Source: Pleodorina starrii (lineage: Eukaryota; Chlorophyta; Chlorophyceae; Chlamydomonadales; Volvocaceae). Taken from it: a stretch of DNA of 64,000 nt. This document shows positions 1 to 64,000 of the stretch, one piece after another. A program made the translations under genes and the position numbers. Within the stretch, counting starts at the first letter, position 1. Every line of letters begins with the position of its first letter. Location: contig BRXU01000002.1 of the NCBI GenBank assembly GCA_030267565.1, positions 5,455,501 through 5,519,500 on the forward strand. The letters are read 5' to 3'. The notes beneath the pieces are model-generated. The model was not told where the DNA came from. It did not search any database and saw nothing but the letters and a program-made list of their open reading frames with translations.

Positions 1-1
1 A

Positions 2-1315
2 GAAGCGCGTGTCACCGCCACCGGCATCCTGCTGGCAACGGCGTTCAGCAGCGGCGGCGGCGGTGCCGCCGCCGCTGCCACCGCCACCGCCACCGAGCGC
101 ACCGACGGCCTTCTTCGGGCCCTCAGGGCCCGCGGCGATGGCGCCCTCAGGGCGCCATCGCCGCGCGCGTTCTCCGCCAACGGCAGCACCGGCGCCGCGG
201 CCGGCTCCGGCATCAGCGCCAGCAGGTCGTTCTCCAAGTACGGCGCGCAGCCGCCGTCAGACGCGGCGGGCGCTGGCGGCGGCGGCGGCGAGGGCCCGTT
301 GCAGCCCCGGCCGCCGCCGACGTCCCCGGCTGCCGCTGCCGGCGGCAGGAGCGGCGACGCCTTCCGCCGGAGTCACAGTCTGCGCTCTCGGAGCAGCAGC
401 CAGTGGAACGGCGACGGCGCGGCGGCGGCGGCGGCGGCCTCCGCCGCCGCTGCCAGCGGCAGCGCCAGCTCACGCGGCGGCGGCCCGCTGCGCGCCGCCC
501 TGGCCACCCACGCGGAGGAGGAGCCTTACGCCCGGGGGTCTTCAACCGCGCTGTCGCTGCCGACGCTTTCGCCCGGCTCCCGACCCGGCAGCAGCGGCAG
601 CGTTAAGGCCGCCGCTGGGGCGGCTGCACCGGCGCCGGCGGCGCCTGGGGAGAGCCTGGCGGCTGCCAGCGGCGGTGGCGGCGGCGGCGGCAGCGACCCA
701 AGTGAGCCGCAGCAGCAGCAGCCGCAGTCGGCGCTCGGGCCCGATAGTCCCGTCGCCAGTCCGGGATCCGGTGGGGCGCTTCAGGGCTGGAGCTCCCGAA
801 AGCATCTGACGCGGATCCGACGGTCGACTACGGATGCCGTATTTGGACGGCAGTGCGACGAGCAGTACGACCCTGTCGACGGCCAGTGCCAGGCCCAGAG
901 CCCGACGGGGTCCGAAGCTCACGGCAGCGCAGCAGGCGGCAAGTCCGGAGCAGGCGGCAAGTCCGGCGCAGGCGGCGGCGGCTGTGGCGGCGGCGGGGAG
1001 GGCGGCGAAGTTTACGACCGCGGCGTCGGCGGCAGCGGCAGCCGCGAGGTGACGGCGGGCGCCGCTGCGCCCGCCGCCGCCGCCGCCGCAGCAGCAGCTG
1101 TGAGCGAGAGCGGCAGAGGCGGAGGCGGAGGCGACGGCGAGGGGGGAGCGGAGGCGGCGGTTCTGCAGGTGCTTCTTGGCAAGGCAGCCCTCGGGGCGGA
1201 TGTGCGCGGGCTGCTGAAAGCCGGCGCCAAGTTTATGATGCTCAAGCGGTTCAAGCAGGCGGAGGCAGTGGTCAACAAGTCGAGGGTCAAGGAGAAGGGA
1301 TGGCGGCGCCAGTGA
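2..1315 (+). CDS. 3' part of a low-complexity protein of unknown function (5' end outside window)
   Basis: One frame is open from the left edge to a TGA at 1313-1315, giving 437 visible residues. The start and any upstream exons lie outside the window. The protein is dominated by Ala, Gly and Ser runs with basic Ser-rich patches such as RRSHSLRSRSSS (about residues 122-133). Near the end is a less biased, probably helical stretch, LLKAGAKFMMLKRFKQAEAV, followed by a basic tail ending EKGWRRQ. I do not recognise the protein. Its general style matches the neighbouring family (genes B-F), but none of that family's short motifs is clearly present, so I do not assign it there. It faces gene B tail to tail. 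Other frames over this GC-rich stretch are also open by composition; this one is preferred because it is open throughout and ends in a non-repetitive C-terminus. Confidence 0.5.
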   Translation, partial: EARVTATGILLATAFSSGGGGAAAAATATATERTDGLLRALRARGDGALRAPSPRAFSANGSTGAAAGSGISASRSFSKYGAQPPSDAAGAGGGGGEGPLQPRPPPTSPAAAAGGRSGDAFRRSHSLRSRSSSQWNGDGAAAAAAASAAAASGSASSRGGGPLRAALATHAEEEPYARGSSTALSLPTLSPGSRPGSSGSVKAAAGAAAPAPAAPGESLAAASGGGGGGGSDPSEPQQQQPQSALGPDSPVASPGSGGALQGWSSRKHLTRIRRSTTDAVFGRQCDEQYDPVDGQCQAQSPTGSEAHGSAAGGKSGAGGKSGAGGGGCGGGGEGGEVYDRGVGGSGSREVTAGAAAPAAAAAAAAAVSESGRGGGGGDGEGGAEAAVLQVLLGKAALGADVRGLLKAGAKFMMLKRFKQAEAVVNKSRVKEKGWRRQ

Positions 1316-1640
1316 GAAAGGGGGGAGGCGGGCCAGGAGGCGACGTGTTGTACTGCTTTGCGGGATGGCGCCTGTGTTGCTCACCACCTTCCCCAGCGGA
1401 TCCCTCCCTCGGCGTGTGGGTGTTTGTCAGTGGCTGGTTTGGTTGGGGTTGGTGGATGGGGGCACCCGGGGGCACTACCGTATTGCGGGGTGTGGGATTC
1501 GAACGGGGGATTTGAACTGCAGGATGCGGCGGCCGCAGCGGTGTTGGCACGTGGCGGCGCGTCGGTGACGTTTCGGCGAGCCGCAGCGCATCTTGCCTGC
1601 GTACATGCGCGTGTGTACGCTAGTGTGTACGTTGTCGTGA

Positions 1641-1662
1641 CATGGCGTGACGTCACGCCATG
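1641..1662. promoter_or_regulatory. 22-bp perfect palindrome with TGACGTCA (CRE-type) core
   Basis: The sequence reads the same on both strands over all 22 bases and is centred on TGACGTCA, the palindromic site bound by bZIP factors of the CREB/ATF class. A partial second copy of one arm (CCATGGCGTGACA) follows at 1669-1681. It lies about 330 bp past the stop of the left-edge gene and is not near any identified start, so a regulatory role is only a possibility. Confidence 0.3.
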
Positions 1663-2644
1663 CCAAGCCATGGCGTGACACGGCTAAGTTGCCTGCTACA
1701 TGCTACATGCTATATACATACATACATACATGGTGACGTGTGCACGTATGCAGGGACAGTGGGGACCGGAGCGCGCGCGTGCGGTCCTGTGAAGGCCGCT
1801 TTCCAGTCCGTGCGCTGTGCTTCCTGCGCTGCGCTGTGCTATGCTGTGCTGTGCTGTGCCCCGGGTCGCGGACTTCGGACCCGCGCATGCGAGCGTGTGC
1901 GTGCGTGCGTGCGTGAGTGCTGGACGTCCGCTACAGTGCGTTGGTGGGTTGCTATGTGTGTGTGTGGCCTCTTGCGCGTGGACGCGTGGTGTGTCGCACG
2001 TGCGGCGCGCGTGGAGAGGCGCATGCACTGATCGCGCTGCTCGAGCGACATGCTGTGTGCGTGTGGGCGGGGGGGACTACGTGAGGTGGGTCTACGGGCC
2101 TTGCATCGCAGGAGGGGGCAAAGGCGGTTGATTGGACGGTTGGGTTCATGGGTTGTTACGTGCTGCTGGGTTTGGGGGCTGCCTGTGCGTCTACCTGGCC
2201 GGCTTTGCACCACATCTCGTCTCCGCTCGATGCCCCAGCTGGACGCAACTCCTCTACCGGTGTCTCGCTCCACCTCTATGAGGACCTCGACATGACCCTC
2301 GTTCATTTGTTTTCCCACACCTGTCCGGTGTGTGTTGTCCGTCTCCGGCGGGGCGTCGCGGCACCGCGTGTCGCCGCTTGGAAAGTTGGAGTGTCACTCT
2401 TGCTGCCTTGCCAGCGTTCCGGCGGCGGCGCGGTATTGAGACATTGGGTGTGTGGCAACCTGCTTGGGGGGGATGGGGCTCCGCGGGGGATGGAGCGCGA
2501 CCCGCCTACTAAACACTTTATTTGCGTCGTACTTGGAACTCATTTTGTGTCATACTTGTCTTCGCGAATACCTGCGTGGAAAGGCTAAGCGACGCAATTT
2601 ATACCTGGCGCTAAATGACGGTGGGTTGATATACTGACCCAGGG

Positions 2645-2715
2645 GGCGAGGGGGTAGGGTGTCCACGTACAGACCGGAGCCCGGTGTAAGCGGTAATGTA
2701 AACGGTAATGTGTGG
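2645..2715 (+). repeat. Diverged copy of a dispersed repeat (CCACGTA..GACCGGAGCCCG)
   Basis: This segment carries GCGAGGGGGTA, then GTCCACGTACAGACCGGAGC, then a TAAGCGGTAATGT-like tail. The same ordered blocks occur at 63801-63840 on this strand and, inverted, at 63160-63193, so this is a diverged member of a short interspersed family. Confidence 0.55.
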
Positions 2716-3365
2716 GTGGTGGTGGTGGTGGTGGTGGCGGTGGGTGGGGCTGTAAATAAGCCAGCTGCAAGGGGTCGTGTGATTGTGTTGTATTGGATGC
2801 AAACACGCGCTCGTTCTGTGGGAATGACGACGCCGGCCGCGTCTTCCGGGCATATGGCGTATGGCGCGCCTCGTTGACCTTCCCCCCCCCCCATTTGACG
2901 TGCGAGCGAGGTGCTGCGGCCAGGTTCCTTTCCTTATGTCTGCGGGCCGCGGTCAGCGACGCGCCGCACAGGTGCCGTCGCGGTCGTCGCACGCCCTCGC
3001 TGTCCCCCATTTTGTCGCGGCAGGGACGTTTTGCTTGTGGACGCTTGGCGGTTCTGACTGCGGGGGGGGTGGCTGGGGGGTGAGGAGAACTCTGTCAAAA
3101 CCACTGTGTGTGAGCCGGGCCGCCGCCTCTGCAGGCTGCTTGACGGCGCCCGGCAAAATTGCACTGTTAGGCCTGGTTAGGCCTTCGGGGGAAGGGGAGA
3201 GGGCAGCAGGAGAGGCACAAATTGTTAAGCAGATTATGTTTATTAAGCAAATTTAATTGATATGTCACACGCCGCGCTCGTCAAAGCACAGGAGCTGTCT
3301 GGAACACGTTTACGAAGCGTCTGTGTGGCAGAAGTTATGGGCTCCCAAGGTTGACTGTACGGCAC

Positions 3366-3396
3366 GGGTGGGTGGGTGGGTGGGTGGGTGGGTGGG
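3366..3396. repeat. (GGGT)n microsatellite
   Basis: About seven or eight tandem GGGT units. Runs of four or more GGG tracts make this strand G-quadruplex competent. Confidence 0.8.
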
Positions 3397-4658
3397 CCTG
3401 GGGAGTGTGGGAACCCGAAACAGAAACCGTCAAGAGACCTCTCCAGGACGTGGTCCCCCAGACATCAGGTTACAATTCTGAAAGCACTGCACTTGCGTTC
3501 ATCGAGGACATCGACTCAAAAATCTTAGGGTTTCTCCGTACTTCAGGTGGTGGTGGCACCTAGCGGCCTACGTGAGCAATTAGGTAAGGACAACACTCAT
3601 CGGTAGCGTACGCCGCAGCGCCTGTGTGTGGGACTGTGGGTGGGTGGGTGTGTGCACGCAGCGCCCGGCACAACACCCACAAGATCGCAAAGTCCACCCG
3701 CGCAACGCTGTCCACCTTGTCAACCCTGGCGTGCCACATGGAGGGCAGCTGTAAGTGGGCTATATGACCTCATGACGCCACCCCTGTCTGCGCCCAGCCG
3801 GTGTCCTGTACAGGACATAGACTGTGGGGACTCCGCCATTTCCAGCTTCAAATCCCCGGATATTGATATATGATATTTGATATTATTACGAATACCGTAA
3901 GCCGCACGTGCTGGCGGCACAACCTGCAAAAATTTCAAACGAGCGCCGAAATCCACAGCTGCTGGCCGCAGCTCCTACCAACCAGCCGGACGCATGCCAA
4001 ACACCTCCTTCCGGTCTGACAGGGTCATGCGCCAGGGCGTGCATGACGCCAGCGGCTGCCCCCTTCCCGGCAGCCCTCGTAGACCCTGATCCATACACAC
4101 TTATATACGGTAGCTCGAAACCCCAGCGGCCGAGTACATGCATCGCAGCAGTCACCCTTGCTCGCTTCGTTCGCAATGCTGCCGACCGATACGATGTATG
4201 CAAGCCAGGCTCGCAGCGTCGGCCCGCGCCGACTGAATGGACGGATGAATGGATGGATGAATGGAGGGATGTGATGCACCCCGGTGCAGCACCGATGATC
4301 CGGGAGATAACTGGAAATGGCAAGCAGCCCGCTCCATTCCCTCCCAACACGATCTCTCACCCCTTCGGGCGTACGGGGTCTGGAGAGCCGCAATCCCGCA
4401 AAGCTCCACTCCCCCACATTGCTTTCGCTTCTGCCCTTTCGCTTCCGCCCTTTCGCTTTCGCCCTTCCGCTTTCGCCCTTTCACACACGTTTCCATGCGG
4501 AGCGCTTGCCTTCGCAGTTCGCACAAGCCTACTCACACAGCATCTTCAAACAAACAGATTTGCAACGAACTGCGAGTGCTACGCTTGGGAGCATACCCCA
4601 GAACCCCACCCGAACGTGCACACGCCGGTGCCCTTTCGCTTGCGCCCTGGGCCCTGCC

Positions 4659-7600
4659 CTACTCGCCACCCCGCCTCAGGAAGCTGAGCGCCGCCTTGAT
4701 GCGCGCCATAATATCCCGATGCTCATCCTCACTCACTTCCGCGGGTGGCCCGCCGCCGCCGCGCGAGCGGCCCCGGCCCGAGAACAAGCCCCGTGGGCGG
4801 CCGCCGCCGCCTCCGCCGCCGCCGCTGGACGACGGCGGCGGCAGCCCCTGCGCGGCCGGGGCCGCGGCCGCGCCTGCAGATGCGGCGGGCGAGGTCGACA
4901 ACGGCGCCTCTGGCGCTGCGCTCGAACTGTCACGCGGCGACAGCGCGGCCGCGGCGACGGTGTGATGGCGGCTGTGGTGGCTCTCCGTTGCAACTCGCTT
5001 CGCGCCGCCGCAAAACGCCTTGGCCAGGCGCTGCTTGCTGCTGCTGGTGGTGGTGCTGGCGCTGCTGCTGCATCCGCCGCCGCTGGAGGCGCGAGGGTTG
5101 GGGCTGGGTGCCAGGGGAGGAGCTGCGGCGGAAGTGGAGGAGGTGGCGGCGCGCGCGCCGTCGGCGGCAGCCGTCGCCGCCGTCGGCGCCGTCACAGCGA
5201 CCGAAGTCCACTGCTGCTGAAAATCGGCGGAGTGCCGCCGGGGCGTTGGCTGCAGCTGTTGCTGATGTTGTTGTTGTTGGTGCTGTTCTTGTTGCTGCTG
5301 CAGCAGCAGCGAAGAGGATGGAAGGCTGCGCCTTGGGAGAGGAAGGCCATGGCTGTGCGGCGGACTCGAGTGCGGGGTGCCGGTGCATTGGTTGTAGGGC
5401 CCACGGGGATGCGGCGACGGCGTTGCCGCCGACAGCGGCGACGACGGCGTCGCCGCAATCGTCTCTACCGCCGCCGTGCCTGCCGTAGCCTTCGCCGCTA
5501 CGGGAAGGTGCAAAGCTGGGGCCTGAGATGCGGGCGAGGACGGCGGTGGTGGTGGCAGCGGCAGCTGGCTGTCCGCATACATCTGGAAACGCCTCAGGGC
5601 AGGAGGTGTGGGCGACCGCACTGGCTGCGGGGCACCGCCGCCGCTGGCTGTGCCATGACTGCCGCAGCCGCTGCCGCGGCTTGGAGGCAGCAGCGTCGAG
5701 GCAGCATGGCTCCGGGAGAACATGCACTCCTGCGCAGGCGGACCGCGGACGTCACGGCGTCTCTTCTTCAGAGCCCCCACAATGCGGCATACCACAGCAA
5801 GCCGATCGGAGGCGCCGGAGTGGATGGAGGGCGCAGCCTGGCTAGTGGCTACCCGTCCATCGAAATCATGTGCAGGCGGCGTGCGATCAAATCATGCAGA
5901 CACATGGGGCCCTCGTGGCGCCAGGCGGCATGGTCCCGTCCAGCCCACATCCCCCTAGAAGGAGAGAGAGACAGGAGACCCTAAGCCGTTGCCATCGCCA
6001 GGTTAGTGTACCGGTCCAGAAGCCCACCACACACCCCACTGGTCAAACCCCACTGGTCCAGCTTCCGACTCCATACAATTGCAAACCAGAAGCAGGCAAA
6101 AGCCCCACTCACCTCTCCAGACTCCGTGTTGTGTTCATTGCTGGGAGGAGGGGGCAGGAGAGAGCCGAGGATGCCGTAGCCCCTGCAGCCCCCTGCCGGC
6201 ATGTCGGCGCCGCCAGCGACATCGGACGCCGCCGATCGGGGCCCGGGGTCCGCCGCCCACAGCCCCAGCCCCAGCTGCCTGTTGCTGCCAACGTCGCTGT
6301 TGACGTTGTTACCGTTACCGTTACTGTTGCCGTTGACGTTGAAGCCGTATCTCGCTTCGGCTGACGCGGCGTCGCCAGTAGCAGGTAGCGTATGTTGGGG
6401 CGTGACTGTGGAGCCGTGCTGTACGGCACTGCTGTACCCCCACCTGAAGCTATCGCTACTGCCCGGCGCCGCCAGGTGGGTCTCGGGCGGTGTCGGAGCC
6501 ACCGTGCCGAGCAGAGCGGCAATCCGAGCCAGACCCGCCGGCGATGGCGGCGGCGGCGGCGGTGACGTCGGCAGCGGCGGTGACGTCGGCAGCGGCGGCG
6601 ACGCCAGCGGCGGGGCTGATGGCATCGGCTTGTGATGCCGAGAGTGCAGCAGGCGCCGTGACAGCGTGTCCCACGCGCCTGGAGGCGGCGTGCCGCCGCC
6701 GTGGCCGGTGCCGTACAACTGTGCCCCACTACCGCCGCCGCCTCCGTAGCACGTCAGCGGCACCGAATTGGGGCCATCGGGTGAAGGATGCGCGCCGGTG
6801 AAGAGCTTGCCGAACGATCGGCCAGATGGGGATATCTGCGGTGGCGAGTATACTGCCGACGCCGTGGGCCGGAGGGCCAGCCCGCTGCCGCCGCCGCCGC
6901 CGTCGAGGTCCCCCGCCGCCGGTGAAAGCAGCAGGTTCGCTCTGCGCTGCACGGGCACATGGTCCGGCGACTGATTGCCAGCGGTGGCGGCTGCGGCACT
7001 GACTCCACCGCCGCCGCCGCCGGCGGGGACGCCGAGGACGCTGCCGGGAAGGCTGACGGCACCGGTCAGAGACGCTAGGGTAACCTCGAGAACGGCGGCG
7101 GTGTCGGCGTCGGCGTCATCGTCGTCGTCTCCAGGGAAGCCTCCCTCCGCTGCCATCACCGCCGGGCTCGATGGCCCCGTCGTGGAGGGTCGCGCGATGG
7201 GCGCCCGGGCCGCCAAGCCGCGTCCGCGCCCCGACGCCGGCCCCTCAACCCCCGTGAGATCTGACGGACTGGGCCCGGGCCCCTCCAGCTGCTGCTGCTG
7301 CTGTATGTCGGGTTGTGGCGCAGAGAAGGGACTCCAGGCGGAGCCAAGACCCGGACCCGTGTCGCTGCACCAGCGGGGCGGGTATGAGATTGCGCGGCCG
7401 TCACCCTCACCGTCACCGTCACCTTCACCCCCGCCGCGGCCGCCACCATTGACGCCGCACCGGGCAGGGGCGGCGGCGGTGTGCGAGAGGCTGGGGTCTC
7501 GCAGGCTGGTGCCGTGGGAGCCGCACGGGCCGTCGCCGCCGCTGCGGCTTGCCAGGCCGATGTCGGCGACGCCGCTGAAGGATCCCGTCGAGGTGGGGCC

Positions 7601-8784
7601 GGCGAGGCGGGGTGTGTACATCAGCGGGGTGGCGACGTCGGCCGCGGACACGCGGCGCACTCGGCCGCGGTACGCGGCAGTCTGTGGGCGGGCGGGCTTG
7701 CTGCCGATCCCGTTTGGAGGGGCTTGCGCATCGGCCGGGGAGGGACCAAGCCGCCAGCCAAGGGCCCCCTGCTGCCTAGGACACGGCTCGGCGCAGGCCG
7801 GCGGCGTCATCCGGCTGTAGAGCATCGGCGTCGGCGGCGTCGTGGTATCAGGAGCTGCAGCTGACTGGAGCTCCGTTGACGTCTGGGGGCGGGCTGTTCG
7901 GGAGCCGCCGCCACGACCGTCTGGTTCCGGAGCGGCGGCGGCAGGGGCGGCAGCGGTGGTGGTGGTTGAGGGAGCGGCGGCGGGTGGGGCTTGGACGGCA
8001 GCCGCCGCGGCAGCATCGGCGGCGGTGGGCACCGCCGCCGTGGCCGCCCGGAAGACTTCGCCGAAGCGGTGCGTCGACTGGACATCTTTCACCGTGATTG
8101 TCGTTGGCGTGGTGGCCTGCGTGGGTATACCTTGATAGCCGGTGATGGGCAGGAAGGCGTCCCTGTTGGCGTAATCGTAAGCCAAGATCTTTCCGAGCTC
8201 GTGTTGGATGTGCACTATGGACGATTTCAGTTCGGTCGGGGAGGTGGGGAGGGGCGCCGATGGGCGGTTGGACCATGCAGTTGTTGCGCGACGCCCGCGC
8301 CTGCCTGCGGCGTATCGACCAGGAAGGGAAGGGATCGCAGTTGTTTATTTTTTCAGGATGGTTGACGATTCAGGAAGGTCTCGTCTCTGAAAACGGGCAG
8401 GGCCCCGTGTGGTCTGGCTGGCTCGAAAATCCATTCAGAGCTCCGACGACAGGTTCCGAAACTGCCGTCAGCGTGGATGTGGAAACGCTCGCTGCTCTTT
8501 ACGACCTGAACTACGTAAGATATAACAGGCTTGCGATGGCACGCGGGATCAACCCCAGGTGGAAGCTAGGCTGTCGCGTGCTGTCGACAAACCGGCATGT
8601 CGGGCACCATGTTCCCGCCCCGCGCGGAACTGCGCATCGAGACAATTCATTGCTGAAACTACATTTAGAAGTTGTCGCAGGTGCTCAGGCCAGACGAGCC
8701 CTATACTGCGCTAGGCTCGTTACCTGATTCCTCCGCAGTCGGCTGCGGCTGGCCGTGATCCTCGGCCATCTTAGCTTGCGACAT
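4659..8784 (-). CDS. Family gene B: large disordered protein, tandem paralogue of gene C
   Basis: The model has three exons: 8784-8724 (ATG, 20 codons plus 1 nt), 8304-6113 and 5729-4659, giving 1,107 residues. The donor at 6112 (GTGAGT) and the acceptor at 5730 keep phase 0. The N-terminal exon peptide is MSQAKMAEDHGQPQPTAEES. Exon 2 has HIQHELG.ILAYDY, then RRVSAADVATPLMYTPR, then the core CSDTGPGLGSAWSPFSAPQP, and it ends in a block almost identical to gene C. The last exon has Gln runs, an RRHSAD patch, an RG-rich stretch (RGLFSGRGRSRGG) and the C-terminal block DEHRDIMARIKAALSFLRR. Much of the protein is Ser/Pro/Gly/Ala and is predicted disordered. No signal peptide or membrane span is seen and the function is unknown. 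At its 5' end an alternative frame (QARASRNN) matches gene C better, so the first splice is uncertain. Confidence 0.72.
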
Positions 8785-9862
8785 GACTACTGTAGGACTG
8801 AGCAAAATGGCTTCGGTTACAGTGCCCTGTAGGTGTGGAACGTCGGAGGTTAGACTCAGGTACTGACCGACTTAACCGACCCGACCGACCGGTGTCCGCT
8901 CGTCTGTCGACTTTCGCAGCACGCACTGGCAAGGGCCCAACGCTTGGGTTGACGGCTGATAGAAAATCTCAGCCTTTTTTCATAGGACAAGTTTCAGCGC
9001 GTCGGCAAAGTACTGGCAAAGCCCGCAAGTATAAGGGCCTTTTTCCAGGTACCTGATTCAGGACTCGCAGCACAAGTTCTTGGGTGCTGTCGCGTAGCAC
9101 GCAGGTTAGAAGAAGACAACAGAGTGTGACCTGCGTGATAGAGTTCTCATTAGCTGCCGTCAAGCGGCTCAGCGGTTGGCTACGATGGAGCAGCAAAGAG
9201 TAAGTGGACGCACCGCAAGATTTGTCGTTCATTAAAGATACCAGTACTTCATAATTATGGCTTAGGCGGGCAGCTTATGAGCGACTTGGAACATGTCGTC
9301 AGCTGGTTGGTCGGTCAGTCGTGCATTAACGACTTTGTACGTTTTTTGCCACTTTCGGAGTGGGGCAGAAGTACAACTGTCTCTTCACACTTGTACTTCT
9401 GGTCGTGTACTGGGTGTCACCACAAGAATAATTTTATACAATATGTCAGTTTGACGCCTGTGTCTGTGTAACTGTCGGAATGAACCTCAAAAGTTCCTAA
9501 CGTCAGGCTAACGTCCTAAAATTGCCACCCAACGTTGCTGTCCGCGCTGATCTCAGTCACTTACCAGGACAGTATTGTCTACTGTGTACTGTACATCGGG
9601 TACATGTGTTACATGGTTGGGGGCGCATAACAGCTCACCAACTAAGTGCGTCAACGATGCGATTGTTACAAGGGGGACCAACTTCACACCCGCTGCCGGG
9701 TCTGGCAGGGTCGTCTCTGCTCCGCCACCTCGGTTTCATTTTTATTCCCTCCCAGCCAGCCACCCAGCCAGCCAGACACCCACCCAACCTGCCAGGCGTT
9801 CACCCACCGCATCCATCCGCGCGCATCTATCCAGCCACGCAGGCAACCAGCCACGCACCAAC
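8785..9862. other. Upstream region of gene B up to the retrotransposon
   Basis: No gene is seen. This is the probable promoter region of gene B (minus strand). The last 150 bases before the LTR are a CCAGCCA/CCACC-rich simple sequence (about 9745-9862), which the element used as its insertion target. The insertion lies about 1.08 kb upstream of the gene B ATG. Confidence 0.5.
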
Positions 9863-10236
9863 TGTAACGATAATTATACTTATAATATTTCCGACTTATA
9901 ACCAATGGTTAACGGAACTCACTAAAGTGAGGAACGACCGTTGGTTTAGTTGGAGACGATAATTGCGGAGCCCTGTCGTACATCAAGATCTCAAGGCGTC
10001 GGCCTCATATGCCGACTGGTGGAGCTTATGGGATTGAATTCTATTTCTCAGGTGTCTGTTGACACCACCTCTTACTACTGTATGTTTCTGATATTAGTTA
10101 GATTAGTGCTTGGTAAGCTGTTTAGGTGGGCGCCGTCTTCGTCTCCTTCAACTGGTCGTTCTTCGGTCGTCGCTCTGGCGACGCCTGGTACCTCGGTGAG
10201 TTCCCTTCCGCTGCGTAGCGTAGCTTAAACGTTACA
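9863..10236 (+). repeat. 5' long terminal repeat
   Basis: 374 bp, TGTAACG...CGTTACA with 7-bp inverted ends, preceded by the target duplication CCAAC. No differences from the 3' LTR were found. A 92-codon open frame inside it occurs in both LTRs and is not treated as a gene. Confidence 0.96.
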
Positions 10237-10238
10237 AT

Positions 10239-10255
10239 TGGCATCGAGTTCTAGG
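10239..10255 (+). other. Putative primer-binding site of the retrotransposon
   Basis: Begins with TGG two bases after the 5' LTR (TGGCATCGAGTTCTAGG), the position and first bases expected for pairing with a tRNA 3'-CCA end. The tRNA was not identified. The sequence is not the usual initiator-Met site. Confidence 0.5.
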
Positions 10256-10274
10256 TCGCCTTCGCCGACCAAGA

Positions 10275-12341
10275 ATGGCCAAGAAGAAGGACAAGACCAA
10301 GGCTGTTCCTAAACAACCTTCCTTTAATATTCCTGAGGATGATGCGACTCCAGTCGTATCAGGTCGTGAGCCGGCTGCGGCCGATCACACCAATCCTCTC
10401 CCCGGAGCGACTCCAGTCGCGGTTACGGGTACTAATTCGTCTCCTCAAGGAGCAACTAAGGCCAAAGGATCTATGCCTGAGGCCGGCATTCAGCCACAAA
10501 CTCTTCCGCCGCAAGTCGCCGCTACCATCGCAAATGCAAGCGCGCGACGCGTATGGCGGACTTTCATTAAAAAGTTTGCAGACATGAAAGACATTCAATT
10601 GCCTGCTAACTTCACTTCGCTGCCTGCCGCTGATCTCGTTGCGTTCGCGCAGAGCATCAACATGGACCCTGCGGCGCCGGCGGCGGCCCTTGCGGCTGCC
10701 TTAAACAGCGAGGAGCAGTTCGGACAGGCCATGCAGCTCCAGCAGCAACAGCAGCAGCAGGCCCTCGCTGCCGGGCAGGACGGCCGCAACGTCGCCCCGG
10801 CTCTCGATGCCGCGGCAACCGCGGCCGGCCAGCCGGCCGCACCCGGTCAACCGGGTGTGGAGGCACAACAAGGCCTTTCTCAGCAGGCGCTGGCGCAGGT
10901 GCACCAGGTGTGCACCAACGTGTTTCAACACGCCATGGGCCAGATTGTGACGCTCATGGACGCGCGCTTTGCCGAGTTCAAGGCGAGCAACGCTAATGGC
11001 AACCAGGCAGCGGCCGCAGCTGCAGCGGCGGGCATGGCCGCAGCGGCGGCGGCTGACGCCATGGAAGCCGATGGCGCAGGCGCAGATGGCCCCTCCTCGG
11101 ACACCAGCTCTGAGGAGAGCGACAGCAGCGACGACGATGACGCGTCGCCGGCGGGCCGCATCATCAAGTCCACCCGCAAGCACATCCTTGCGGAGCTGAA
11201 GAAGACGGACATGCGCTCGGGCCGCGAGCGCAGCAAAGCCATGAAGGGCTTCGCTAAAACGTTCGCCAGCCTACTAACGCCGGCCCAGGCTGCCAAGATG
11301 TCGGCGTCGGAGCTCGTCGCCTCCTGGCAGGAGCGCGGCAATGGCTACATGCGCCTGCACGACTGGGCGCCTCTGTCCGGCGCCGAGCTGGACCCACGCG
11401 CCTACCTGTCGCACCTGGAATTTGATATGCCGCGGGATGCGGACGTCCAGGCGGCGCTGGCCAGCCTCCGCAGCAACGGCGGCGCGGGCGGAAGCAACGG
11501 CGGCGCCGGCGGCAGTACCGCCGGCGGCTGGCAAAGCCAGGAGGTGAGAAAGAAGGTTCCGGAGCCGTATAAGTTCACGGGGGCCACGGACAAGCATGTC
11601 ACGTGCGTGCAAACGTGGTTCGATACCTTCATCACCTACTGCGACACCACTCACATCAACCCCATTCAGAACCTAGCGTTCTTCACCACGGGGGCTGCAC
11701 AAGAGTGGGTGGTGGGATACATGGGCGACGCGCTGACTAGCGGGGTCGTCGTGACGCGCGAGCAGCTGCGCACCGATTTCCTCGTCCAGTTCGGCGATAT
11801 CCGCCGTCACACTGCCCAGTCCGCACGCGAACGCTTTCACGCGGGGGAGCACAGCATGAAACCGGGCGAAAAGGTCAACCTGTACACGCAGCGCTTCCGC
11901 ACGATCGTGCGGGACGCCAAGGGCATGTCTCAGGTGGATCAGATTTTCTGGTACCTTCACGGGCTTCTCCCCGCACTTAAGAAGGCATGCGCTACGGACG
12001 CCCTGGGCAAGGACTGGGTCTCGGTGGAAGATCTCATTCGCTTTGCACTGAGCCAGGAGCTTCGTGCTAACATTGCGAAATCCGCTTCTAACGCCCACGC
12101 TACGGTGGCCGCTGTTTCTACCCCCTCCCAACCTCGCAAGCAGAAGCGGAAACGCTCCGAGCGCTCCGAGGACGGAGACAAGAAGCCCCCCAGGTGCATT
12201 CACTGCGCCGAGGAGTTCCCCGACGGCTTCCCGCCTTCGCACTTGCGAAAGTGCGACGTCTTTCAGCGCAAGCTGAAGGCCGGGTTGATCAAGGACGGCA
12301 GCAGGGGCAAGAAGGCGGACCGCAAAGATGGCAAGCGTTAG
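10275..12341 (+). CDS. gag: Retrotransposon Gag polyprotein
   Basis: 688 codons from the first ATG after the 5' LTR, forming the structural protein of the virus-like particle. It starts with a basic head (MAKKKDKTK). A Gln/Ala-rich middle and an acidic Ser/Asp patch (SSDTSSEESDSSDDDD, near residue 275) follow. The retrotransposon Gag core lies around residues 435-585, with AQEWVVGYMGD and the FRTIVRDAKGMSQVDQIFWY stretch. At the C-terminus is one zinc knuckle variant, C641-x2-C644-x11-H656-x3-C660, with longer spacing than the classical CCHC. It ends at TAG 12339-12341. The same frame continues open past this codon for another 353 codons, so stop-codon read-through could make a Gag-Pol fusion. 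Confidence 0.92.
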   Translation: MAKKKDKTKAVPKQPSFNIPEDDATPVVSGREPAAADHTNPLPGATPVAVTGTNSSPQGATKAKGSMPEAGIQPQTLPPQVAATIANASARRVWRTFIKKFADMKDIQLPANFTSLPAADLVAFAQSINMDPAAPAAALAAALNSEEQFGQAMQLQQQQQQQALAAGQDGRNVAPALDAAATAAGQPAAPGQPGVEAQQGLSQQALAQVHQVCTNVFQHAMGQIVTLMDARFAEFKASNANGNQAAAAAAAAGMAAAAAADAMEADGAGADGPSSDTSSEESDSSDDDDASPAGRIIKSTRKHILAELKKTDMRSGRERSKAMKGFAKTFASLLTPAQAAKMSASELVASWQERGNGYMRLHDWAPLSGAELDPRAYLSHLEFDMPRDADVQAALASLRSNGGAGGSNGGAGGSTAGGWQSQEVRKKVPEPYKFTGATDKHVTCVQTWFDTFITYCDTTHINPIQNLAFFTTGAAQEWVVGYMGDALTSGVVVTREQLRTDFLVQFGDIRRHTAQSARERFHAGEHSMKPGEKVNLYTQRFRTIVRDAKGMSQVDQIFWYLHGLLPALKKACATDALGKDWVSVEDLIRFALSQELRANIAKSASNAHATVAAVSTPSQPRKQKRKRSERSEDGDKKPPRCIHCAEEFPDGFPPSHLRKCDVFQRKLKAGLIKDGSRGKKADRKDGKR

Positions 12342-13251
12342 GCGCTTGGCAAGGACGCGGAGGGTGCGGGTTCTGACCCGCCAGAGCCAGCACGTGTGTC
12401 GAAAGCTCTAGGCTGTCGCGAAGCAGGTCCTAACCTGCCGGTTGCGCGCGTTGCTGTATCCCACGCTCTAGGTGTTCGGGATGGTGGAATTGGTGCCGTA
12501 GGCGCGGCGGGACCCCCGGACCATACGTTGGGGTCTCCGCCGGCCGCTCAGGGGGTCGTTTTTGAGCTTCCTCCACCTCCACCGCCGGGAAACGACGACC
12601 GCATGTTTTGCAGTCGAGAGTTTGCTCGGGTGCAGTCGGAGTTGGGCGTCAAGTTTACCTTTGACGCCGCATGTAACAATTCTGGCACCAATGCTCTGTG
12701 CGTTCCTTTTGCCTCACCCAGCCAATCTTTCTTCGATAAGGACGTTGGCGGGGAAACCCTCTGGATAAATCCACCAGTACACGAAGTGGTCAGATGGCAG
12801 CAGCACTACGCGAAATGCAAAGCTGCACAGCCCAGCACCACCAGTGCCATGTTCGTAGCCCCCACGTGGCCCGTGCTTGAGCAGCACTTTCAGTCTCTAG
12901 GCTACGCGCTCTTTAAGGAGTACCCTATTGGAAAGCGGCTTTTCACCACTCCCAATAACGAGCGGGGCAAAGCTCAGCTCATGGGTATCCCTTGGCCGGT
13001 CCAGCTTTGGTACGATCCTCCCAAAACGGAGGCTGTACTGCGCTCCGTACAGAACAACTCGGGCTACAGCATGCACTTCCTCAGCAAAATGTACGGCAAA
13101 GAGGCCCAAACGCTCGTTGACAGCGGGGCTTGTGCAGTGGGAGCTGCCGACGGCTTTGTTGGCCAATCTTTGGTCAACAGCTTGCGCCTAAAGGTGCAGC
13201 CAGCGGCGGTTACTTCCGTACGCCTCGCAGACGGTTCGGATCCAGCAACTG
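12342..13251 (+). CDS. Gag-Pol linker: adenine-methylase-like domain and start of aspartic protease
   Basis: Continues in the gag frame directly after the UAG. At about 12600-13060 is a globular segment: FTFDAACNNSGTNALC, then FFDKDVGGETLWINPPV, then a W.....QHY helix and later PIGKRLFTTPNN. An FD-start motif followed by (D/N)PP(Y/F/V) is the layout of phage-type Dam N6-adenine methyltransferases, and related domains are known from DIRS-group retroelements. Here the tetrapeptide is NPPV rather than NPPY, so activity is doubtful. The retropepsin active site TLVDSGA follows at about 13110-13131. The frame loses protease similarity after LADGSDPA near 13240, where the next frame takes over. The methylase assignment is by motif only. 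Confidence 0.65.
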
Positions 13252-16200
13252 TTGGGTCAAGTCGCCGTGCCCATCCGCATGGGCACATACCGCGACACAG
13301 TGCGCCTCCTTGTGATGCCAGGCGGCATGCCCGGCACGGACATTTTGCTTGGGACAGATTGGCTCAAGCGGCTCAAGGCCGTTATGAGCTGGGACAGTGA
13401 TTCGCTCACCCTCCAAAGGGGGGGGAAGAGCCTTACACTGCACCCGACTTACGTACACAGGTCGGCTGACACCGAACCTGACCCAATCGCGGTCATGAAC
13501 TACGTGTGCGCGCGGTTGCACCAAGCGACGTCGGTTCCGCTTCTGAGCGCCAAGCAAGCTGCAAAGCTGCTTACGCGGGGTGCGCGATCGTACCTAATGC
13601 TAGTACGCGAAGATAGCGTTGAGCCCGCGGACCCTACTCGTTGCGAATCCGCGACGGTTGGGGCTGCTACGTCAACTGATGCTCCTGCGCCCATCGACCT
13701 GGTACCGCAGTCGGAAATAGAAGCACTGAAATCCGAATTTTCAGATGTCTTCGCGGAGCTGAACGAGCCTCCACCGGAGCGTCCGGGAATAGGTCACACT
13801 ATTCCCTTGGTAGAAGGCGCTCAGCCTCCCGCAAAACGTATGTACCGCTTAACTCAGGCTGAGCGGGAAGAGGTCAAAAAGCAAGTAGCGGATTTGCTTG
13901 CTAAAGGGTTCATCGAACCGAGCACCTCCCCATTCGGTGCGCCTGTTCTGTTTGTCGAAAAACAGGACAAGACCCTTCGAATGTGTTTGGATTATAGAGC
14001 ATTAAACAAAATCACCGTCAAGCGGAGATACCCAATGCCGTCCATAACCGACCTCTTCGACCAGTTGCAAGGCGCAAAAGTCTTTTCAAGCCTTGACTTG
14101 CAACAGGGTTACTACCAAATCCGCATTACACCTGAGGACAGACCTAAAACGAGCTTCCTCACGCCTGAGGGACAGTTTCAGTTCAAGGTCCTTTGTTTCG
14201 GCCTGACTAATGCGCCCGCAACGTTCCAATCCACCATGGCAACGATTTTTCGGGAGCACATTGGTCGATTTGTTCTCGTGTATTTGGACGATATACTTAT
14301 TTTTTCTAAAACGGCACAAGAACATGTACGGCACCTCCGTATTGTACTTGAGCTGTTACGTGAGCACAAGTTCAGGGCAAAATTGCCTAAGTGCGACTTC
14401 AATAAAGCGGAATTGAAGTTTTTGGGGCACATCGTGGGCAGGGACGGCCTTAAGGTCGACCCGTCTAAAGTAAAAGTGGTACAGGACTGGGCCACTCCCA
14501 CAAACGTTTCGCGTCTCAGGTCATTCCTGGGATTAGCGAATTATTTTAGGCGATTTATACAGGGTTATTCATCGCTCGTTGCCCCACTCACGTCATTGAC
14601 GGGTGCTCAAGTACCTTGGGATTGGACACCGGAATGCCAATCCGCGTTTAATGGCGTGAAGCACGCACTTACGAACGCACCGGTGTTAGTTCTGCCAGAA
14701 CTGGACAAACCTTTTGAGGTTTGGTCCGACGCGTCCGTATTCGGGACGGGTGCCATCCTCTTGCAGGACGGTCGGCCGGTGGCTTACACAAGCCAGAAGT
14801 TTACTCCTGCGGAGATAAACTACACAACCACCGACCAGGAATGCCTTGGGGTTATCCATGCGTTAACCGAATGGAGGTGCTATCTTGACGGGGCACAGCA
14901 CGTCACTTTAGTCACCGATCACCAACCCCTGGTATATCTGCAAGACCAGAAAAGCAATAATTTGCTTTCGCGCCGCCAAGCGCGCTGGATGGAATACCTT
15001 TCTCGTTTCAAGTTCGAATGGGAATATCGTCCGGGCAGAATTAACGTGGCCGACCCTATTAGCAGGGTACACGAGCCTACGGTGGCAGCTGCGCTCACAC
15101 GGTCAAGCATCGTCGCTGATCTCTTGACGCGGATCCAGCGAGGGTACCACAAGGACCCATCCTTTGCTGACCCATTACGGATAGCTGGGCTGTACTATAA
15201 CACGTCGCGAGGCCTCTGGCAAAAAGGCCAACGGGTGGTGATCCCCGACGCTGACGGGTTGCGCGATCTGATCATGGCTGAATACCATGACAGTATCACA
15301 TCTGGGCATAGAGGAATAAGCCGCACAAAGGAAGTTATTTCCCGCTCGTACTGGTGGCCCACTCTGGACGCAGACGTGGCCGAGTATGTCGGAAGATGCC
15401 CCGAATGCCAGCGCAACAAGCCTTCCAACCATAAGCCGTATGGAAAGCTACAGCCCCTCCCAATACCGGAGACAAATTGGGAGAGCGTGTCACTCGATTT
15501 GATCACGCAGCTACCGAAAACCGCTAAGGGCCACGACGCCGTACTTGTGTTTGTGGATCGGCTCAGCAAAATGGTGCACTTTGCTGCCACTCACACCGAC
15601 GTCAGTGCTGAGGAGATAGCGTGGCTATACCTCGAACACGTTTTCAAGCATCATGGGCTGTCCAGGTCCCTGGTGTCTGACCGTGGAACTCAATTCACCG
15701 GTCATTTTTGGCAGGAGCTGTTTAAGAGCCTTCGCACCAAACTACGCATGAGCACCGCTTACCATCCGCAAACGGACGGTCAGACGGAGCGCATGAACCG
15801 GCTCTTGGAAGAAACCCTTCGGCACTACGTCAATCCGACGCAGGATGATTGGGACAAACATCTGCCCTTAATCGAGTTTGCAATCAATAACTCGAAGCAG
15901 AGCAGTACCAATACAACGCCGTTCATGCTCAATTCGGGTCACCAACCTCGGGTTCCCGCGGATGTTGACATCGAATTGGAGAATGGCAAAGTCCCATCGG
16001 CCAAAGAGTTTGCTTCCATTATGCGGGAACGCATCGCTGCGGCCCGCAGGCACCTGAAAGCGGCTCAGGATCGCCAACGCACTGCCTATAACCGCAAACG
16101 AGAGGATATCTCGTTTGACATTGGAGAAAACGTGTTGCTCTCTACATCCAACATTACGTTGAAGTCCCCTGGCGCAAAGAAGTTGCTGCCCAAATACATT

Positions 16201-16614
16201 GGGCCCTTCAAAATCCTGGCGCGCGTAGGTTCGGTGGCCTACAAACTTGACTTGCCAGCGGGATACAAAATTCATCCAGTCTTCCACGTTTCGCTCCTAA
16301 AGCCTTACAAAGGTGACGGCACTTATCAACCGCCGCCCGCCTTTGTACTGGAAGGCGAGGAGTACTGGAGCGTGGACAGTATCATCGACGTACGGGAACG
16401 CAAAATCGGGCGTAAAACACGCCGCGAATTTCTTGTAAAATGGGCCGGATTTGGTCCCGAACATAACACTTGGGAGCCTGAAGAGTCCCTTCGAAGGGAT
16501 TCCTTTGTTGCCGAGGAGGTCGATGCCTTCCTCACTAAGCGCACCCAGGCACCGCCTCCCCGGGTTAAGCCTACATCTCGGCACAGGCGCGTCAAAGGAC
16601 AGCGCCGCCGGTGA
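13252..16614 (+). CDS. pol: Retrotransposon Pol: protease end, RT, RNase H, integrase, chromodomain
   Basis: 1,120 codons, +1 relative to gag and the linker; the non-ATG start merely marks where homology resumes. The protease C-terminal half includes the DILLGTDWL motif. RT runs from about residue 190 to 400, with the catalytic YLDD at 344-347. RNase H begins at VWSDAS near residue 490. Integrase has an H-H-C-C zinc module (HDSITSGHRGI...CPECQRNK, about 680-725). Its DD-E core has D in VFVDRL, D in VSDRGTQF and E in DGQTERMN. Next comes a GPFKILARVG 'GPY/F' module. The C-terminal chromodomain (about 1038-1095) has aromatic and acidic positions in YWSVDSIIDVR, FLVKWAGF and NTWEPEESL. No in-frame stops occur. 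Chromodomains of this group direct integration to modified chromatin. Confidence 0.95.
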   Translation: MGQVAVPIRMGTYRDTVRLLVMPGGMPGTDILLGTDWLKRLKAVMSWDSDSLTLQRGGKSLTLHPTYVHRSADTEPDPIAVMNYVCARLHQATSVPLLSAKQAAKLLTRGARSYLMLVREDSVEPADPTRCESATVGAATSTDAPAPIDLVPQSEIEALKSEFSDVFAELNEPPPERPGIGHTIPLVEGAQPPAKRMYRLTQAEREEVKKQVADLLAKGFIEPSTSPFGAPVLFVEKQDKTLRMCLDYRALNKITVKRRYPMPSITDLFDQLQGAKVFSSLDLQQGYYQIRITPEDRPKTSFLTPEGQFQFKVLCFGLTNAPATFQSTMATIFREHIGRFVLVYLDDILIFSKTAQEHVRHLRIVLELLREHKFRAKLPKCDFNKAELKFLGHIVGRDGLKVDPSKVKVVQDWATPTNVSRLRSFLGLANYFRRFIQGYSSLVAPLTSLTGAQVPWDWTPECQSAFNGVKHALTNAPVLVLPELDKPFEVWSDASVFGTGAILLQDGRPVAYTSQKFTPAEINYTTTDQECLGVIHALTEWRCYLDGAQHVTLVTDHQPLVYLQDQKSNNLLSRRQARWMEYLSRFKFEWEYRPGRINVADPISRVHEPTVAAALTRSSIVADLLTRIQRGYHKDPSFADPLRIAGLYYNTSRGLWQKGQRVVIPDADGLRDLIMAEYHDSITSGHRGISRTKEVISRSYWWPTLDADVAEYVGRCPECQRNKPSNHKPYGKLQPLPIPETNWESVSLDLITQLPKTAKGHDAVLVFVDRLSKMVHFAATHTDVSAEEIAWLYLEHVFKHHGLSRSLVSDRGTQFTGHFWQELFKSLRTKLRMSTAYHPQTDGQTERMNRLLEETLRHYVNPTQDDWDKHLPLIEFAINNSKQSSTNTTPFMLNSGHQPRVPADVDIELENGKVPSAKEFASIMRERIAAARRHLKAAQDRQRTAYNRKREDISFDIGENVLLSTSNITLKSPGAKKLLPKYIGPFKILARVGSVAYKLDLPAGYKIHPVFHVSLLKPYKGDGTYQPPPAFVLEGEEYWSVDSIIDVRERKIGRKTRREFLVKWAGFGPEHNTWEPEESLRRDSFVAEEVDAFLTKRTQAPPPRVKPTSRHRRVKGQRRR

Positions 16615-16644
16615 ATACTGGCATCGCTCCCGGGACGTTCGCTT

Positions 16645-16658
16645 CAAAGGGGGGGGAG
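16645..16658 (+). other. Polypurine tract of the retrotransposon
   Basis: AAAGGGGGGGGAG immediately 5' of the 3' LTR, the usual place and composition for the plus-strand DNA primer. Confidence 0.85.
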
Positions 16659-17032
16659 TGTAACGATAATTATACTTATAATATTTCCGACTTATAACCA
16701 ATGGTTAACGGAACTCACTAAAGTGAGGAACGACCGTTGGTTTAGTTGGAGACGATAATTGCGGAGCCCTGTCGTACATCAAGATCTCAAGGCGTCGGCC
16801 TCATATGCCGACTGGTGGAGCTTATGGGATTGAATTCTATTTCTCAGGTGTCTGTTGACACCACCTCTTACTACTGTATGTTTCTGATATTAGTTAGATT
16901 AGTGCTTGGTAAGCTGTTTAGGTGGGCGCCGTCTTCGTCTCCTTCAACTGGTCGTTCTTCGGTCGTCGCTCTGGCGACGCCTGGTACCTCGGTGAGTTCC
17001 CTTCCGCTGCGTAGCGTAGCTTAAACGTTACA
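16659..17032 (+). repeat. 3' long terminal repeat
   Basis: 374 bp, identical by eye to the 5' LTR, followed by the target duplication CCAAC at 17033-17037. Confidence 0.96.
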
Positions 17033-18534
17033 CCAACCCAATCATTGCACCCATCCACCCAGCAATCCACACACTCACCCACTTGCAACGTCGTTTGTGC
17101 GTCTTGTGTCAACGTACGGGTCGCCGTATCCTAACTTAGCAGATACACAGACGGACGATTCTATCTCCTGCCCTAGTAGCCATACATGGGCACGCATGTG
17201 CACGTGCCTGCCGGTTTGTGCGTCTTGCCGCACCGCAGGGGCCTCCATCTCCCAACCTAGCAGGACCTAGCTACCAGACGGCGGACAAATCTGCTGGCCT
17301 AGCTGCCACAGGCTCCACGGGCGCGCGTGTGATCGTGTCCCTAAAAATGCGCGGTGCCCCTCCATCACTGCAATCTCCGCCACATCATTCAGGTTGAAAC
17401 CTTAAGCAAGGGCGAAACGGGCAGCGGGGGCGCGCTCAACGTATTCGCGCAGCACCTTCACTGCTCAGTACTGAGGAAGACATTGTCCACGGAATACGGT
17501 CGCTCCAAGGACAAGGGGCGTCGGCTTCCTCAAAGCCGGGAAAAGGGCGGGAACCCTCTACATCCGTCCTCAAAGCCGGGAAAAGGGCGGGAACCCTCTA
17601 CATCCGTTGATCCGTACAGGCCGGTTAGTTACGTAGAGCGCGAGTGATGACTGCTAGACTGACGTCGCGTGTCTGCCTTGGTTTCTCAGTGGATGCAGTG
17701 TGGGCCTAAGCGTTTAGACGTGCGTATTATTAGCACCGAGGCGCAGTCGCAAGAGTCGGCCACAGACTTGCGAACGGAATCGCCCGCTCCGCCATGCGAT
17801 CTGCGAAAAATCCGTTCGCATGCCGAGTCGTCGGTACTGACCGCCGCCCGACGGGCGCGTCTCATCGATGGAGACGCGGCGAGAGGACGGACTTTGTATG
17901 CAGGAGAGAGGCAATTAAAGCGCACGATGGGGTTGGATGCATAGCGGGGCAGCGGCATGAACAGAGGTCGCCAACGGTCGACATAAAATGCTACCAATAT
18001 TGCGTTTCAGCGGGGCGATATCAGAAATCAGATGTTTGGTCGTTACGCACATACGCACAGACATGGACATTGGCAATCAAAAAGGGCGGGGCCCCCCGAG
18101 GCGCTTCGCGCTGGGCTGCTGGGCGAATGGCCGCATGCTGCGAGGGAGCGGGGCTTCTCGGGGCGACCCCACCCTGGAGCCAGTTGACCAGCGCACGACA
18201 GCCTTACTCAGCCATGCAAACTAAAAATATGTGAACTAGGCTTTACAAAATTCACGACTGAGGCCGCTGCAGCCCGGGCTTCCAGGTGTCCAAGCCGGAG
18301 GAGCCAAGTCGCATCGCCAAGGAAATGCACGGCACCAAATCGGTTTTAGCATAAGCTTTACTGCCTTTTTGTAGTATCTGTGAAAAGGCCATGCGCAGAG
18401 GTAGATAGCGGGAAGGGCGACCTGCCGAACACTACAAAGTAATTAAGCAAACCCTACAGTCAGCCTAAAACCTGCAAGGGGGCCGCTAGCCCGCACAGCT
18501 TTATTGATATGATTCCAGTCTATTGCTAGATTCC
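17033..18534. other. Intergenic region and upstream region of the MULE gene
   Basis: No gene is supported. It begins with the CCAACCCA/CCATCCACCCA simple sequence that continues the retrotransposon target. It contains a 40-bp perfect tandem duplication (17528-17607). I looked for long terminal inverted repeats shared with the region 3' of the MULE gene and saw none. Confidence 0.5.
17528..17607. repeat. 40-bp tandem duplication
   Basis: Two identical adjacent 40-bp units (17528-17567 and 17568-17607), each starting CCTCAAAGCCGGGAAAAGGG. Confidence 0.9.
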
Positions 18535-21500
18535 ATGGACCCTGTGCCGGGCGGCCAGGACGACGAGGCGTTAAGCGATTTCGCAGACGACGACTCATTA
18601 CTGGCCGGTTCGGACTCGTGTTCTGAGGCCAGTGAGGCATCACAGGCCTCCAGTCTCTTGGACTCCGATGACGTAGAGGCCGAGGAGGCAGACGGCAGCG
18701 ATGAGGAGGACACCGGGACCACGGGCGAGGGTAAGAGTAGGCCGCATACGTCGTGACGCCCCAACTGTCTCAAACTCACAAGTTATGTGACTTCAGATCA
18801 AGGCACCGGGGCAATTGGTCGCAACGCCGCGGCGAGGGCGAGAGGCCAAGCAGTCGCCGCGGCGGGGGTGGCGACTTGGGAGCGCGTTGCTGGTGCCGCA
18901 GCGGACAGCCACTGTGTCGCACCCACCATCGCTGGAGGCGGCTGTGCCGTGGACCTGCAGCGGACACAGCCGCTACACTGTTACTGCCCGGAACGGGCGG
19001 CCCAACCGACGGCCGGGGGGCAGGCTGGAGCAGCAGCGACAGCAGTGACAGCAGCAGCAGCGACGGCGGCCGTTTTCCTGCACACAGCGCAGTCCCCGAC
19101 TGTGGCAGTAGGCAAATCGGTTTTCAACTTCAAAGGCAGCGGCCGGCGTGGGGTGGTCAAGTTGTTCGAGAAGCGGGACGGCAAGGAGACGGCAGTACTG
19201 TCGTACACCGGTGGCCGTTATGCGACGAGGAGCGTTCGAACATGCGACCTGCTGGTCTGCCCCCTGGGTGGCGCCCTGTCGCTCCAGCGCCCGCCGCTGC
19301 TCGGTTTGCAGCTGCCACAGCAGGCCGTCGTCATTGTCGGCGGCCAGCACACCGGCCGAGTGGGCGTCACCAGCAGCGACGTCGGCGAGCAAAAGGTCAA
19401 GGTGAGCCTGATCGACAGCCAGACCGGCGAGCTCGACAGCCGGCCCGTGATGACATACTACAAGTACCTCCACGCCTTAAGCAGCGCGGAGCTCGCGGCG
19501 CGCTGCGTCTCTACGGCGCAGCGAGACGTGCTGGCGGCGTACGCTCGCCCCGACAGCGCCGACGCCGCCAAGCGCGCCGGCCCGCTGGACGAGCCGGCGT
19601 CGCTGGGCTCGGGCGACGCCATACCGCAGGACCTGGGCGCCCTCGCGCCTACGGACGCCGCCGTCCCCGTCACGCCTGTCAGCCAGGCTGAGCCGGTGGG
19701 CGAGCTGGAGCACTACGAGGTGCCCCGGGCTCACCTCGCGGGTTTCTTGTTGCGCAAGCAGCTGCAGCAGAACGTGGACTACAACTTTCACGGGCACCAT
19801 GGCCGCGGGCCGACACGGGAGGCCTATCAGCGCATGGCCGGCGACTACCAGTACCCGCCGCCCAAAGCCGGCAGCAAGCGACTCGACAGCTGTGTCCTGG
19901 CGTGCCGCTGCGGCCCTGTTCGGCGCGAGGGCGCGGCTGCGCGGGCCACACCGGCGGCTGGCTGCCCGCACAAGCTACTGATGTACGTGCCCGCCCGCCG
20001 GCCCGACGTGGTCGTCGTGCAGGAGCGGGCCCGACACCGGGGTCACACGCCGTCACCGGAGGACCGTTGGCTGCGCCTGGTGCCCGAGGTGGTGGAGGCG
20101 ATCAAGGAAGCCACCATCAGGTGGGGTGGGGTGGGGTGCGGTGCGGTGGGGTGGGGTGGGGTGCGGTGCGGTGCGGTGCGGTGCGGTGCGGTGCGGTGCG
20201 GTGCGGTGCGGTGCGGTGCGGTGGGGTGGGGTGGGGTGGGGTGGGGTGGGGTGGGGTGGGGTGGGGTGGGGTGGGGTGGGGTGCGGTGGGGTGGGGTGGG
20301 GTGGGGTGGGGTGGGGTGGGGTGGGGTGGGGTGGGGTGGGGTGGGGTGGGGTGGGGTGCGGTGTGGTGGGGGCGGCCTCCACGGGGTACGGTACGATGCG
20401 GGGCTGGCTCTTAAATACATTTGCACCCCCCGAGGTCACATCACCTTTAGTAGATGCGCTTGAACTAGACGTCACGCGTGCGTCTTGACTTCTAGATGGA
20501 GCTGGCGAGTTGAAGGCGGAGGCTCGCGAAGGCGAAGGCTCACTGCTGGCTTCTCTGCTGGCCAAAACGTGAGTGTCACTCGCGTCCGTTGCTACCGTAT
20601 CCTTGCCCCCTCCTCCCCCGCCCCCGTAGGCACGGCCACTCCGCCAGCCATGTCCTGCAGCGGCTGCACGTCATGATTCCGCAGCTCGCCGCGCCGTACA
20701 TCCGGGCCGGTTGCGTCACCCTCGAGGCGCTGCAGACTTCCCGACGCTTCAACCCCATTGCCGCCGACGTGGACGCCGTTCGGAAGCGGCACTCGCGTGC
20801 GTTGAGCAGCGGCAAGGACGACGCGGTCACCACCGGGTACCTCATCGCCGCTGCCTGCGATCGCGGTCTCGTCAAGGTCGTGCTGCACTACCAGAACACC
20901 GCCGAAGCAGAGGCCCAGCCGGCGGAGGCGGAGGCGGCGGCGGCGACGCGATCAGTCCCCGTGGAGGGGCTTGGGCCCACCGCCGCCCTGGCGGAGGCGG
21001 AGGCGACGGAGGCGCGGCCCGGGGTGTCGGCGGCGGCGGTGGGCCAGGGAGGACAGCCGGGCGAGTCGCTCGCGTCGGCAGCGCCCGAGCAGCCTCTCGG
21101 TACTGTGGCAGTCCTCAGCGCCATTTGTCGAAACGCGACTCGGGACGCGCAAGCACGAGCATGTGCCCGCAGGGAAGCACTCGCGCCCGCACCCGCACTT
21201 GCACCCGCACTTGCACCCGCACCTGAGGCACAGGACTCGATGATGCAGCGGGCAGCTGGAGGCACGCAGCAAGGCGACTTGAGCGCCCGGGAGGATGTCC
21301 CGTCCGTGCCCTGCATCGTCGCCCAGCCCGGGGTCGCTCCAGCCGTGTCCGCTGCGCAGCCGCAGCTGGACCCGCAGCCGCCCATTGGCACGCTGTCCGC
21401 CTCCGCCGGCGGCGCCGTCGCCGCCGGCGGCAGTGGCGGCCCTGGCGAGAGCCTGGTGCTCGCGCATCAGCTCCAGTCACATCTGCGGCTGTGGCAGCAG

Positions 21501-24500
21501 CGGACGAAGCTGCTCGCGAGTCTCACAAGCGGTGCGCATGGCGCGCCGGCGCTCGACCGCGGCGCCTTACATCTCGGGTCGCTGGCGACGTCGCAGGCGC
21601 CCAATCCCGCCGCCGCACAGCCCGGGGCACCCCCAGCTGAGGCCGCCCCGCCGCCGCAGCTGGAACCGCAGCCACCCATGGGTCCGCTGTCGGCCTCCGC
21701 CGGCGTCGTCGTCGTCGCCGGCGGCCCTGGCGCGAACCTGGCGCTGGCGCAGCTGCTTCAGCTTAAGCTGCGGCTGTGGCAGCAGGGGGCGCAGCTGCTT
21801 GCGGGTCACGCGAGCGGTGCGCACGGCGCGCCCGCGCTCGGCGGCGGCGCCGTCCCTGCCGGGCTGCCTCTGGCTTTCGTGCTGGCGCCTGGCCCCGCCG
21901 CCCAGCCCTGCGCCTCGGCCATTGGCGTCACCGCGCGCCCGGCTGCTGCGCCGACGGCCGCCGCCGCTGTCGCCCCGACGGCATCCGCCGCCGCCGTCGC
22001 CGGCGGTGGTGGCGAGGACGTTGGCGGCAGCGTCGCTGGCGTGGCTTGCGGCGCCCTCAACTCGAACCCGTCACACGCACTGTCACACGCACCGCCACAC
22101 GAGCATCCTTCCCGGGCCGCGCTGGCGGCACAGATAAGGCAGTTCATGGAGGAGCAACGTGTTCAAATGCAGCAATTGCTCGTGCGGGCGGCTCAGTTGC
22201 TGCAGCCACGATACCCGCACTTGCTGAAGCAGCAACCTTCCGCGCAACCCGGGCAGGCGCCCGGAGGACCGCAGAATCCCGGTGCACCCATCGGACCACC
22301 GCTTGGCCCGGCGGCTGCCGCCGCACCTGCCGGCACCGCCCCGTCAGCCCGGCATCCCCCGGGAGAGGGCGGCGGCAGCGCGGCTGGACCCCGTGTGCAG
22401 CAGCGGTACCGGCTCACGCTCACCACGCCGTGGATGGAGCGCGTGCTGAGACTGTACGGTAACAAGGTGGTGTTGCTGGATGCCTCGCACGGCCTCGACA
22501 TCTACAACTATCCGCTGGTGTTCCTCCTGGTGGTCGATCACCAGGGCTGCGGCATCCCCGTCGCCTTCGGCGTCCTCAGCCAGCCCGAAAGCAGGGAGGA
22601 GGTGGTGAGCTTCCTGCGGGCCGTGGAGGAGGCGACGGGGGTCAAGTTGGAGCGCTTCCTGGTCGACCGGGCCAGCGGCGAGGCTGCGGAGGCGCTGGAG
22701 GGCCTGCAGCGGGTGGTGGTCTATTGGTGCGTCTCCCGCATGCAGCAGGTGAAGACCGCGGGCTCGGCTCGGCTCGGCTCTTGCAGTCTTGCTGCCGCGA
22801 TCGCGCACTCGGGGGGTTCAATGGCACCAAGTATAGGTGTGGGTGTGTTTTATGCTGCTGCGCAGGTGGTAGAGGACAAGATGCGCGAGCTGAGCATTCC
22901 GATGGAGGAGCGCGACCGCATCCTGCGCTCGCTGGACCCCCTCATCTACGCCGGCGACAAGGCGGCATTCGACCGGGAGGAGACGGCCTTCCTGGAGCGG
23001 CTCGCGGCAACACAGCCGGCTTTCGTCGAGGTCTACAAGCAGGACTGGCAGCCCCACGCGGAGAGGTGAGTTCTGCGACGACCTCCGCGGGCTCCCCGAG
23101 GTTTTTTTTGAGGTCGCATGGCCATGGCCACCGTATATTGCCGGTCGGGCTGCTGGTAGGTACCGTAACACAACGAATGTGGCTGCAGGTGGGCCGTGTA
23201 CGCGCGGCCGTTTGACGTCACGACCACCACCACCCACCACATCGGGCGCTTCTTCCAGCTCCTGGAGTTCACGCTCCTGAAGCGGCGCGCCTTCCTGCCC
23301 CTGGCGACGCTACTCCGGCAACTCCTAACCCGGGTAAGGACAGCCGCCTGCGTAACGTTTCTTTCTTTCTTTCTTATACGGTAATGCGCGTCCCGGCATC
23401 GAAGCATCAGGCTGTCGCGTTGATCGCGTCCGCAGGTCGTGCCGTACTTCATCCGGCAAGTGGCGCTGCGCGAGCGCGGCTACGCCGCCAGCCGACAGGA
23501 CGGCGCGTCGGCGGCGCGTCGGCGGCCCCGGCCGCAGCGCCTGGCTGGCGATGCCGAGGAGCGCCTGGCAGTCATTGACGCGGGCCAGGGGACGGTCGTG
23601 GTGCGCAGCGCGCGGCGAGACGACAGCAGCCACCTTGTCTGCCTTACGGACGGCACCTGCACCTGCCGAGACGCTGCGGTGGGCCTGGTGTGTGTGCACC
23701 TGGAGGCGGTGGCCAAGGAGATGGGCGGCGGGGCAGAGGGCGCCCGGCGTCGGGCCCTGGAGGGCGGCATTTGCCTGGCTTCGGGGGGCGGGGGCGCTAT
23801 GCTGGTGAGCAGGTCCGACGCCGAGGCGGTGTACCGCAGCCTGACCACCCGGCCGTCAACGCGCGCTGCAGCGCTGCAGCTGATGGGTCCGTCGCGGCGC
23901 CGGCCGCTGCGCGGCAGTCGCCAGAAGGCGGTGGTCTCTTCCTCCGCGGGGCGCGCGCTGAGCTGCTCCTGCAACCTGTTTGGGTGCCACGGCTTGTGCG
24001 CGCACGTGGTTTCGGAGCTGCTGCACAGCAACAGCGCCGAGGCGGCTGGCGGCGGCGGCAGCAGCAGCAGCAGCCCCGGGGGTGGCCTGCAGTTTTCGGT
24101 GGAGGATGCGGACAGGGTGGCGGCCGGCTTTCCCGGTGCGGTGGCGTTTGACCGGCCCATCGCCCGGGTCTACCCGGAAGTGGCGGACAGGCCGGAGGCG
24201 GCCGCGCTGGGGGAGCTTCTGGCTGTGGGGCGAGCCGAGGCGTCGGGGCTGCGTGGGCTTCTAGCGGGCCCGTCGCGGCGCAGGGGGGCAACCGCCGCGC
24301 GCGAGGAGGCCGCGGTGCCGCCGACTGCGCCAGGAGTCCCGCGGCAGTCGGGCAACGCAGCCAGCCTGGTGCTGGCGCCGCGGAGGGGGGCGGCGGGCGG
24401 CGAGGACGAGCTGCCGCCGGTGGAGTCGGTCATGGAGCTGTTCGCCGCGGCCGCGACCAGTGCAGAGCACCTGACTCGCGGCCTGCTTCTCGTCACGCCC

Positions 24501-24710
24501 GGGGAGCGACCCCCAGCGCCCACGGACCGCAAGGCGCGGCGCGCTGGTGGCAAGCGCGGGCGCGGTCGCGGCGGCTCGGACAGCGAGGCGAGTTGCGGCG
24601 AGGACGCGGCTGGTGGTGGTGGCGTCGGGCCGGCGGCGCCGCTGGTCGGGGCTAAGAAGCCAACCAAGCAACGCAAGAAGGCCGGCCTGCGCGAGGCCGA
24701 GGGGGGTTGA
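18535..24710 (+). CDS. Mutator-like (MULE) transposase-type protein with two SWIM zinc fingers, six exons
   Basis: Exons 18535-18730, 18797-20120, 20630-22748, 22866-23065, 23189-23333 and 23436-24710 give one 1,752-residue frame. All junctions are GT-AG and phases agree (1, 2, 0, 2, 0). The first exon is acidic. Exon 3 has a twice-repeated block of about 90 residues (PQPPIG.LSASAG...LRLWQQ...SGAHGAPAL). The MULE core follows: D1124 (LLDASHG), D1186 (FLVDRAS) and the VYWCVSRMQQ element that replaces the family's C..H block. Then come a TTTTTHHIGRFFQLLEF segment and two CxC-x8-CxH SWIM fingers (C1403/C1405/C1414/H1416 and C1505/C1507/C1516/H1518). The C-terminus is basic and nuclear-like (RKARRAGGKRGRGRGG). 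The residue aligned with the third catalytic acid appears to be G1299, not Glu. With no terminal repeats seen, this may be a domesticated or inactive copy rather than a mobile one. Confidence 0.85.
20121..20373 (+). repeat. GTGGG/GTGCG pentanucleotide array inside intron 2 of the MULE gene
   Basis: About 50 tandem 5-bp units, GTGGG with interspersed blocks of GTGCG, starting at the first base of the intron so that the repeat itself supplies the GT donor (CATCAG/GTGGGG). The plus (coding) strand is extremely G-rich. Confidence 0.9.
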
Positions 24711-27580
24711 GGGTTGGAGTGCGGGATAGGGCACAGAGGATATAGGGGGAATGGGGGGCGTTCCTGGGAAAGGGATTCCGCGAGGGCTTAGGGCAGAGTA
24801 CTTAGGGCCGAGGGAAAGCACGAGGGAGTCGAGGGACTGTCGGTATTTTTTTGAGCGGAGGCGTGTGCATGTGGGTGTGGTGGTGGCGGCAATGTGTACA
24901 TAGGACAGGACAGCCATGAGGATGGTGGAGTGCTGTTAACTCGGATGAGCGTCGATGGGGGGGGCACACAGCTGTTGTTGGGGACCGATGGACGCTGCGA
25001 GGTGTGGAGGAAGGGACGTGGGGACAACCAACCAACTGAGCGTTCGGCGCATCACATCGGGACATCGTTGCAATAAGGATCAGGCTTACGGCTGGTTGTG
25101 CATCGCGGCAGAATGCACACGGACCAACCAGCGTGGACGGGGGGAATTGAAAACTGGTTTGATGCCGGGTTCCGAAGTTCGGAACTTCGGGTAGGGTGTG
25201 ACGTGCAACGACCATGGGTCCGCACCGAAAGGCCTACCCCATGGTATTTTGGCGTCTATTGGGGTGGTCACAGTTGAATAAAAATGGAGCCCTGATCTGA
25301 TCTTCCTCCTTGCTCTCCTGGGCGCACCCTCAGTACCGTATCCTGATTGTCCGCGAGTTCGCCCCCCCCCGACATCCCCCGATCTCTGCATACATTCAAG
25401 GTCTCTGCATGGGTACGCGCCGGTGGAACTCGGCCCGCTCCCTGAAGGCCCACCAACACCGACGATTGGGCGACTCGCCACGTCGCCAGTGGGGAGGCTT
25501 GCGATCCAGCCTTCTATGCTTCCCGAGTGCGATACAATTTGCAACGACTGAAGCACGTGCACGTGCGATATGTCGAAGGATTACCACGTGGACCTGCGTG
25601 GACCCTGGTGGCGCCAGCTGCAGTGGCCAGCCCGCCTCGCATAATGAACCTACAAACACATTGGCCCAAGCTCACCGGAGCTCACAATCCAAAGCGTCGA
25701 ATCGAACGCAGCTACGTGAGAACCTACAGCCGCCCAACAACACGTGTATAGGTCAACCCAAGCAAAACGACAGCCGAAGGATGCCAAAGCCGGCCAAGCC
25801 CAGCCCGGCCAGCCTGCCTCCGGGCCCAGTTCTGGTACCAGCGCCGCCTCCCGGACGCCGTCTCCAATCCCTCCTCTGCGGCGTCTTCTTTATTACCTCC
25901 CATACGAAGATACGATGCGGTATCCACTTCAGCGACTGTCCATAGTTGCTGCAACAGGGGACTGCCAAACACCTGCCAGTAAACGAGCCCCGCTGAGGGG
26001 GGGGGGCCTCAGAGCCTTGCTGCCAGTGCTGCCAAACACTTATTTATTACCCCTGTTCAGCACGCAACGAAACCAGAAATCGCGAGGACTGCGGTTCGTC
26101 ATTATTGCACCCGCAGGAATCGGCGGACTCGCGCGCCTTTTCCCGCCGCAGCACAGTCCAAAAGGCAGGCCATCCGAGCCACATCCCTCCCCCCGCCCCT
26201 CTTCCCTAGGGAGCAGCCCAGAAGCGACAGTTGTAACAAACCTTCTCGGCGCGATGCGACCCGCGTCAAGCCCCGCGTCCTTGCGAATAATGGCACCATT
26301 TCCAGTGGAGTGGAGCGAGCACACACGTATCCACAATTCCACATACATACGCACACGCTACCTGCGCACCATTTCCTGCAGACAACGCCGGATGCCATTC
26401 CCAGGCATGTACGGCACCAAAAAAAGACAACAGAATGCCCCTCCGGCACATGTCACCCGTGGCCATGACGGGCGCCCCACCGCCGTCAGGTGTGCACCCG
26501 GTGGCAGGGGCTCACAGCCCACCGACAGCAGCAGCCCGTCTAGAGTCCACCGCAGTGCGCCGCAATGCTGCCAACTGCAGTGTGTGCTTCTTTAGAAGCT
26601 TGTTGTCCCTGCAACCACTGACTGCCCTACTCTTGAGACAGGGGAAAACACCCGCAGCGGTGTTGTCGCAGCGGCTTCTGCAGCACCCGTCGCTCGCTCA
26701 CTCACTCACTCACTTCCCCCACTTACTCACAAGGACCGCATCTCCGCAGGGCTCCAACCCACCCGACCCCACTCGACCAAACCCCACCAAACCCGACCCG
26801 AAAAGTAACTCCTGGGGCCCTTCACGGCAGCCCTTCATCGCAGCCCATGCAGCCGCACCGGAGTACCAAGGGGTCAACCGAGCCACCTCCGATATCCCAC
26901 ATGCCGCCGCGGCAACTTCACGTGCGGTAACCCTGACGGCTGGTAAGCATACGCCAGCGCCCCGTCCGGCAAAAGGACATCGGCGCTGCTCGCGGCATCC
27001 CACACCGGTAGGGCCTGAGCCCCGTCGGACTCGCACCTGCCCCCGGGCACCGACCCGCGGGCCCTCGCCCCGTCCACCACCACGCCCCCACCCCCCACCC
27101 CGCCCCACGCCTCCAGCCCCGTGCCCACCAGGCTTCCGCACCGCTTCCACACCGCGCAGCCCACTGGCATCATCAGCGTCCGCCGCTTGCCCCAGGTTGC
27201 GCCTCGCCCCTCCCCCCATGGCTACGTGCGCGCCTCGCCGCCGCCATAAGGCAACACAAGCACCGACCCGCACACGCCCTGCCCTGCCCTGTCCCCTTGG
27301 CTGGCGCAGCGCTAGCTGAGGGGTCGGACATCACCACATACCGGCCCCAAAGCCCACAAGCCCGACCTCGACGCAATGCTCCGAAGTTCCTGTGTGATCA
27401 GGACATCACCGCCGCACGCTTCCGTCAGCCAGCCACACAACCGCGCGCCGAACACCCAAACACCGTCACGCACGACTGCCAGCATCGCGCCGTCCTGCCG
27501 CTACGGTACACGGAGCAAGCTGCCGCATTTGGCGACTGCTGCTGCCCCGATAAGTGCTGATGACCCATGGGCTGACAATG

Positions 27581-27625
27581 AATCAGCCCAAGACTGACCC
27601 ATGGGTCATCAGTCTTGGGCTGATT
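27581..27625. repeat. Perfect 17-bp inverted repeat (hairpin)
   Basis: Arms 27581-27597 and 27609-27625 are exact reverse complements (AATCAGCCCAAGACTGA), separated by 11 bases that themselves contain CCCATGGG. A partial copy of the loop (TGACCCATGGG) sits just upstream at 27560-27571. Confidence 0.85.
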
Positions 27626-27831
27626 CCTTGCCAGCCAGCCGCCCTGTCTCCAAACAGTAAGGTTGTTTCACCCTACGATTTTTCATGTGGCGGCCCAAGG
27701 GACTACAAGAAAGATGCCGTGCAGAGGGATATCACAAGCTGTCCCCCCCCCGCAAAAACTATACAGCGGCCGATCGAGGCGGCAATCCTCCCAAAGGCGT
27801 CAAAGCCAGACTCGTTGCCGAGACAGTACAG

Positions 27832-27866
27832 TACAGTACAGTACAGAACAGTAAAATACAGTACAG
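27832..27866. repeat. (ACAGT)n microsatellite
   Basis: Tandem ACAGT units with minor interruptions. Confidence 0.8.
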
Positions 27867-28400
27867 GTGCCGCCAGCAGCCACGCAGCAAACTGACCCTC
27901 CCGCCCGGCTCGCTGCAGCACGAAGTGGAAGCGCTGTAGCCCAGAGGTGCGTGTCCAGCAATGACACGCGTGACATCGCACGGGCCGAGCCAGCTCCTCC
28001 TCCCACCCCTGCTGCTGCTGGCGGCGCACCCACTCGGCACCGAAACCAAAACACAGAGCCCCCCGCTCCGGCCTCCGGGGCCCTTTCACTGCTGGGCCAA
28101 GCTATCCACAGAGCGCACCACAGCCCCCTCTGTCGCCCAACACCCAACGTCCTCGTCCTGTAAATTGCCAACCTGCCATTACGGTCCTCCCTGGGTAGGG
28201 CTCCAAAGTACACATATCTTTATTGCTGTGCCTTCCCGGCGACCGGGCGGCGCGACGACATCCAGCCGGCGCTCCAATTCCATTCCAGGCGGGGATTGCG
28301 TCCCTCCCTCGAGTCCGTCTTTATTGCGAATCACGGCATTTTACTTCCGTCCATACATCACATCGCCACACATCGGTGGGGCGGACATACTTCTGTTCAT

Positions 28401-28467
28401 ACATCACATCACATCACATCACATCACATCACATCACACGACACGACAAGACACGACACGACACAGC
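28401..28467. repeat. (CATCA)n then (CACGA)n microsatellite
   Basis: Seven or more CATCA units grade into CACGA/CAAGA units. Confidence 0.85.
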
Positions 28468-29056
28468 AGGTAGATACAGCCAAGCGCGAGTGGAACCACC
28501 CGGCCATCCAGCCAAACACCCAAGCGCGGCTCTTTGGCACGAAGCAAACAATACGGTAGTCGCAATATTGCCCTTGTCTAATCGCGTGGTGGCCGGCAAG
28601 TACTCATTGACCGGCGAATATGAATGCTGCGACTGCGCAGAACGACTTAGGGTCTACCCACAGGTCTACCGTATTGGGTGAGAATTGCGCCAAAGCCGGG
28701 ATGGGCGGCACCGGGTTGCATGCGGGCAAGGCACCCGTTTCACGTCCCAAGAAAGTCCCTCGCCTCCCCTCCCTCGCCCGAGAGTTGCTTTGCGTCTTGT
28801 GCACACGCCGTTCGCTGCTGTTAGACCCCCGCCTTGGCCTTACCGCGATTTAGGGCATTAGGCATTAGATTCCAGCTCAGCTACTCGGCCCTATCCCTCC
28901 CGAATGCCCGTCAAGCGTCATCGATCCCGCCGCGCCCTCCCGAGTCAGCGCCCCAGCGCCAGCACCCGCACCTAGACCAACAAGCAAGCAGTCAACGAGC
29001 TAGCCGAGCTGCGAGCCGCAACCAAGGTTCCCAAAAGCCCGGTCCAGCTTGCACCG

Positions 29057-29083
29057 CCACCCACCCACCCACCCACCCACCCA
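29057..29083. repeat. (CACC)n microsatellite
   Basis: Six or more tandem CACC units; the minus strand is G-quadruplex competent. Confidence 0.8.
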
Positions 29084-29425
29084 CATTTGAGGAATCCAGG
29101 CAGCCTGAGCGCAGCGCAACAGCCCAGCCCGATATACCCCGAAATGACCACCCTTGAAGGCTGCAACTAAACTACTCGCCACGCACCCTGAGTCGAGACA
29201 GGCCCCTCTCCTGCATCCTCTGCTGCACTCTCCTGATACACGTGAAGTGTTTACTTCACCTGGCCTTCAGATGCATTAAACGACACGACAACGCGCAAGC
29301 GCGGCCTCAAAACAGCCACACTGCGGCAAGGGCTTGGCTTTATCAAGAGCCTCGGCTAGAGAGGAGAGGAACACGCGAAGGGACCACAGCGCCCTGCCCA
29401 CCACCCTGCCCGCTCGCGCCCCGCC

Positions 29426-31429
29426 CTAGTCACCCCCTCGCTTCAGAAAGCTGAGTGCCTTCTTCATTCGCGCCATGATATCCCGATGTTCGTCAGCACT
29501 GATCTCAACGGCCAATGGCCCGCCGCCGCGCGACCGGGGCCGACCCGGCAACAAGCCCCGTTGCCCCCCACCGCCACCGCCACTGAACGACGACGATGAC
29601 GACGACGGTGGCGGCAACGGCGACGGCGCTGCGCCTGAAGGTGCAGAGGGCAAAGGTGACGACGGCGCCTCCGGCGCAGCGCCCGACGCGCCGCGCGGCT
29701 GCAGCGTCGCGCCGCCGGCGGCGGTGGCGGTGGCGTGATGGCTGAGGGCTTGGTGGCGGTCCGGCGCGTGTCGCTTCGCTCCGACACTCCCGAGCAGGTG
29801 GACGAAGCGCTGCCTGCCGCCGCCGCCGCCGGTGGGGGTGCCGGGGTCGGGGCACGACGCCGGAGAGGCGGCTGCGCAGGGGGAGGTGGCGGCAGAGGCG
29901 GTGGGGGACGCCGCGACGAGCGCGCCATCAGCCTCGCCCGCCGCAAACGCAGCTGCCGCCGCCGCTGGAGTGCTGTCTGCGGCGCGCCGCCGGGGCTGCT
30001 GCTGCTGCTGTTGCTGTTGCTGCAGCTGTTGTGCCAGGAGGTACAGCAGCTGTGGACACGGCGAGAAGCTCTGCTTCGGGCATTGGGACTGCGGCGACGG
30101 CAGAGGGCTCGACTGCGCGGGACCGGTGCTGTGGGTGTAGGGCCCGCGGGGGTGCGGAGAAGGAGATAGGGGCGGCTGCGCTGCCGCCGCGACCCCGCCG
30201 GCGCACATCGCCGCCGCTGGCATTCGAGATGCTTGGCATGCGGGGGCCGGGGGAGAAGGCGGCGGCGTGTGGCGGTCGTCGCCCACAGAGGGGCGCCTGA
30301 AGGCTGGTGGCGTGGGCGGCAGCACAAGCTGCGTTGCGGTGCACGCCCCGCCGCCACCAGCGCCGCTGGCGCAGCCGCAGCCCACGCTGGGAAGCAGCAG
30401 CGCAGGACGCGGGGCCGGACTGCCGGGCGGCTGCAGCGGCGGCGGCGGTGTTTGCGGTGGCGGGGCCGCCTCTGCGGGGAAGACGAAGGGGGACGAGAAA
30501 TCCTGCACGGGGCACCCGGACGGCGGTGGGCGGAGGGTCGTCATCAGCCGGGTAGCTTCGTCAGGGCGTAAGCAGGGCAGGGGCGAGGGGGAGCAAGGGG
30601 GGAGGAGGTCCCGGGCTGCCCTCCCTTGCGGCCGGCCAGGCAAGCGGGGGAGGGAGGTTACGAGGGCGCGCCGGGCTCCTGGGTTGCTGGAAGGAGTTAG
30701 TGGGTATATCGTATAAACGGATGCTACCCCGTGCGACGGGTCTCTATACGTCTCGCTTTGGAACGTTTGCCGCTGCGATAGCATGCTGGGTGCAACATGT
30801 GTGGTGTCGGTGGGGTCGTGAGCGGACACGCCCGACCATCCAGACCTCAATCAGTACACGTCTCTTAGAAGAGAGACGTGATGGGGCATATCATAACGGA
30901 GCGCAGTCCTGAAGGCCAAAACCCAAGCGCGCGTTGCGCCCAACTCATCGACCCAATGTCGTTTCAAGAGCGGTTTCAATCGGTAGTGCGCACCGTATCC
31001 GACCGCGTTCTCGTCATCGCGCTGCGCCTTCAACGTGCCGTACCGTCTGCCGTACGCTGCAGCCTGCATTCCCACGCCTCCGTAGCCATATGCCCTGTCG
31101 GCGTAGCTGGAGCGCCGCCCAACCCGCGCGTGCACCCCCCTGCCGACCAAACTCCTTCCAACGACTCATTATTCGATTGCACCGCAAAGCCCCACTCACC
31201 TCTCCAGATTCCGAGCTGTGTTCATTGCTGGGAGGAGGGGGCAGGAGAGAGCCGAGGATGCCGTAGCCCTTGCAGCCCCCTGCCGGCATGTCGGCGCCGC
31301 CAGCGACATCGGACGCCGCCGATCGGGGCCCGGGGTCCGCCGCCCACAGCCCCAGCCCCAGCTGCCTGTTGCTGCCGACGTCGCTGTTGACATTGTCGTC
31401 ATCTCGCGCCTCGTCGGCCGTCGCAGCTT

Positions 31430-31469
<40 letters not shown>

Positions 31470-33637
31470 CGCCACCTGGGGTCGAGCGAGCGGGGAGCTG
31501 TGCTGCGCCTGTGCACCGCCGATCCCATATCTGAAACTCGCGTTGCTGCCCGGCGCCACCAGGTGGCTGCTGTGGCTACTTCCAAAGCTCCGAGGCGACT
31601 GCCCGCTGCTGTCGGGTGGCGGCCACGGGGCCACGGCCTCAAACAGCGCAGCCACGCCATGACCGGCCAGGGACGCCGGCAGCTCCGCCGCCGGAGCCGC
31701 GGCGCTCGGCGGCGGCGGCTGCCGCAGATGCCGCGGCGGCCGCAACAGGCGCGCCTCCGTTGATGCTGCCGGCGTCGTGCCAGTGTTGGCTCCGAAACCG
31801 CAGGCCGTTGGCGGGGCCGAGCAGGGTCCGTCGCCATAGGGCGACGTGCCGAAGGGCTGGCTGGAAGGCGAGGGTGAGGGCGACCACAGCGGCGGCGAGC
31901 ACACAGCGGGCAGCGTGGGTCGGAGGGCCAGTCCGCTCTCGCCCGTCGGCAGCTGGGACAGCTGAAGGTGAGGCCGGCGCTGCAGCGGCGGGTGATGCGC
32001 GGCCCCGCAGCAGCTGACGGGAACGCTGGCAACGCTCCCCGGCAGACTGGCGGCACTGACCAAAGGACCGGCCATTGCGTCGTCAGCCGCGGCGCCCAAG
32101 TCCCCGCAGGCCCCCCCGGCTGCCGAGCTCGGTGTTCCCGTGGTGGAGGGCCGCGCGATGGGCGCCCGGGCCGCCAAGCCGCGTCCGCGCCCCGACGCCG
32201 GCCCCTCACACCCGGTGAGGGAAGGCCGGAGCTCCCTGGGACTGGGACTGGGCCCGGGTCCCTCCAGCTGCTGCTGCTGCTGCTGCATGTCGGGTTGCGG
32301 CGCAGAGAAGGGACTCCAGGCGGAGACCAGCCCAGGACCCGTGTCGCTGCACGAGTACATCAAATGGGAGATGACGCGGGTGCGAGCCGCCGCGTCGCCG
32401 CCGGCGCCACCGCCACGCGGGGCAGGCAGGCCGGGGATGGACGAGGACCAGGGGTCCCGTGAGACAGCTCCACAGCAGCTGACCGTGCCGCCGGCTGCTG
32501 CTGCTGCTGCTGCTGCCGCTGCTCTGAGGGAGCCGGTAGAGGAGGGGCCCCCGTCGATGCTGGCAGCTGGGGCTGGGGGGCGCGGCGTGTACTGCAGCGG
32601 GGTTGGGACGTCCGTCGCGGACATGCGGCGCAGGCGGCCCCGGAGCGCTGCGGTCTCCAGGCAGGCTGGCGGCAGGATCTGATTTGTGGTGCTGACAGAG
32701 CGGTTGGGGAGGAACAAATTGACCTCTGCAGCATGGCTGGCGAGGCCGAGCTCGACTCTGTGGCGGGCTCGGGCGGCGGCGGTCGCTTCCGGTTGAAGGG
32801 CCGCGGCGTCGTCGGCGTCGTCGGACGAGTCCTCGTCGGAAGTGGGGCCCTCGCCGACTTCTGGCGGCGGGCCGCTCGGTGCGGCGGCGGTTCCGTCGCT
32901 CCGGTTGTTTACTTCCCAAACCGTGGCGGCTGCTGTTGGCGCCGAGTGAGGGCCCAGGGCAGCAGCAGCGTCTCCAGTGTTGATCGTTCCCGGCCCTGGC
33001 CCCGCCGCCGCCGCCGCCGCCGCCGCCGAAGAAGAAGTTGCCATCATGACAGCGCCGAAGCGGGGGGTCGCCTTGACCTTAATGGTCTTCGGCATGACCA
33101 GCGTGGGTTGTTCCGCGCTGCCGGCGTCCTTGCTGACGTAATCGTACGGCAGAGTCGTGCCGAGCTCGTACTGAATGCGCGTCATCGACAACCTGTGTCC
33201 GGTCGAGGAGGCGGCGTTGATGTGCAGGCTCATATTGTTGCTGTGGGAAATGCGAGCCTGCCTGCGGCGTCCACAAAGGAGCGGAGCGCACAAAGGTGAA
33301 AAGAGAAAGAGGAACGAGATGGGGCACGCTACGCCCCGACCCCTCGGAAAAGTGATTCCATGGGAAAATGTTCTTAATTCAGAAGTTATACATACACGCT
33401 GCCGCCTGCGTTCTGAAACGTTCACATTAGCCTGGCAAACCCGGTTTCGGATGAAACCAAGCTCTACGCGTATAAGCGGACAAAGTGGGATTATCTGGCC
33501 AATTTTCAGCAGAACTGGCCAAGTTCAGCAGAAAAATGCAGACCAAAAATTCAGGTCGACTCTCACACCGTCCTAACTAAACCTAACCTGAAAACATCCT
33601 CTGCACTCTGCCCCCGTGTGCTGTGCTCCTCTGTCAT
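29426..33637 (-). CDS. Family gene C: large disordered protein, closest paralogue of gene B
   Basis: Exons 33637-33588, 33261-31200 and 30502-29426 give 1,062 residues with all phases consistent (2, then 0). Exon 1 encodes MTEEHSTRGQSAEDVF; its junction to exon 2 creates AEDVFRQARISHSNNMSLHI. This matches gene F's uninterrupted AEDVLRRARIAHGSRMATLA, which supports the splice. Exon 2 continues with RIQYELGTTLPYDY, an acidic SDEDSSDDADD, RRMSATDVPTPLQYTPR, HLMYSCSDTGPGLVSAWSPF and APQPDMQQQQQQ. Its end is almost identical to gene B (DVGSNRQLGLGLWAADPGP). The last exon has Pro-rich PPTPPAFRRPS, a Gln run, QRFVHLLGSVGAKRHA, an RG-rich patch (QRGLLPGRPRSRGGG) and the C-terminal block DEHRDIMARMKKALSFLKR. 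Function is unknown. RRxS-type sites suggest basophilic-kinase targets, which is an inference. Confidence 0.78.
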
Positions 33638-36600
33638 CACCGCCTGCAATAAGCAACGCAGGACGGCATAAGACGGCGACAAGCTTATAGTATTTAACAA
33701 CCAGGAACGAGGTAGGACCCGACGAGTCCCGCTTATCATAACTGTGTTCTCTGCCCAAACAATGTCACAGCATTTAAAAAATCCCTACAGCCCTAACTTG
33801 CTTTTGCGTGCACTTTAAGGGTCCCCTCGCGGGAAAAACAGTGCGGCTCTAGCGTGAGCCTACCTGTGCAGGTGCCACGCGTAATACCATTCCTTCAGCT
33901 GGACGGTATAAACGAGACTTCAAAGGTTAAGGAATGGGAAAAAACCTGACCTGCGCGAACGGATTGCTAACAGCTGCCGCCAAGGGGCCACGTTCCCACG
34001 TAGCTTGCTGCAATAACCGAAAATCGCCACATACCATAAGGTATTATGCTATTTTAGCACTCAGGCAAGCCAAGAGGCATGTATAATACTACTTGGCAAG
34101 TTTCAAGGGCCACATCATTGCCCAGTGCCAGTCTGACTCCAGCTCGTCCTCTCGTACTATGCCGGCAGTTGGTACTTTGGGACGGAGCCGGGAGCCGCTG
34201 GCGCGAAACACCTTGGGGAACGGAGTCCCACAAGATAAACCACAGTCTGCGCCCCTGCCTGCCTGCCCGGCTGCGTCGGCCAACAGTTAACGATGGCCAA
34301 ACTCATGTTTGTCGTTGCTTTCTAAACCTAAACCTAGTTCTTTACTTCCTGATGTGATTCATCGAAGGACAACGAAGGACAACTGACGGGCAAGAAGGAC
34401 AACTGACGGGCAAGAACCCCGGACGAAGGACAACTCACGGGCAAGAACCCCGCCGCCCCGCCCTTCTCTAACCCACGTTTCAAACATGCCTCTGGCAGAA
34501 CGCAACGCATGACAGTGACTGCGTACCACCTCACCCCTACTGCGACCTTGCACTCACCACGAACCCCATACTGACGGCTGGTGACTAAGCCTTTCCTTCT
34601 TCTGCTTCTGGCATGTGCCACGCCCCCTTCGGCTACCGCATACGCCATCCTTGGAACCTTGCTATCCCTCCCTCTCGCTGCAGCATCGCGCACCTCGCGA
34701 GCCGGGTGAGAGTGGCCACCGGGTTGCCATGCGCTCCGCCCGAGTGGACCTCCTTTCCATGGCTGTGAGTGCGGCTCTATCTGCGCGCGACCGACGCTCG
34801 CTTCCTGCGGGACACGGATCCTTCGCCGTTTGTTCGTTGCTCCCCTCCGGCCAGAGAGACAGAGCAGCCCGTGTACATACTTGCATGCGTGCGGCGCGTG
34901 CGCAAGAGGGCGGGAAACGCCCACGCGCCCACAGGGCATCGGTCGGGCTAACAGCTCGATCCCAATTCACCATCAGGCGCAAATAGGCGGCGTCCTGGTT
35001 ATTGATACAGTTCGCATATGGGGAACCTTCTCTCAAACAACGGCTTCGCAGTGTTTCCATGATGTGCAAGTCGCCCCGCCTCCACCGGCGGCAACCCCGT
35101 CCCAGATCAACACCGTTCCTAGAGCTCCGGTGACGAAGCGCCGGTGCACTGCCCGCCCGAGGTACCGTACTGACAGCTCCCGTAGCTGCCTGGCGACAAC
35201 AAACCACATCACACCATGCATGCGTGATGTGTCCTTGCAGTGGCAAGCGGCTTTCGTCCGCCGCCAACCGCTGACCAAGACATCTTAGAGCCATGGCTGC
35301 GACCTCGCCCTCCCTCTTACCATCCGTAGCGCTACCCCACGGGGTCAGCAGCACCGCCACCCTTGCTGCCATGATCGTCCGCCGAACACCGGGATATCCC
35401 ACCGCAAGGCCTCCAGCGATATCGTCCGTTGGTGCCAATCACCCAACCAGCCACAACCGTGCCCCGGTCGGGTCCAAGCCCTCAGTCAGGAACGACCTCT
35501 CGACGTCCCTGCTACCGTACCCTAGGGAGCGGCGGGCGTGTCCGCGACGACGGCGACGTCCATAGCTGCCGCGCGCGCCGCCGCTACGCCCCCGCCGCTG
35601 GCATCCCTCCCACCCAATCGTGTCAAGCTTCCTAAGCCTTCCCACCACCACAGGAAGCGTGACACGAGGTGTACACGACCGACTTGTGCACACTATGGCT
35701 GGCAGCCCGCAGCGGCTGCCCCGACCCGCACTCATGCAGCGGCTGCTCCGCCCCCTTTCCCGTCCCCATCTTCCCGCGCAGAAGCTGACACCTGGGCCGT
35801 CACCTCGTCCTTGCATTACCTTACATGCCGCACATTACAGCGTGCTTCCGTGACAGCCGCCGCACCTCCACATCTGAACAGCACACACCGGGAGCGCGAC
35901 CAGTACAGTGAGCAGGAAAGCATACTAAGCCCGACAGTGGCAAAACCACCACTCGAGGGCACAGATTGCACACAGGCAGGCAGGCAGGCAGGCACGGCCC
36001 ATACCCACGCCCGTGCCCGTTTCCTCCCTTACAAACACACAACCCCGTCGGCAACACGCGCGGTGGCGCAGTCCCCTCACATGAGCCCACCTCCCTGCCC
36101 CACCGATACGTCAACAGGGGGAGGGCCATTACGCGTACCCATACTCCCGACCCACAAGCCGTCCGTAACACCGTAAGGCCAAGACGCGACGCGGTGCGCC
36201 GGGCCAAAACCGCATACATCCACACCCAACCGTATCGCGGCATGCTAGCTAACCAGTGTAGTTAGGTACAGATGCATCAAATCGGGTGGGCGGCCCCGCC
36301 GTGGGCGGAATCCGGCACCGGCTAACGATGAATGTGGTGGTGTGCCCCTGCTGGCCGGCGGCCAACACCGGGATAGATGTCGTACATCGTCGTACCTGGG
36401 GCCATGGCCACGCGGCCCCGGGTGCCGCATGCAGCGCCCGCCGTCACATACCGTACCGTAAATAGACATGCGCGGGTCCGGTCCCAGTTTCTTGTCAGTT
36501 CCTCTCTGACAGGAAACGCCGCCCCAAAAGGGCGGGGGGAGGACCCGCTTGTATGGCGGCGTTCCGCCAGGGGGAGGGCCCAAGCCAGACGCATGCGAGG

Positions 36601-38890
36601 TAGCTAGAGCGAATAATACCGGTAATACGGAGAATATAAGCGCAGAACGAATCGCAGCACGAACAAGAACAAGAACACAAACACGAGCGCCAGCACAGCA
36701 CAGCGCAGCACAGCGCAGCGCGGAAGCAGCAGCCCAATCGCGCGCTGGTTGACACACAGGACATACGGTACACAGAGGCGTGGCGCAAGTGAAGCCCAAA
36801 CATATGAAAGTCTGCCGCCGCACTTGACGCGGGCCAGGACATCGAGAGGGCGTTGCGGCCCGGCGTCACAGGTCGAGGTCTAGGGTTTTAGGCGCAGAGT
36901 TTTAGGCGCGGCGATTGGCGGCGCGATCAAAAGGGCCACCTTCAAGTACAATGATTGTCGCGGGAATACCGGTACCGCATAAACGATAAAATTTTATAGG
37001 AGCGTTCCTGCGTCTTACTAATGTGCCATATACGGTACCCAAAAGGCGGGCATCCCAAACCGTCCAGCTCCACGGAATACAGGAAGGGTCCATTGTCGTA
37101 CGTCCGGGGTGTGTACGGCAAGGTCGGAATCAGTCGCAGACAACAACACGTAGAGCAGTCTACTACTGTACTCATCCGCACGACCAACAGCAGTGACAAA
37201 AGGTTTGGTATTAGGCTCGCGCTTAAGTGACGCGAACAGGGGCGCCATGAACTCAGCGAAACGCAACGGCTAAGGCGGGCAAAACGTACGTGTACTAATG
37301 GTGCCAGCGTCACGGTGCAGTGCGGCGTTTGGGACGATCAAACGGAAAACGCGCCCCCCCGCATGGCGTCTACTAATGAAAGAGCGCGCGCGCGTTCAAC
37401 TAATCGGATGAACTCCTTAATGTCGATCGATCGGGTCGATCGGATCGGGGGCAGGGCGCACGCCCCCCCATTCCGCACACGCGCCGCAGCCGACGCTGCG
37501 CAGTCCTGCACGGTCCGTCCCACAAGCCACAACACACGGTCCGCTCTGCCCGTCGCCAAAAAAACATCGAGAGACCTAGAGGCCATTGTAACCACCATTA
37601 CCATTACTATTACTGATACTATTACAGCTCGCCTCCGGGCGCTCGCGCGCCCGCGCTCTCGCAAAACCGCCAACCGGTTCGCAATCGAATATAGAAACAG
37701 TCCCACGTCCAAACTGCCCTGACCCTCCAAAAAAACAGCCAACGAGGTGTGCGGGAGGGAGCTGCAGACTACACTACACGTCGTGCAGTATACCGGTAGG
37801 CTAGATGCGTAGGACGGCAAGGAGGCCGGCAAGCCGGCCCCCTTGCCCCCTTGCCTCTGGAATTCGGCATACATATACAGCGTCTAGAAGAATGGCATCA
37901 ATCAGTAGACATGGAGGCGAGAGAGTCGCCGTCAGCGCCCACCGCCCAGCCACTTTTCCCTTCCGTCTTCGCCCAGCCAGGCCCCTGCAGGCCACAACAC
38001 TCGGGGCCGAATACGAGTATCAGTACACGGTTTTATGAAGTCCTCACCCCGCAGACAACCCCCCAGCAACAGTACAGTCAAACCAAGGCACGACAGATCC
38101 GGAGCGTATGAGGTCGGGTCCCGCGGAAAGTTTTGGTAGTTGGTAGTGGTCGCAGCAAGGTGGCTAGATAGGATCTAGAGGACTAGGAGGATCCTCTCTG
38201 TGAACGTGTCTTGGGGTTTTGGGGTTCTACGCAGAGCTGTTGCCAGCAGGCAGGCGAGTTCACTCACTCGCTCAAACACGTCCAAACCCTAACGCCCAAA
38301 CCATAACGCGCCATGCCGCCATCCGAACAAGTCGAGCAAAGTCGGTGTGCGTGTGACCCGCCGACCCGGCCTGGTCTGGTCTGGCCTGGCCGGGGGGGGG
38401 GCAACCAGGCCGTAATAATGATGAAACCGCGGCGGTGGCACGCAGTCCGTGGGGCCCAAAAGCCGACGCACCTCGACAAGGAGGCCGAGCTACGAAAAAA
38501 CGAAATAGGTAGGGGCCGCCCCAACACGGGGTTGAGAACCAAACCCACGCCGCCAGACCCGCCACGATGGCGCATATTGGCAACAGAGCGGCAGCGCATG
38601 GATTCAAAAGCAGGAAAGACGCGGCGAGAAACGTAAGCCCCGGAAGAGAGACGGAAAGTGACCTTGACAGCGGCGGAGCAACCCAAGAGGGCTGCGCTCC
38701 GCGGCGCACGCGGTAAAAGGGCCGATGTTAAAGGTAGCTGGCTAGCTGCCCCCTTTCTCGGGGGGAGGGGGAGGCGGCACAACAACCTCACAGCGGGGAA
38801 ACGTAAGCGAACTCGCCAACAACGGTGCGCAAAGCAGCGCGAACATCAAAATCCGGTTCATCCGCGGCATTCCAGCCCCGAGCCCGGCAT
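33638..38890. other. Long intergenic region, no supported protein gene
   Basis: 5.3 kb between gene C (upstream side) and the 3' end of gene D. The first part should hold the gene C promoter. Its base composition is less GC-rich (33640-34330) and it contains the rRNA-like fragment described separately. Open frames such as 34662-35438 (-) and 35538-36176 (+) have no recognisable domain and biased composition. Short direct repeats (GGGCAAGAA..GGACAACT at 34365-34450) and CAG/CACAG-type simple sequence (36660-36730) occur. Confidence 0.5.
34090..34265 (-). pseudogene. Large-subunit rRNA fragment with sarcin-ricin loop, probable nuclear copy of mitochondrial rRNA
   Basis: On the minus strand, AGTACGAGAGGA at 34158-34147 matches the universally conserved sarcin-ricin loop core of 23S/28S rRNA. 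It is framed by CCGGC and GCTGG, which can pair as the closing stem (one G-T). Flanking bases (ACTCCGTTCCCCAAGGTG upstream, CTGGCACTGGGCAATGATG downstream) look like structured rRNA and not like cytosolic 26S. Volvocine mitochondria have fragmented LSU rRNA, so a nuclear mitochondrial insertion is the simplest reading. The boundaries are guesses; the AT-richer sequence down to about 33990 may belong to it. Confidence 0.5.
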
Positions 38891-41800
38891 TCAATCGTTC
38901 TCCGCGTTCCGAGCTTCGTTCTCCTGGCGACGGAGGTCGTTGAGCGTCCGGAACAGTCGCGCCATGAGGCCATCCGCCCCATCCAGCTCGCTGGGCCCAC
39001 CACCACCACCACCGGCCCCGTTCGCACCCCGCGCCCCCGCCGCGCCCTCCGACCTCTCCGCGGCCCGCCCGCCGCTGCCGCCTACGCTGTAGTGCTGCGG
39101 CCTGCCGCCCGCGCCTGCGCCGCCGCCACCACCCAGCAGCGCCTCCGCCGCCGACAGCCCTCCTCCGGCGGCGACGCCTCCGCCACCTCCGCCACCTCCG
39201 CCGCCCTGCAGCGCGACGTCCCCGTCACTCAGCTTCCTCAGGAGCACCGCCCGTCGGTGCCCGTTGGAGCCGAAGCTCAATAAATTGTGCTGCGGGTGCG
39301 GATGCGGGTGCTTGGACGGTTGGTGCGGGTGTGGCAGCCCGCCGGCCGGCGGCGATGGAAACGCGGGTGGCGCCGCACCCTGCTGCTTCGCACCCGCTGC
39401 ACCACCGCCGTTGCCGCTGCCGCTCCCTCCGCCTACGTTGACGATGACTGCCGCCAGCCGCGGGTCGTCCAGGCAGGGCTGGCTCGAGGTGCGCTTCGTC
39501 AGATCTGGCGGCAGCGCGTTCCCGGTTGGGGTGGTGGCAGTCGAGGTGGCGGCTCCCGAGGAGGAGGCCGAGGGACTGCCCGGCAAATCGTCGCAGCAGA
39601 GGGGCCGGAAGAGGTGCTGCTCGTGTGCTGCAGAAGCAGACAGGTGGTGGTGGTGGTGCTGGTGCTGGTGGTGGTTTCGGAAGCGGACGTGGGTTTGGGG
39701 GCCCGTGGGGCTGGCGGCCTGCGGGGAAAACAGGTTGAAGCCGAACCGGCCCTGCGGGGACGACAGCCAGGGAGGGCCACCGCCGCCCGTGGCGGCGTGA
39801 GGGCGGCGCGGCGCGCGATGTTGGGAGCTGGTTCTGGAGTTGGACGGTTTGTACTCAGCGGTTACGGTACTTGCAAAACTGGCCGGTTGAAGTGCGCCGG
39901 AGCGCTTTGCTTCCCGTCCCATCCCGTCCCATCCCGTCCCATCCCATCCCGTCCCGGCCCGGCCCTCCCAGCTCCCTACACCGACCCGTGTCAAGTGCAG
40001 CGATGCGCGCAGTGTCAGTGTCATTGTCCCCTTTCACCCTCCCCCCCCTTCGCCACGGCTGGAACTCACCGGATGGCCCGTGGGGCTCGAGGCAGCAGTG
40101 ACCGCGTGTCGGTGCGGGCTGGGGCCAGCGCCGCCGCTGGTGCTGCCCCCGGCTTCCATCAGGTCACCGAACAACGACGTGGCCGGGGACTGCAACCCTG
40201 CCGCCGCCGCCGTGGCGCTCTGCCAGCTCCTATCGGGGCCGCCGCCCTGCCACCCCGCGTCCCCGGCGCCGCCGCCTCCTGGGTTTGTGTTGCGGCTGAA
40301 GCTGGTGAGCTGCAGCGGGGGGCCCCTGCCGGGCTGCATCGACGGCTTGCGCGACAGGGGGCGCACCAAGTCGAGCGAGGTTTCGGAGCGCTGCTGCAGG
40401 GAGCTCTCCGCCCGAGAGAGCTTCCAGGGAGGACGGTCGGCCTGGAGCAGCATGTACGACATCAAGCTCGACGTCGACGTCGACGACGACGGCGCCGCCG
40501 GCGACGAGGAGATCTGCAGCGGCGGCGGCGGCGGCGGGGTTGGAGTGGACGGCGTCGAAGCAGGCGGCGAATCGCGGGCCGCTGCCGATGTCGCCGACAC
40601 CAACGACACGACCTTGCGCATCTGCCGCGCGGCATCCACCGGCGGTGACGCCGAACGCATCGCAGCCATGATCGCAGAACCAGACTGCTGCCCTGCGCCC
40701 TGTTGCGGCTGCTGCTGCTGCGGCGGCGGCGTTGGCAGCTGCGGGTTGTTGGCGCTCGCGCGGGGGGAGGCTTGCCACCTGGCAACACGAGGAACCACTG
40801 GCGCCGCGGCGGCGGCGCCGGGCCGTGACGGCGCCCGTGGCGTGGGCTTCAACGCCCCGCCTGACGCGTGCGGCGAGGCGGGCACGGAGAGGCCCAGATG
40901 CAGCTGCCACTCGCCCGTGAAGTCGTCACCGTCGGCGTCTCCACCGGCCACGTCCTTGACGTTGCCGCCCACGCTGGCGAAGGCCATGGGGGATGCGGCG
41001 GTGGCGGTGACGGCGACATTGTCGACCGTGAACCGCGCGAGGCTCACGTCAGACAGGTTTTCCAATGACTGGTAGTAACGACGCTGCAGGCGCGGCGCGT
41101 TCGCGGGCGGCTGCGGCCTCAGGCATGAGAGGGCGCTCTCCAGTCCAGGCGCCTTGGCCAGGCAGTCGAAGGAAGGCAGCGCGCCAGGAGCCTCGGGGTT
41201 GTCAGCAGCGTCGTCGTCATCGCCGTTGCCCTCGTCGCGATCGCCGCCGCCGACGCCGCTGAAGCCACCACCAGTCGCGGCGCTGAAGCGAGGGCTGGAA
41301 AGGGGCGCCGCGGCCGCGCCGCCGCCGGCGTCTTCCCGGGCTGCGAGCGCCATCAGCCTCGGCCGCGCGCCGACGGGGCTGGCGGCGCCGCTGGGCTGCA
41401 GGGCGCCGGCAGCTGTGTCGTGCAGGAGCCACCCCGCTGAGGAGCTGCCCTGCGGACTCATCGCCGAATGGGCGGCGGCAGCGGCGGCAGCGGCGGCGGC
41501 TGGGGATGCTGCGGTGGGGAGATCGCGGGTAGCGCCCTCGGCGCCGGGCCTCTGGCACCGTGAGCCGGATGGCGCAAGGCGGTGCTGTTGCTGGAGCCGA
41601 TGGCGCGTCCCAGAGGGAGTTTCTGCAGGCGAGGGGCTGCTGCCGTCTGGCGACGCCTCAGTGTCCGTGTACAGGGAAACAGTGGGGATGGTTATGGTCG
41701 TCCAGGTCCGTGTGAGGGCGCGCACGCATGGCGTCCTGGGAGGCACCGAGTTGAGGGCGGCAGTCCCAGCGGTGCGTGCGGCCTCTGGCTCGAGCCAATG

Positions 41801-42058
41801 CGCCTCGTCCTCCGCATCTTTAGTACTGTCTGTGTTATTGTTGTCGACTGAGGCCCGGGAGCCCTCGGAGGTGCCGGAGGCTATCGAGTCGCGGCCGTAT
41901 TGCATTTTGATGAGAGATGGCTTCGGTGGCGGGGCCCGACTGAAGGACTGTTGGTGGACATACGCCAGATTGCGGTTGCATGTCTCAAGGGCGCTTGTGA
42001 GGACGTCTGCAGCGGTCGGCTGTGTGCGCGGCTGTCCGGGCATCAACCTGGCCTGCAT
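38891..42058 (-). CDS. Family gene D: large disordered protein, paralogue of gene E
   Basis: Two exons, 42058-40070 (663 codons from ATG) and 39751-38891, joined in phase 0 (donor CCATCCG/GTGAGT, acceptor GTCCCCGCAG), give 949 residues. The N-terminus has RLMPGQPRTQPTAADVLTSA then ETCNRNLAYVHQQ and SLIKMQYGRDS, matching the family's first block. The core is KAPGLESALSCLRPQPP, followed by RRYYQSLENLSDVSLARFTV and EWQLHLGLSVP. The last exon is rich in His (HHQHQHHHHH), Gly and Ser, with LLRKLSDGDVALQGG. It ends in GLMARLFRTLNDLRRQENEA, the counterpart of the C-terminal block of genes B, C and E. An AG acceptor just inside the ATG codon's neighbourhood (ATGCAG/GCCAGG) corresponds to the gene E splice site. 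A further upstream mini-exon (for example MIHVLLGGG at about 42125-42100) is therefore possible. Function unknown. Confidence 0.75.
39902..39966. repeat. TCCCG/TCCCA pentanucleotide array in the gene D intron
   Basis: Tandem CCCGT/CCCAT/CCGGC-type 5-bp units lie within the 318-nt intron of gene D. On the transcribed sense strand this reads GGGAC/GGGAT. Confidence 0.75.
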
Positions 42059-43428
42059 TTCAAATCAGCGACACTGCGTCAGTGCGCAGCTAGAGGAAAC
42101 AGTTACGCCTCCGCCGAGCAACACGTGAATCATATTTTGTGTATGATGCCAGTAATGGCTAGGCGCAGTGCAGCTCAGCGGCGCTGCTCGCAAGGCATCC
42201 CGCAGAGCATCTTCCTACTGCAAGCTCCAAAACACCCCATCAAAACTTGCCAGGACTTCCTCTTTGTATTCTTCATAGTCATTCAATGACTTGGCCTTTG
42301 AGATATCAGCTCCCTTTGCCTGAAGTCGTCCTGGCTGCAGGGTTTTCATTTTTGCAGGTTACGTCCGAATCTGTGAGCCACATACAATTTTATAGCATTG
42401 ATGTATTGATATATGCAAAAGTTTAGTGGTAAACCGCCTATTAGAGGTAAGAGGGTTTCCGTACGGTCATCACGATTGGTAAAGTCTAAAGTGCGGGTCC
42501 CTGGAAGCTAGCAGCGACTGACTTCTGTAGATCAGACGTTACTCGTTATTCGGCATCTGTTTGTTTTCACCTGCGCAAAGTTGCCATTGGGGTTCATCAC
42601 TTCGTTTTCGCCGAAGTTGGGGGCGGTGTGGCCATCAAGAACCTGGACCGCCCGGTTAAAGACTATATTGAACACTCATGGAGAAATTCCTTATGTTTGT
42701 TTCGAAAACGCTGCGATCGTTTATACCATTGCTGTACCGGTACCGTGTAACCCTGGTTGGGTTAAAGTGTCTCGAAAAGTACGCTAAAGCGCTTAAAGCG
42801 CACGATACATGAAAAAAGCCTTTGGATGCAAGCTGTCGTGGTATTGTTAAAAGTAGACACGTGAACACTGCTGCAGCGGCACTCGGTCACCTGGAAAACC
42901 GCTGAAAACCCTAAAATGACACCCCTGGGCCGCCTAACAATCGTCGCGCTATTACTCTTTTCACAAAATCAATATGGCGCATAGTATCGCGCAGGCCGCC
43001 AACTTCCCGCTAACGATCCGCCCTCGCCCGGAACCGCAGCAGGCAGCACATTGCAAAGCACGCGAGCAGATCAAAGCTGTACCACCGTACACCTGCAATG
43101 GTTTCCGGGCTTGTGCCACCTCGACACAAAATCAGCCTGCGGTCCCCAGAACAGGGGCCCTAGCCGCCGCCGGCCCTGGACCTCCTCCCGCCGACGGACC
43201 CCGGACGAACCGCCCACCCACCCCACCGGAGCACGAGCCGCCTACCCCTAATCCCCGCACCCCACAGCCTTCAGGCGATACTTAAACGTATACGGTAACA
43301 TCGGAACCAGCCACAACCTATCCCCTCACATTCACACTTCGACAGGCACGGGCAGGGAGGCGCGTCGCACCCTGTCGCGCCTGCTGTTCTGATCAGTGCA
43401 ATCTACCCCACATGGGGAAAACAGCCCC

Positions 43429-43490
43429 CATGTGCCGTGTGCCGTGTGCCATGTGCCATGTGCCATGTCCGTCCGCCCGTCCGTCCGTCC
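43429..43490. repeat. (ATGTGCC/GTGTGCC)n then (CCGT)n simple repeat
   Basis: About five 7-bp units of the type CATGTGC/CGTGTGC, followed by GTCC/CCGT units. Confidence 0.8.
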
Positions 43491-44520
43491 ACAAGCCATC
43501 AAGCCCAACCCAACTTGCCTCCTGGTTGCCTGCCCCGCATGCTTCCTGTGGCTCCGCATCGCACTGCCAGGTTTGCTTACCATCGGGCTCTCGATGCGTG
43601 CCATCGAGGCGCGGCTCACCAGGGGCCTTACCAGGGGCCTTAGCGCACCTCCGGAAGTCTCGCACCACACCACAACCCAAATCAGAGTGCTCACCACAGA
43701 CCACACCCTGCCGCCCGTGTCCACGTTCGACATCCCGCTCTCACGCACACACACGCACACACACACGCTCAGACCAACAGTACCGTACTGCATGCCCGAG
43801 TCCCAGCCACCCAGCTCCCTCGCGGAAGTACCCATCCGCTATCCCCAACAGCGACACACGACCCGAAGTATCCAGACGAGCGAGCGCACCCGCGCGAGCA
43901 CGTCCCGCATATTGCTGCGTGCATCGATCCCATGGACTGGAACATTCTCCCACCAGTTGGGACATCCTTACTCATCAAATGACACTCGTCACAACTGCCA
44001 TCACACAGCCAAAGTCAGGCCACACTGTTAAGGCGGGTTGGTTGTCCTAACGCGGAATGGGGTTTTGGGGGCTTGGGGAGGCGCACGGACGCCTCTAGGG
44101 AGTCGTGTCAGCGGTACTTCATTGCTTTGGCAGTGCGGCAAGCCAGCTCAGGGTCCTCTCTCTCTCTCTCTCACGATCGCTGCCAGGCCGACCCACATGT
44201 TACGTTCAGTGCCCCTCAGTGAGTCGAACGCCCCTCAGTGCGGTCACCGCCTCTGGACGCCGTCCCAACTTTGTCCGGTCCTAATGACGCCCCTCACCTC
44301 ACCTCAGACCTCACCTCACCAACCGATGCATCGCCGGATCCCCGACTCCAATGCCTGTACCCCCATCCGATTTGCCGGGAGGCGGGAACCAAGCCCAACC
44401 CACTTCAGACCAGCTACCGCATTCCCTCAGCATGCTGGAAACCGCTATGCATGTGCCCACTGCAGTGTACTGCTCTGTACCTCTGTACCGCAAGTTATTT
44501 TCTAGTTTCCACGGAAACGC

Positions 44521-44576
44521 AGCAGCGCGCAGCGCGCGCAGCGCGCGCAGCGCCCGCAGCGCCCGCAGCGCGCTGC
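44521..44576. repeat. (GCGCAGC)n-type simple repeat
   Basis: GCAGCGC repeated with GCGC and GCCC interruptions. Confidence 0.75.
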
Positions 44577-45097
44577 ATGCTGGGACATGAACGCATCGCA
44601 CGGCGACGCACGCGGGCCTGGGCGATGCAGGCACGGCTGTCGCAATGGTGCCGGTGCGCCCCACCTTCCCCATTCGCGCCGCCTTCCCCAACGGCATGGG
44701 CGCGCACAGCGTTGCGACACCGCCGGACATTCCGCCGCCGGTCCCATTGTGGGCCATCGTGGGCGGCCAGTCCGCTCGCCCTGGCTCGCCTTTCGGTCGT
44801 ACTTGTCAATTGTCACCCAAAACAATCACAGCAACATAACGCCGAAAGCGACATACGGTACAGAAATAATAATTATAATCAAAGAAGTTCCCCTGTCCGC
44901 GAGCTCTACCCATCCATCCCGGGGGCCTTGAGCCCACTGTAACAGCCACAACGGCATCTCATCGTTACTTCGCGCGCCAAATGCCGCATTCCCCACAATC
45001 AAACTCCTGCGCATCAAACAACAACACACCAGGAGCGTACATAGCATGGCCCTGCACTACAACACTCATCTGTATACTCGGCGTTGCACTACAGCAC

Positions 45098-48000
45098 TCA
45101 TCTGTACAACTTGGCCTCCTGCCGCCGCCGAACCTCCTGGAGCTCGCGGAACAGCCGCCCCACGACGCCGTCGTCCTCCTCCTCCCCTCCCTGGCCCCCC
45201 GCCCCCGCCCCCGAATCGCCGCCCTCGTCGGCGCCCCCGCGGCCGGCCCCTCCGCGTATGCGCAGCTTGGTGATCAGCGACGACGTGGCTGGAAGCTCCG
45301 CCCGCGGGACCCTACCGGAGCCGCCGCCGCCGCCGCCGCCGCAGCTACCGCCCCAGCCCCCGGCGGACGAACCGCATTCCGAAGCCCTGCTTGATCCCGA
45401 GACTGACCAGCCCCTGCCCAGGGCCCCGCCCACCGCAGGCGCGGAGGAAGCGCCGCCGGCGGAGGGCTCCAGGAACGGTGACGCAGGACGGTGGGCAGCC
45501 GGCTCGGACTCACTGACCGATGCCAGGTATCTGGCGGCCGGCGTCAGCGGCGGCGCCAGGAAAGCCGCTGCTACGGGCACGGGGATGCGCGGCGGCCAAA
45601 TGCTGCCGGGCTCCGTCGACACCTCGGCCGCCGCCGCCGCCGCCGAGTCGTCGCAGTGCTGATCCGATGGCAGCGGCGACGGCGGAGGCGCCGGCGGCGC
45701 CGGTGGCCGCGCCGCCGCATTCTGCCGGCCCAGCCGCTGCGGCTGACCCAGCGACCGCGCCGTCAGCGATGGCGTTGCCGCTGCCGCGGCGCGCAGCTCC
45801 GAAGGCGGAGGCCTTGGCGAAGGGATGCCGGGCGCGTCTGGATGTGCCGGGTCGTTTCGACTGCTGCCGATAGGGGCCCAGGCGGCGCGAGCCACGCCCG
45901 TAAACAGCCACTGCCGTCGGTCGGCATTTCCCGACGGCGACGGATGCGGCGGCGGCGTCGGTGTTGCCGGCGATAACGGCAGCGCCAGCGGCGACGGCGG
46001 CGGGTGCGCTAGCGACAGCGGCGGCGGCCTCTTCGCCTCCTTTCGTGCTCGGACGGCTGCATCCGCTGCTGAGGCTCCCACCCTGGAGTCTGGGCGCGCG
46101 GTCGGGCCGACCTGTGGCGATGGCGCGGGGCTCAGTCGGCCGCCTTCTTGCAGGTCTGGACGATTTTCCGCCTCGGACGATCGGGGTGCTGCAAGGTCCT
46201 GCGGCGGCCGAAAGGATTCAGGAAGCGCAAGAAAACGCTGTTGCCTCGTGGACTGGAAGAGACGGTAATGGTTGCTACACGGGTAACGGTGCGTGGGCCC
46301 GCTGGGCGCGATGCAGGGGCCCAGGGAGGGGGCACGGAGTCAGCCCGCAGCAGGAGGCGTTGTTTCCCACCTTCAGCCCACCCACCCATCTCCCACCAAC
46401 GCCCCATTGCGCTGTAAACCGCCTCACCTGCGGGCACCGGCCGGCACCAGCCGGGCTGGGGACGGTGTCGCCAGGGACTCGCAGAACCCCCACCCGCGTG
46501 CCTCCGCCGGCCGAGCCGACGTTGTGGCCGACCCCGCCGCAGACCTGGGAGCTGCGACCACTGCCCCTCATCCGCGTCACATCGTCCACAAAGGCATGCG
46601 GCGGCGGCTCCAGTTGAATCGGCTGCGCCGGCTGCAGCAGCACCTGCTGCTGCGACGGCGGCGGCGGCGGCGGCGGTGGCGGTGGCGGCAGCGGCTGCCT
46701 GCTGCGTTCGATCCGTGCCGGTGCCATGCGGCTCGTGGTCGCCTCGAGCAGCGGCACAGATACCACCGGGCTCCGCGCGCCGGTGCTTGGACTGTCCAGA
46801 TACGACCGCGAATCGCAGGCGTCTTGTTCCGGCGGCGGGAGCGGCTGGTACATAGGCGACATCGGCGGGCTCGCCGACGCCGGCGACGCCGCCAGCGGCA
46901 GCGGCGGCGATGCCGGCGCCGGGCAAGCGGCGGCGGCGGCGGCGGCCACGGCGGTCTCCAGCCGGCCGAAGCGCTCCGTGCTGCGATGGAAATGCGGCGC
47001 CGACGCCGACGGGCCGTGCACCGCGCACGACGCCGCCTTCCGCACGTCCCGCGGCGACTGCGTTGCCGCCAGGGGCGTTGCGGCGAGCTGCACCGAACCG
47101 GAGCTGCTCAGGCGGCTGGCGGGGGAGGGCGCGGTGCGGGGGCTGCTGCTGGACAGGGGCGGCGAGCCGGGCACGGCCAGTGGCGCCATGGTGGGTCGGT
47201 ACATGGGCCGGCTGGTCGGGCGCAGCGGGACGCCGCCGCCGCCGCCGCTGCCGCCGCCGGCGGCGGCGCCGACGGGGTTGGTCGTGCGGGCAAAACTGCC
47301 GCTAAGCGCGCCGCCATGCCGGCGGCAGCCCACCGGCCACTCGCCCACCAGGGTTCCTTCGCAGCCGCTGCCGCCGAAGGTGCTGGAGCCACCGTCGCTG
47401 GCGGCGTGGGTGCCGCTCGTGCTCGGGGCTGCGGTGCTGGAGGCGGTGGCACCGGTGCCGGGTCTCGAGGCGGCGTCGTCGCTCGTACTCGTTGTGGAGT
47501 TGCCGCCCGTGTCCGCACCCGCGCTCGCCGAGGTGCCCGGTGTGCCAAGGATGTCCGCGAACGAGGGCACGCCGCCGGTGCTGGCGGTGCCGGCGCCGCT
47601 GCCGTGCAGGAAGCTGGGGACCACGGGGGCCCTGCGGTCGCCAGGCTCCGGCTCCGGGGTTTGCACCGGTACGGCGCCAATGGTGGCGGCCACGACGGCC
47701 GACGGCCCTGCATTGTTGTACATGAGGTGCAGCAGGTGGGCCCTATCCAGGCGGGGCCTGCCCTCCGGTGTCTGCTCCGTGGTCAGACACGCGGCCCGCT
47801 GGACCCAGTGCTCGCAGCCAATGTCGGGGGAGGCGGCGCCGCCGCTGCTGCGGCTGCCGCTGCCGCCGCCGCCGCCGTCTTGGAGCGAGGCCGCGACCGA
47901 TGCCGCAGCCGCGGCCATGGCGTCGCGGAACGCTTGGCAGTCGGGGGCGGATTGACGGCGGCGTGTTGCAGCGGTGAGGATGCTGGCGGTGCGCCAGTCG

Positions 48001-48617
48001 TGGGCGGTGACTTCGGGGGACGCTGTGGGGGAGGCTGGCCGGGTGATGGGGTCGTCCGGCAAGACGTTGATCGCGGCGAGGGCGGCCGCTTCGGGTGTGT
48101 AAAACTGGATGGGGATGGGGCGCACGTCGTATGTCTTTGATGGATTGGGGCTGAAGCGCGTGATTTGGTTGATGGAAAGGAAGGTTGGACGGAGGGGAGG
48201 AGTGTCCGAGGAGGAGCCAATTTCGCCGGCGCTGGTACAGGAGGGCCGCAGAGCTGAAGCAGAAGCTGGAGAGTTGAAGCCTGAATAACTGATATCGTCG
48301 TTAGGACTGTCGAAACAGCCGTCTCCGTATTGCACAACCGAAGGGGACTGGAACTGATGCTGGACCCGAGAGTAGGCGAACCGGGCGTCGCGAAAGCACG
48401 TCACGTTTCTTGTACACGATTCTCGAGCTAGAGATAGAACATCTCCCGGGCTCAGGCGTGATGGCGGCTCCGGCAGGAGCTTGGTCTGCGCCACGAAGTG
48501 TTGCCAATGTCACTCAACCGCAAGGTTGAAGCTGTCGCATACGGAGGCTTCTATGCTGGCCTTATAGTCTTATAAACTCACCATAACCTCATTGCGCTGC
48601 TGTTCCAATGTTTTCAT
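45098..48617 (-). CDS. Family gene E: large disordered protein, paralogue of gene D
   Basis: Exons 48617-48582 (12 codons, MKTLEQQRNEVM, donor GTGAGT), 48485-46428 and 46111-45098 are all in phase 0 and give 1,035 residues. The second exon's frame has no ATG of its own near its start, which is why the small first exon is required. The N-terminal block reads TKLLPEPPSRLSPGDVLSLA, ARESCTRNVTCF and then SVVQYGDG. Next come YDVRPIPIQFYTPE, RRRQSAPDCQAFRDAM and the core HLMYNNAGPSAVVAATIGAV. Pro/Ser/Gly tracts and a Pro run (PPPPPPPPPPPP) precede the last intron. The last exon ends DDGVVGRLFRELQEVRRRQ, the same C-terminal block as gene D. Function is unknown. The gene lies head to tail with D and F. 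Confidence 0.75.
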
Positions 48618-49780
48618 GTAGTTTGGTCAGTCAACCGCGTGCATCCGAACGACCATATTTCCGCCGACGTCTATGTAGGTGATGAGACACAAAATTCCTG
48701 GAGCAGTAAACAATCGTTATATTACAGGAAAGCTCAGAAGCAACCCTTAAAGAGGTTTAGACGTCGCCGAGAAGGCGCTCGCACGAAGATGGAGTTGGCT
48801 ACTCTGGAATTTATCAGGCTCAACAGAGGCAATGTCAGTGTAATAATAAAAAATACACAACTAGAAAGGACTCGCTAAACGTGCATCATCAAAACTTAGG
48901 CCAAGGCGGATTGCGGCGTACAGAATTTGGTTGGGGACGGTTAAAATGATTAATGCGTTTTGCCTCAGAGTTTTTGCAAGGCAGGTGCTTCAATGGCTTA
49001 TTTGTGTGTGCATCTTCTAGGCTTGTGTCACTGTACCACCGTCACAGAGTATGCGCCCTTCGCAAACCAGTACCGCACTGTGCTTTGCAGCGGACGCGAC
49101 TGCCGACTGCAATCCACACAACTCTTGAAACCTTGAAGCTTGGTTAGCTTCAAGGTTAGAAAAGGAAGAAACAAATTTATTATCAATAAAAGAATGGTTC
49201 ATCCCGTTTCTGAGGCTGGTGCGCGCATGACCCTCGTCTCCCTTGAAGGGACACTCAAGGCACGGCACGGCACAGCCGAGACCCCTGCGCTTCCTGAGCC
49301 GGTATCACTCCAGCGTACACACTCGGAGCTTTACATGACACTTCATGCGGCAGCCTGCGAAAAGCTCCGCCTGTGTCGCCTAGGTCGTCAGGCTCGTCTC
49401 CGCGCTTTCAGTCGCTTTCAAGTTTTCCCCCGCCTCCCCGGACCCGGGCTGGGCTCCACCCTTGCAGGCGCACAATAGATATAATGGACCTCCGGTTCGA
49501 GAACTCGGGGTTAAATACCGGTAAACTTGCGCAACCGGGCATGGTCTTCAATTGTAGCGAGGCGGCAGGGGTACGACGTGGAAGATTCAGGAAGCAAACG
49601 GCTCCCCCAGAAGGCGCGGCACCGATGGACTAAAGCATCAGGATTTGCTCAAGTGCGTGCTTCAGTGCATGGCACAGGAGAAAGCTTTGGCCTTGTAAGG
49701 AAGGGTGTGAAAGAGAAGCGCTCGTCGAATGTAATCGAGACCCGCCGACAGCCCCCGAAAGTTGGTCTCAGGCTGCTGGC

Positions 49781-49850
49781 CCAAAGCCAATCCCACATGC
49801 AAACTCCTGCCTCACCTGAGGCAGGAGTTTGCATGTGGGATTGGCTTTGG
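49781..49850. repeat. Perfect palindrome, 34-bp arms with 2-bp spacer
   Basis: The left arm 49781-49814 and right arm 49817-49850 are exact reverse complements, separated only by CC. One more flanking pair (49780/49851) also matches. Each arm contains TCCCACATGC and CTCCTGCC. RNA from either strand would fold into a 34-35-bp hairpin. Confidence 0.92.
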
Positions 49851-51619
49851 GGCCAAACTGGCAACCCACAAGATGGCCACACGGATCGAGCTTCGAAGGT
49901 AGGGCTGTCCCTCTATAGGTGGGCTGGTCGGCACTTTCCTGCGCAAAGTGGATGGCTGGACGGGCCAACACCGCACGAAGCAACAACGCGGTCCCAAGCA
50001 ACAGCACTTCGGTAGCAGCTCGCATTGCACACCGGCCAGGCGCGCTTCCCTGCGTTCCCCGGCGTCCGTTTGCGTTTCCAGAAGCTGACAGACACGACGT
50101 CACGCTGCCATGCCCGGGGCGGAGGCGTGCGCTTCCGACAGCGACCCTAATGCGCCAAAGCACGGTGTAGTGCACCAGCTGCTCTCAAGTCGACGTGGCC
50201 AAGCAGGGTGCACGCACGATTCATGTTACAGTGGCCTGAAGGAGACGCCCCATGTAAAACCCATGTAAGTCGCATCAGAGATTAGACACGTTGCGCAGTC
50301 CAAGCCCGAAAGACAACGGCACAGCGCCAACGGGTTTCCTAACTGGCGCTGCAGGCTCACCGCTAAGAACCAATATGATGCGCAGAGAGAGCCTGACAAG
50401 TAGCAAGTAACCAGAGAAGCTACCCAGAAGGCCAGAAATGGGGGGCACCCAGCTGGGGATCAGTACGTGCAGGAGGTCTGACTTCACCTTGCAACGCATT
50501 TCCCGACAGCCAACGCCTGGACAAGGGAGGACGCACTACCTCGGTCCTTGGTCGGCCGCACCGTCCTCCCTGTCCACTGCAATCCGCAGGCCCCCTCCCT
50601 CGCAATCATCCGCACAGGCCATAGCGCCATACGCGTTACCGGCGGAATCATCGCCTGAACCCCCGTGGTTGGCCCCAAACAAAGAGCATGTGTGAATTGC
50701 GCCAGTCAAGGCAAGCAAGTGCACATTTTGCTTGGGGGCCGTGACTTGCCATGAAAAAGCCGGCCCCAGCCGGCCTCAGCCAAGAGCGCAAACACGCACA
50801 ACCCTTAATGCGTGGGCGCATGTCTTGGCGGGCTCATTCCAGACCGTTTCAGTTGGGGGCACAATTAGACAGTGCAAGGCAAAGTTGAATATCTTATCCC
50901 GGTCACAAGCGCAGAGTCCGCTCCGGTGCTCCGGAACCACCTGTGCTGCTCCGTCCCTGGTACCGACCCCACCACGAAATACGACAGTGACGACACACTA
51001 GACAGCCTCGTTCAGCAGCGTTCTCCATCCTAGATTTATTAGTTAGTCGAAATGCAGCAGCACTCGCAGTACTCAAAGCACAGTACAGGCCAGCTGTTTG
51101 TCGAGACGCGAGCAGAGCCTGCCTTCTGAACCTGCTCGGTGGAAAGCAGAAGCCAGCAGCGACTTATCGCTGATCAATGGCTGGCCTGCCGTCCTAAGTA
51201 AACACCCCACCGATCGACCCACACCCACCCACCCCCCGACCCGCACAGAGAATTGTTCGCGTGTGGTACGCTGGTGAGGGTGCGCGTAAAGGGTCCTGAC
51301 CGCACCTTCCTCCACCGCCTTTCGGTACTCCTCCGGCAGAAACGCACGGAAGCACTGGATGGGGGCACACACGCACCCGCCTGGCGAGGTGGCCCCCCGC
51401 TCCCACCGCTCAATTAGCTTGCCAGGTGCGCGACGCTCATGCACACGACACACACACGCACGCCACCCGCGCGCGCAGTTCTCAGAAAAAGCACCACCCG
51501 ACCGCATACAGACACATCCACCGGCCGCAGCAAGCAAGGCAGGCCTTGCAACACCCGGCAACAAGACACCGTCGTCCCAGCACCCACCCGCCGCCCCGGA
51601 GCCGCCGCAGCACAGCAGG

Positions 51620-51697
51620 CATGTAAATCCTTCCACACAGTTCCACATGTAATTCCTTCCACACAGTTCCACATGTAAATCCTTCCACACAGTTTCA
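51620..51697. repeat. 26-bp tandem repeat, three copies
   Basis: Units start CATGTAAATCCTTCCACACA at 51620, 51646 and 51672 and differ by one or two bases. A degenerate fourth piece follows. Confidence 0.85.
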
Positions 51698-52387
51698 CAC
51701 AGTTCCGCATGTGCCACATGTGCCCGCATTGAGAATTATGGCAAAAGACACCGCAACTGCGCTTCATTGGTTACCCAGCGGGACAGCCCCGAAAAGGCGC
51801 TGTGCTGGCCAAAATCAACACATCCCGGGCGGCGCCGCCAAACGCGCCATCTGCCCCGAGCCCTACAGTTACACCAAACTCTTGCAGCGGCGGCGGGTGC
51901 TCCCAGGCCGCCCTTCACCCTGCGCGTTTACAAATACACGAGGGCGACAGCCCCTACAGTACGTCCCTGATCGCGCATGCAAACAAGACGGCATACAACC
52001 AATGACTTTCCTGCGGTGCCTCCGACCGCAGTATCGGCCGCATTATCGGACACAGTCTCGAACGAAAACCCAGGTCAGATGGCAGGTCGCGTCTTGCGAT
52101 GCGACCAAGCCAACCGGCCATATACATATACACACACTCACACATTGGGCGCACAGCAGCCCGTTCCAGTATCTAGTACGCTGTACCAGCTATCAAGTTA
52201 CGCGACGAGCTTTAAGACTACAACACGCTCCTCCAATTTTGGTGTTAACAGCAACCTAGATCAACAGCTGAATTTATGAATGGTCAATTCGCCATGGACT
52301 CGCGCTGCACACAAAAGCGACGCCCCGTGCGCCCCTTCCGAAACGACTTCAACCCTCATAAACGCATCACACCAGAGGCCGTACCAA

Positions 52388-55300
52388 TTACGACGGCCGC
52401 GGCGGCAAGCCGCTGCACAGCATCGCGCCTTGCGACTGCTGTGACTGCAGAAGCTGATGCTGCTGCGGCGACGATGGTGCGCCGCCGCCGCTGCCGCCGC
52501 CACTGCCGTACCTTCCCAGCGTTGTCGCGTGCAGGAGCCCCGCCGGCGCCATACTCCCTCCCGCCGTCGCTCCCTGCAAGGCGGCCTGCAGCCCCACCGC
52601 CTGCTGTTGCTGCTGTTGCGGCGCGCGCGGGGAGGTATATGGGTATGGCGGCGGGTGCTGATGTGCTTGCGGCGGCGGTTGCGGATGCGGGTGCGTGGGC
52701 GGATGCCCATTCTGGTGGTGGTGGTGGTGATGGTGGTGGCTTCCCGGGGCCACGGCCGCCGTCGACGACTCGCCCTTGAGGCGACGCTTCTCTTCCGATG
52801 ATGCGCGAGAGGTAGCGCCGCCACCGGCGTGCTTGGGTCGCAACATCGATGCCAGGACACATCCCGCGTAGACCATAGCGGCGGCGCCGTCGAGCTCTCC
52901 GCCGGGGGAGGGCAGTCCCGGAGAAAAGGGGCGGAGCATGGAGAAGTCTAGCGGCGGCGGCGGCGGTGGCGGCAGGGCCCCCGGCGAGGGCGCCAGGCTG
53001 GTGGCCGGGGGCTGCTGGAGCGGACTTCCGGCCTGCACACGGCACACGCGGGGAAAGTCATTGCGCCGCGGGAAACCACAGTCAGTTTCGGACAGCCACG
53101 TCTGTCGAGTGACGAGTTGAGCCTAGTTGAGGGCATTGCTGTCGATGCACGACAGGGGTGGAAATAAACAACAGCAAATGCGAATCCGCATCTGCGGAAC
53201 ATACAGTTTTGTCTTGGCTCGGAGCAGCAAAGCAAAAGTACTCGACGCTGATGGGCGGGGCGCAGGCCGCAAGTGCGGAGTGGGTCGTGGTTTCGGAACG
53301 CAGAGATGCGAGGGGAGTACCAGTAACATCCGACGTGACGCCGCGACGCGCTCTATCAAGCTACAAGGCGGACCGAAAGCGACCATAGGGCGTGCCCTGC
53401 ATGCATACCTGCTGTTGCTGTTGCATTGCCGGCGACGGTGTCGACGGCGGTTGCGCAACTGGCTGCCGGAGCGGTGGTTGCGGAGCGGCCTGTGCCGACA
53501 CATCCCCAGAAGCCACCCGTGGCACCGGTCCAGACAACAGCATCAGCGACCGCCGTCCCAGCGGCGTCTGCGGCTGCTGCAGCTGCGCCGGCGGCGGCGG
53601 GGGCTGCGGCTGCTGGGGCGGCAGGCCTCCGCACGGCACCGGGGCATGGGCCGTAGGCGCGGAGCCGCCATCCTCGCCCGCGGCAACGGCGGCGACAGTC
53701 AAGAGCGCCGATGTCAGCTCCCTGGGAGCCGGTCGCAGGAGCGGCCCAGACCGGCCGCCGAAGGCGACGATCGGCGGGCGGTGCGGATGTGGGTGCCGCG
53801 CGGGGAAGCCCCCTCCGCTGCGGCCGACGGCCAAGGGCTCGTCGGGGGCACCCCGGCTGCTGCTGCCGCTGACCGGCCGGGTCCAAGAGCTTCCGGACCA
53901 GGAGCTTGATAGATACCCCGCCGAGGCCGTCGTGGGAGTCACCGAGCGGCGAGGGCCGGTGGGGGGAGCGTCCCGTGGGTCGCGCGGGGCGGCCGTGGGC
54001 GATACGAGGCGCCAGGCGCCCGTCGGACCGCCGGCGCCGTGGTCCTGCGCGCCACCATTGAGGTTGATGCCGCTCGTGGGGCGCCCGGCAGCGGCGGCGG
54101 CGGGGCCCGGGCTCGCGTTTCGGGAGCCAGGGTTGGAGGGCGAGGTGATGAGGGGCAGTGTGGTGATCGGGATGGGCATGTAGACCCGGTCGCCGCGGGC
54201 GGGCCGCGGCGGCGGCGCCGTCAGGCCCGCGGCGGAGCTGCTGGACGCCTGCTGCGGCGTCGGCGGCTGCTGTGGCCCGATCTGCTGCTGCTGCTGTGAA
54301 GTCGGCGGCGCGGGTGATGGCGGGCGGTGGGCCTGCGGCGGCGGCGGCGACGAGGCCGACATGGAGGTCGCCGGGGAGAGGGACGCCGCGGCGGCCGGGG
54401 GCACGGCGAACGCGAGCGACTTGATGGGGCCGGACAGGTGGGCCGAGGACGCGTGCGCCGAGGAATCGGACGAGAGCAGACACGACTTGCTCGGGGAGCC
54501 CTGGAGGAACGGCGCGCCGCCAGTGGTGGTGGCGACAGCGGCGTTGGCAGAGGCAGCCGGGTACAGCGACGATCGCGGCGTCTGAAGGCCGCCGGAGGCG
54601 GGGCCACCGCCGCCACCGCCGCCGCCGCCGCCGCCTTCGGCCGCCCCGGTCGTACCCACGGCCGTAGTCGAGGTCCGCAGGGACGGCAGCGCCGTGGCGC
54701 CCGGCGCTGAGGTGCGTTTGGTGCGGGGCCGCCAGCTGGGCTGCGGGGAGGAGGCGAGCAGGGTGGCGAGCGCCGAGCCGGGAGCCGGCATGACGGCGGC
54801 TTTTGACCAGGGGTCACTCATTTGGCTGTGGAGCGACCAAGCGAATGCCGCCGCAGAGTCCGAGTCCCAGGGGGATATGCCGCTGTGCGCGCCGCCGATG
54901 CAGCCGGCGGGCGAGTCCTCCGCCCAGGCTGCGGACGGTGCGCGGTGGCCCAGGTTGCCGCTGTTGCTGGCGCTGTTGCTGGCGCCGCTGTCGACGGCCG
55001 GGTCGCGGAATCTGACGGTGCCCCGCGCGAAGAGCTCCTCGCCCTCGTCGTCGAAGGGTTTGTTGGTGTTGGTGTTGCTGGTGTCGGCGGCGGAATTGGG
55101 GTTGGGGCTGGGGCTGGGGCTGAGGTTGGGGATGAGGAGGGAGGGGGAGTTGGGGTTGGGGCTGGGGGTGCCGTCGGTGAGGGTCAGGTTGCGGCGGCTG
55201 CTGGAGCGGCGGCTGGCCGAGTTGGCCGCGGTGATGGAGGGAGAGGTGGAGGACTGGGGCCGGCAGGAGGACTGGGGCCTGGAGCCGGCGGGGCACCACG

Positions 55301-55667
55301 CCGCGCTGTTTGTGCGCGACACGGGGCGCGACGACTCGGCGCTCTTGTTGTGCGGCGTGCTGCCATCACTCTCGCTCGGAGGACCGTCGTCGCCGCTGTC
55401 GCCTTCATCGCTGTCGGTGAAGACGCACACCTCGCCGTAAGCGTAGGCTGTGTCGTCAAAGACGGAAAAGGTGGGCTTGGACTTGTCAAACTGCATGCGG
55501 ATAAGCGACGTGCGCCGGTTTCGCGAGCCGGAGCGCTCATCCACGACGCGGTTGACGTGCGCCAGCGTCGCCATGCGGCTGCCGTGCGCGATTCTTGCTC
55601 GACGAAGCACGTCTTCGGCGGAGCTGTCTTGCAGGGCCAGTTGTTTAACCTCGGGCACCGACAACAT
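52388..55667 (-). CDS. Family gene F: divergent member with a different C-terminus
   Basis: Two exons, 55667-53409 (753 codons from ATG) and 53032-52388, joined in phase 0 (CAGCAG/GTATGC; GTGTGCAG acceptor), give 967 residues. The N-terminus encodes, without a break, SSAEDVLRRARIAHGSRMAT then RRTSLIRMQFDKSK, the family's first block. GEVCVFTDSDEGDSGDD and a core-like GSALATLLASSPQPSWRP follow. The middle is Ser/Pro/Gly-rich with repeats (PNPNSPSLLIPNLSPSPSPN). The last exon has LPPPPPPPLDFSMLRPFSPG, VYAGCVLASMLRPKHAG, eight consecutive His, and Gln runs. The C-terminal helix block found in B-E is not seen here, so either a further exon is missed or the end was replaced. The RAD23 gene lies upstream, divergently transcribed. 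Confidence 0.75.
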
Positions 55668-57314
55668 TTGCTGCGCAGGTCGGTGGCAAGGGCGCGGCCC
55701 GGCAAAACCAGACGTAAGCTCTCGTTATAGGCACACAGCAACATAGTTGACAGTCGAGGCTGTGGTCAGCGCTGCGCGGCTTCGCCAGACGAATGGGCAC
55801 ACGCCGAACCTTCAACACGCCAAAACCGAGAGCCGATGCGCCTAAACTTACCATCATAACGCTTCCTGTGGAGCCCAACATCATTAAATTACAAGCCTTG
55901 AATGCAAATAGAAGGCGCGCTGCGACCTATGCAGTGCACGGCTTGAGGCGCGACGACTGCGGACAGCGGATCCTACGTTACGACCGGTTTGTTATGCTTT
56001 ATAAATGTATGGTATATTATAGCAAGGTTGAGTTCGGCAAAAGTTTTGGAGTCCAGCAGGCCCAGCAGCTAGGCATAGCTAGTAAGCAAAGAGACAGTCA
56101 AAGGCAGAACGCACAATCGCCGACAAAATCGGTCAGAGATTGTAGTAAAGAGTCTCGGTAGTAAATTACGAACGGCATTCCTCGCTTGACGCGACGGTTT
56201 CCATTGACGGTCGCTCCAACGACCCGACGGTTGGTCGTTGAGAAGTTTGGTAATGACGGAGAAGGTAATTATTAATGGCTTGAAGCCAAGCGCGCTACGA
56301 AGTACGTTGACTTCGCAAGTTATGGTCTGTCCAGTTCCTTTCATTATGTCGCGGGGTGACCTAAGTTTATGAAATTCGTATGGGGGGCGGAGTATACTGG
56401 ACGATGGTCCTTTCCCTCGGAAGGTGCCGAGCCAAATGCCGCCGAACTATTTCTGCCATCGAGCGCTATCTCTGCCATCGAGCGCTATTTCTGCCATCGA
56501 GCGCTATTTCTGCCATCGAGCGCTAAAAGACAATGTGTCACGACCGCACTGCAGGTTACATGCCAGTTCGCTGTTTAAAACTCCAGCCCCAAGAAGTGAC
56601 AGACGCTTGCGCAAAGAGCATTTGGGCAAGTCGCTTTGCAGTCTCGCGTCATGCTGTGACCCATAGATGCCGATGCAAACAGTGACCCAGATGTGCAATT
56701 CGCACCCTGAGCTGTTGACAGAGGGGGGGATGGGGTTTGACGCCGTGGGGGATTGATATCAGGATGCCGTGAAGAGTAAGCCTGGTAGATGCACTGACGA
56801 GCATTGGTAACCGTTGATTCGGGATACCCTGGCGAGTCCTGGCCCTTCCTGACCGACCCATAGTTCACAATGGTTCAACACGTTGCGACCTCCCTGGAAA
56901 CTAGACCTCCATTTTAATTTATATAAGTGAGAAGCAGTTGTAAGGAAAGATGGATAGCATGGATTATGAACGTCCATGTGGCAATTGTGATTGCCTCAGC
57001 TAAGGCACCGTGAACGATCTCGGAGCAGCAAACAACCCCGGCCACTTCTAAAACGTTATAGTACTTGATAGTATCCAGTCGTTTAGGTGTTCATATTTAG
57101 GATTAAACAAGTTCGCAAACTCCCGCTCAGAGATCTTGAACATTCAAGAGCGGCGCCTCTTGCCGAACTGTTCAAGCCGACTTGTCACTGGTCATCAGCT
57201 AAAACAAGCTGCTGATTGGCTTGCCGAAGCCAGTCCTGATATCAACTCACGTTGTCCTTGGCCCTGGTCGCTGAGGCTTTCGATAGTCGCGGAGAACAAT
57301 TCACGTCTTGAAGA
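55668..57314. other. Divergent intergenic region between gene F and RAD23
   Basis: 1.65 kb expected to hold the promoters of gene F (minus) and RAD23 (plus). A TATAAATG with nearby TATATTATA lies at about 55998-56022. Four 19-bp tandem units occur at 56447-56522. No coding region is supported. Confidence 0.5.
56447..56522. repeat. 19-bp tandem repeat, four copies
   Basis: Units CTATTTCTGCCATCGAGCG at 56447, 56466 (one base different), 56485 and 56504. The array lies about 790 bp upstream of the RAD23 start. Confidence 0.9.
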
Positions 57315-60253
57315 ATGAAGCTTACCTTTAGGACGATAGCCGGCAAGAGCTTCAATGTCGAGGCGGAGGAGAGCCTCACGATCGGGGCCCTCAAAGACAA
57401 GGTGCAAGAGACGCAGCCCGACTGCCATCGCGAGGCGATGAAGCTCGTATACAAGGGAAAGGTTCTGGATGATGGAACAACAGTTGGGGATAACCAGATT
57501 ACGGAGCAGGGCTTTATTGTCGTCTTCGTTCAGCCCAAGAAGGCGGAGGCCCCGAAGCCAGCTGCCGCTCCGGCCCCTGTAAGTTGGTGTACTACGGAAC
57601 AAGTCAATGTTCTTTGGAGCCGACTTGAGGAATGCAGTGCGCCGTCTGCAGGTTGCGACGGAGCCGGCACAGGCGGCACCCAGCGCTGTTCCTGCCGCGC
57701 AAACCCCAGCTGCTCAGGCGCCCGGTACGTCCCTCGTGTGCGACCATGGTTTAGCGACCTACATGGAATGGCTGAGAGTGTGGCCCTTGCATGCAGCCTT
57801 GGGTATGCACGTTCATTGCAAACCCCACGGTATTATCCCCCTGTGCAAACCCGACCAGAACGTTCACGCGCACCTTGCGCAAGAATCCTCCTGCCTTAGA
57901 TTGCCTGTATTGCAAAGCTTGTTTATTGTTCAATATTTTCCATGTTCAATATTTGCCATGTAATCGTTCGAGCGGGTGTTTCACTCCGCCAACTGAAGTC
58001 CTGGCCCTAACTCCCACCTTACAGCGCCAGCTCCTACACCAGCCGCGGCGCCAGCTCCCGCCCCCGCCGCGGCGGAGGCGGCGGCGCATCCCGCCGATGC
58101 CTACACGACGGCGGCTTCCGGCCTCCTGGCTGGATCGGCACTGGAGACGGCCGTCAGCAACATCTGCGAGATGGGCTTCCCGCGCGATGAGGTGAGGTGC
58201 ACGTCTTGGGCTCCTGACCTCCTCAAACCGCCCATTCCTCGGCCGCCACACCTGCACCTGCACCTGCCATTGCCCACGACGCAAGACCTCCCGAGACCAG
58301 ACCAGCTTACACAACACGGCTTTCATTGCGGACGGGGGGCCAGTCTGCGCTTCGCGACGCACCACCGGTCGGCTACACCGCATGCGCGCGTGTCTTTGCC
58401 GCTTTACGAGGTCGAACGAATGTCGTGGTGGATGCTGTGCAGGTGCTCCGGGCCATGCGCGCTGCGTTCAACAACCCCGATCGGGCTGTTGAGTACCTCA
58501 TGACCGGCATCCCGGCGAACGCCGGACCGCCGCCACCGGCCGCGCAGCCGCAGGCCGCGCCACGGCCGGCCGCCGCGGGCGCACCCCCGGCCGCACAGGT
58601 AACTTTAGAGGCGTGACTCCAGGTCGCCTGGTTTTCCCGTTTTCCCCTTTTGATTGTGCAATGGCATAGATGGGCGCCATGTTTGGGCACGGCTCCCTGC
58701 TTACTGGTCCTTGGTCGGTTTAGAGGTGCCCGGAGACCCACTCTTGCTGCTTGTGTCATTGTGTTGACATGGTGGCCTCTGGATTACCCTTTCCTGCCCA
58801 GGCCCCGGCGGCTGCGCCTGGAGCCGCGCCGGCCGCCGACGCTGGGCCGACCGCGCAGCCTTTCAATATGTTCGGCGGCCCTGCGCCCGGGGCGGCGGTC
58901 GGCGGTGGCGAGGCCAACCTGAACCCGGCTCTGGCGGCCCTGCGGGACAACCCCGCCTTCGGCATGCTGCGCGCCGCCGTGGCCCAGGATCCGCGGTCGC
59001 TGGTGCCGCTGCTGCAGGTGAGACGCGTGAAGCCGCCAAGCGAGCGAAGGCAGTCTTGAGGTTTCTGGGTCGGTGGGCATCTGTACAAATATGTCCTGAC
59101 TCCTGAGCACGACATGCCGGGAGTTACAGTCCTTTTGTCGTTGGCGTGCTTTCTTCATGTCTTCATCCTGTCGGGTGATTGTAGCCTCAATTTCGTCGGC
59201 TCGTCGATGTGGTGGGGTGCGCGGCTTGACTGCGCTTGGCGAAAGGGTGCGTGTACAGGGACGCGCCATGTGTGAGGGCACGAGGGGTTCTGTTTCACCG
59301 TTGCTGCCAGCGCTGTTGCTGCCTGCTGGCATCTGGAGTAGGCAGTGTTTCTTCGGCGGTCGGTGGGTCCGCGTGGTGCCGTGGCGGCATTCTGTTGCTT
59401 CCTCACACGTGACGTTTGCCTGGTGTGCCGTATCTGAAGCTGTCCCAATCCCCTGCTCGCCCCCCACCGCCGCCCTTCCATGCTCTCTGCATCGTTTGTT
59501 TTCTCGCTTCCGCAGCAATTGGGTCGCTCGCACCCGGAGCTGGTGCAAGTCATCAACCAGAACCAGCAGGAGTTCCTCCGCATGCTGACAGAGCCGGGCG
59601 AGGGCGAGGAGGAGGACGTGAGTGGCGCGCGGGCGGGGCCTACTGGGCTGGGTAGCTTCTGAAGGGGCTTCTGGAGGGCGTTCAGGGGCACGGGGGGAAT
59701 GTTGGTAAGGGGATGTCCTATCGCGGGGCGCAAGGGGATAGCGCCGGCGCGTTCAATTTCCTATTTTTGTGTGATGCTCAGCGCACTAGGTGTTAAAGAA
59801 CAACCCCATAAGAACCCATTAAGTGCCCAGCATACATGCGCCGGCTGTCCACGACCTAGACGAGGTGGTGGACTTTCGAGCGGAACGGCAGGAGGAGTAC
59901 GTGTCCGCCGGAATCTTCTCCGTCCGAAATCGCACATCGCCGCGCCGCGTCATGCTTGACGTCGTTTTCTGGGGCGGCGACCCAGCCGGACCCTATCAAC
60001 CCAACTCAAAACTCGAAACTCAACCCAGCTCACATCCAACTCCTTGTTCATGTTCCTTTAGGCCATGGCGGCGCTGCTGGGCGGCGGCGACGGCGGCGGC
60101 ATGGTGGTGGAGCTGAGCGAGGAGGACGAGGCGGCCATTACGCGCCTGGCCGCGCTGGGCTTTGACCGCAATGCTTGCCTGGAGGCCTACCTGGCGTGCG
60201 ACAAGAACGAGGAGATGGCGGCCAACTTCCTGGCGGAGAACATGTTCGACTGA
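57315..60253 (+). CDS. RAD23: RAD23 ubiquitin-receptor / nucleotide-excision-repair protein
   Basis: Seven exons: 57315-57578, 57652-57724, 58025-58191, 58443-58598, 58802-59017, 59516-59617 and 60062-60253. Their phases agree and give 389 residues, the usual RAD23 length. Domain order is diagnostic. A ubiquitin-like domain (1-77, [20 protein letters not shown]...[10 protein letters not shown]) docks on the proteasome. UBA1 (about 150-192, [20 protein letters not shown], split by intron 3) comes next, then the XPC/Rad4-binding domain (about 262-318, NPAFGMLR...[16 protein letters not shown]) and UBA2 (about 343-389, [20 protein letters not shown], ending AENMFD). Ala/Pro-rich linkers join them. 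In the cell the protein shuttles ubiquitinated substrates to the proteasome and stabilises the XPC damage sensor. It is convergent with the She9/Mdm33 gene. Confidence 0.96.
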
Positions 60254-61382
60254 GGCGAGACACGAGACAGGACCCATGGTTTGATGAAGGGGGCCACGTG
60301 ATGCTGCGGCCAGGCTCGGGCGCCCGGCTGGCTGGCTGGCTGAGGAGCCGGCGGATTCGGAGTGTGAAGGGGAAGTTCGCTTCACGGTATTTAGGAAGGG
60401 GCAAAAGGGAGCAATGCATCGTGTGGTTCGGTTCCGTCGTTTGTGTTGGGGTCACGTGCACGGCAGCATCGCAGAGCCGGGGGTCACGCGGGATGCCGGG
60501 AGGGGGGGTCATGCGGGGTCATGTCGCTGCGGCAGGAAGCTCATCTTCGTGTTCACTGGCAGGGCCAAGGCGAACGCGGGGCAGTGTCGTGCATTTGCGG
60601 TTTTCGAAATGCAACGCCGCAAGGCCTTGGCCTCTTGGCTATGTGTGCGTGCTGCATGTGCGTCGCCGAAATGTTTCGTTTGCTTTGTGAAGTTCTCGGG
60701 GTTACGGCGGCGCCAGTGGAGCAGTGTTGGGAGCGGGACGCCTTGGCGCAAGCCCTGGCAAAATCAAGCACCACCTCGAAATCTGGGACGTTTCGATTCC
60801 CCACAGTCGAAATTTGGCGCTATGCAGTCATTGCTTGCTTGTCGGATGCCTGCTGGCACGCGCCGCCGCGGTCGTCCGTGACAAGAAGAAACAGCCAAGA
60901 CCGTCTGTCCAGTGAGGGATTGCTGGTGGTAACGTGGCATGGCGCCGTCTGCGAGGTGCTGTCCGTCACTTGGTCGGACGTCGGCGCCGATGCGGACCTC
61001 ACACTTAACGAGAGGTCTAAAAAGTAAAGAAACAGGATCACAAGACGGCAAGAGGCGCAAGCACGCGAGCCGTCAGGTTGGGGGCGCCCTTTGGAGCCAG
61101 CCCGTGCCGAACGCCGAGCGCCTTGCGTCACCCACAGCACTTTACTGCATGGGCTCGTCGCTCGCAGCGCAACGCGCCCCGGACAATTGCATGGCCGCTG
61201 CATGGGTGTGCATGGCACCACCCAGCACAATGCATGGCTCCTGGTCACCCTTTCTGCCCGCTCCCCCCCCCCCTCGGGGCAACGCAAAGTAGTCGCCGGG
61301 GGCTCAAGTCATCAGCGTGTGCAGCCAGAGTACCGTATCGTTTCTACGGGGGCTTCTAGGGTTTCTACGGCGACTCGACTCG
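60254..61382. other. 3' intergenic region between convergent RAD23 and MDM33-like genes
   Basis: 1.13 kb containing both 3' UTRs. Open frames here have no recognisable content, and no repeat of note is seen. Confidence 0.5.
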
Positions 61383-63380
61383 CTACCTGTCCCGGAACGC
61401 CAGCAACAATCCGACGCCAAGCGCCGCACCCGCGAACGCAGAGGCAGCTGTGGTGAACTCCGGCCGAGCCGCGATTCGGTGCACCTGCTCGGCCAGCCAC
61501 AGGCGCCATGCTCGCGCCCCCGACGTCCACCCCTGCCCCTTCTCCGGCTCCAAAACCGCCGTCGAACCGCTTTGCATGCCCTCCTCGGGGCAAACGCCCT
61601 GAGGCCATGCATCCCGAGGCGACGGCAACGCGGGCGACTGCGGCGGCGGCAACGCCGACGGCTCGGCAGTCCGCAAGCCGCCGCCCTGCTCCAGCACCCC
61701 TACCAGGCCCGCTTCCATCGCTGCCACGTGCGCCCTCACTTGCCGTACTTGCTCAAGAAGCTCCGAAACCGAGTCCACGCCGGCGACTGGGATAGCCGCG
61801 CCTTCCGCCCTGTCGGCCACCGCCCCCGGCCCCGGCGCGTTCGTTACCGCCGCTGCCGTCACCGCCGCCGCTGCCGCCAGACTCGACCCCCCTGCGGCGG
61901 CGCGCTGTGGGTGCAGCGACGCTTCCAGCGACGCCAGCGACTGCCGTACATTGTTCATCTCCAGCCGCAGGACCTCCTCCACGTGGTTTCGGAGCCGCCG
62001 CGCCTTTATCGGCTCCATCACCAGGTACACCGACTGTACGGCAAAACAGGGACGATGTACGGCAACCGACCTCAACCGCCCCTGGCCTCAGCTCAATACG
62101 GCCTCCACGTACATCACCCCCACCTCCCAACTGGTGTCCAGCATCTCACCTCCAAGTTGCCGAATCCGTTTGCCGACATCGCCCCTCGCTTCCTTCTCTG
62201 CGGTTCATTTCCTTTCTGCCCTCCTGCTGCCACCACCCAACCCCCGCATCATCACCCTTCTGAAGATCTTGACACCCCGCCCCCCGCCCCTCCCGCCCCT
62301 CCCTCCCTCCCTCCCCCCTTCCCTCCGTCCCACCATGAACGACACCAGATGCAGCGCCATGAGGCCGGCAGTCCACCAGGTAGAGGCACGACGGATCTTG
62401 TCGCTCCAAAGCGTCTCGGCGCTGTAACGCTCGCGGACCGCCGCCGCCACCTGGTCGTGACACGACTCCAGCGCCTCGGCGGCCTCACCGTAGGCGGCCT
62501 GAGCACAAGGACGGGGCGGGGGGACGATGAAGACGAGCGGGGGGTGGGTGGGTGGGTGGGTGGGTGGGTGGGTGGGTGGGTGGGTGGGGAGGGGGGCAAC
62601 GGAGACCAGACCGCGGCGGCGGAAGGGAGGCGACGTGGGTGAACGGGGCAGGTAGGGGTAAGGGGGAAAACCAGGCCAAATATCGTGGTCAAGTCAAGCT
62701 GACTGGGCTGACCACGGCCCGCATACCGGCCGGCAATACCCCTTGAGAATGACATGACAAGGGGTTGGTGGCCGGGATGCCGGCCGTTGTGACGCCGGGG
62801 GCCGGGAGAGCAGGGGAGGAAGGGGGCCGGGCGCAGGCGCCCCCGCCCCCGCCTCCCCGTGGCCCCCGGCCCCCCGGGCTCTGCCCGGCCCCCGCCGCCC
62901 CCCCTCCCTACGCAGCGATTCGCCTTCCTTGCTCCCCCCCCCGGGATCTGGCCTATCCATGGATAGCAGCCCCCCTCTTTCGCCCCGCCCGCCACCGCGA
63001 TTAACAAAAACGATACCTCCCGGTATCTTCTCAGTCACTTCCCGGGCCTCCCTCCCTTGTGCCAACACACCCACCCCAATGCAATCAATTCTCGCATCGC
63101 ACTATGTCCCCTTCCCGGCCCTCCCCCCCCCTTTTCCCCCCCCTTTTCTGATTTGATACCGTTTACGGGCTCCGGCCTATACGTGGATAACCCCCCCCTT
63201 TCCCCCCAGGCCTATACGTGGATAACCCCCCCCTCCCCACCCCCCCCCCGCACCTTTGCCTGCGCCACCTCCGCCTCCAGGTGGTGCTCCTGTCGGCACA
63301 GCTCTGTGAAGCGCTCCAGGTCGGCAGCCCCCCAGCTGCTCTTGCGCTGAAGAAGGGACATCTGCTGCCGCTGCACGTCC
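61383..63380 (-). CDS. MDM33: She9/Mdm33-family inner mitochondrial membrane protein (5' part outside or not found)
   Basis: Three exons are certain: 63380-63254, 62498-62334 and 62033-61383 (stop TAG side at 61383). The first intron is phase 0 after QAK and the second phase 0 after SFM. Exon one reads RQQMSLLQRKSSWGAADLER then FTELCRQEHHLEAEVAQAK. Exon two has ERYSAETLWSDKIRRASTWW, the hallmark of the She9/Mdm33 family. The junction forms a membrane span, WWTAGLMALHLVSFM plus SVYLVM. Then come RRLRNHVEEVLRLEMNNVRQ, an Ala/Pro-rich middle and a second span near the C-terminus (ASAFAGAALGVGLLLAF) ending RDR. Yeast Mdm33 controls mitochondrial inner-membrane shape and fission. The exon at 63380 needs an upstream phase-2 exon, and none is recognisable before the right edge, so the N-terminal targeting and coiled-coil part is missing here. 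Confidence 0.88.
62541..62590. repeat. (GGGT)n microsatellite in an intron of the MDM33-like gene
   Basis: About a dozen GGGT units just upstream, in transcript order, of the acceptor at 62499; the transcribed sense strand reads CCCA. Confidence 0.85.
63160..63232 (-). repeat. Inverted copy of the dispersed repeat, partly duplicated
   Basis: CGTTTACGGGCTCCGGCCTA then TACGTGGATAACCCC is the reverse complement of 63801-63840. A 35-bp-spaced second copy of GGCCTATACGTGGATAACCC follows at 63209. Confidence 0.75.
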
Positions 63381-64000
63381 CTGCTAGGGGGCGAGGGGGG
63401 GGGCGCCCGAGGTTGCGAGGCCGGGGGCCGGGGGGCCAGGGGGTGGGGCGGGGCGGGTGCAGCGGGGTAGGGTGGGTGGGTGGGTTAGTCGTCACGGCTC
63501 GGCCTCGCTTCCGTGTCCTCTGTACACCGTCTGAACACGAAGGGGCAAAAAGAAGATACCGCAGCGGAGACGGAGACGGCGTCCAGGCGAAGGGGCGTCC
63601 AGGGCGACATCTGACATGCGGTGGTGAACTGATACGAGTTGGAGCAGCCAACGAAAAGGGGGCGGGGAAGGGGCCTGCATAGCGCCAATGCAGGCGGGAG
63701 CCCGGGGTCGCCGCCGCACCCGCAAGCGCAATGGGCGGGAGAGGGGGCTGGTCGGCGCACGGGTGCCCCGAGGGGGAAGCTCCCGGGGTCGAAGGGGCGG
63801 CGAGGGGGTATCCACGTATAGGCCGGAGCCCGTAAACAGTAAAGTGCCAGAAGGGGCTAGTGCGTGGGTGTTCGAGAGCTGCGGGCAGTGGGCAGTGGGC
63901 AGCGGGCGGAAGTCCGGCAGCGCCAGCCCCGTTGACAACAGCGCGTGGCTCCGGAAAGGGACGAGCTGTCAGGGGGGCGCAGAGCACTGAGGCACGAGGC
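63381..64000. other. Right-edge region, probable intron or upstream part of the MDM33-like gene
   Basis: G-rich sequence with GGGT runs (63470-63485) and one copy of the dispersed repeat. I see no further exon of the She9/Mdm33 protein here. The long minus-strand open frame is Pro/Arg-biased and rejected. Confidence 0.4.
63801..63840 (+). repeat. Copy of the dispersed repeat
   Basis: GCGAGGGGGTATCCACGTAT then AGGCCGGAGCCCGTAAACAG. It is the inverted partner of 63160-63193 and related to 2645-2715. Confidence 0.75.

Follow-up and report, generated by a model that had tools for sequence, protein, structure and literature searches.

The window analysed here, a stretch of 64,000 nucleotides from the colonial green alga Pleodorina starrii (strain NIES-4479), carries a row of five genes on the minus strand (viz. 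B, C, D, E, and F), each of which, in our splice models, has a long exon followed by the last exon, with a phase-0 junction between them. We set the splice junctions of B, E, and F by eye, and those of the C and D models are identical to the junctions of deposited hypothetical proteins of P. starrii (P0002 for C and P0001 for D). The deposited entries PLESTF_001674300 and PLESTF_001674400, which correspond to genes C and D with 100% identity over the aligned part, are unnamed and have no listed Pfam domain; the D entry begins at MQYGRD and therefore lacks the N-terminal DVL block described below. The five minus-strand gene models and the phase-0 last intron proposed in the initial annotation of this DNA are thus upheld for B to F. 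The one-strand row is also real, but the family to which it belongs has at least seven members, one of which (A) is inverted and another (G) is located on a different contig. The genes and exons are as follows.

-2394..1312, plus strand: gene A, sixth member, lying across the left edge of the window
1..1312, plus strand: gene A, 3' part (inside the window) of the long exon, which begins at -1675, outside the window
Starting at -2394, outside the window, plus strand: gene A, proposed first exon MFNMLNPFLQLVQRNDEELK
4659..5729, minus strand: gene B, last exon; matches the last exon of C at 2.4e-41
6113..8304, minus strand: gene B, main exon; ends in phase 0, with a tentative start at 8304; matches C at 7.4e-88
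8724..8784, minus strand: gene B, first exon MSQAKMAEDHGQPQPTAEES, proposed solely from an open frame and a GT donor
29426..30502, minus strand: gene C, last exon; equals P0002
31200..33233, minus strand: gene C, main exon, deposited start
38891..39751, minus strand: gene D, last exon; equals P0001
40070..42052, minus strand: gene D, main exon
42251..42349, minus strand: gene D, first exon MKTLQPGR..., proposed solely from an open frame and a GC donor
45098..46252, minus strand: gene E, last exon; junction by eye
46428..48485, minus strand: gene E, main exon; junction by eye
48582..48617, minus strand: gene E, first exon MKTLEQQRNEVM, proposed solely from an open frame and a GT donor
52388..53032, minus strand: gene F, last exon; junction by eye, C-terminal block not found within it
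53409..55670, minus strand: gene F, main exon; junction by eye
55852..55884, minus strand: gene F, first exon MMLGSTGSVMM, proposed solely from an open frame and a GT donor

The open frame of A (-1807..1312) carries NPDDVLRSALEKHAKYKSF and GMARLQFGDG, and held-out profiles place both N-terminal motifs in this gene. A search of the genome using exon 1 of C brought up gene G (5.7e-17); this gene has the phase-0 exon end of the other members and terminates in HRDIVARMKAALSFLRRGGD, and no N-terminal motif was seen within the sequence read. A microsatellite lies within the G reading frame.

Short conserved islands at the two protein ends

The common skeleton claimed for all five proteins holds as homology, and the full set of islands is not seen in any one member: the DVL helix is missing from B and C, and the C-terminal block from A and F. 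The islands identified in the window are listed below, with the number of random windows that score as high as the held-out gene, where applicable.

41960..42016, minus strand: D, DVL helix TAADVLTSALETCNRNLAY; 0/1141, helix 14-36 predicted
48396..48452, minus strand: E, DVL helix SPGDVLSLARESCTRNVTC; 0/1141
55566..55622, minus strand: F, DVL helix SAEDVLRRARIAHGSRMAT; 1/1141
8195..8224, minus strand: B, motif 2 SSIVHIQHEL, weak; 26/1141
33162..33191, minus strand: C, motif 2 LSMTRIQYEL; 0/1141
41891..41920, minus strand: D, motif 2 PSLIKMQYGR; 0/1141
48321..48350, minus strand: E, motif 2 QSPSVVQYGD, weak; 43/1141
55482..55511, minus strand: F, motif 2 TSLIRMQFDK; 0/1141
4671..4721, minus strand: B, C-terminal block HRDIMARIKAALSFLRR; held-out profile, dN/dS
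29438..29488, minus strand: C, C-terminal block HRDIMARMKKALSFLKR; held-out profile, AlphaFold2, dN/dS
38927..38977, minus strand: D, C-terminal block ADGLMARLFRTLNDLRR; held-out profile, HMM leave-one-out
45125..45175, minus strand: E, C-terminal block DDGVVGRLFRELQEVRR; held-out profile, pairwise with D, missed by HMM leave-one-out

The DVL..A block is present in D, E, and F, and also in A, and is missing from B and C, for which it had likewise been claimed. Held-out profiles placed it correctly in 4/4 genes, including A (0 of 1141 random windows as high). A search pattern combining DVL..A with motif 2, written after the genes had been seen, matches 4 of the 6494 ORFs (>=25 aa) in 304 kb, and these four are A, D, E, and F. 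A helix is predicted at the N-terminus of D (blocks 11-30 at pLDDT 89-90), and only in D does its amphipathicity exceed that of shuffled copies (8/1000 as high; A 171, E 218, F 840).

The second motif had been described as (I/M)Q(Y/F) at 15-30 residues after the first, and the observed spacing agrees, with 21-26 residues separating the end of the DVL block from (I/M/V/L)Q(Y/F) in A, D, E, and F. As a profile, motif 2 is recovered in 6/6 held-out genes (for A, 4 of 1141 random windows are as high), and the literal form fails in B (IQH) and E (VQY). Motif 2 of A-F may be written as [RKH]-hydrophobic-Q-aromatic, the B and E instances being weak. An unsupervised 11-mer search ranked poly-Gly at the top and motif 2 as the best other motif, by a narrow margin (124.2, the highest score among 12 shuffles being 121.3). 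Two further motifs of the proposed skeleton are more restricted. The TP..(Y/F)T patch is found literally in B and C only; its held-out profile scores 0/289 for B, C, and D, and has its best match elsewhere in E (13) and F (22). The PGL.SA.S core is literally present in B, C, and D only, with a putative variant in F and none seen in E, and 2/67 random windows are as good when D is held out.

At the other end, B-E terminate in a related block, as initially annotated: using a profile of the other three, each of them outscored 737/737 other ORF C-termini in 304 kb. HMM leave-one-out searches of 184 kb recovered B (8.7e-10), C (2.7e-8), and D (1.1e-3), and did not recover E by its C-terminus. Nor was A listed among the 7 best matches of an HMM leave-one-out search. 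E is linked to D by pairwise comparison (z 8.7; 0/500 shuffles as high). The C-terminal block was not found in A or F and is present in B, C, D, E, and G. The terminus of G shares 17/20 residues with B and 17/20 with C, although G was not used to define the block. The held-out tests support the N-terminal helix, motif 2 (weak in B and E), and the C-terminal block.

The amphipathic character ascribed to the C-terminal block exceeds that of shuffled copies only slightly (of 1000 shuffles, 79 reach the hydrophobic moment of B, 41 that of C, 137 that of D, and 123 that of E). The conservation of a basic helix at this end of B-E and G would fit membrane or calmodulin binding, and hence peripheral membrane or Ca-responsive proteins; the small excess, and the failure to find the block in A and F, speak against this reading, which we hold to be rather improbable.

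Divergence, probable gene conversion, and selection

Between the islands the proteins are of low complexity and diverge freely, as proposed earlier. In every protein from A to F, 61-65% of the residues are A, G, S, P, Q, or T, and long polyG, polyQ, and polyP runs are present. Most pairs have no similarity beyond the short islands. Pairwise matches beyond B-C and D-E, obtained with SEG on and composition correction off, have E values of 2.5e-4 to 0.4, are of low complexity and not collinear, and were not accepted as homology. A patch shared by B and C at 97% identity is read as a probable gene conversion.

6099..6309, minus strand: B, patch 97% identical to 31186-31396 of C
31186..31396, minus strand: C, side of the converted patch

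For B and C, dN/dS is 0.36 in 336 well-aligned codons outside this patch and 0.51 when all 947 codons are included. The 20 C-terminal codons give 0.15 (B-C), 0.10 (B-G), and 0.05 (C-G), values which rest on few sites, with C-G synonymous sites near saturation (dS 1.89). Purifying selection on the C-terminal block can thus be measured among paralogs from two contigs.

Membership in a known family was rejected on the basis of Pfam and NCBIfam, in accordance with the earlier proposal. With gene A and the ten B-F exons as queries, no Pfam-A score passed the curated cut-off (a single match, E 0.046, had 14 bits where 27.4 were required), and nine exons of B-F (without the F last exon) and A gave 0 families at E <=0.1 in NCBIfam, a library built for prokaryotes. 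Among PDB sequences, searched with gene A and with the D, E, and F main exons, the best match (E 0.078) was taken as chance. Genome matches of the last exons of B, D, and C (E 7e-5 to 0.08) were taken as low-complexity, and the C-terminal block was not seen at two of these loci that were inspected. A search of viral contigs with F found no relative. Protein searches with D and C returned only themselves among 7990 and 7980 top word-sharing candidates, which were probably filled by low-complexity words, and none of the 551 candidates scored for residues 1-125 of A reached E <=10. No description of the family was found among the listed matches in open-licence PMC papers.

These results support a common ancestry of A-G as one family, with short conserved islands amid free divergence. 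Very doubtful, in our estimation, is the alternative that these are mostly unconstrained GC-rich ORFs, alike through composition and recent duplication and with little function. It would account for the free divergence, the homopolymer runs, the B/C gene conversion, the microsatellite in the G frame, and the dissimilarity of most pairs outside the islands, but it is opposed by the way in which held-out motif profiles score relative to shuffled sequences and nearby ORFs, by the low C-terminal dN/dS in three paralogs on two contigs, and by the junctions shared with the deposited C and D models.

Predicted disorder, kinase-type sites, and candidate functions

An AlphaFold2 model of C, the one protein modelled at full length, has pLDDT <50 for 990/1036 residues, the best stretch being the C-terminal helix; a globular fold is thus predicted to be absent over most of its length, although low pLDDT is weak proof of disorder, because a single-sequence run such as this may score any orphan protein low. 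The proteins could, given their composition and long homopolymer runs, be nuclear or RNA-associated condensate formers in which the low complexity itself is functional and the islands serve for localisation only. We regard this as unlikely, since the islands and the codon-level constraint on the C-terminal block suggest that specific contacts matter.

A new observation, beyond the initial annotation, is that [RK][RK]xS is enriched in A-F, with 16 matches vs. 4.9+-2.1 in locally shuffled copies (0/1000), while the reversed motif has 2 matches and the threonine form 1. With overlaps counted once the enrichment is about threefold (15 vs. 4.9; 0/2000); it is 13 vs. 4.4 without C (1/2000) and 15 vs. 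5.5 with G (2/2000), the G sequence having zero sites. In 48 control ORFs of >=400 aa, many of them probably not genes, there are 33 forward and 31 reversed matches. B and C have two sites each, one in a common place. Sites located in the window include the following.

7646..7657, minus strand: B, RRVS
5229..5240, minus strand: B, RRHS
32619..32630, minus strand: C, RRMS, same place as RRVS of B
30287..30298, minus strand: C, RRPS
40340..40351, minus strand: D, RKPS
39485..39496, minus strand: D, KRTS
39227..39238, minus strand: D, RKLS
47949..47960, minus strand: E, RRQS
55506..55517, minus strand: F, RRTS, immediately preceding motif 2
55200..55211, minus strand: F, RRSS
54708..54719, minus strand: F, KRTS

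This was one of 17 patterns tried after the sequences had been inspected, and [ST]P is also enriched (179 vs. 141; 0/1000), so that a basophilic kinase is not the sole reading. 14-3-3-like sites (26 vs. 15.7; 8/1000) and RxxS/T (92 vs. 72; 4/1000) are likewise enriched, SP.[RK] is depleted (4 vs. 10.1), D-box-like motifs number 7 vs. 3.9 (88/1000), and LC8, SxIP, PPxY, NPF, FFAT-like, cyclin RxL, and KEN motifs show no enrichment in the family proteins.

The protein phosphatase 1 (PP1) inhibitor-1 and DARPP-32 are disordered proteins much shorter than those of the A-G family. Inhibitor-1 combines a PP1-binding motif, R8KIQF12, with a PKA site at Thr35 (PMC5758809), a likeness to the N-terminal [RK]IQF-type motif and basophilic-kinase sites further on which raises the possibility that motif 2 docks PP1 and that the family proteins are disordered regulators of this kind. 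The sequence at motif 2 is RLQF in A, RIQY in C, KMQY in D, and RMQF in F, SRVQFFEG is also present in A, and a relaxed RVxF pattern, picked after motif 2 was seen, occurs 14 times vs. 5.9 (3/1000). But none of the six motif-2 instances fits the short consensus [RK]x0-1[VI]{P}[FW] (PMC4794898), with Y or H in 4/6 members where F or W is required, and the two strict matches, both in A, do not exceed expectation (1.2; 338/1000 shuffles as many). Membership in the RVxF class of PP1 interactors was rejected on this ground, no sequence similarity to inhibitor-1 or DARPP-32 is claimed, and PP1 regulation appears a long shot.

The reading that we favour, tentatively and at somewhat less than even confidence, is that A-G are large, soluble, mainly disordered adaptors or scaffolds of duplication origin, whose islands bind partners and whose middle is phosphorylated by a basophilic kinase. 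It builds on the observed gene structure, homology, islands, C-terminal purifying selection, low predicted structure of C, and [RK][RK]xS enrichment; that the sites are phosphorylated, by which kinase, with which partners, and to what cellular end is inferred. The genes would have arisen by local duplication and diverged fast, with gene conversion also contributing, and function would be kept via a few short pieces, viz. the N-terminal helix (A, D, E, and F), motif 2 (A-F, weak in B and E), and the C-terminal helix (B-E and G). Partner binding may fall to the two helices and to motif 2, and it is a fair inference that the islands are putative binding sites for a common one; the long middle would serve as a phosphorylation platform at [RK][RK]xS for a PKA/PKG/CaMK-type kinase. 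A bolder version, which we consider quite unlikely, would make it a young family in rapid turnover: disordered adaptors under kinase control that have conserved helices at their ends and an RVxF-like dock, keep only about 50 of some 1000 residues, and multiplied in Pleodorina so as to rewire a conserved hub of kinase and phosphatase, with the signalling platform evolving through duplication and gene conversion.

Comparison with other families and significance

Tandem paralog clusters are described in P. starrii, e.g., seven GCS1 genes in about 100 kb (PMC10256686). As reported there, these paralogs too lie close together and have diversified in exon structure and in the sequence outside the domain; the GCS1 paralogs retain a recognised HAP2-GCS1 domain, whereas the A-G family retains short islands only. 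Proteins of this type align poorly, for which reason they tend to be annotated as "hypothetical" and to be missed in comparisons. The sequences examined here point to a family with short islands, kinase-type sites, and two members (A and G) beyond the five initially annotated, and its islands give handles for further work: three peptides for partner tests and about 15 serines for phosphoproteomes. Somatic cells of Volvox carteri are described as preferentially expressing lineage-specific genes (PMC5919742), and hence families of this kind are candidates in cell-type evolution, a role which for the A-G family is speculation.

Shared motifs and gene structure

The five genes B to F, which encode large low-complexity proteins, all lie on the minus strand, and in each of them one long exon is joined across a phase-0 intron to the last exon, in agreement with the initial annotation. 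The window spans 5,455,501-5,519,500 of contig C2 (BRXU01000002.1). The genome totals 136,057,477 bases over 95 contigs, and an excerpt of the genome report gives 136.1 Mbp in 95 contigs for the bisexual Pleodorina starrii strain NIES-4479, with an annotation that drew on RNA-seq from asexual and sexually induced samples (PMC10256686). Genes C and D correspond to deposited hypothetical proteins of P. starrii (100% identical across the aligned part) with the same exon junctions, while the junctions of B, E and F were placed by us. Short first exons are predicted as candidates for A, B, D, E and F, that of D requiring a GC donor; A, a sixth member on the plus strand, has a long exon that reaches a stop without requiring the last intron. 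Within window 41891-42052, the deposited protein of gene D begins at an internal methionine (MQYGRD) and omits the conserved DVL block, so that this database entry may be N-terminally truncated.

A single skeleton had been proposed for all five genes. This is too strong as stated, because B and C are without the DVL block, which had been thought common to all, F is without the C-terminal block and no PGL core (PGL.SA.S...PQP) was seen in E; motif 2, a [RKH]-hydrophobic-Q-aromatic sequence, is present in all of them, weakly so in B and E. For each motif a profile was built without one gene and the motif was then sought in that gene, counting equally scoring windows in other ORFs (304 kb of DNA). 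The DVL helix was correctly located in held-out A, D, E and F (0, 0, 0 and 1 of 1141 windows scoring as high, respectively) and motif 2 in 6/6 held-out genes (A 4, B 26, C 0, D 0, E 43 and F 0 of 1141). The C-terminal block attributed to B-E was upheld, each of these genes exceeding 737/737 controls. The patch (P)TP..(Y/F)T was found in B, C and D (0/289), but not in E (13) or F (22), and the PGL core in B and C (0/67) and weakly in D (2/67).

Leave-one-out profile HMMs are less generous than these profiles. For the N-terminal block in 304 kb, E and F ranked top among non-training ORFs (0.42 and 0.099, respectively) and D second (0.0072) after the family member C (0.0042), and A was absent from the best seven ORFs listed; in 184 kb, with A not in training, all of D, E and F were missed. 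The C-terminal block in 184 kb retrieved B, C and D, but not E. Pairwise shuffles back B-C and D-E and, at the C-terminus, also B-D (0/500) and B-E (2/500), with no F-containing pair at the level of the latter two.

The absence of a recognised Pfam family was confirmed for ten exons of B-F, all of which scored under the cut-off, as did gene A. Nine exons and gene A had no NCBIfam match, PDB sequences searched with A and with three main exons (D, E and F) gave a best E of 0.078, and among the papers listed by literature searches none was seen to describe the family. Whole-database searches with C and D each scored just the 7980-7990 candidates sharing most words, lists probably filled by low-complexity words. 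Of 551 candidates in a search with residues 1-125 of A, none reached E 10, and even a P. starrii entry corresponding to A was missing. Hence, absence of the family elsewhere does not follow from these searches.

Further members and divergence of the copies

Gene A crosses the left edge of the window and reads NPDDVLRSALEKHAKYKSF followed by GMARLQFGDG. The pattern DVL..A plus motif 2, which was composed after the genes had been inspected, occurs in 4/6494 ORFs of the 304 kb, namely A, D, E and F. A genome search with C exon 1 identified three loci, viz. C, B (7.4e-88) and a new locus, gene G, on contig C3 (5.7e-17). The main exon of G ends in phase 0 (GNGSEFGE followed by gtggg) and its last exon ends in HRDIVARMKAALSFLRRGGD, with 17/20 residues as in B and likewise 17/20 as in C. 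The reading frame of G contains a long microsatellite (HTHT, PIPI or PYPY depending on frame) and no N-terminal motif was found in the DNA read upstream; G may thus be a truncated or rearranged copy. The microsatellite, which lies within about 8.434-8.440 Mb of contig C3, is of kilobase size and open in frame with G, and could belong either to the protein or to an intron. Genome searches with the last exon of B detected C and vice versa, but both missed G, so that such searches overlook members, and the copy number, which rests on four protein searches of the genome, is a lower bound.

Between B and C, dN/dS is 0.51 over all 947 aligned codons and 0.36 over 336 well-aligned codons outside a putatively converted patch, a filter that favours identity. 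The ratios for the final 20 codons are 0.15 (B-C), 0.10 (B-G) and 0.05 (C-G), values with few sites behind them. The patch is a 211-bp segment (window 6099-6309 and 31186-31396) covering an exon end and splice donor. Its B and C copies share 97% identity, and their dS is 0.08 vs. 0.74 in the well-aligned codons outside it; the remaining alignments of at least 70 bp show 66-83% identity. This contrast in sequence identity is likely due to recent gene conversion between otherwise diverged paralogs.

Elements neighbouring the family genes

9863-17032, plus strand: LTR retrotransposon lying 5' of gene B
20514-24707, plus strand: possible DNA transposon ORFs, with a ZSWIM1-3 RNaseH-like match under the cut-off (E 1.1e-4)
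57312-58500, plus strand: RAD23-like gene, with a ubiquitin-like domain (1.8e-13) and, after it, a UBA match that is weak and under the cut-off

In the retrotransposon, the reverse transcriptase, RNase H, integrase zinc-binding domain and chromodomain exceed the Pfam cut-off, while a gag-like ORF and the integrase core fall under it. Its 374-bp LTRs are identical and flanked by a 5-bp target-site duplication (CCAAC), indicating a recent insertion. Downstream of the ZSWIM1-3 match is a CxC...CxH stretch that appears SWIM-like to our eye. The RAD23-like gene adjoins gene F.

Predicted structure and candidate phosphorylation sites

The AlphaFold2 model of the C protein, made from its sequence alone, has a mean pLDDT of 32.6, with 990/1036 residues <50; its best stretch is a C-terminal helix (1014-1034), and a second short helix (830-841) is located where the polyglutamine run starts. 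For the N-terminal 60 residues of D, aligned with E, F and A, a helix is predicted at 14-36 (pLDDT 89-90 for residues 11-30). The four DVL blocks open with S/T/N-x-x-D, which we read as a helix capping box. Support for amphipathicity is mild at best.

The family proteins are probably disordered adaptors, in which the helices and motif 2 would bind partners. It is tempting to view motif 2 as a dock for PP1, since an excerpt on inhibitor-1, which is under PKA control, describes an RKIQF sequence (PMC5758809); however, 6/6 motif 2 instances fail the short consensus [RK]x0-1[VI]{P}[FW], as excerpted from PMC4794898, and the PP1 reading is hence retained as a rival explanation.

The pattern [RK][RK]xS, one of 17 tried after sequence inspection, occurs 16 times in A-F vs. 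4.9±2.1 in locally shuffled copies (0/1000), or 15 times with overlaps counted as one, and at least one site is present in every one of these genes. In the same genes the reversed motif occurs twice, the threonine form once and the alanine form six times; [ST]P is likewise enriched. The excess persists without C (13 vs. 4.4), without A (11 vs. 3.6) and without both (9 vs. 3.1; 11/2000). G has 0 sites, and in A-G there are 15 vs. 5.5 (2/2000), with 3 of the reversed motif. This enrichment, a signal absent from the initial annotation, is taken as moderate evidence that basophilic-kinase sites have been selected for in A-F, and the middle region of these proteins may serve as a phosphorylation platform.
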